From a virus, in IMG/VR virus record IMGVR_UViG_3300032668_000092, positions 1-32,599 of that record: 32,599 bases of DNA; one strand, 5' to 3'. Each line of letters starts with the position of its first letter. Position 1 is the first letter of the stretch. Made by a program: the position numbers and the translations under genes. The notes below the pieces were generated by a model. It had not been told where the DNA came from, ran no database searches, and saw only the letters and a list, made by a program, of their open reading frames with translations. Positions 1-32,599 of this stretch are shown piece by piece.

Positions 1-3000
1 CAGGAACTAATACTGGCGCAGTAATTGTTGACGGCGGCATGGGCGTAGCAGGAAATTTATATGCTGGCTCGATGTATAGCGACAATAGTCCTGTTTTAAC
101 ATTAGGCAACTTTGCCGGTGTGTTTACAATTACAGCAGGTACAGATACCGCAGTTAATACAAGTTCGGGATTTGTTACAGTATGGAATACTAGTACATTA
201 GATTCTGTTGTTCACAGAGGAAACGTAACAACTGGCACAATTATTATTAACAACACTACTACCAGCGCAGATCCAAGCCACGGTGCGTTAACAGTAGCCG
301 GCGGTGTTGGTATTTTAGGTAATATTAATGTATTAGGCACAGGAACTTTATACGGTAACTTAACTCTAAACAATACAATTAGTAGTCTCAATGGAAGTTT
401 ATATATCAATACCGCAACAAGTGGAAGCATATATCTAAACAATATTGATATTTTAAAGTATTCTTCATATGATTTCTATGTTGCTCCAAATGGAAGTGAT
501 ACTAATGATGGTCGCAGATCACAAACAGCATTTGCTACTTTAGGACATGCATTAAGCGTTGCGTCAACAGGAAACATAATTTATGTTGATGCCGGTACAT
601 ATTCTGAAACATTCCCATTAACAATTCCTCAAGGTGTAACAGTTAAAGGTGCCGGTATACGTGCTACTGTTATTACACCGACTCCTGCCACACAAGGTAA
701 CGATGCTTTCTATCTAAACGGTGAAACTACTCTAACTGATTTAGTAATCAGTGGATTCTTTAAACCAGGATGGGCATTTAAGTTTGCTTCGGGCGCAAAA
801 ATTACAAACAAATCTCCTTACATTGAACGTGTAAGTGTTATTACAAAAGGATCTGTAATAACATCTGGAGACCCTTATGGTTATCTTGCCGGTGATGCTG
901 GTAATGGCGCATATCTAGATGCTAGCGTTTTAAATGCTTCAAGTTTAGAACCTGCTATGTTATGGAACGAAGTAACATTCATTGTTCCTAACGCAACTGG
1001 TATGTACATGACTAACGGTGTACGTGCTGAGTTGTTAAATGGATTCTTCTATTTTGCCAATAAAGCAATTGACGCAGAATCAAATACAGCAGGTTTCGGT
1101 GGAGCAGGTAAAACAAGACTTAAATTTGCCAATACTACTGGTATATTCACAATGGGCGATGAACTTATATTCAAAGATCCATTGGGCAAATACATCAGTA
1201 GTGGTACTATTGAAATGGTATCCGGAGAGTATGTATACCTATCTGGTCCAGTTTGGGGATTCTATACCCCAACTAACAGAACACCTGAAAGCGTAACAGT
1301 ATACGGCAATGCCAACATTTCTACCTTTACACATAAATTTGGTTCATCAAGTTTCTCAACAGGTAATCCAGGCGACTATGCTGAAATATTAAATGACAGT
1401 ACTTTACAATTTAACACTGGCTCATTTACTATTGAAGCATGGGTGTATCCAATCGGTCCTGGAACCGGAAATACACAAACTGTTTTAGTAAAAGGTACAA
1501 CAAGTTCAAGTATTATTAAAGTCTTTATTGACCCTACAAATAAATTAAACGCACAATTTAATAATACAATAATTACAAGCACTTCTCCTCTTACTTCAAA
1601 TACATGGACAGGATTTGCTTTTGTAAGAAACGGAACAAGCAGTACAGTAGATTTATATGTTAACGGTTCTTTATCAGCAAGCGCAAGCGGAATCACTGGT
1701 AGTGCTGATAACACTAACCCATTAGATATCAGTAGTGACCATACATATTACACCTATGGTTATATTGACGAATTGCGTATTAGTAATGTTGCTCGTTATA
1801 CAACTTCTTCATATGCTGTAACTACTTCTGGATTAACATCTGATGCTGATACAGTATTAATGTTACACTTTGAAGGTGCTAATAATAGCACAACTGTTTC
1901 AGATGACAACATAACTGTACAAAACATTTATTCTGTTGGTTCAAGTCCTGCGTCGGCTCAACAAATTGTTCTTGCTGATTATCATCAGTTTGGTGCTGAA
2001 CTACGTTGTATTGGATCTGCCGCAGTATTTGGTAACCAAGGTGTTATTGCCAACGGTACTGGTACAGATTTAAAATTAATTGCTTTCAATATGAGTTATA
2101 TTGGAGCAGGTGGTGATTTATCAGATGACGATACGTTAACTGTACAAACTAACGAAGTTATTGAAACAAACGGCGGTATTGTTTACTATCAAACTATTGA
2201 CCAAGACGGTAATTTTAGAGTTGGTGACCATTTCTTAGTTAATCAACGTACAGGTAACGTAACATTTAATCAAGGTGCGGTTAATCTAAACAACATCAGT
2301 AGTTTGTTAATCAGCAACGGCACATTGAGTACTGATATTACTCCAGGAAATATTGCTGTTGGTAATCTAAACTTAGGTGGAAATACTTTAGGAAGTTTAA
2401 CTGGCAATATTGTTATTTCTCCAGCAAGTACATTAACAACAATTAACAGTAATTTACAACTTAACGGTTCTGCTAACATTAGTCAAGCATCTTATATTAA
2501 TGGTAGTTTGATTTTAACTGCGGCTAATATTGGCAATTACGGTGTATCAAGTATTAACGCTGGTACAGGTATTTCTGTAAACACATCAACTGGCATTGTT
2601 ACTATAACAAATACAGGTGTTACAAATCTACAAGGTAGCACATATATTGGTGTAAGCACATCAACTGGTAGCGTAACATTAGTTAATCTTGGTGTTCAAA
2701 CATTAACAGCAGGTACAGATACTGCCGTAAGTAGTTCTACAGGAACTATTACTGTATGGAATACAAGTACTTTAGAGACAATTACACAGCGCGGCGCTAC
2801 AACTGATCAAGCAATTACTATTACAAATATTATTGTAAGTTCTAGTCCTGTAACTGGTGCGTTGGTTGTTACTGGTGGTGTGGGTATTGGTGGCAATTTA
2901 AATGTTGCTGAACCTTCATACGTTTCAAATAATTTAATTGTTACAACAGGCACAATTTCTTTATATGCGGTTACAACATTAATTGCTGGAACAGATACTG

Positions 3001-6000
3001 CTGTTAACACATCAACTGGTCCTGTTGTTATTTGGAATACAAGTACACTACAAACCATCACTAATAGAGGCAACAGTACAACTAATCAATTGTTAGTTCT
3101 TAATACATCTGCTGCAATTAGCACAACAACTGGTGCTTTACAAGTTACTGGCGGGTTAGGTGTTCAGGGTAGCATCTATGGTGGAAATATCTACAGTAAC
3201 AACAGCCTTGTTATTACACAAGCATCATTAGGAAGCCAAGGCGTTACTGCTTTATACGCAGGTACAGATACTGCCGTTAGCGCACATACAGGTACTGTAA
3301 CAGTATGGAACACAAGTACATTAGAAACTGTAACAGAAAGAGGTTCAGTAACTAGCCAAGTAATTACAATTACAAATAATACCGATGCGTTAGCAACAAA
3401 TACAGGAGCATTAACTGTAGCAGGCGGTGTTGGTATTGGCCAAGATCTTTATGTTGGAGGCGGAAACACAATATTAGGTCAAGTTGGAATTGGCGCTAAA
3501 ACTAAGACCCTTGCTGGACAATCTGCTAATGTAACAATTCAAGGAACAAGTTCATCATATCAATTGATGATGTTTGATTTAAGTTCGTCAGACGCATTAG
3601 CACTGGGTTCTAGCCCATTTACAGGTGGCGGTGTAATTGGTACATTTGGTGTTAATAATGGACCATTAAGTTTCTTCGCAAGTAATCCAAATCAAATTGC
3701 TTTAAACATTACTGGTATTACACAACAAGTTCAGGTATTAACCTCAACTACCAGTTTAGATACCTATAGTGGTGCGTTTACTGTAGCAGGTGGTGTTGGT
3801 ATTGGCGATAATTTACATGTTGCTAATACTTCTTACATTACTGGCGCACAAATTGTTACAACTGCTACAATTTCACAATTTGCTGTTTCTTTCTTAAATG
3901 CCGGAGCAGACATTAGCGTAACAACAAATACTGGATTTGTTACTATTAATGATGTAAGCACATTAGGTTCTGTAACCAGCAGAGGAAATAGTACTACTTA
4001 CGCAATTAAGATCTTAAACACAACTAATTCTACAAGCACAACAACTGGGGCATTAACTGTTAACGGCGGTGTTGGAATTGGTGAAGATGTATGGATTGGC
4101 GGCAGTTTATATGTTGGCGGAAGTGCTGTTGTTACCCAAGGTACACTGGCAAATCAAGGTGTTGTTAATATTCAAGCAGGTACAGATACTGCTGTAAGTA
4201 CAGCCACTGGAGTTGTTGTAATTTGGAATACAAGCACATTCCAATCAATTACTAATCGTGGAAACAGTACAACAAATCAAATACTACTTCTAAATACCAG
4301 CAGTTCTACAAGTACAACTACTGGAGCATTGATTGTAACTGGCGGCGTAGGTATTGGACAAAATTTATATGTACAAGGCACAGTAAGCGCAGGTGGCGGA
4401 TTCTTAGGATTGAACCCAGCAAGTATATTTGAAAATACTTCTAGTGTAACTGTTTTAGATACAGGAAGTGTACGTCAAGTTACTGTAACTGTTGCTAATA
4501 ATACAAATACAGTATTCACCGCAACTGGTGTAAACTTCTATTATCCAGTTAATATTCTTGATACAAGTACAAGTTCATTAAATGTATCCGGTAGTGTTAA
4601 TATTGGTGGCAACTTAAACGTATCAAATACTGGTTATATCGGCGGTGCTCAAATTGTTACAACTGCTAGTATTGGAAAATATAGTGTTAACACAATCGTT
4701 GCTGGTACAGATACTGCGGCCTACTTAACAGGTACAACTGTTTATATTTGGAATACAAGCACTCTACAAAGTATCACTAATAGAGGTTCTACAACTTCTA
4801 ATATAGTATATCTAACAAACACAGCATCTGGTGGTGTAGCAAATAGTGGCGGCTTACAAGTTACTGGTGGCGCAAGTTTTGGACAAAACATTTACGTAGG
4901 TGGTAACATTTACGGCAATGGTAATGCTACGATTGTTGGTAATCTAACAGTATTAGGAACACAAACAACTATCTACTCAACCAGTTCAATGAGTATTAGT
5001 GATCCTGTTATTAATATTGGAAGTCCAGAATTCTTAGGTCCTCTAGCAACAGATGACGGATTAGATAAAGGTATTTTAATTCATTATAATACTTTAACTA
5101 ATATAAATGGTGATACACATGCATTCTTTGGTATGCAAAGAAGCAGTGAAAAATTCATTTACATCACAAGAACGCAACAACAAGGTACTATCGGTTCTAG
5201 CAATCCATTTACAAATATCACATACGGGACTGCTGAATTTGGACAGTTAAATCTTGTAACCGGAATGGACGCTACAAGTACAACAACAGGTGATTTAACT
5301 GTTCAAGGTGGTGCTGGTATTGGTCAGGATGTATGGATTGGCGGCTCATTAAATGTTGCTCAAAATGAAACTGTACAGGGTACATTAAGAGTTAATGGTT
5401 CGTCAACATTATATGGCAATGTTCATATTGCTAACGCTACAAGTTCTACTACTGCTACATCTGGCGCATTGGTAATTGACGGTGGATTAGGAGTTGGCGG
5501 CGATTTATATGTTGGCGGCGTTGCGATATTTGTCGGTGGTGCTCAAGTTCTTACAACTGCTTCTTTATCAGGAAACGGTGTTGTTAATATTATTGGCGGT
5601 ACAGATACTGCTGTAACCACTGCTAGCGGTGTTGTGACAATTTGGAATACAAGTACATTAGATACTGTAGCACATCGTGGAAACTTTACTACTGCTACAA
5701 TCGCATTATTGAACACTTCTACAAGTTCGTTAGTTATAGCAGGTGGTGTATCAATTGGTGGAATTTTAACTGTTGCTCAAACTGCTACACTAGCAGGACT
5801 ATCTGTAACAAGCGAAGTCGATTTTGGTGCTTTAACAGTTAATGGATCGTTAACAGTTACAACAACAACCAACTCAACTGGTACAAGTAGCGGTGCTATT
5901 ACTGTAGCAGGCGGATTAGGAATTGGACAAGATACATGGATTGGTGGATTATTAGATGTTGCTAATAATGCTGTAATTCAATCAACTTCAACAACTGCTT

Positions 6001-6587
6001 TATCTGTAACAGGCGGAGCAAGTATTGGCGGACAATTAACTGTAGGCGGAAATGAATCTGTTACAGGAAACCTAAGTGTAGGCCAAACTGCTACAATTGG
6101 TAACGCTATTTTAGTTGGTCCGGTAACTACTAGAACTATAAATGCTTCACAAGTCGTTGCTAACGGTTATTTCTCTGCTCCAGGAGACGCACAATCTGGC
6201 ATTTATATGCTAAGAATGAGTACTCCAAGCGGAACAGCGATTCCGTTAACATTAGATGGAACATCAGTTAACGGATTGAACGAAATTATTATGCCGAATT
6301 ATTCTACTTACAATTTCAAAATATCTGTAAGTGCTCGTTCTACTTCGACTGTAACTATGATCGACGGTGGTTGGGCATTTAGCGGAGTAATTAGTAGAGG
6401 TAATGGACCAGGAACTACTGTTATTAGAGTAGTAAACAAAGAAAAAATATACGCAACATCAAGCACATGGGATTGTAATGTTGTAGCAGATACCGTTTAC
6501 GGTGCTTTACAAGTTATAGGAAAAGGTGACGGTGTTAATAATGTAAGATTTGTGGCTCGTGTTGAAACAGTCGAGGTTACAAACTAA
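1..6587 (+). CDS. Giant repeat-built tail fibre/adhesin with beta-helix and LamG domains (5' partial)
   Basis: The reading frame is open from base 3, and the residues before the first ATG (position 39) already match the internal repeat, so the true start lies upstream of the window. At least 2194 residues are visible. About 15 copies of a 'TGALTVAGGVGIG' type motif and 8 copies of a 'GTDTAV...WNTSTL...RG' motif make a repetitive shaft. Around 466-760 the sequence 'FYVAPNGSDTNDG' followed by 'IPQGVTVKGAG' looks like a pectin-lyase-type right-handed beta-helix. Around 1320-1905 is a LamG/concanavalin-like lectin domain ('SFTIEAWVYP', 'LYVNGSL', 'YIDELRISNVARY'). The end (about 6280-6587) looks like a compact knob, 'RFVARVETVEV'. 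No signal peptide or membrane segment is expected in a virion protein. It probably forms a long tail fibre or side adhesin that binds surface glycans. Which fibre it is cannot be told from sequence. Family type is well supported; function is inferred. Confidence 0.8.
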   Translation, partial: GTNTGAVIVDGGMGVAGNLYAGSMYSDNSPVLTLGNFAGVFTITAGTDTAVNTSSGFVTVWNTSTLDSVVHRGNVTTGTIIINNTTTSADPSHGALTVAGGVGILGNINVLGTGTLYGNLTLNNTISSLNGSLYINTATSGSIYLNNIDILKYSSYDFYVAPNGSDTNDGRRSQTAFATLGHALSVASTGNIIYVDAGTYSETFPLTIPQGVTVKGAGIRATVITPTPATQGNDAFYLNGETTLTDLVISGFFKPGWAFKFASGAKITNKSPYIERVSVITKGSVITSGDPYGYLAGDAGNGAYLDASVLNASSLEPAMLWNEVTFIVPNATGMYMTNGVRAELLNGFFYFANKAIDAESNTAGFGGAGKTRLKFANTTGIFTMGDELIFKDPLGKYISSGTIEMVSGEYVYLSGPVWGFYTPTNRTPESVTVYGNANISTFTHKFGSSSFSTGNPGDYAEILNDSTLQFNTGSFTIEAWVYPIGPGTGNTQTVLVKGTTSSSIIKVFIDPTNKLNAQFNNTIITSTSPLTSNTWTGFAFVRNGTSSTVDLYVNGSLSASASGITGSADNTNPLDISSDHTYYTYGYIDELRISNVARYTTSSYAVTTSGLTSDADTVLMLHFEGANNSTTVSDDNITVQNIYSVGSSPASAQQIVLADYHQFGAELRCIGSAAVFGNQGVIANGTGTDLKLIAFNMSYIGAGGDLSDDDTLTVQTNEVIETNGGIVYYQTIDQDGNFRVGDHFLVNQRTGNVTFNQGAVNLNNISSLLISNGTLSTDITPGNIAVGNLNLGGNTLGSLTGNIVISPASTLTTINSNLQLNGSANISQASYINGSLILTAANIGNYGVSSINAGTGISVNTSTGIVTITNTGVTNLQGSTYIGVSTSTGSVTLVNLGVQTLTAGTDTAVSSSTGTITVWNTSTLETITQRGATTDQAITITNIIVSSSPVTGALVVTGGVGIGGNLNVAEPSYVSNNLIVTTGTISLYAVTTLIAGTDTAVNTSTGPVVIWNTSTLQTITNRGNSTTNQLLVLNTSAAISTTTGALQVTGGLGVQGSIYGGNIYSNNSLVITQASLGSQGVTALYAGTDTAVSAHTGTVTVWNTSTLETVTERGSVTSQVITITNNTDALATNTGALTVAGGVGIGQDLYVGGGNTILGQVGIGAKTKTLAGQSANVTIQGTSSSYQLMMFDLSSSDALALGSSPFTGGGVIGTFGVNNGPLSFFASNPNQIALNITGITQQVQVLTSTTSLDTYSGAFTVAGGVGIGDNLHVANTSYITGAQIVTTATISQFAVSFLNAGADISVTTNTGFVTINDVSTLGSVTSRGNSTTYAIKILNTTNSTSTTTGALTVNGGVGIGEDVWIGGSLYVGGSAVVTQGTLANQGVVNIQAGTDTAVSTATGVVVIWNTSTFQSITNRGNSTTNQILLLNTSSSTSTTTGALIVTGGVGIGQNLYVQGTVSAGGGFLGLNPASIFENTSSVTVLDTGSVRQVTVTVANNTNTVFTATGVNFYYPVNILDTSTSSLNVSGSVNIGGNLNVSNTGYIGGAQIVTTASIGKYSVNTIVAGTDTAAYLTGTTVYIWNTSTLQSITNRGSTTSNIVYLTNTASGGVANSGGLQVTGGASFGQNIYVGGNIYGNGNATIVGNLTVLGTQTTIYSTSSMSISDPVINIGSPEFLGPLATDDGLDKGILIHYNTLTNINGDTHAFFGMQRSSEKFIYITRTQQQGTIGSSNPFTNITYGTAEFGQLNLVTGMDATSTTTGDLTVQGGAGIGQDVWIGGSLNVAQNETVQGTLRVNGSSTLYGNVHIANATSSTTATSGALVIDGGLGVGGDLYVGGVAIFVGGAQVLTTASLSGNGVVNIIGGTDTAVTTASGVVTIWNTSTLDTVAHRGNFTTATIALLNTSTSSLVIAGGVSIGGILTVAQTATLAGLSVTSEVDFGALTVNGSLTVTTTTNSTGTSSGAITVAGGLGIGQDTWIGGLLDVANNAVIQSTSTTALSVTGGASIGGQLTVGGNESVTGNLSVGQTATIGNAILVGPVTTRTINASQVVANGYFSAPGDAQSGIYMLRMSTPSGTAIPLTLDGTSVNGLNEIIMPNYSTYNFKISVSARSTSTVTMIDGGWAFSGVISRGNGPGTTVIRVVNKEKIYATSSTWDCNVVADTVYGALQVIGKGDGVNNVRFVARVETVEVTN
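3..6060 (+). repeat. Degenerate protein-coding repeats of the fibre shaft (about 15 copies)
   Basis: A short unit ending in G-A-L-x-V-x-G-G-V-G-I-G-x-x-L-x-V recurs about 15 times, with spacing from roughly 20 to more than 100 residues, and larger when the beta-helix/LamG block intervenes. Codon use differs from copy to copy, so the repeats are kept at protein level. The unit resembles the short beta-rich shaft repeats of phage fibres. Confidence 0.75.
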
Positions 6588-6600
6588 TGATTTTTAAACT

Positions 6601-6608
6601 AATAAATA
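6601..6608 (+). promoter_or_regulatory. T4-late-type promoter motif AATAAATA before the collagen-like fibre gene
   Basis: The TAAATA core matches the T4 late consensus TATAAATA in its last six bases. It lies 21 nt before the ATG at 6630, in the 42-nt gap between the two fibre genes. The start has only a weak purine-rich Shine-Dalgarno (GGAAG). Confidence 0.55.
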
Positions 6609-6629
6609 TGGAAGTAGAGTTCAAATAAT

Positions 6630-9600
6630 ATGCCATTAAATTTCGATGATCAAGGCCCGGGGTCAGTAACGCTAAAAGCACCCTCAACAGGAACGGTAAC
6701 TTTAACATTACCGCAAAATGCCGGCTCTGCGAATTATGTTATGGCTACAGACGGTACAGGTGTATTATCGTTTGTTGCAGCAAATAGTGGATCAACTGGA
6801 CCAGTAGGGGCAACAGGTGCTACTGGGGCAACAGGTGCTACAGGACCTACGGGATCAACAGGTGCTACTGGACCACAAGGTTCTACGGGTTCTACAGGAC
6901 CAATTGGCGCTACCGGCGCAACTGGTGCTACTGGACCAACAGGGGCTACAGGTGTAGCAGGTCTTGGCGGATCTCCGGGCGCTACAGGTAGTACAGGATC
7001 AACAGGACCAATTGGCGCTACAGGTAGTACAGGTGCCACTGGCTACCCTGGCTCTACAGGTGCCACTGGACCTATCGGTGCTACTGGACCACAAGGATCT
7101 GCTGGTTCAGGAGGCGGAACAGGTGCTACTGGAGCAACAGGTGCTACTGGCCCAGGATATTATAACGTAGTTTCAACAACGGCAGTGACCGTAGGATTAG
7201 GTCAAGTTGTTTGGGTAGTTAATCAAATTGGTGCTTATAATGTAGGATCTCGAGTTCGTGTAAGTTATCAAACAGTTCCAACGATCAACATGCAGGGTTT
7301 AATTACCGCAATTGATCCTATTGGACTAACAATTACTGTTAACGTAGTTGTAGCAAACGGTTCTGGAACATATAATAGTTGGATTTTTAGTATAGCAGGA
7401 GATATTGGTGCTACTGGTGCCACTGGTTATCCAGGCGCAACAGGTAGTACAGGACCAACTGGTGCTACTGGTGTAGGTACAGGTGGATCTACAGGTGCTA
7501 CTGGAGCAACAGGTGCTACTGGACCACAGGGACCACAGGGATCAACCGGACCAACAGGCGCTACAGGTACTGCTGGTACTGCTGGTACACAAGGATATCC
7601 GGGCAGTACTGGAGCCACTGGACCAACAGGGGCAACTGGACCAAGCGGAGCGGCTGGTGTAGCCGGTTCCACAGGTGCTACTGGACCACAAGGTATTAAC
7701 GGAAGCACAGGTGCTACTGGGCCTGCTGGTACAAATGGATCTACTGGTGCTACTGGACCAATTGGCGCAACTGGCGCAACTGGCGCACAGGGAGCAACTG
7801 GTGTCGGCGGAGCAACTGGTGCTGGGTTAACAGCAGGTTCTAATAATCAAGTTTTATATCGAGACGTTAATAACAACGTTACTGGTTCTAATAATTTAAC
7901 ATTTGACGGTGTTAATTTAAACATTGGATATAATAACGACACCGCTGGATTTAAATTTAATAACAAATTTGTTTGGAATCAACAAGATACAACTTACGCA
8001 GGAGCCCCTACAATCAGTTATACTGATATGGCGGCAAACTCAGGTAAGAAATTATACTTAGATGAAAACTTTTTTAGTGGTTCTAATGGTATAGCCGTAT
8101 ATGACAACAACTCGTCTGGTCAAACAACTATTGCTCGTGTTGCTTCATCATTAGCATCTCAAACACCTCCAACTACTAGCGGTTACGTATTACAAATAAC
8201 ACACGCAGGTAGCGGTCAATCTCCGGGATATGGTGGATTTTATTTTGGTTCAGCAACTCGCGCAAACGCTGTATTAGTAGCATCGTTTAAGGCATTACTA
8301 CCAGTAGGTTATACAATTAATTTTAGTACCAATAGTATTGGTACTAATGGGCAACAATATTGGGCAACCAATAATGTAGGTACAGGTAAATGGGAAGAAT
8401 ACGTTTCTGTTGTGGTTTGCGGAAACGCAGGATCATTGAGTACAACACATTTTTATTATCTAACAGGTAGTCCTGTTCCAACATCTGGTAGTCCAGTAAC
8501 ATGGTACATGTGTGCCGCAACTGTTATTGACTTATCAGATCGTAGAACAGATCAATTGTTCTTAGATCGTGCTACAGGTGTTGCCAACATCAAAGGTTAT
8601 GGACAAGGTGATATAGCAATTGAAAGTGCAAGTGCGGCTGGAAGTTTATTATTACAGGCATACGTAGCAGGTAATGTGTTCATTGCTGGCGCAGGCGGAA
8701 AGGTAAAAGTTGGTGCTCTAACTACTCCAGGATATACATTAGATATTGCCGGTAATGCACGTACTACCGCTAACTTAGGCGCCGCAACTGACATTAGTTC
8801 AGCAGGTCAAATTCGTGCTACAGGATGGTATACAGGCGCACAAGATACAGGACTTGCTTTTGAAATTGGTGTAAGCAGTTCAACTGCCTATGGTATTAGT
8901 TACAATCGAGGTTCAAGTACCTATGGTCCAATGGAATTTGACGCAACACAAATTGCGTTTAGGCCAAACGGTGGAACAACATCATTAGGTGGTTTATTTG
9001 ATACCACTGGTAGATTAACTCTCGGATCTAACGTTAGCGATTCTTTGTATATTAACAGTACACAATCATCACCGCAGTTTATAATGCAAACTGCTGGTAC
9101 TACTAACGGGTACTTAGAGTTTACAACTACTGATGCGTTTATGTGGAACAGCAAGACCAACACAGGTTATCGTTGGAGTTCTACTGGTTCTAATCCATAT
9201 TATGGTATTGGATCAACATTCTATATTGACTGGAACGCAGGTAACTTAACTAATCTATCACAGTTAACCAACGGCCCTGGGTATGTTACTGGCGGTTCGG
9301 GTGGTTCATTTGGACCAAACTCTGTTGCGTTTTCATATGCCTTACCAAATACAGGTGGATCAAGTTCTTGGATCTTTATAGGAACATGGACTACACAACA
9401 GCAAGGTTATGCGTTACGCATGAAGATCACTTCAATGAGTGGTTACAACTCTGTGACATCTCAAGATGATTGGACTGATGTATACTTTAAAACTTCTAAC
9501 GGAAGTTCATCACAAACTGGATCTAGCGGAGCATTTTATGGTGACGGATTTGCTGAGTACGTAGGTAACGGAACTGCTCCGAGCGCAATCTATGTAGTAC

Positions 9601-12368
9601 AAATTAGTTCTACATCATATGCGTTTTATGGAAACTTTGGATCATTCACTGGCGGTGGAAGTTTCTACGAAGTTATTATTAGCACAGGTACATGGACCAA
9701 CAGCGCAACATTAACCAGTGCTCCTTCGGGAAACTATATTAGTATTCCGTTCTATCAAGGATGGACCAGTAATAGTTTAACTAACCTAAGTCAGTTAACT
9801 AACGGACCTAACTACGTAACCAACCCTTACGCAAGTGACTTTACAACTACAGGGCGTATTTTATATAACGGCACCGGCAATGATCAGATTCGTTTGAATT
9901 CATCTGGTACATATTACGGTGCTCTTGGTAATCCAAGTTCTCAAGTGTGGGCGTTAGGATGGAATACTGGCGCAGGGTTTACAGGACAGGCACTAAGTTG
10001 GACGCCTACTCCGCAGGTTACAATTAACCCAAGTGGTAACCCAATTAACTTTACCTATAACTATAGGGCATTGGCAAACAGCACTAACGTTGAAATCTCA
10101 AACGATAATAGCACCTATAAGACCTTAATGATATTGGGTAATACCAGTGCCGGTTCAGCAAACCGCATTGTTTCTGTTTGGGACGTACTAAACATTGGTA
10201 CAGGTGGTAACGGAAATACTACTTACAATTTGTATAACACAGGATCAACTTATACTGTAGGTAATACATATTCACGTAACGGTAACTTGGTTTGGGACCA
10301 AGGAAATTTAACCAACCTATCACAGTTAACTAACGGCCCTGGTTATATTACCAGTGGTGGCGCATCTACATATTTGTTATCACAAGATACACGTAGTACA
10401 AACTATAATCCGCAAGATCGTAACGCAGGTTTATGGGCAGACTTTAAATCCAATGGCACTGATTCTTTAAGTGACGGCGGTGGTTATCATGGCGTTCTAA
10501 CATTTAGACCATATGGTAACTCAAGTGATATGTCTGGCGGGTATCCAACACAGATCGCAGTTACACAAAACGGTAATTTATGGTATAGATTAGGTACAGG
10601 AACAACTTCTTGGGGTTCATGGTATCAAAATTGGGGGTCAAACAACCTAAGCAATCTATCACAATTGACTAACGGACCTGGATATTTAGGTCAAAATGGT
10701 ACTGCGTATTATCAGGCTTCTGTTGCTATCCAGTTAAACGGTTACTATGGTTTACAAGCACCAAGTTACAACTCGGCAGTATTTGAACCTAACCCTAACA
10801 GTTATGGTGCTTGGTACAGTTCTGGTTCAAGAAACGGTTGGGGCGGTATTGAATTTGGATCTGGATCAGGCGACGTTGCATTAATGATCGCAACCAACAG
10901 CAATACCACTGGTTACTATAATACAAGTTATGGTTGGCAATGGCAATGGTCGGGCGGTACGACCTATGTATGGAAAAATAACTACGGTGGTGGTACTCAG
11001 GCTACTGGTTGGGATAGTGTTAACTTAACTAACTTATCACAATTAACGAACGGTCCTGGCTATATTGCTTCGGGTGGTAACAGTTCGTTTGGTGTATTAA
11101 GTATGACTGGTATTACATATACCAACTATATTAATATTGCCACAAACATTTACAACACAGCATGGTTAACAGCAAACTGGAACGGTGCTGGTTACATGGG
11201 CTTTGGTACTAACGGCACTCACACAGTACGTTTTGACCAGGTTCCGAGTTATACTGGTACACAAAGTTTTGCTGGAGCAGGTGACGTTGTTTTACAATTA
11301 GGACCATACGCTGTATGGACAAGCGGTGGTGGTGCGTACGGTTTAACCAACCTATCACAGTTAAGCAACGGTCCTGGATACATCGGTGATATTCGTGGTT
11401 CAAATAACACATGGTCTAACCTCAACTATTTTGATGCGTCTGATACTAATGCTCAAGGTTATTCTGGTAACGGTAGCAATCCTGCTTTAATGACCTTCTC
11501 ACACAGTAACTATTCTGCTTATAAATCATTCCATAAAGGTGGTTACTATGCGATCAACATGGGTCTTGATACTGACACAGTATTACGAATAGGTGGTTGG
11601 TCAGCATCTAGTAATAGATTCCAAATGGACATGGGCGGAAACTTGACAATGGCAGGACAGATCTACACCTATGGTGGATCTCCAGTATTAAGTCAACAAG
11701 GTAGCAGTTATTATCAGGTCAACACCTGGCTACAGTTCAACGGTTCGTATGGATTATATTGGCCAGGTCAAATTGGTAACCATTTGTATCCGAGTGTTCC
11801 ATCATATGGTTCTTTCCAAATTAACGGTAGTGCTAACGGTTGGGAAGGTTGGTATTTTGGAGACATGGGTACAACCTATATGACTGCAAACTCAGTAACT
11901 GCTGGTTTATATAACCAGTGGGGTTACTATTGGTTGTATTATTCAAACAGTCAAAGTTTCTATGTTCCAGGTCAGGTACAAGGTGGTTGGTCTGATGCTA
12001 GATTGAAAGAAGACCTAAGACCAATTGGTGAAGAATCATTAGATATTCTATCACACATGACAGCATATCGATTCAAGTGGAACGAAAAAGTTGTAGAACT
12101 TAAGATTCCATATGAACCAGGCGATGAAGAAATTGGTCTTATTGCTCAAGACGTTCAAGCAATTTTACCAAATGCTGTTGCTGTTAACTTATCAGGAAAC
12201 AATCCAGATTGGGATATTAACGATCCAAGACAACAAGACTATTTGACAATTAATTGGGCAAGAATTACACCTATTATTGTTCAAGCGGTTAATCAGTTAA
12301 ATGACAAGATCGTAAATATGCAAGAACAAATCGACGAATTAAGGGATTTAGTTAATGGCAAACATTAA
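6630..12368 (+). CDS. Collagen-like tail fibre with C-terminal S74 (endosialidase-type) chaperone
   Basis: A 1912-residue structural protein. The order is: N-terminal segment (1-53); a first collagen-like G-x-y block (about 54-176); a globular insert of about 83 residues; a second G-x-y block (about 260-399); a long region with six '[13 protein letters not shown]' spacers (about 873-1584); a beta-rich distal part; and a C-terminal peptidase S74 chaperone (about 1788-1912). In the last, '[12 protein letters not shown]' supplies the Ser1788/Lys1793 pair typical of the family, then '[16 protein letters not shown]' and a terminal coiled coil. S74 domains trimerise the fibre and then cut themselves off before the Ser, so a release of about 125 residues is expected. 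The y position of the collagen triplets is mostly Thr, as in bacterial and phage collagens. Likely a receptor-binding fibre. The next gene overlaps its end by 14 nt. Confidence 0.88.
6789..7158 (+). repeat. Collagen-like G-x-y coding block 1
   Basis: An almost unbroken run of Gly-x-y triplets, mostly [12 protein letters not shown] and G-P-Q. Predicted to form a collagen-type triple helix in the fibre trimer. One 'GLGGSPG' patch lies in the middle. Confidence 0.9.
7407..7826 (+). repeat. Collagen-like G-x-y coding block 2
   Basis: A second run of Gly-x-y triplets, separated from block 1 by a globular insert of about 83 residues. Rich in G-A-T, G-P-T, G-P-Q and G-T-A, with short breaks such as 'GVGTGGSTG'. 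Confidence 0.9.
9246..11381 (+). repeat. Six '[13 protein letters not shown]' spacer repeats in the fibre
   Basis: Copies begin at 9246, 9777, 10308, 10647, 11025 and 11343, each 13 codons. The protein motif is nearly invariant, while synonymous sites vary freely. The modules between copies (about 105-177 residues) differ in sequence. The motif probably marks a conserved junction between exchangeable beta-structured fibre modules. Confidence 0.85.
12313..12318 (+). promoter_or_regulatory. Possible late promoter core TAAATA inside the fibre 3' end
   Basis: A TAAATA core 36 nt before the ATG at 12355, within fibre coding sequence. It could serve the small-gene cluster downstream, but a chance match in AT-rich coding DNA is as likely. 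Confidence 0.25.
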
Positions 12369-12936
12369 TACTACAGGAACAGTAGTTTCTAATACAAGCA
12401 CAATCACTGTATTAATTTCAGCAACTCAAGTAATTGTTGCTGAATTAAATGCGGCATTACAGACAGCGTATCAAACGACTGGGTCTTTTATTACTGGCCA
12501 ATTAGTTTGCGATCATTATGACAAATATCATCATAAAGATATGCATCCTAATGATAGTATCACTACAATTTCTTTACAAAATGCCGATACTTCTACACTA
12601 GCGATTGTTGCGGAATTGACTACAGCAATACAATCATGCCATGATAACAACGTTGATGTTACAGGATACTTAACTTACGGACACCAAGATCCTAATAACA
12701 GACAAAATAATCGTCCAAGTATTGAATTGACTGGAATTACGGTAAATTTTATTGATAAAAATCATATGATTGTAGCCAACGCAACAACCAAATTACCTCA
12801 TAATGTAGCAGAACATCCCGATCATATCAGGGAAGTTTCACAAGGTCGTCAACGTTATATTGACATGTATAATGCTGGAGCCTTTTCTTTACCCCGTGGT
12901 CATACGTTAGACTTAAATACTTTAACAAACAATTAA
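12355..12936 (+). CDS. Unassigned fibre-associated protein, His-rich, internally duplicated
   Basis: A 193-residue protein of unknown function. The start overlaps the last 14 nt of the fibre gene and has a Shine-Dalgarno AAGGGA at 12341-12346, 8 nt before the ATG, so translation is probably coupled to the fibre. Two segments resemble each other: '[13 protein letters not shown]...[10 protein letters not shown]' (about residues 28-56) and '[13 protein letters not shown]...[10 protein letters not shown]' (about 87-112), suggesting an internal duplication. Histidines are frequent, notably '[11 protein letters not shown]' around residue 53. Position right behind a fibre gene suggests a fibre tip, fibre-attached virion protein or assembly factor, but no family match is claimed. 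Confidence 0.75.
12914..12919 (+). promoter_or_regulatory. Possible late promoter core TAAATA before the 64-residue gene
   Basis: A TAAATA core in the 3' end of the preceding gene, 28 nt before the ATG at 12948. Position is compatible with a late promoter, but the site lies within coding sequence. Confidence 0.3.
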
Positions 12937-12947
12937 CGGAGATTTAA

Positions 12948-13142
12948 ATGCAAGTCATTCAAAAAGTTACCCTTACAGTAGATGTAAACGAATTAAATGT
13001 TCTTTTAGCAGGACTAGGCAAATTACCTTACGAGCAAGTTTTTCAGGTTTTTAACAAGGTAGCGCAACAAGCGCAAGATCAGTTAGGACCTCAACAACCA
13101 GCCGCAGGTTCAGGTGCCCTAGGAGCCGGCGAAGATCAATAA
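12948..13142 (+). CDS. Small phage protein, unassigned
   Basis: A 64-residue protein with a good Shine-Dalgarno (CGGAGA at 12937-12942, 5 nt spacing) and an 11-nt gap after the upstream stop. Residues 5-45 ('LTVDVNELNVLLAGLGKLPYEQVF') form a helical domain like small proteins I recall as common among marine T4-like phages, with no known activity. The tail, from about residue 48, is Pro/Ala/Gly-rich and probably disordered. No membrane segment. Confidence 0.7.
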   Translation: MQVIQKVTLTVDVNELNVLLAGLGKLPYEQVFQVFNKVAQQAQDQLGPQQPAAGSGALGAGEDQ

Positions 13143-13145
13143 ATA
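13138..13145 (+). promoter_or_regulatory. T4-late-type promoter motif AATAAATA
   Basis: Overlaps the stop codon of the 64-residue gene and lies 21 nt before the ATG at 13167, which has a strong Shine-Dalgarno GGAGA at 13156-13160. Confidence 0.5.
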
Positions 13146-13166
13146 AAGGATCAGCGGAGATAATAA

Positions 13167-13538
13167 ATGGCAACAACATATATATGGGACGTTCAACAAG
13201 TTGAATTAGTTAACAGCGGAAGTTTTCCAAAAGCAATTACCAGGGCTACTTGGCAATGTACTGCTACAGCAGATTCTGGTGTTACAAAACAACAAGTAGG
13301 GGTGATCGAATTTGATATTTCAAATCTTTCAACTTCAACTTACGTGCCTTTTGAACAAATGACTAAACAACAAATCATTGATCTAGTTACTGCCACCGTA
13401 CATTTTGATGTTATTCAGAATGGGTTATCTTTCCCTGAATTCTATGTTGCTGATTTTAGCAATACTACTACAAACACCGCAACAATTATTAGTTCAAACA
13501 TCCCTGGAGCCGTTACAACAAGCACTCCATCACCTTAA
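13167..13538 (+). CDS. Unassigned small protein, paralogue of the gene at 14126
   Basis: A 123-residue protein starting 'MATTYIWDV'. It aligns along most of its length with the product of 14126-14473: both begin T-Y-x-W, have a middle segment with 'VGVIEFD' or 'GNVGL', and a shared '(V/F)xFEQ(M/L)T(K/E)xQ(I/V)I' segment (here about residues 68-75, 'FEQMTKQQ') before a helix. The repeated 'W...W' and alternating hydrophobic pattern suggest a small beta-sandwich. Function unknown. Strong Shine-Dalgarno GGAGA, 6 nt before the ATG. Ends in a Thr/Ser/Pro-rich tail. Such proteins near fibre genes are probably virion or fibre accessory proteins; that is inference. Confidence 0.75.
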   Translation: MATTYIWDVQQVELVNSGSFPKAITRATWQCTATADSGVTKQQVGVIEFDISNLSTSTYVPFEQMTKQQIIDLVTATVHFDVIQNGLSFPEFYVADFSNTTTNTATIISSNIPGAVTTSTPSP

Positions 13539-13547
13539 TAGGATCAA

Positions 13548-14117
13548 ATGAGATCAGAGTGGTGTTATTATCAGTCCCATTTTAGCCCAGAATGGTGCCG
13601 GGACATAATAGATAGAGCAAAACAATTACCCGTCGATATGCCTACTTTAGGAGTAGGGGACGGAAAACATTATAATGACGATATAAGACGAAGCCAAATT
13701 CGCTGGATACAGCGTAAACAAGAATGGCAAGACTTATTTGTAACTATAGATAAACTAGTTGCCCAAGCAAATATAGATTTTTTTCGTGTAGAATATAATT
13801 ATTTGCCAATTATTCAATTTACAGAATACGACTATGCTTATCAAGGAACGTTTGCTCGCCATCAAGATTGTTTTTTAACGGTACATAGTGAGCATCAAAG
13901 GAAGTTAAGTTTTAGCATTCAACTAAGTGACCCGGATAGTTATGAAGGTGGTGATCTAGAATTTACTGATGTAGGTATAGTTCCCAAGGCTCAAAATATG
14001 AGACAACAAGGAACAGTAATAATTTTTCCTAGTATTATCTTTCATCAAGTTACCCCCGTAACTAAGGGTATGAGATATAGTCTAGTAGGATGGTATGAAG
14101 GAACTCCTTGGAGGTAA
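13548..14117 (+). CDS. 2-oxoglutarate/Fe(II)-dependent oxygenase (prolyl-4-hydroxylase-like)
   Basis: A 189-residue enzyme of the 2OG-Fe(II) dioxygenase fold. The iron-binding triad is visible: His105 and Asp107 in 'RHQDCF', and His166 in 'PSIIFHQVTPV'. Arg176, ten residues later in 'GMRYSLVGW', is the expected 2-oxoglutarate ligand. 'YEGGDLEF' (132-139) is a family hallmark between these motifs. Such enzymes hydroxylate protein side chains (often proline) or small molecules, with decarboxylation of 2-oxoglutarate. Length fits the minimal catalytic domain with no extra targeting domain. The Shine-Dalgarno AGGA is 4 nt before the ATG. It sits 1.2 kb after a collagen-like fibre gene and between two paralogous small genes. 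Fibre proline as substrate is an attractive inference only. Confidence 0.88.
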   Translation: MRSEWCYYQSHFSPEWCRDIIDRAKQLPVDMPTLGVGDGKHYNDDIRRSQIRWIQRKQEWQDLFVTIDKLVAQANIDFFRVEYNYLPIIQFTEYDYAYQGTFARHQDCFLTVHSEHQRKLSFSIQLSDPDSYEGGDLEFTDVGIVPKAQNMRQQGTVIIFPSIIFHQVTPVTKGMRYSLVGWYEGTPWR

Positions 14118-14120
14118 ATA
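14113..14120 (+). promoter_or_regulatory. T4-late-type promoter motif GGTAAATA, 5 nt before ATG
   Basis: The core TAAATA at 14115-14120 is followed by exactly 5 nt and the ATG at 14126. It overlaps the oxygenase stop codon. Unlike the other 5-nt cases, a GGAGG (14110-14114) is also present. Confidence 0.45.
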
Positions 14121-14125
14121 ACATT

Positions 14126-14473
14126 ATGACAATTACATATACTTGGGAATTTACAAAATTTAAAGCCCATCAAACTTTAAATGGGTTAAACAATGTTGTT
14201 TACAATATTGATTATATCTACACCGGTAGTGATGGTGAAGGTCATGCCGCACAGGTTGCGGGTAATGTTGGGCTAGGTGCTCCTGATCCTAGTACATTTG
14301 TTGAATTCGATCAACTTACAGAATCTCAAGTAATTTCAATGGTAGAAAACGCATTAACTTTTGCTTTACCAAATTTTCAACAAACTATTACAGATAGAAT
14401 TGCTCAGCAAATTTCTCCAGTGACTGTAGAATTAGGAAAACCTTGGACGGTTTCAACTAGTACTGTCGGTTAA
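14126..14473 (+). CDS. Unassigned small protein, paralogue of the gene at 13167
   Basis: A 115-residue protein starting 'MTITYTWEF'. The start at 14126 is preferred to an in-frame TTG at 14108 because GGAGG at 14110-14114 lies before this ATG and the paralogue begins at the matching residue. Shares the 'T-Y-x-W' start and 'FVEFDQLTESQVI' segment with the 13167 product. The 3' end overlaps the convergent Nudix gene by 21 nt. No known catalytic motif. Probably an accessory virion protein by context. Confidence 0.75.
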   Translation: MTITYTWEFTKFKAHQTLNGLNNVVYNIDYIYTGSDGEGHAAQVAGNVGLGAPDPSTFVEFDQLTESQVISMVENALTFALPNFQQTITDRIAQQISPVTVELGKPWTVSTSTVG

Positions 14474-14893
14474 AATCTGAAGTATTAACTCAATTTTTGT
14501 TTTATTAATTCTGCTAGATAGGCTACGCTTTACACCTTGATGTAAAGGTTTTGGCCAATTTGAAATGTCACACCACGCATACCCTACGTGTTCTTCGTTT
14601 AGGGTAGGAATAAATTCTTTATCAACTAAAAGTACATAGGTATTAAAGTAAAAACTAGAATCCTCGCTAGTGTATAATTCTAAAGGAATTACTTTTTTAA
14701 TAGGTGGTGTTTTACCAACTTCTTCTTGTATTTCTCTTTCAAGTGCTTGATATGCTGTAGCATCGTCTGGCTCTTGTTTTCCGCCAACAAGACCCCAAGT
14801 TCCTGCTGTACGTCCTTGATTGCGTAACAAGAATAAAAATCTTTTTGTGTCTTTACTTAAGAATAGTCCACCACTACAAATTATTTTTTTCAT
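14453..14893 (-). CDS. Nudix hydrolase
   Basis: A 146-residue protein with a Nudix box at residues 37-61, containing 'GGKQEPDD' and 'REIQEEVG'. Nudix enzymes hydrolyse nucleoside diphosphates linked to another group, using Mg2+ held by the E-E of REx2EE (Glu57/Glu58 here). The box departs from the classic GX5EX7REUXEEXGU: Asp44 replaces the first Glu and there is one extra residue before the Arg. The start at 14893 is chosen because its ATG overlaps the gp15 stop as ATGA (coupled translation); the longer reading to 14947 has no such support. Last gene of the minus-strand operon gp14-gp15-Nudix and convergent with the 14126 gene. Substrate (damaged nucleotide, ADP-ribose, NAD, cap-like) is not determinable. 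Confidence 0.85.
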   Translation of the reverse strand: MKKIICSGGLFLSKDTKRFLFLLRNQGRTAGTWGLVGGKQEPDDATAYQALEREIQEEVGKTPPIKKVIPLELYTSEDSSFYFNTYVLLVDKEFIPTLNEEHVGYAWCDISNWPKPLHQGVKRSLSSRINKTKIELILQILTDSTS

Positions 14894-16260
14894 AACGATA
14901 TTTGCCAGGCACCTGCGGCATATATACCTTCGTAACTTTTGCTCCAACTAGAGCCGTCCCACTTGTATTGTATGCCTGTATATAAATTAGTTATAAAAGT
15001 TACAGGTTGCGTAGTAGTAGAATCGAATATAATATTCCATTTGACTCCGTCCCATTGTATAATATCATTAGCATTTGCTAAAAATTGTGTACCATCTGAA
15101 TTTTTCCATGCTTGAACATCAGGTGGGATATTTTCTAATATTAGATATCGTGTGTCGATATCTGGGTTTCCGGGATTAAATGTTGTTGGATTAATAACAG
15201 CATTAATTGTTCCCCTAATAAATGTATCTGTTAGGTCCGGCAACGGTGTGTTTAACAAGGTGTCTTGATCAAAATTAATCATCATCTCAACGTCGTTGCT
15301 AGGATTCAATGCCATTGTTCCAACAATTTGTGTTCCGTCCGGACGAGTAAGCATAATTTTACTTAGGCCTGCTTTAAATTGACCTGGATATAAATCTAAT
15401 AATGTGTACCAATTAATGTCTGGGCCATTCTTAACAGGTAAATGAACGTAGTCATCTCCTACTAAATTTTCACCTTCATACATTAATTGTGCGGTAGTAC
15501 CTAAAATAAGAACACTATAATTACCTGGAGTGATCGCTCTAACAGTAACAGGATTAATTAGTAACATATCTGGGTCTAATTCCATGCCAGAAGGTTGTTG
15601 AAAAATGTTAGTAATGATTTGTGTAATAATTCCTAATTGTTTAACCTTAGCCGGAGTAGTTAACCATATAGGAGTTAAGAATGAAAGAGACGCTATATCA
15701 ATATCATTTTCTGCTCCTTGAGGAATATTTCTGTTAGACCATGTAACTCCTGTCAATTCTACATAACTGATACTAGTCCAGTCAACAAAATTAACACTGG
15801 TTTGTATTTCCATAGCAGGATTAAACAATACTAATATTTGTTCAAGTATCTGTAATTTTTGATCGGTATTGGTTGTCCATATATCTACAGAAAAAGTAAT
15901 ATTGAAAGGACTTGGCATCATACGCTCAATTGTAGCGTTAGTTCCTTGATAGTTGAGATATTCAGTTCCGTCATCGCTAACAGCACGTTCTCTAATATTA
16001 ATCTTGCTTATATGTGTAGGATTTTGAATACGCTCTCTAGCATACTCAAAATTCTTAATGTAACAGGCAATAAAAGGTGCCGAGTTAACAAGGTTTTCGC
16101 TGTTTTGTTTCATAACAGCCGATACTTGACGACCAACATCGCCGTATCTTACTGGTACTTGTGTCAATTTTCCAGACGAATCTTTATAACTGAAGTTACT
16201 CATTAACCTCATAAATTGCGTTATATAACGTCTAACTTGCCCGTCGTAAAAATGTTCCAT
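14890..16260 (-). CDS. 15: Tail sheath stabiliser/completion protein, T4 gp15-like
   Basis: A 456-residue protein. The first about 210 residues follow T4 gp15: 'FYDGQVRRYITQFMRLMSN' near the start, then 'VPVRYGD', 'SAPFIACYIKNFEY', 'MMPSPFNITFSVDIWT' and 'ILEQILVLFNP'. In T4, gp15 forms the hexameric ring capping the tail tube and contracting sheath and joining it to the head. T4 gp15 is about 272 residues; here the C-terminal half is an extension, ending in two 'WDGxxW' hairpins (residues 392-456) also seen in gp14 and gp18. A Shine-Dalgarno AAGGA (16267-16271, minus strand) lies 6 nt before the ATG. gp14 is 9 nt upstream in the same operon. Confidence 0.85.
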   Translation of the reverse strand: MEHFYDGQVRRYITQFMRLMSNFSYKDSSGKLTQVPVRYGDVGRQVSAVMKQNSENLVNSAPFIACYIKNFEYARERIQNPTHISKINIRERAVSDDGTEYLNYQGTNATIERMMPSPFNITFSVDIWTTNTDQKLQILEQILVLFNPAMEIQTSVNFVDWTSISYVELTGVTWSNRNIPQGAENDIDIASLSFLTPIWLTTPAKVKQLGIITQIITNIFQQPSGMELDPDMLLINPVTVRAITPGNYSVLILGTTAQLMYEGENLVGDDYVHLPVKNGPDINWYTLLDLYPGQFKAGLSKIMLTRPDGTQIVGTMALNPSNDVEMMINFDQDTLLNTPLPDLTDTFIRGTINAVINPTTFNPGNPDIDTRYLILENIPPDVQAWKNSDGTQFLANANDIIQWDGVKWNIIFDSTTTQPVTFITNLYTGIQYKWDGSSWSKSYEGIYAAGAWQISL

Positions 16261-16269
16261 TTAAAATCC

Positions 16270-17517
16270 TTAATTAAAGTTAGTGCTGGTATTGTCTGCT
16301 TGGATTGATAATAATTGACCAATTTTACTTAATGCTTGACGCTCAGGAATAACTTTTCCACCAATTGTTGATGTATTATTGTTATTAATAAATCCAGTTT
16401 TTTCATTAATCCTATTGCTTGTAAGATTTTCTGGTTGAGTTTTATCAGGATTAGTTGATGTAGGATCATAGGCATTGGTCATAGTCATTCTAACATTTTG
16501 TTCATACATCACCCATGTACTACCGCTATATCTGTACAATACATTAGGAAAGAAATCTGTACGTAAAAAGAATTGTCCCACAATTGGATTTGTTGGGAAA
16601 CTGATGCCAAATCCGTATGGAGCACCGTTCGGGGGTATGCCAGATTCAGTAAGATACCCAACAGGTAATTCGCTAGCCTGCGGACTTTGATATACACTTG
16701 ACGCAGTAGATGCTGGATTTTCAACACTAGCATCAATATCAGTACGGCTAGTATCTTGAAGATCAACAGTTCCGTCCTGACGTTTAGGAATAACAAACAT
16801 ATTCGATGTATCAAATCCGCTTAATGGAGCATCTTCTTCTGCTTGGGCAACAATAGCACTATTAATTTCAATGTTTCTATTGTACGTACTGAGAATATCA
16901 CGTAGAGTGCTGCCGTCGCCGTTGCCAGAATCTTGGTCAAATATTTGACTGTATTCTTGACTGTCGACTAACGGTTCGCATTTTGCTTGAAGTAAGTGCG
17001 GATACCAAGTAGGACTAAATCCATGAACTGGTCTTGTTACATCTGTAACCACGTAAAATCGTTTCAACGCCACATTAAAATCATTTAATGCATATTCGTC
17101 TTTTAAGTGAGGTAATTCAAATACATCACCTGCCATAACTTTTCTGCCAATAGCATTAACACAACTGCTCATGTGGAAATTTACAAGAATATTATCGCTT
17201 GATAAAAACAGTCCAAACTGCTTAAGATCAAAAGCAGGGTCTATCATTGTATAAATTCCACGGATACTGTAGATATTAGGCTCGTAATTTCTATCTCTAT
17301 TCTCCATAAATATTACATCTTGGATGCCTAATTCACCTATAGGATTAGTATTTGTTGGTGTACCCGGAGTCGCTGTTCCTTCCGCGGGTGCTTGAGGACC
17401 TAGATATTTGTGGATGAAGATATCAGTGCCGCCCACTTGAAATTCTTCATTAATGGTGCGGTCTAGAAACTTAAAATCGTTGCCCTTTTCGGGACGGTAA
17501 AGAGATAGTCTTGGCAT
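16270..17517 (-). CDS. 14: Neck protein, T4 gp14-like
   Basis: A 415-residue protein, against 256 in T4. The N-terminal half contains the recognisable pattern 'FGLFLSSDNILVNFHM', 'MAGDVFELPHL', 'LKRFYVVTDVTRP' and 'FSPTWYPHLLQAKCEPLVDSQEY' (about residues 100-190), matching the neck protein that joins head and tail. Residues 200-300 are low-complexity, with a 'W/G' hairpin module at 310-340 ('GQFFLRTDFFPNVLYRYSGSTWV'). It heads the gp14-gp15-Nudix minus-strand operon and diverges from gp13 across 28 nt. A TAAATA motif lies 7 nt before the ATG and there is no clear Shine-Dalgarno. Assignment rests on motif memory and on its gp13/gp15 neighbours. Confidence 0.7.
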   Translation of the reverse strand: MPRLSLYRPEKGNDFKFLDRTINEEFQVGGTDIFIHKYLGPQAPAEGTATPGTPTNTNPIGELGIQDVIFMENRDRNYEPNIYSIRGIYTMIDPAFDLKQFGLFLSSDNILVNFHMSSCVNAIGRKVMAGDVFELPHLKDEYALNDFNVALKRFYVVTDVTRPVHGFSPTWYPHLLQAKCEPLVDSQEYSQIFDQDSGNGDGSTLRDILSTYNRNIEINSAIVAQAEEDAPLSGFDTSNMFVIPKRQDGTVDLQDTSRTDIDASVENPASTASSVYQSPQASELPVGYLTESGIPPNGAPYGFGISFPTNPIVGQFFLRTDFFPNVLYRYSGSTWVMYEQNVRMTMTNAYDPTSTNPDKTQPENLTSNRINEKTGFINNNNTSTIGGKVIPERQALSKIGQLLSIQADNTSTNFN

Positions 17518-17524
17518 AGTAAAC

Positions 17525-17532
17525 TATTTATG
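17525..17532 (-). promoter_or_regulatory. T4-late-type promoter motif CATAAATA for gp14-gp15-Nudix
   Basis: On the minus strand, the motif is followed by 7 nt and the gp14 ATG (17517). It abuts the plus-strand motif at 17533-17540. Confidence 0.55.
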
Positions 17533-17540
17533 GCTAAATA
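17533..17540 (+). promoter_or_regulatory. T4-late-type promoter motif GCTAAATA for gp13
   Basis: Core TAAATA (17535-17540), then exactly 5 nt, then the gp13 ATG (17546). No Shine-Dalgarno is visible, so a leaderless transcript is predicted. Confidence 0.55.
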
Positions 17541-17545
17541 TTGGT

Positions 17546-18304
17546 ATGAGTGATTTAGATAACGAGAAACAACAGGTCATCGAGTACATTAAAAACCTCC
17601 TAGGCGATGGGATGGTTGATGTTGAACTTGATCCAAAACACTATAATACTGCTATTGATAGAGCACTATTAAAGTACCGCCAACGTGCGACTAATTCTGT
17701 AGAAGAAAGTTTCGGCTTTTTAACCCTACAACAAGATACTAACGAATACACATTAGACCCTAATGTTATGCAAGTTCGTCAAGTATTTAGACGCAGTATT
17801 GGTTCTAGAACAGGCGGCGGTGATGGAGGTTCGTTATTTGAACCATTTAACTTGGCCTACACAAATACCTATTTGCTATCATCTAGCAACATGGGTGGTT
17901 TAGCAACATATTACATGTTCGCAAGTTACCAAAATTTAGTTGGTAAAATGTTTGGTAGTTTTATCAACTTTGACTGGAATTCGACTACTAAAAAATTAAG
18001 AATAAGTCAACGTCCGCAAGGTCAGGAAAGTGTTTTACTATGGATGTATAACTATAAACCGGACTATCTAATTTTCCAAGATACGTTTTCTGGTATATGG
18101 ATCAAAGATTACGCCCTAGCAACTTGTAAAATTATGTTAGGCGAAGCACGTGAAAAATTTAATCAAATTGCTGGTCCGCAAGGTGGCACAACTTTAAATG
18201 GTGCCCAACTTAAAGCAGAAGGCAAAGCCGAATTAGACGCCCTTGAATTAGATCTAATTAACTATAAAGACGGCGGAACTCCTTTAAGTTTTGTAATTGG
18301 TTAA
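17546..18304 (+). CDS. 13: Neck protein, T4 gp13-like
   Basis: A 252-residue protein. The start 'QQVIEYIKNLLGDGMVDVELDPKHY' and the end, with 'CKIMLGEAREKFNQ', 'GPQGGTTLNG' and 'GGTPLSFVIG', are the hallmarks of the gp13 neck family, which with gp14 binds the portal and seals the filled head. T4 gp13 is 309 residues, so this is slightly short. It starts with TAAATA-5 nt-ATG and has no Shine-Dalgarno. It diverges from gp14, a different arrangement from T4, where genes 13, 14 and 15 run in the same direction. Confidence 0.82.
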   Translation: MSDLDNEKQQVIEYIKNLLGDGMVDVELDPKHYNTAIDRALLKYRQRATNSVEESFGFLTLQQDTNEYTLDPNVMQVRQVFRRSIGSRTGGGDGGSLFEPFNLAYTNTYLLSSSNMGGLATYYMFASYQNLVGKMFGSFINFDWNSTTKKLRISQRPQGQESVLLWMYNYKPDYLIFQDTFSGIWIKDYALATCKIMLGEAREKFNQIAGPQGGTTLNGAQLKAEGKAELDALELDLINYKDGGTPLSFVIG

Positions 18305-18312
18305 CCTAATCA

Positions 18313-18341
18313 TTGACATTGTAACATTTCCTTAATATAAT
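18313..18341 (+). promoter_or_regulatory. Sigma70-type promoter, TTGACA-17 nt-TATAAT, before the dNMP kinase
   Basis: The -35 box TTGACA (18313-18318) and -10 box TATAAT (18336-18341) both match consensus exactly, separated by the optimal 17 nt. Transcription would start near 18348, giving a leader of about 17 nt that contains the Shine-Dalgarno GGGAGA (18355-18360). This suits early transcription by unmodified host polymerase. Confidence 0.8.
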
Positions 18342-18364
18342 TAAAGTATCGACTGGGAGATACT

Positions 18365-19063
18365 ATGATTATAGGTGTGTGCGGTTTTATTGGATCAGGC
18401 AAAGATACCATTGCCGATTATCTAACAAATTTCCACGAATTTAGAAGAGAAAGTTTTGCCAACAGCCTTAAAGATGCTGTGGCACAAGTGTTTGGCTGGG
18501 ACCGTACAATGTTAGAAGGGCGAACTAAATCAGCCCGTGAATGGCGCGAACAAGTAGATCCGTGGTGGGCAGAACGTTTAGGTATGCCTCATCTAACACC
18601 ACGATGGGTATTACAATACTGGGGTACTGAAGTTTGTCGCAAAGGCTTCCATGACGATATTTGGATTGCCGCATTAGAGAATAAACTACGCAACTCGAAA
18701 GATGACATAGTTATTAGTGACTGCCGTTTTCCTAATGAAATTAAATCAATTAAAGCCGCTGGCGGTATTGTGATCCGTGTTGTTCGTGGTCCAGAACCCG
18801 ACTGGTATGATGCCGCAGTTAGCGCAAACAGGGGCCCCGATGGTAATGTGACCTGGGCAACTAGTAAACATAGGTTAGATAAAACAGGAATTCATGCTAG
18901 CGAAACTGCTTGGGTTGGAACTAAATTTGATGCGGTCTTAGACAATAATGGTAGTATTGATGATTTATTTGCGCAGGTTAAAAGTCTGGTGTCAGATCCC
19001 CTTGAGTCCAACGAACGCCCTCTTTATGTAGGACTCGCTGACAGTTTGAACATACAGTCTTAA
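18365..19063 (+). CDS. 1: Deoxynucleoside monophosphate kinase, T4 gp1-like
   Basis: A 232-residue kinase, close to T4 gp1 (241). It transfers phosphate from ATP to dNMPs to supply dNTPs for phage DNA. The P-loop is at residues 7-15, 'GFIGSGKDT', binding ATP phosphates. 'FANSLKDAVAQVFGWD' (about 36-51) and 'WVLQYWGTEVCRKGF' (about 82-96) belong to the substrate-binding part of the gp1 family, and 'IVISDCRFPNEIKSI' follows in the core. Good Shine-Dalgarno GGGAGA, 4 nt before the ATG. It has its own sigma70-type promoter although surrounded by late structural genes, fitting an early function. Its last 86 nt overlap the convergent gene at 18978. Confidence 0.88.
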   Translation: MIIGVCGFIGSGKDTIADYLTNFHEFRRESFANSLKDAVAQVFGWDRTMLEGRTKSAREWREQVDPWWAERLGMPHLTPRWVLQYWGTEVCRKGFHDDIWIAALENKLRNSKDDIVISDCRFPNEIKSIKAAGGIVIRVVRGPEPDWYDAAVSANRGPDGNVTWATSKHRLDKTGIHASETAWVGTKFDAVLDNNGSIDDLFAQVKSLVSDPLESNERPLYVGLADSLNIQS

Positions 19064-19313
19064 GATTTGAATATCTAACATTGGCGGGATTTCCGTCGAT
19101 ATAAAAAACATCAAATTGTTCAGGGTGTTTGCTTGTAAATCCACACTTATCGCATTTATCTTTTTTCTTATATCCGTGTAGTTTCCATCTTGGAACACCG
19201 GGATCTAATCCCCTAGCACAGTGATCACATACAGACCTATAATAGGTCTTGCCTTCTTTTTTGTAATTTACCGCTACCGGACGTTGATTACACTTTTTAC
19301 ATAGGTTTCTCAT
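18978..19313 (-). CDS. Four-CxxC zinc protein, HNH-endonuclease-like but missing the catalytic His
   Basis: A 111-residue protein with four CxxC pairs (Cys5/8, 29/32, 54/57 and 88/91), so two or more zinc sites. The last part, 'FDVFYIDGNPANVRYSNLKTVCSNC', follows the HNH pattern. In HNH enzymes, however, the site just before 'IDG' is normally His (as in the 'VYHIDG' form that I recall from cyanophage relatives); here it is Tyr71, so nuclease activity is doubtful. The ATG at 19313 is chosen over an in-frame TTG at 19340, because a purine-rich AAAAGGG lies before it and the late motif at 19344 is correctly upstream. It overlaps the dNMP kinase by 86 nt tail to tail. Confidence 0.7.
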   Translation of the reverse strand: MRNLCKKCNQRPVAVNYKKEGKTYYRSVCDHCARGLDPGVPRWKLHGYKKKDKCDKCGFTSKHPEQFDVFYIDGNPANVRYSNLKTVCSNCQRVLHKEGVRWTQGDLTPDF

Positions 19314-19343
19314 ACCGTGCCCTTTTTGTGCCCTTTTCAATAG

Positions 19344-19351
19344 TATTTAAT
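19344..19351 (-). promoter_or_regulatory. T4-late-type promoter motif ATTAAATA for the zinc protein
   Basis: Minus-strand core TAAATA, 30 nt before the ATG at 19313. Diverges from the sheath promoter at 19374. Confidence 0.45.
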
Positions 19352-19373
19352 CCGGTTGTTTTTCCCACATCGC

Positions 19374-19381
19374 CATAAATA
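19374..19381 (+). promoter_or_regulatory. T4-late-type promoter motif CATAAATA for the tail sheath
   Basis: Core TAAATA (19376-19381), 34 nt before the sheath ATG. The leader holds a strong Shine-Dalgarno GGGAGA (19403-19408). Confidence 0.6.
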
Positions 19382-19415
19382 TAACAAAGAAAAACCATTT
19401 ATGGGAGATTAAGAA

Positions 19416-22400
19416 ATGGCCACATTAAATTCACCAGGCGTAAGCGTATCAGTAATAGATGAAAGTTTCTATACGCCAGCGGCTCCAGGTACAGTTCCTT
19501 TAATTATTGTTGCGTCAGCACAAGATAAGATGAACGCAAGCGGAACTGGAATTGCAGCAGGTACACAAAAAGCAAACGCAGGTACAGTATACCTAATTAC
19601 TAGCCAAAGAGATCTTACAGATACTTTTGGTACTCCATTGTTTTACACAGATGCTAGCGGTAACCCAGTTAACGGTGGCGAACTTAACGAATACGGTCTA
19701 CAAGCCGCATATAGTTTATTAGGTGTCAGTTCAGCGGCTTATGTTGCTCGTGCTGATTTAGATCTAAGCGAACTAGTTCCACAATCTAGCGCACCAGTTG
19801 GCTTGCCAGCAGACGGCACATATTGGTTAGACACTACTTCAAATACTTCATGGGGTATTTTTGAGTGGAATGAAACTACACAAGCATTTGTCAATAAAGT
19901 TCCTACTATCATTGATAATAGTAACATGGACATGTATCTAAGCGAAGACGGGATGACTCCTGCTTCTAACTTCTTAACTCCTGGTTCATACGTTGTTGTT
20001 GCTACAAGCACAAATGAAATCCAAACATGGTATAAAAACAGTTCTTCAAACTGGGTACAAATTGGTACTAACACAGAAACAGGTTTCACAGCAGGAAGCA
20101 CATTTAGTTCTACAGTATGGCAAACAAGTTGGCCAGTTGTTACAAGTTCTATTGCAATTCCAGCAAGCCTAAGTTCACCCCCCGGCCCTGCAATTATTAT
20201 TAACGGTCAGACTGTTACTTTACCTGGTCCAACTCTAACTCCAAGTACTCTTGCTACAAGTATTAATGCAATAATGCGTAATCAAGGTGTTAATGCTACA
20301 ATTGGTACAGGCGGAGTCCTACAATTATTTGCTGATGCTACAGCATCAAGCAACGGCGCAAGCGGAGCAAGTGCTCAAGCAACTATGGAAGTTGCTACTA
20401 TTGCTATTGCTAATAGCGGTACACACTATGCTGTTGGTAATATTTTAAATGTAATGGGTGGAGCAGGTACAAGTGCTACAATTCAAGTTACTGCTATTAC
20501 TACATCTGGAGCAATTACTAGTGCTACTATTGTTAACTCAGGTGAATACACAGGTTCTATTCCTAATGCTGGCGGTGCTATTACAACTGCTAATACAACT
20601 GGTCCTACCGGTGCTACATTCAACTTAACATTCACCGTTGAAGCAATTAATATTGTTTCTGGTGGTGTTGACTATGATGTTCCTCCAACCGTTGGTATTG
20701 GCGGTAATGCTACAATTGGTACTGTTACTGTTTCAGGTGGCGCAGTTACAAATATTGCGGTAAGCAATCCTGGTAGCGGATATACAAGTATTCCTTCAGT
20801 AAGCATTCAAAATCCAAACGTACAAGACGGTAAGATTAAGATTCAAGCGGCCAATACAGGAACATCAACAACATTCTTGGCAGCGATTGGTTTAACTGCT
20901 GGTACATATAATCCAGTGACATTATTCCAAGGTCCGCATACTGCTTATCCAGATTTTAGTTCTACACCAAGTGGATCTGTTTATATCAAAACAACAAATC
21001 CAAATCAAGGTGCGTTCTGGGCAACAAAAATTTACAGCGCAAGCACAAATGCGTGGAATTTAGTCAAGGCTCCAATCTATGCTAAACCTGAACTAGCAAT
21101 CGCTGGTTTAGATCCTGCTAAAGATGGTGCTAATATTGCAGTTGGTACACTATATGTTAAGGACAACTATGATGACGGTATTGGTCTAGCAAGCGAACCA
21201 TCGCTAGCAGAATTCCAAATCTTCCGTAGAACATCTACTGGTCCTACAACTATTGTTTCACCAACTAAGATTCAAACTGTAACATTTACAAACACATCAA
21301 CTTTTGATATTAAAGAAAGTTATCAAGGTGCGTTTATTAATACTGCTACAATTACAATTCAACCAGGTGATACATTATCGACAGTGGTTGGATATATCAA
21401 TGCCGCAGGTTTACAATATACTTCTGCTACATATGATAACACACAATTTACTGTTACAATTACTCATAGCCTAGGTGGTGAGATTCGTTTCTTAGACGGA
21501 ACTCATACTCCATTAGCAACTGCTCTTGGATTTACAGCATGGTCTAGAAATCCTACAACTGGTGTAACAGCAGGTACTACTAACTTCTATGGAGTAGGTA
21601 TGTACGAACCAGACGGTTATACATACGAAGCAAGTAACTGGGCTCCACTAGTATTTGAAGCACAACCAACTGCTCCATATCTAGATCCAGAAGATGGCAC
21701 ATTGTGGTTCGATTCTCTAGTTGACGAAGTTGATATCATGTACCACAACGGTATTAACTGGGTAGGATATCGTGATTCCTCAGCATTCCCAGGAACAGAT
21801 CCTAATGGTCCACAAATTGCTAGCGAGGCTCCAACAACACAAAGTGATGGAACAAGTCTAGTCAATGGTGATATTTGGATCAGCACAGCAGACTTAACCA
21901 TGTATGGTCAAAACATTTATGTTTGGAACGGACAAACTCTAAAATGGGTTCAACAAGATCCAACTGACCACACAACTCCAAATGGTTGGTTATTTGCTGA
22001 TGCTCGTTGGGCAACATCAGGTACAACAGAAACTGCTTCAACAATCAAAGCATTGTTAACAAGCAACTATGTAGATCCTGACAGTCCAGATCCAAGCCTA
22101 TATACAAAAGGCACACGTTTATGGAACCTACGTCGTAGTGGATATAACGTTAAGAAATACGAAGCAAATTACATTAACCTCGAAGCCAATGGTGGCCTAA
22201 ACTTAAGATACCAAAATCAAGTTATGGACGGAAGTGGCGGGGCTACTCCGTATGTAACAGCACGTTGGGTAAGCGTAAGTCCAAATACTCCTTTAGGTGT
22301 TGGATCGTTTGGTCAGGCCGCACAACGCAGTTTTGTTGTTAAGAGTTTGAAATCATTAATTGACACAAGTCAGGCAATCCGTGATACAGATACACTTGTA

Positions 22401-23255
22401 TTCAACTTAATTGCTTGCCCTGGTTATATTGAAACACTTCAAAACTTAATTGGTTTGAATACAGACCGTGGACAAACAGCGTTTGTTGTTGGCGATACAC
22501 CAATGACATTGGAACCAACAGGTACTGCTTTAAGCAACTGGGGTAATAATAGTGCTCTTGCTTATGATAACGGTCCTGACGGTATTGTAAGTTTTGACGA
22601 TTATGCGGCTGTTTACTATCCAAGTGGATATACAACAGACAATACAGGAAACTATATTGTTGTTCCGCCAAGTCATATGATGTTACGCACTATTGCCGAA
22701 AGCGATCAGAAATCATATCCGTGGTTTGCTCCAGCAGGTGTACGTCGGGGTGCTGTAGACAACGTAAGTTCAGTTGGTTACATTGATGATATTGGAGAAT
22801 TCCATCCAACAGCGTTACCAGAAAGCCTACGTGATGTTCTAGCAAATGTTAAAGTTAATCCAATTGCGACACTAACAGGATCAGGTATCATTACTATGGG
22901 TCAATACACTCGCGCTAATGCCGCAAGTAGTTTAGATCGTATTAATGTTGCTCGTCTAGTAGCATACATCCGTAGACAATTAGGCATATTGGCGAAACCA
23001 TACTTGTTTGAACCAAATGATAAGATCACACGTGATGAAATCAAAGGGGCTGTGTCTAGTTTCTTCCTACAATTAGTAGGTCAAAGAGCAATCTATGACT
23101 TCTTAGTTGTGTGTGATGAATCTAACAACACACCAACAAGAATCGACCAAAATCAACTATGGGTTGATATTGCGATTGAACCAGTCAAGGCTGTAGAATT
23201 CATTTACATTCCTTTACGTTTAGAAAATACTGGCGCAATTAGTGCAGGTGGTTAA
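19416..23255 (+). CDS. 18: Tail sheath protein, T4 gp18-like, greatly enlarged
   Basis: A 1279-residue sheath subunit, about twice T4 gp18 (659). The contractile sheath surrounds the tube and shortens to drive it through the envelope. N-terminal 'NSPGVSVSVIDESFYTP' and 'SLLGVSSAAYVARADLDL' (to about residue 117) and the C-terminal region from about 855 ('TSNYVDPDSPD', 'SDQKSYPWFAPAGVRRG', 'LDRINVARLVAYIRRQL', 'LWVDIAIEPVKAVEFIYIP') are the conserved sheath core. The middle holds inserts: a 'INGQTVTLPG' flagellar-hook-like segment (260-310), a 'GSGYTSIP' beta segment (about 320-465), and several tryptophan hairpins (about 129-159, 190-216, 520-550, 755-785 and 815-848). Inserts probably face outwards. 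Strong Shine-Dalgarno, 7 nt spacing. Confidence 0.92.
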   Translation: MATLNSPGVSVSVIDESFYTPAAPGTVPLIIVASAQDKMNASGTGIAAGTQKANAGTVYLITSQRDLTDTFGTPLFYTDASGNPVNGGELNEYGLQAAYSLLGVSSAAYVARADLDLSELVPQSSAPVGLPADGTYWLDTTSNTSWGIFEWNETTQAFVNKVPTIIDNSNMDMYLSEDGMTPASNFLTPGSYVVVATSTNEIQTWYKNSSSNWVQIGTNTETGFTAGSTFSSTVWQTSWPVVTSSIAIPASLSSPPGPAIIINGQTVTLPGPTLTPSTLATSINAIMRNQGVNATIGTGGVLQLFADATASSNGASGASAQATMEVATIAIANSGTHYAVGNILNVMGGAGTSATIQVTAITTSGAITSATIVNSGEYTGSIPNAGGAITTANTTGPTGATFNLTFTVEAINIVSGGVDYDVPPTVGIGGNATIGTVTVSGGAVTNIAVSNPGSGYTSIPSVSIQNPNVQDGKIKIQAANTGTSTTFLAAIGLTAGTYNPVTLFQGPHTAYPDFSSTPSGSVYIKTTNPNQGAFWATKIYSASTNAWNLVKAPIYAKPELAIAGLDPAKDGANIAVGTLYVKDNYDDGIGLASEPSLAEFQIFRRTSTGPTTIVSPTKIQTVTFTNTSTFDIKESYQGAFINTATITIQPGDTLSTVVGYINAAGLQYTSATYDNTQFTVTITHSLGGEIRFLDGTHTPLATALGFTAWSRNPTTGVTAGTTNFYGVGMYEPDGYTYEASNWAPLVFEAQPTAPYLDPEDGTLWFDSLVDEVDIMYHNGINWVGYRDSSAFPGTDPNGPQIASEAPTTQSDGTSLVNGDIWISTADLTMYGQNIYVWNGQTLKWVQQDPTDHTTPNGWLFADARWATSGTTETASTIKALLTSNYVDPDSPDPSLYTKGTRLWNLRRSGYNVKKYEANYINLEANGGLNLRYQNQVMDGSGGATPYVTARWVSVSPNTPLGVGSFGQAAQRSFVVKSLKSLIDTSQAIRDTDTLVFNLIACPGYIETLQNLIGLNTDRGQTAFVVGDTPMTLEPTGTALSNWGNNSALAYDNGPDGIVSFDDYAAVYYPSGYTTDNTGNYIVVPPSHMMLRTIAESDQKSYPWFAPAGVRRGAVDNVSSVGYIDDIGEFHPTALPESLRDVLANVKVNPIATLTGSGIITMGQYTRANAASSLDRINVARLVAYIRRQLGILAKPYLFEPNDKITRDEIKGAVSSFFLQLVGQRAIYDFLVVCDESNNTPTRIDQNQLWVDIAIEPVKAVEFIYIPLRLENTGAISAGG

Positions 23256-23263
23256 AATAAATA
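23256..23263 (+). promoter_or_regulatory. T4-late-type promoter motif AATAAATA for the tail tube
   Basis: Directly follows the sheath stop and is 22 nt before the tube ATG. Shine-Dalgarno AAGGAG at 23272-23277. Confidence 0.55.
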
Positions 23264-23285
23264 TTAAGGACAAGGAGCAATAAAG

Positions 23286-23921
23286 ATGGCAATCGCAAGT
23301 TTAAGCAGATTTACAGTACCGTTAGCAGGTAGCCAATCAGCAAGTGTACAAGGCTTGCTAATGCCGAAGTTAAAGTATCGCTTTAGAGTGACACTTCAAA
23401 ATTTTGGTATAAGCAAACCAACAACAGAGTTAACCAAGCAAGTGGTTGACGTTACTCGACCAAACGTTACATTCGAGGAAATCGTAATTGACGTTTATAA
23501 CAGTAAAGTTAAACTAGCAGGTAAACCAAGTTGGGCTGATATGACTCTAACTCTGCGTGACGATATGACAAACGCAGTAACCAACTTAGTTGGCGAACAG
23601 TTACAGAAGCAATTCGACTTCTATGAACAAGCAAGTGCTAGTTCTGGTATTGATTACAAGTTCTCAACTGTAATCGAAATGCTAGACGGCGGCAACGGAG
23701 CAGATACCGTTAACGTGCTTGAGACATGGGAATTAGATGGCTGTTTCTTAAGTGGTGCTGATTATCAACAATTAGATTATAAGACAAGTGAACCAGTTCA
23801 GATTGCCTTAACAATCAAATATGATAACGCAACACAACTTAATACAGCAGGTAGCCCACAAGGTGTGGGTCAGAACGTAGGACGTACAAGTGGCGTTCTA
23901 ATTACTGGGCAAGCAGCCTAA
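23286..23921 (+). CDS. 19: Tail tube protein, T4 gp19-like
   Basis: A 211-residue protein, slightly longer than T4 gp19 (163). Tube subunits stack as hexameric rings forming the DNA channel inside the sheath. The family's pattern is visible: 'LMPKLKYRFRVTLQNFG' near the start, then 'VTRPNVTFEEIVIDVYNSKVKLAGKPSW' (about 54-81), 'MTLTLRDDMTNAV', and 'WELDGCFLSGADYQQLDY' with 'QIALTIKYDNA' near the end. It follows the sheath after 30 nt, as in T4, has a strong Shine-Dalgarno AAGGAG 8 nt before the ATG, and its stop codon lies within the first of two tandem hairpins ending this unit. Confidence 0.92.
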   Translation: MAIASLSRFTVPLAGSQSASVQGLLMPKLKYRFRVTLQNFGISKPTTELTKQVVDVTRPNVTFEEIVIDVYNSKVKLAGKPSWADMTLTLRDDMTNAVTNLVGEQLQKQFDFYEQASASSGIDYKFSTVIEMLDGGNGADTVNVLETWELDGCFLSGADYQQLDYKTSEPVQIALTIKYDNATQLNTAGSPQGVGQNVGRTSGVLITGQAA

Positions 23922-23937
23922 GCCGGCAAGGGCTTAG
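23918..23937 (+). other. Hairpin over the tail-tube stop codon
   Basis: A 7-bp stem (CTAAGCC/GGCTTAG) with a 6-nt loop that includes the tube stop codon. It precedes the main terminator by 6 nt and has no U-run of its own. May protect the 3' end of the tube mRNA. Confidence 0.5.
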
Positions 23938-23943
23938 TACTTT

Positions 23944-23971
23944 AAAAGACCCGATTATCGGGTCTTTTTTT
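23944..23971 (+). terminator. Rho-independent terminator after the tail tube
   Basis: An 11-bp stem (inner GACCCGA/TCGGGTC, extended by A-T pairs) with a 3-nt loop, followed by a run of T. Confidence 0.9.
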
Positions 23972-23974
23972 ACG

Positions 23975-23982
23975 ACTAAATA
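23975..23982 (+). promoter_or_regulatory. T4-late-type promoter motif ACTAAATA, 5 nt before ATG
   Basis: Begins 4 nt after the terminator. Core TAAATA (23977-23982), then exactly 5 nt, then the ATG at 23988. No Shine-Dalgarno. Confidence 0.55.
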
Positions 23983-23987
23983 TTGTT

Positions 23988-25616
23988 ATGTCTAATATAG
24001 CCGCAAACCAACCTACCTTAAGATCATACCAACACGCCTCTAGAATATTTGTCAGCAATACATATAGTCTAGCCCCTAAGGCTGGATGGCTCTTTTATGT
24101 AAGTTTTCAAATTAATAAAGCGGCGTTAGGTACAAGCGCAGGGGGAAAGACTTTAGGAACAAGTCTCTTAAATCTTGCTCAAGGAGTAAGTGGACAAGCA
24201 GGGGTTGCTGATGTATGGACAACAACTAGTCCTAATTTAGGAATGTTAGTTAAACAAACAGATTTACCCAAATTTGCTCCAAAGACAGAAGTGGTTAATC
24301 AATATAATAGAAAAACTGTTGTTCAAACAGGAATGACATATAATCCAGTCAACATGGTTTTTCATGATGATATGAGTAACGTCACACAAAAACTATGGAC
24401 CTATTATTATCAATATTATTTTGGTGATAGTAATGTAACTACACCTTTAGGTGGAGCATTAGGTGGTGCTATTGGTAGTGCATTAGGTGGCGGCCTTGGC
24501 GGAGTACTTGGAGGAGCGTTAGGCAATGTAATTGGAGGCGGGGCAACATTGCCAGCGGCCAAATACGGAAATACAAAATACAATCCTCAATCTGTTATAA
24601 CACCGGCAACAGCATATGGTCTTAATAACGGTCAAGTTGATCCTTTCTTTCAGAGCATAACAATATATCAATTAAACCAAAAAGAATATTCTTGTTTTAC
24701 ATTAGTGAATCCTTTAATTACACAATGGGATCATGATAGATTAGATGTAGCATCGGGTAACAAAGTATTAGAAAATAAAATGACAGTAATGTATGAAGCA
24801 GTACTGTACGGATACGGTAAAGTAAAAGCAGGAAGTAATCCTCCAGGATTTGCGTCAAATTATTATGATTTAACTCCTAGTCCAATTGCCGATGCTGGCA
24901 ATGGAAATTACGACAATAGTGTAGATCCATTTAGTAAAGTTGGCAATAGCGGGGAAAGTACACAAGGTGGGTTAAGTGTATTAGGATCATTACTAGGCTC
25001 CCAGAATTTAGTTAGTAACGCATTAGGAGCAATAGGATTAGGTTCCGGCACACCTGGTGGATTAGGAAGTGTATTTGGCGGTTCAGCAGTGGCGGGTGCG
25101 TTAGGTGGTATTGGAACATTGTTTGGTGGGGGTAGCGGAAATGCTGGACCTACTGCTTCTGCGTCTAATGCTTCAGCAGGCGCAAATATTGCGGCTGACC
25201 TTGCTTCTGGAAAAATAACTCCTGCTCAAGCAAAGGCAATGTTAACTACTGGAGCCACAGGCGCTACCGGTCCAACAACTGGAGCAAGTGGTTCTGATAC
25301 TGGAGCAAGTGGTGCTACTGGTGCTGATACTGGAGCAAGTGGTGCTACTGGACCAACTGATAGTAATCCTGATCCAACACAATCCGGTGGTGATACTGGA
25401 AACGGTAGTAACCCAACTACTCAAGATCAAACCAGTGGAAATAATCCAGATTCACAAAGTGATGCTAATGCTCAACAAACTAACTCTGATCAAACCCAAA
25501 CTACCTCAGACTATACCGGTCCTAGGGTAGTCTATGCTCCAGATGGATCTAGTTCTCCTGTTGATGAGTTAGGTAATGTTGAAAAGACGTTAGTAAACGG
25601 AAGTTTTAATAGTTAA
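23988..25616 (+). CDS. Tail-tube-fold or baseplate-type structural protein with glycine-zipper and collagen-like segments
   Basis: A 542-residue protein. The N-terminal part resembles tube/baseplate-tube subunits: 'GWLFYVSFQIN', 'LVKQTDLPKFAPKTEVVNQYNRKTVVQ' (about 87-112), 'VNMVFHDDMSNV', and later 'SITIYQLNQKEYSCFTLVNPLITQWDHD'. This pattern is like gp19/gp54-type tube initiators, and the gene directly follows gp19, but which T4 gene it matches is unclear. Residues about 154-185 are a Gly-x-x-x-Gly zipper ('GGALGGAIGSALGGGLGG'), with a second Gly-rich run at about 345-385. Residues about 420-455 carry collagen-like 'GATGATGP' and 'DTGASGATG' triplets, then a Gln/Asn/Asp/Thr-rich disordered tail. 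Starts without a Shine-Dalgarno right behind a late promoter motif. First gene of a six-gene unit. Confidence 0.65.
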   Translation: MSNIAANQPTLRSYQHASRIFVSNTYSLAPKAGWLFYVSFQINKAALGTSAGGKTLGTSLLNLAQGVSGQAGVADVWTTTSPNLGMLVKQTDLPKFAPKTEVVNQYNRKTVVQTGMTYNPVNMVFHDDMSNVTQKLWTYYYQYYFGDSNVTTPLGGALGGAIGSALGGGLGGVLGGALGNVIGGGATLPAAKYGNTKYNPQSVITPATAYGLNNGQVDPFFQSITIYQLNQKEYSCFTLVNPLITQWDHDRLDVASGNKVLENKMTVMYEAVLYGYGKVKAGSNPPGFASNYYDLTPSPIADAGNGNYDNSVDPFSKVGNSGESTQGGLSVLGSLLGSQNLVSNALGAIGLGSGTPGGLGSVFGGSAVAGALGGIGTLFGGGSGNAGPTASASNASAGANIAADLASGKITPAQAKAMLTTGATGATGPTTGASGSDTGASGATGADTGASGATGPTDSNPDPTQSGGDTGNGSNPTTQDQTSGNNPDSQSDANAQQTNSDQTQTTSDYTGPRVVYAPDGSSSPVDELGNVEKTLVNGSFNS

Positions 25617-25628
25617 TAAGAAATAAAA

Positions 25629-26009
25629 ATGAGTAATTACATCTATAATAATGTACCTAATGAAAGTAAACCGTCAAGTAGCGATGCTACTTTAAATGTG
25701 TTTAACAATTATAATAGTTTGCCGACACAATTAAACAATTCGGCGTTAATTGCTATGACTGGATTTTTAGAAAAGAGAGGATTTAAAAATCCTAGTGCCG
25801 AAACTGTAGCCATTACTATCTTAACTCAGGCAAAGAAAGAAGGTTACGATCCGATGGCAGTATTACAAACACTACAGGGCGCATCTGATGCTACCTTAAG
25901 TACTACTGTGGCACAAATATTAAACTACAATCGATTTAAAACCAGTACACTTGGCATCGCAAATACAAATCCAGTAGTTGATGCCATATCACGTAATATA
26001 CTAGTATGA
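25629..26009 (+). CDS. Small unassigned phage protein
   Basis: A 126-residue protein, predicted mostly helical from about residue 38 ('SALIAMTGFLEKRGF', 'AETVAITILTQAKKEGYDPMAVLQTL', 'AQILNYNRFKTSTLG'). This pattern is familiar from marine T4-like phages, but I know no function for it. The N-terminal about 35 residues are Asn/Ser-rich. Its stop overlaps the gp4 start as ATGA, so the two are translationally coupled. Only a weak purine-rich stretch precedes its ATG. Sits between tail and head genes, so a minor virion role is possible. Confidence 0.75.
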   Translation: MSNYIYNNVPNESKPSSSDATLNVFNNYNSLPTQLNNSALIAMTGFLEKRGFKNPSAETVAITILTQAKKEGYDPMAVLQTLQGASDATLSTTVAQILNYNRFKTSTLGIANTNPVVDAISRNILV

Positions 26010-26440
26010 GTTTAAAATTTGCCAAAGGTCACTATAAATTAACCAATCCAGAAAAATATCTTGGATTAGGTACCCCTATCTATCGAAGTAGTTGGGAATT
26101 AGTTTTTATGAGATTTTGTGATCATAACCCAGCAATAACAGAATGGGCGAGTGAATGTGTTAAGATTCCATATCGCGATCCATTAACAGGTAAAGGAACA
26201 GTTTACGTTCCTGATTTTTTAATCAGTTACTTAGATAAGAATCAACGAAAGCACGTCGAACTTATAGAAATTAAACCTAAGAATCAAGCAGTACTAGAAA
26301 ACGTTGGAAAAAATCCCTATAATCAAGCACAGTTTGTACGCAATCAAGTTAAGTGGAAAATGGCAAAAGCATGGTGTGCTCAAAATAATTGTAAATTTAG
26401 AATTCTAACTGAATCTGATATTTTTACTATGAAATCCTAA
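26006..26440 (+). CDS. 4: Head completion protein, T4 gp4-like
   Basis: A 144-residue protein, similar in length to T4 gp4 (150). gp4 is needed to complete packaged heads before tails join. 'FKGH...NPEKYLG' type start, 'YRSSWELVFMRFCDHNP', 'EWASECVKIPYRDPLTGK', 'YVPDFLI' and 'VELIEIKPK' match the family. The spacing Glu31...Asp70...Glu88-Ile-Lys90 is the PD-(D/E)xK nuclease signature, so the protein may trim or cut DNA ends; activity is inferred from motif only. The ATGA overlap with the previous gene implies coupled translation. Confidence 0.87.
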   Translation: MSLKFAKGHYKLTNPEKYLGLGTPIYRSSWELVFMRFCDHNPAITEWASECVKIPYRDPLTGKGTVYVPDFLISYLDKNQRKHVELIEIKPKNQAVLENVGKNPYNQAQFVRNQVKWKMAKAWCAQNNCKFRILTESDIFTMKS

Positions 26441-26459
26441 AAAGAATAAGTAATAAACT

Positions 26460-26939
26460 ATGACAAAAAGATTAGAAGAGGTTTTTAACCTTCCACCCGA
26501 AAAAAAAGAACCAGTTGTTTCTGAAGCAGATTTACAGGCTCCACCATCATTAAACCTTCAAGAAAAACTTGAAGAATTTGACAAGATATCAGCGGCCCTT
26601 CCTAGAGTAAAAGGTTTAGGTGATATTAGTGATAGTGAATTAGATGCCCTAGCAAACAAAGCAGAACAAGCCTATGACGATATCATGGACTTAGGAATGC
26701 AAGTCGAACCGCGCTATGGAGCACGTATGTTTGAAGTGGCCGCAAATATGATGAATGCCGCAATTACAGCAAAATCTGCCAAAATTGACAAGAAATTAAA
26801 GATGGTAGAATTACAGATTAAAAAATACGGTATCGACAAAAAACAGGGCGATGCTACTCCAGGTGCTATAGAAGCACAAGGTGTTCTAATTACTGACCGT
26901 AATAGCCTACTGGAAAAACTCAAAAATATGGATAAATAA
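26460..26939 (+). CDS. 16: Terminase small subunit, T4 gp16-like
   Basis: A 159-residue protein (T4 gp16 is 164). Small terminases form rings that select viral DNA and stimulate the large subunit. The central helical region 'YGARMFEVAANMMNAAITAKSAK' with 'KKLKMVELQIKKYG' (about 80-123) matches the gp16 oligomerisation core. The C-terminal 'GVLITDRNSLLEKLKN' matches the gp16 end that touches gp17. Length, the coiled-coil core and the gp17 gene 1.7 kb downstream agree. Unlike T4, gp16 and gp17 are not adjacent; two unassigned genes and a terminator lie between. Only a weak Shine-Dalgarno is seen. Confidence 0.82.
   Translation: MTKRLEEVFNLPPEKKEPVVSEADLQAPPSLNLQEKLEEFDKISAALPRVKGLGDISDSELDALANKAEQAYDDIMDLGMQVEPRYGARMFEVAANMMNAAITAKSAKIDKKLKMVELQIKKYGIDKKQGDATPGAIEAQGVLITDRNSLLEKLKNMDK
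26931..26938 (+). promoter_or_regulatory. T4-late-type promoter motif GATAAATA, 5 nt before ATG
   Basis: Lies within the last three codons of gp16, with the core TAAATA (26933-26938) exactly 5 nt before the ATG at 26944. Confidence 0.5.
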
Positions 26940-26943
26940 ATTT

Positions 26944-27534
26944 ATGAAGACTTTTAAAGAATACCTCAACGATTCTCGTAGAACATACCCATTTAGAATT
27001 AAACTAGCGGGCGATATTACTACCGAGCAAGAAGCACGTCTAAATAAAATGTTAGAACGTTTTGCTATCAGCCAATTTAAGAAAGTTGGAAAAACACCAA
27101 TCCAAGCATTGCCATTAGATTTTCCTAAATTGAAGAATTGTGAAGTATCTGTATATGAAGTTCAGTTAAATTATCCAACTACACCTAATGAGTTGAAAGA
27201 ATATCTTACTGACGGATTAGAAATTAATCGAGATAGTCTAGTTGTTCGTAATCCGAATGAGCCAACTGAAGAATATCAACGTCCGCATGAACCACGTGAA
27301 GGTGCTTTATTAGATGACGTTAATTATTCAGAAGCACCTAACGCAGATTTTAATGATTACTACGGTTCTAAATACAATGCTAGTTTCATTAAAGAAATTA
27401 CTGATACATTAAAAGAAAAACAAAAGGCTCGCGGTGAAGAACGTCCAACCGGGGACCAAGCAGAAGAGAGCAATAAGGAATTTGTTTCTCATAGCCCACT
27501 TCAGCAAGCACCGGATCCAAGAAGGAAGAAATAA
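26944..27534 (+). CDS. Unassigned phage protein (196 aa)
   Basis: A 196-residue protein I do not assign. The N-terminal 'MKTFKEYL' is a start type common among T4-like phage virion or head proteins. Residues 15-110 look like one folded domain ('YPFRIKLAGDITTEQEARLNKMLERF', 'LKNCEVSVYEVQLNYPTTP', 'RDSLVVRNPNEP'). The rest is charged and Pro-rich, probably disordered. It lies between the two terminase genes and ends just before the next gene. The start has a TAAATA-5 nt-ATG arrangement and no Shine-Dalgarno. Confidence 0.75.
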   Translation: MKTFKEYLNDSRRTYPFRIKLAGDITTEQEARLNKMLERFAISQFKKVGKTPIQALPLDFPKLKNCEVSVYEVQLNYPTTPNELKEYLTDGLEINRDSLVVRNPNEPTEEYQRPHEPREGALLDDVNYSEAPNADFNDYYGSKYNASFIKEITDTLKEKQKARGEERPTGDQAEESNKEFVSHSPLQQAPDPRRKK

Positions 27535-27535
27535 C

Positions 27536-28606
27536 ATGCAAATGATCGACGTAATGAAAAGACTAGCAGAATTAGATTCTACTAATCCTAATGTAGTCAA
27601 AGAAGAAAAAGCAGAAGTAAAAGAAACTCCTGTTCAGTTATCTGAATCTGTTCAATTTAAAAAATTAGCAGGTGTTCCACTTACTGAAAGCGAAATCTTA
27701 GAATGTGGTATTCCAGGTATGGGAGCAGAAATGCCTCATATGCCAGCAACAATTAACATGAGCGCCGCAAGTGCTAGTGAAATTGTTACAATGATGAGAG
27801 GTATTGTTGATCTTGCTAAAACAGATGCTCCAAGCGATGCTATGGCAATGGCAGTATCAGATGAATTGCCAGGTATTCCAGGCGCAGATGATGCTCTAGT
27901 TCCAGGACACGCAGAACCAGTTGACGCATTAGCAGTTGACGAGCCAGGAGTAGACCTTCCAGGATCTAGCGACGACGAAGTTATGGATCTTATTAAAAAG
28001 ATTCACACAGGACAGCCAGTAAAAGTTACAACTGACATGCCAGTAAAAGTATCAACTGATAAAGATATTAAAGGCTCTACAACTGACAAGCATACATCTA
28101 GCGACAACGGCAGCGAAGAAGACGAAGGGTTCCGCGGATACGATAATAGCCCGCATGAACAGAAAAAAGATTATAACCCAAATGACTTTGCTCAAGTAGT
28201 CAATAAGGTCAGGGATTTTGATTACACTCCAGCGCCTGGCGCTTCAAACCCAATGCCTGATCAAGAAGAAAAAGAAAAAGAAAAAGACGAAAGTATTAAT
28301 TTTGAGGCTCAACTATTTGCCGAATACAAAAAGTTTGTAAGCGAATCTAAAGAAAAAGGTGTTTCAGAAAGTGAGACACAACACATTCCAATTGGTCAAC
28401 AAATGGCCAATGATGGTATTACATACAGTCGTGAAAAAGAAGGTGAAATTATTGATTTAATGGTTCAATACATGAAGAAAGATGGAATGAGTCCAAAATC
28501 AATTCGTTATTACATAAACTATGACGAAGATTATGTTCCTGATCAATTAAGTTACTTACCAAGAGCAAAAAAGAGTGGTGCTGACAGTAGACTAGATAAC
28601 AAGTAA
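27536..28606 (+). CDS. Unassigned acidic protein sharing a C-terminal domain with the 30255 product
   Basis: A 356-residue protein starting 1 nt after the previous stop. The ATG at 27536 is preferred to an upstream in-frame ATG at 27434 because AAGGA (27522-27526) lies 9 nt before it. Residues 7-47 include 'MKRLAELD' and 'FKKLAGV'. The middle is acidic, with Asp/Glu/Lys-rich and Ala/Met-rich stretches. Residues 282-343 ('IPIGQQMANDGITYSREKE...DEDYVPDQLSYLPR') form a domain of about 62 residues repeated in the 30255 product. Function unknown; low-complexity acidic regions suggest an internal or scaffolding-type protein, but this is inference. Confidence 0.75.
   Translation: MQMIDVMKRLAELDSTNPNVVKEEKAEVKETPVQLSESVQFKKLAGVPLTESEILECGIPGMGAEMPHMPATINMSAASASEIVTMMRGIVDLAKTDAPSDAMAMAVSDELPGIPGADDALVPGHAEPVDALAVDEPGVDLPGSSDDEVMDLIKKIHTGQPVKVTTDMPVKVSTDKDIKGSTTDKHTSSDNGSEEDEGFRGYDNSPHEQKKDYNPNDFAQVVNKVRDFDYTPAPGASNPMPDQEEKEKEKDESINFEAQLFAEYKKFVSESKEKGVSESETQHIPIGQQMANDGITYSREKEGEIIDLMVQYMKKDGMSPKSIRYYINYDEDYVPDQLSYLPRAKKSGADSRLDNK
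28376..28565 (+). repeat. 190-bp direct repeat, copy A
   Basis: Hand alignment to 31713-31902 gives about 15 differences over 190 positions, without gaps. It encodes the shared C-terminal domain, and the two copies flank the large terminase gene. Confidence 0.9.
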
Positions 28607-28620
28607 TTTTACGCAACACC

Positions 28621-28649
28621 AAATAGCCCCCACGGGGGCTATTTTTTTT
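28621..28649 (+). terminator. Rho-independent terminator before the large terminase
   Basis: Stem AAATAGCCCC/GGGGCTATTT with a short loop, then eight T. Confidence 0.9.
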
Positions 28650-28657
28650 GGTAAATA
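28650..28657 (+). promoter_or_regulatory. T4-late-type promoter motif GGTAAATA, 5 nt before ATG
   Basis: Immediately follows the terminator T-run. Core TAAATA (28652-28657), then exactly 5 nt, then the ATG at 28663. No Shine-Dalgarno. Confidence 0.55.
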
Positions 28658-28662
28658 TTCAC

Positions 28663-30246
28663 ATGGCAGGTAAAAATACAGATAATCAACTCGTTAAAAA
28701 GGCGCACTCAACACAGGCGTGGACAGAAGACGATATTAAACATCTTCAAGGATGTATGGATCCAGTTATGGGTCCGCATTACTTCCTTGAACATTTCTTT
28801 CACATACAACATCCTACAAAAGGAAAGATGTTGTATAAGCCCTTTGAATACCAGGCAAGGTTGATTGATAGTTATCACGGTCATCGTTTTAACGTTAATA
28901 TGTTACCTCGTCAAACAGGTAAGACAACTACAGCGGCAGGATACCTGTTATGGTATGCGATGTTTGTACCAGATAGTACAATTCTTATAGCGGCACACAA
29001 GTATACAGGTGCTAAAGAAATTATGACACGTATTCGTTATGCTTACGAATTGTGTCCAAATTTTATTCGTCCGGGCGTTACAAGTTACAACAAAGAGTCG
29101 ATAGAATTTGATAACGGATCACGTATTGTAGCGCAGACTACAACTGAAACAACAGGTCGTGGTATGTCACTATCATTACTATACGCTGACGAGTTTGCGT
29201 TCGTACCGCCTAATGTGGCTTCAGAATTCTGGACTTCAATTTCGCCTACACTAGCAACTGGCGGTAAGGCAATTATTACATCAACTCCTAATAGTGACGA
29301 AGACCAATTTGCTAGCATCTGGAAAGAAGCCAACAAGCGTGTAGACGAGTTCGGTAATACTACAGATGTAGGAAAGAACGGTTTCTTTCCGTTTAAAGCA
29401 CATTGGAGCGAACATCCAGATCGTGACGAAAAATGGAAAGCAGAAGAAATGTCGCGTATCGGAGAAGAACGTTTCCGACGTGAACACGAATGTGAATTCT
29501 TAGTCTTTGATGAAACACTTATCAGCAGTATTTGTCTAGCAGGACTAGAAGGAAAAGAGCCAATTCTTAAAATGGGACAAGTTCGTTGGTACAAAAAAAT
29601 TGATCCGATGATGACTTATATTGTAGCACATGACCCTGCTATGGGAACAGGTGGAGATTATGCCGCTATTCAAATTTTAGAAATTCCTAGCATGATACAG
29701 GTAGGCGAATGGCAACACAATATGACTAGGGTACAAGGACAGGTTCGAATATTAAGAGACATTTGTAAGTATATTGATGAATGTTGTGGAGGCTCTCCTA
29801 ACCTCTATTTTAGTGTAGAAAACAATACATTAGGTGAAGCGGCGCTGGTTGCTATCAGCGAAATGGGCGAGGAAACAATACCTGGAATGTTTCTAAGTGA
29901 ACCGGTAAAAAGAGGACACGTTAGACGTTTTCGTAAGGGATTTAATACCACCAGTATTAGCAAAATTAATGCCTGTGCCAAATTAAAACAGTTGGTTGAA
30001 AACAATCAAATAATATTAAACAGCAAGTCACTAATAAGTGAATTAAAGACATTTGTTGCTGTAGGTGTTAAATTTGAAGCAAAAGCGGAACAACACGACG
30101 ATTTAGTATCTGCTATGTTGCTGGCAATTAGAATGCTGTTAATGCTCGGAGATTGGGATCCTGGAGTTTATGCTAAAATGACAGAAGATCGCATTTTAGA
30201 CGATATGGAAATGCCCATGCCCATATATGTAAGTAATTTCTCATAA
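28663..30246 (+). CDS. 17: Terminase large subunit, T4 gp17-like
   Basis: A 527-residue packaging motor (T4 gp17 is 610). The N-terminal ATPase has the Walker A 'RQTGKTT' at residues 83-89, Walker B 'LLYADE' (Asp176, catalytic Glu177) and a coupling motif 'ITSTPN' near 205-210. The C-terminal RNase H-like nuclease has its acidic triad at Asp324 ('AHDPAMGTGGDY'), Glu386 ('SVENNT') and Asp479/480 ('HDDLVSAM'). It pumps DNA through the portal and makes headful cuts. The ATG at 28663 is preferred to an in-frame TTG at 28648, since only the former keeps the late motif upstream; conserved packaging motifs start well after both. It starts a two-gene unit after a terminator. Confidence 0.95.
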   Translation: MAGKNTDNQLVKKAHSTQAWTEDDIKHLQGCMDPVMGPHYFLEHFFHIQHPTKGKMLYKPFEYQARLIDSYHGHRFNVNMLPRQTGKTTTAAGYLLWYAMFVPDSTILIAAHKYTGAKEIMTRIRYAYELCPNFIRPGVTSYNKESIEFDNGSRIVAQTTTETTGRGMSLSLLYADEFAFVPPNVASEFWTSISPTLATGGKAIITSTPNSDEDQFASIWKEANKRVDEFGNTTDVGKNGFFPFKAHWSEHPDRDEKWKAEEMSRIGEERFRREHECEFLVFDETLISSICLAGLEGKEPILKMGQVRWYKKIDPMMTYIVAHDPAMGTGGDYAAIQILEIPSMIQVGEWQHNMTRVQGQVRILRDICKYIDECCGGSPNLYFSVENNTLGEAALVAISEMGEETIPGMFLSEPVKRGHVRRFRKGFNTTSISKINACAKLKQLVENNQIILNSKSLISELKTFVAVGVKFEAKAEQHDDLVSAMLLAIRMLLMLGDWDPGVYAKMTEDRILDDMEMPMPIYVSNFS

Positions 30247-30249
30247 ATA
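30242..30249 (+). promoter_or_regulatory. T4-late-type promoter motif CATAAATA, 5 nt before ATG
   Basis: The core TAAATA begins with the terminase stop codon, then exactly 5 nt, then the ATG at 30255. No Shine-Dalgarno. Confidence 0.55.
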
Positions 30250-30254
30250 CAGTC

Positions 30255-32399
30255 ATGAATATAATTAACATTATCGCCCAGGATTTATTTGACAAAGTAC
30301 GCAGTCGTTTTACCAATTTACAAATGGGTAACGAAAGCGGTGCTGTTACAAGCGATCCTTCAGAGGCACGATTTTTTGACTTTGATTTTGTACTCGAAGG
30401 CAATAATTTAGGTAGAGTCAGTATTAGTATTAACGAACGCGGTTCCTTAAAGATCTTCTACAGTCAAGGAATTACAGAAGGTACTGACAGTATAACAAGA
30501 GGACTATGGTTTGATTTCCTACGTGAAATGCGATTCTTTGCTAAACGAAGAATGATGCGTTTTGACACTCGAGACATTACTAAAGGAAATTTAAACAAGG
30601 ACGATTTTCAGTTCTTATCAATAAACGGATCGAAGGAAGCCACTATGAATGAATCATCTATGTACGGTAGCAGTAAAACAAGTTACCGCAAATTAGAGAG
30701 TACACGCTTAATTGTACGTCACTCTCAAGCAGTAAACGAAGAACAGCCAGGAGCAAGAACTCGTCATATCACTGCGTTGTTCATCGAAAATGCCGAAGGT
30801 GAACGTTTTAAATATCCGTTTATTCATCTAGCAGGCGCTAAAGCAATGCAACGTCATGTGGCAAACGGTGGCCGACCATATGATGCTATTGGTGAATCAA
30901 TCATGAATGTCAGCGAGCAAATTGCTCAGTTGAATACATTTAAACGTTACGTATCACATAACAATCTTGTTAGCGAAGATGTTTCTAATATCACAGAACA
31001 CGCTAATCAAAAGTTAGAACAATTAAGAGATCATATTCATAAACTACAAGGTCAAAATTATTATTCTTCATTTGTTGAAAATTTTAAACCATCTGAAAAT
31101 GTAGAATTAGATGAAGTTACTTTAGAAGACTATAAGAGCAAATTTACTGTTAAAAGTTTTGAAGAAGACTTGACAAGTATATTTCCGTTAATTCATGCTA
31201 TTATGCAAGAAGCAGGCACAGTTGATTTAGAAGATATTGTAAGCGAAGATACTGATGAGCCAGATGACAACGGAAACATCGAACGCGGTTATAACGCATT
31301 TGAAAATTTTGAAGAATGGGCAGACGCTTTAGAAGAAGGCATTATGACTCCTGATCAAATTGATCAATTTAGAGATTTAATTAGTTCTGGATTGACTTTA
31401 GGTCCCGATGGCACTAGTGCTATTGAAGCATTGGCAGGAATTGGCATTGAAGATCCAAAATTAGAACAGGCGTTAAAATCTTTAGCCGCTGTTGATCCTA
31501 ATGCCGATCCGGGCGAAACAATTGAAGCATGGTTGAAAGTAAATGATCCAGATGCGCTAGCACAACTAGGCGCAGGAGCAGAAGAACCGGCACCTGAACA
31601 AGAACCGGCACCTGAACAAGAACCAGCACCTGAACAAGAACCAGCACCTGAACAAGAACCAGCGCCTGAAATGGATCCTAATGTACAACAACCGACAGCG
31701 GAAGATACAAATACACAACATGTTCCGATTGGTCAACAAATGGCAAATGATGGTATTACATACAGTCGTGAAAAAGAACGTGAAATTATTGGCTTAATGG
31801 CTCAATATATGAAGAAAGATGGAATGAGTCCAAAATCAATTCGTTATTATCTAAATTATGACGAAGATTATATTCCTGATCAATTGAGTTACTTGCCAAG
31901 AGAGAAAGCGCCAGAAGAAGGCGAAGATATGGATAACGCAGAGCCAAAAGGTAAAGAACAAGTTAACATGAAAGAGTTGGCAGAGTTTATTGGTGCTTTC
32001 TATAATCCACATGGACGCGAGCAAGGGTTAGGCGAATGGCGTAAAGGCCCAACTGAGTTAGGTATCATGGCCGGTAAACAGTTTGGTGACAAGGCCGGGC
32101 GAATTGTAGAAAAGTTAGTGACAAAAATGCAATCAGCAGGAGAAGGAGATCATCAATTTTCTGAAGTTATGAGACTTGCCGGTATTAAAACATCCGAAAG
32201 TGGTCCGAACAAAGTCGACGTTCCTGCTTATCAACGTAAAAAATCAGGTGATAAAGATTGGAATGTAACTCGAAAAGACCTAGAAAAAGATGATGAAAAG
32301 AAACTTTCTAGCAAAGCAGGTTTAGCCGCTCTTAAAAAACGTAGCGGTATCGAAGAAGAATTTGATGTTGTATTAAAATTAGCCGGTTTGGCAAAATAA
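30255..32399 (+). CDS. Unassigned 714-aa protein with VNTR and duplicated C-terminal domain
   Basis: A 714-residue protein directly after the large terminase. The N-terminal part (1-240) is a folded basic domain ('FFDFDFVLEGNNLGRVSISINERG', 'GLWFDFLREMRFFAKRRMM', 'STRLIVRHSQAVNEEQPGARTRHI', 'FIENAEGERFKYPFIHLAGAKAMQRHV'). It is followed by acidic helical segments, a Pro-Ala-Pro-Glu-Gln-Glu repeat (about 444-472), the domain shared with the 27536 product (about 490-550), a segment 'ELAEFIGAFYNPHG', and two 'LAG' motifs near the end ('VMRLAGI', 'VVLKLAGL'). It is not the portal gp20, whose conserved motifs are absent. Function unknown; probably virion or head-associated. Confidence 0.75.
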   Translation: MNIINIIAQDLFDKVRSRFTNLQMGNESGAVTSDPSEARFFDFDFVLEGNNLGRVSISINERGSLKIFYSQGITEGTDSITRGLWFDFLREMRFFAKRRMMRFDTRDITKGNLNKDDFQFLSINGSKEATMNESSMYGSSKTSYRKLESTRLIVRHSQAVNEEQPGARTRHITALFIENAEGERFKYPFIHLAGAKAMQRHVANGGRPYDAIGESIMNVSEQIAQLNTFKRYVSHNNLVSEDVSNITEHANQKLEQLRDHIHKLQGQNYYSSFVENFKPSENVELDEVTLEDYKSKFTVKSFEEDLTSIFPLIHAIMQEAGTVDLEDIVSEDTDEPDDNGNIERGYNAFENFEEWADALEEGIMTPDQIDQFRDLISSGLTLGPDGTSAIEALAGIGIEDPKLEQALKSLAAVDPNADPGETIEAWLKVNDPDALAQLGAGAEEPAPEQEPAPEQEPAPEQEPAPEQEPAPEMDPNVQQPTAEDTNTQHVPIGQQMANDGITYSREKEREIIGLMAQYMKKDGMSPKSIRYYLNYDEDYIPDQLSYLPREKAPEEGEDMDNAEPKGKEQVNMKELAEFIGAFYNPHGREQGLGEWRKGPTELGIMAGKQFGDKAGRIVEKLVTKMQSAGEGDHQFSEVMRLAGIKTSESGPNKVDVPAYQRKKSGDKDWNVTRKDLEKDDEKKLSSKAGLAALKKRSGIEEEFDVVLKLAGLAK
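31584..31670 (+). repeat. 18-bp tandem repeat encoding Pro-Ala-Pro-Glu-Gln-Glu
   Basis: Nearly five tandem copies of an 18-bp unit (GAACCAGCACCTGAACAA and close variants). The length is a multiple of three, so copy-number changes keep the frame. Probably a flexible linker. Confidence 0.9.
31713..31902 (+). repeat. 190-bp direct repeat, copy B
   Basis: Second copy of the repeat at 28376-28565, about 92% identical by hand alignment, same orientation and same length. Confidence 0.9.
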
Positions 32400-32409
32400 A
32401 CCTATTTTA

Positions 32410-32425
32410 AGCCCCAACTGGGGTT
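32410..32425 (+). other. Short GC-rich hairpin after the 714-aa gene
   Basis: CCCC/GGGG stem of about 6 bp including edge pairs, with loop AACT. No following T-run, so not a terminator by itself. Confidence 0.4.
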
Positions 32426-32430
32426 GATAT

Positions 32431-32438
32431 TATAAATA
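32431..32438 (+). promoter_or_regulatory. Perfect TATAAATA late-promoter octamer abutting a terminator
   Basis: The only exact match to the T4 late octamer that I noticed. It touches the left arm of the terminator hairpin at 32438, so a start about 6 nt later would fall in that hairpin. Possibly a real promoter for a short RNA or a chance A/T run. Confidence 0.35.
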
Positions 32439-32477
32439 AAAGTGCGTATAGTTAACTATATGCACTTTTTCTTTTTT
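32438..32477 (+). terminator. Strong rho-independent terminator before gp32
   Basis: A 14-bp stem (AAAAGTGCGTATAG/CTATATGCACTTTT, one G-T wobble) with loop TTAA, followed by T-rich sequence with one C. Separates the late unit from gp32. The A-rich left arm could also help terminate leftward transcripts. Confidence 0.9.
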
Positions 32478-32483
32478 AGTCAG

Positions 32484-32511
32484 TTGGCTTTAAAAGAATG
32501 GCACATAAAAT
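32484..32511 (+). promoter_or_regulatory. Possible sigma70-like promoter for gp32
   Basis: TTGGCT (4/6 to TTGACA) and TAAAAT (5/6 to TATAAT) with 16 nt between, ending 22 nt before the ATG. It lies just after the terminator, where an independent promoter for an early or middle gene is expected. Confidence 0.4.
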
Positions 32512-32533
32512 ATTACATTAAGGAAAAATCATT

Positions 32534-32599
32534 ATGGCAACTTTAGCAGAAATTCGCGCAAAACTTCAACAAGCATCTCAACAAAACACCGGCGGCGCA
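32534..32599 (+). CDS. 32: Probable ssDNA-binding protein gp32, N-terminus (3' partial)
   Basis: Only 22 codons are in the window, 'MATLAEIRAKLQQASQQN'. This start resembles the N-terminal segment of gp32-like single-stranded DNA-binding proteins in marine T4-like phages, from memory. Shine-Dalgarno AAGGA (32520-32524) is 9 nt before the ATG. The defining OB-fold and zinc Cys/His motif lie beyond the window, so the call rests on the start and on the change of transcription unit. Confidence 0.5.
   Translation, partial: MATLAEIRAKLQQASQQNTGGA

Follow-up and report, generated by a model that had tools for sequence, protein, structure and literature searches.

The window, by which we mean the whole stretch of 32,599 nucleotides analysed here, is a 32.6-kb viral metagenome fragment bearing a T4-type virion block. 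A gp3-like sheath stabiliser and a gp14-like protein are encoded on the minus strand, and the block then continues with gp13, a dNMP kinase, tail sheath, tail tube, head closure, the terminase large subunit (TerL) and a virion protein (Table 1). Portal was considered as an identity for this last product and ruled out, as a separate Portal_T4 gene (gp20) is present in every large relative. By TerL, Pseudomonas phage PAC2 (57% identity; Wroclawvirus, Arenbergviridae) comes closest of the cultured phages listed, and phages of this PA5oct-type group (MIJ3, PAC2) have the genes for neck, kinase, sheath, tube, resolvase-like protein and TerL in the same order as the window. As regards the host, the search of genome contigs returned no relative.

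Table 1. Genes, TAAATA boxes and predicted terminators of the virion block (Nx, x nucleotides between box and ATG; SD, Shine–Dalgarno)
Feature	Position	Strand	Remark
Far box, N21 with SD, gene 13167	13140..13145	+	
Late box TAAATA, N5 and ATG of gene 14126	14115..14128	+	N5 in 4/8 relatives
Near-class gene, phrog_7802 family	14126..14473	+	function unassigned
Minus-strand operon: gp14-like, sheath stabiliser, nudix	16270-17517, 14890-16260 (first two genes)	-	
gp14-like virion protein (phrog_11591)	16270..17517	-	
Late box of gp14-like operon, N7 from ATG at 17517	17525..17530	-	conserved ACTATG
Late box, N5 and ATG of gp13	17535..17548	+	
gp13-like neck protein (phrog_211, head-tail adaptor Ad2)	17546..18304	+	
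Far box, N34 with SD, tail sheath gp18 at 19416	19376..19381	+	
Far box, N22 with SD, tail tube gp19 at 23286	23258..23263	+	
Predicted intrinsic terminator, 11-bp hairpin and T-run	23944..23972	+	directly before 23988 box
Late box, N5 and ATG of gene 23988	23977..23990	+	
Tail-tube-related structural protein (phrog_13438)	23988..25616	+	
Late box, N5 and ATG of gene 26944	26933..26946	+	
Predicted intrinsic terminator	28621..28651	+	directly before TerL box
Late box, N5 and ATG of TerL (gp17)	28652..28665	+	
Terminase large subunit gp17 (TerL)	28663..30246	+	
Late box, N5 and ATG of gene 30255	30244..30257	+	
Virion structural protein (phrog_13484)	30255..32399	+	

Several of these genes have the hexamer TAAATA placed almost against the start codon, and we refer to them as the near class and to genes with a more distant box as the far class. 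An earlier note on this DNA had listed six occurrences of TAAATA-N5-ATG, and all six were found on the plus strand, with their ATGs at 14126, 17546, 23988, 26944, 28663 and 30255, each opening an ORF of between 115 and 714 aa. Only 0.82 +/- 0.90 would be expected from shuffled sequence (six was not reached in any of 100 dinucleotide shuffles), and the pattern read backwards has no occurrence in the window. The gp14-like gene had correctly been placed at N7; its box lies on the minus strand (17530-17525, ATG 17517), back-to-back with that of gp13. The TAA of the 14115 box doubles as the stop codon of the gene upstream, that of the 30244 box is the TerL stop codon, and the 26933 box overlaps the stop codon of ORF 26460-26939.

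The same spacing stands out in related sequences. At TerL-relative loci N5 was counted 166 times, against about 17 at other spacings and 18 in the reversed control. It is not equally frequent before ATGs that are not starts, as 19 of the 20 genome-wide N5 matches in the 332-kb relative G014 are ORF-start ATGs and the reversed control there gives a single match. Other AT-rich hexamers tried as controls (TAATAA, TAAAAT, TATAAA, AATAAT and others) were discarded, giving no N5 peak, and the shifted peaks of ATAAAT and AATAT-type hexamers arise only from overlap with the same site.

Relatives were fetched from IMG/VR contigs via TerL, sheath, gp13 and the 30255 protein, and homologous starts were placed by tblastn with the box not consulted. 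Counted over distinct upstream regions, gp13 relatives have N5 in 96/107 cases, 95 of these 96 without SD; TerL relatives have N4 or N5 in 71/92, with SD in 0/72 of the near class; and the 30255 family has N4-N7 in 83/85, all but one lacking SD (82/83). N5 is found in 63 of the 105 relatives of gene 23988, while gp14-like relatives are mostly at N7 (62/93), with nine each at N5 and N8, and those of gene 26944 are mixed, 35 at N4-N7 and 53 far. The constancy of N5 that had been proposed thus holds within the window and loosens in the relatives to a range of N4-N8 with N5 dominant. When sequences are clustered at 80% amino acid identity, the near state is seen in 20/26 clusters for gp13, 51/53 for the 30255 family and 8/14 for TerL, and the far state in 83/84 for the sheath. 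Being near or far is thus a property of the gene, maintained over many clusters, and since the sequence of the five-base spacer differs from case to case, it is the spacing itself that is conserved.

The far-class genes named for contrast behave as described, with SD present at 13167, 19416 and 23286 and weak at 6630 (N21), and one further far-box gene, 12948 (N28, CGGAG), had been overlooked. Relatives of the tail sheath and tail tube are never near: the sheath box lies 21-42 nt upstream in 108/110, with SD in 106 of these 108, and the tube box at 18-41 nt in 73/104, with SD in 104/104, so that together their boxes stand 18-42 nt before genes with a strong SD. Over all pooled starts, 9 near-box genes have SD and 446 do not (n=455), whereas 245 far-box genes have SD and 51 do not (n=296); the Fisher p value of 1e-131 is nominal since the sequences are related, but the pattern recurs gene by gene. 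Gene 14126 had been singled out as the near-class exception, and a GGAGG is indeed found there, but at 14110-14114, upstream of the box, and so would be usable on read-through mRNA only. SD-led genes include the major capsid (with a strong AAGGAGA-type SD in relatives), sheath and tube, and the near class includes TerL, neck, gp14-like, a gp25-like wedge and a tape-measure-like protein, but also enzymes and proteins of no assigned role.

Polymerases prefer a pyrimidine at -1 and a purine at +1. In N5 cases the base at -1 of the ATG is a pyrimidine in 287/294, compared with 67% where the start has no box and 44% for starts of the far class, as would be expected if transcription has to begin on the following purine, since a purine at this position would allow an earlier start. 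The late box of T4, TATAAATA, spans -13 to -6 (PMC1524935), and a similar box is conserved here, with the T at its first position variable and TAAATA before both near- and far-class genes; by analogy with these coordinates, N5 would make the A of the ATG the +1 base. An independent hint of the same start comes from the promoters of the sheath and tube genes, which have no ATG there: in 95-96% of them a purine occupies the sixth position past the box. At N7 the ATG is preceded by ACT almost without exception, position 5 being an A in 62/62 gp14-like relatives, and at N8 an A stands at position 6 (9/9). These bases make a 3-nt ACU leader probable.

The surroundings of the near boxes also bear on how such genes could be transcribed. 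The terminator before gene 23988 has a predicted RNA fold of -15.3 kcal/mol (z -4.3) and is found directly upstream in 61/69 of its near-class relatives. That before TerL (-17.9 kcal/mol, z -4.4) has a counterpart, a hairpin and T-run right before the box, in 64/73, and its stem covaries among relatives, with double changes in 3/6 pairs. Because of these terminators, read-through mRNA should be scarce at both genes. The divergent gp13 and gp14-like genes have only 28 bp between their start codons, with both boxes inside, and gp13 has no same-strand gene upstream. Provided that the box is functional, there would be hardly any alternative to a leaderless message for these four genes. Genes 14126, 26944 and 30255 start 4-9 nt past the upstream stop codon, and translational coupling on read-through mRNA may contribute to their expression. 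In G014 there are six divergent pairs in which both genes are near class (in one of these the start codons are 12 bp apart), and overall back-to-back boxes occupy divergent gaps of 12-41 bp.

Whole-genome tallies of ORF starts give a clear N5 peak throughout the clade, with starts at N4-N7 numbering 20 in G001 (322 kb), 29 in G014, 23 in G016, 13 in G002, 12 in G019 and 8 in G020. Whole-genome scoring of T4, S-PM2, P-RSM4 and KVP40 found zero starts with a box at N4-N7, which rules out a near class general to all T4-like phages, and in RaK2, GAP32, Phosso and Mel-JY01 raw N5 pattern counts are near those of reversed controls. The late promoters of T4 (Straboviridae, cyanomyoviruses; gp55 sigma, gp45 clamp, gp33) resemble those of the clade in their TAAATA box about one helical turn before +1, the absence of a -35 element, and use for virion genes alongside an encoded gp55-family sigma, but in the four phages named the distance from box to ATG is mostly 17-40 nt. 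In T4 gene e, late promoters are found just upstream of the ribosome-binding site (PMC3014915). Arenbergviridae/Wroclawvirus phages likewise have TAAATA boxes and a gp55-family sigma, yet in MIJ3 the late boxes of the structural block, the part inspected, are 19-46 nt upstream with SD, and only three N5 starts occur in 288 kb despite 607 TAAATA.

A gp55-family sigma (phrog_234) was found in 8/20 clade contigs searched, mostly large ones including G001, G014, G002 and G016, and also in MIJ3. No match was found in G015, G018 or G021 (each >90 kb), which may be fragments or carry a divergent gene, nor in shorter fragments, and the window, itself a fragment, contains none. Phage-encoded bS21 was considered as an aid to leaderless translation in general, but the gene is present in only 3/20 contigs, many of these 20 being fragments, and a requirement for it is unsupported.

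One culturable phage shares the arrangement. In the whole genome of HTVC008M, which infects Pelagibacter (SAR11), 11 ORF starts are at N5, nine GenBank-annotated starts have exactly this spacing (6280, 7562, 11972, 16007(-), 18916(-), 18943, 19456, 31132 and 49760), and its relatives have N5 in 27/30 for gp48 and 21/28 for gp2. HTVC008M and other pelagimyophages thus have, like the clade, an N5 late box at annotated late starts; in HTVC008M these are without SD except for the tape measure gene, and there is a divergent gp2/gp4 pair 26 bp apart. It belongs to a distant lineage, however, with a TAAATAG-type spacer and a weaker -1 pyrimidine rule at gp4. The trait therefore occurs in two lineages that are far apart, of which one can be cultured. 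Late-promoter prediction failed in a metagenomic study of pelagimyophages (PMC7029224), which may be due to boxes that abut the start codon.

These observations bear out the predictions that can be made from sequence for a leaderless late class, as suggested by the earlier note, namely conserved near spacing, lack of SD, two terminators, a -1 pyrimidine and a gp55-family sigma, and the arrangement is absent in T4-like phages that use leaders. We consider it very probable that this is a genuine class of late mRNAs with leaders of 0-3 nt, driven by a gp55-type sigma. The TAAATA boxes would act as late promoters of the T4 type, recognised by the host RNA polymerase with this sigma, and the near class would comprise gp13, gp14-like, TerL, 23988, 30255 and some 20-30 more genes per large relative genome. 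With a box 4-6 nt before the ATG, the polymerase would take the first base of the start codon as +1 and give a leaderless mRNA, and with a box at 7-8 nt a 3-nt leader ending ACU-AUG is most likely; ribosomes would then have to initiate, with no SD to guide them, on an AUG at the 5' terminus. Sheath, tube and major capsid, as abundant virion proteins, would keep leaders or operon positions with strong SD. The 5' end at the ATG, leaderless translation and the purpose of the near class are what we infer from this pattern.

It could instead be that the late promoter is real but translation relies mainly on longer, read-through mRNAs, on which ribosomes reinitiate after termination or start internally without an SD, with the near box adding little. 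The three genes just past a stop codon and the GGAGG retained by 14126 fit this, but the strong terminators before TerL and 23988 and the isolated, divergent gp13/gp14-like pair do not, and coupling explains neither the conserved N5 nor the -1 pyrimidine, so that we regard this account as unlikely. Very unlikely, in our view, is that TAAATA-N5 is a translation signal, an AU-rich mRNA element recruiting ribosomes independently of SD, and not a promoter at the start codon. AU-rich unstructured leaders are able to promote SD-less initiation, and the motif substitutes for SD almost perfectly; the same genomes, however, carry the box 18-42 nt before SD-led late genes, as in the known T4 late promoter, and such a signal would need no terminator, no -1 pyrimidine and no back-to-back copies in gaps of 12-41 bp. 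The overlap of several boxes with the preceding stop codon might suggest that the tight spacing is a by-product of compaction, with the real 5' end a few nucleotides downstream and the true start at a later ATG. We consider this very unlikely, as homology backs the N5 ATG as the start, the annotated starts of HTVC008M are these ATGs, and T4, S-PM2, P-RSM4 and KVP40 are compact as well but have zero near-class starts.

To our knowledge, the leaderless cases known from phages are single genes, and a repeated, gene-specific late class on a gp55-type promoter, as predicted for the clade, would differ from them. Leaderless bacterial and phage mRNAs (lambda cI from PRM; mycobacteria, PMC4633059) otherwise start with AUG and lack SD, as is predicted here. 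The late promoters of phiKZ (TATG, with G reported as the start; cited in PMC5312081) likewise meet the start-codon letters, but they belong to a different promoter type used by a phage-encoded non-virion RNA polymerase, and AR9 differs in having late leaders of 26-491 nt. No earlier account of leaderless late mRNAs in T4-like phages was found in the open-licence literature, which is weak evidence of absence.

What the near class is for can be answered only tentatively. The division between the classes fits one between low-copy and high-copy proteins, but control of dosage is a suggestion only, given that the near-class list also includes enzymes and unknowns, and compaction offers another simple reason, so that near boxes might serve compact genes, lower dosage or both. 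A more speculative reading, which we think possible but rather doubtful as a whole, is that a leaderless late class exists in at least two separate T4-related lineages, with promoter position acting as a switch of translation mode that sets virion and packaging proteins needed in few copies (TerL, neck, gp14, wedge, tape measure) apart from the SD-led ones made in many (capsid, sheath, tube), perhaps helped by a late change of host ribosomes (phage bS21 in three contigs).

The clade with the near class consists of uncultured T4-related giant phages, part of a viral group that provides the textbook model of late transcription with SD-led leaders, and for these phages the arrangement predicts a whole class of late genes whose mRNA would start at the AUG or within 3 bases of it. 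It would also give simple rules by which late promoters and genuine start codons could be located in uncultured T4-like phages, pelagimyophages among them. It raises the questions of what allows leaderless messages to be translated efficiently in cells late in infection, and of whether the position of a promoter sets protein dosage.

The genes for the neck protein gp13 and a gp14-like virion protein diverge from a gap of 28 bp, in which two copies of the late box (TAAATA, T4-type) lie back to back as TATTTA-N4-TAAATA. The pairing is kept in most relatives, with the reverse box N2–N9 away in 86 of 107, and the related contig G014 has six such divergent pairs, one with a gap of 12 bp; the gp2/gp4 divergent pair of the cultured Pelagibacter phage HTVC008M is separated by 26 bp.

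At gene 14126, 19 bp (14110–14128) hold the Shine–Dalgarno sequence GGAGG, the stop codon of the upstream gene, the late box and the ATG, and because of this packing the start could serve both on read-through mRNA and as a leaderless start. The dNMP kinase gene at 18365, which has a Shine–Dalgarno and lacks a late box, is by its promoter sequence a predicted early-type gene within the late block.

Selected features of the window
Feature	Position	Detail
Two very large ORFs	39–12368	2182 and 1912 aa
gp13/gp14-like gap	17514–17548	back-to-back late boxes; both strands
Sigma70 promoter	18313–18341	TTGACA-N17-TATAAT, perfect match; before dNMP kinase
GTG-start ORF	27434–28606	overlaps end of gene 26944 in a different frame

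The 1912-aa ORF is the second of the two large ones; its late box is of the far type, at a distance of 21 nt upstream, and its Shine–Dalgarno is only weak. The GTG-start ORF has no PHROG match, and its homologues are confined to 12 distinct regions.

Ribosomal protein bS21 is encoded in three of 20 relative contigs (L293 in G018, L294 in G015 and L295 in G001), and is a possible candidate for a link to Shine–Dalgarno-independent translation.
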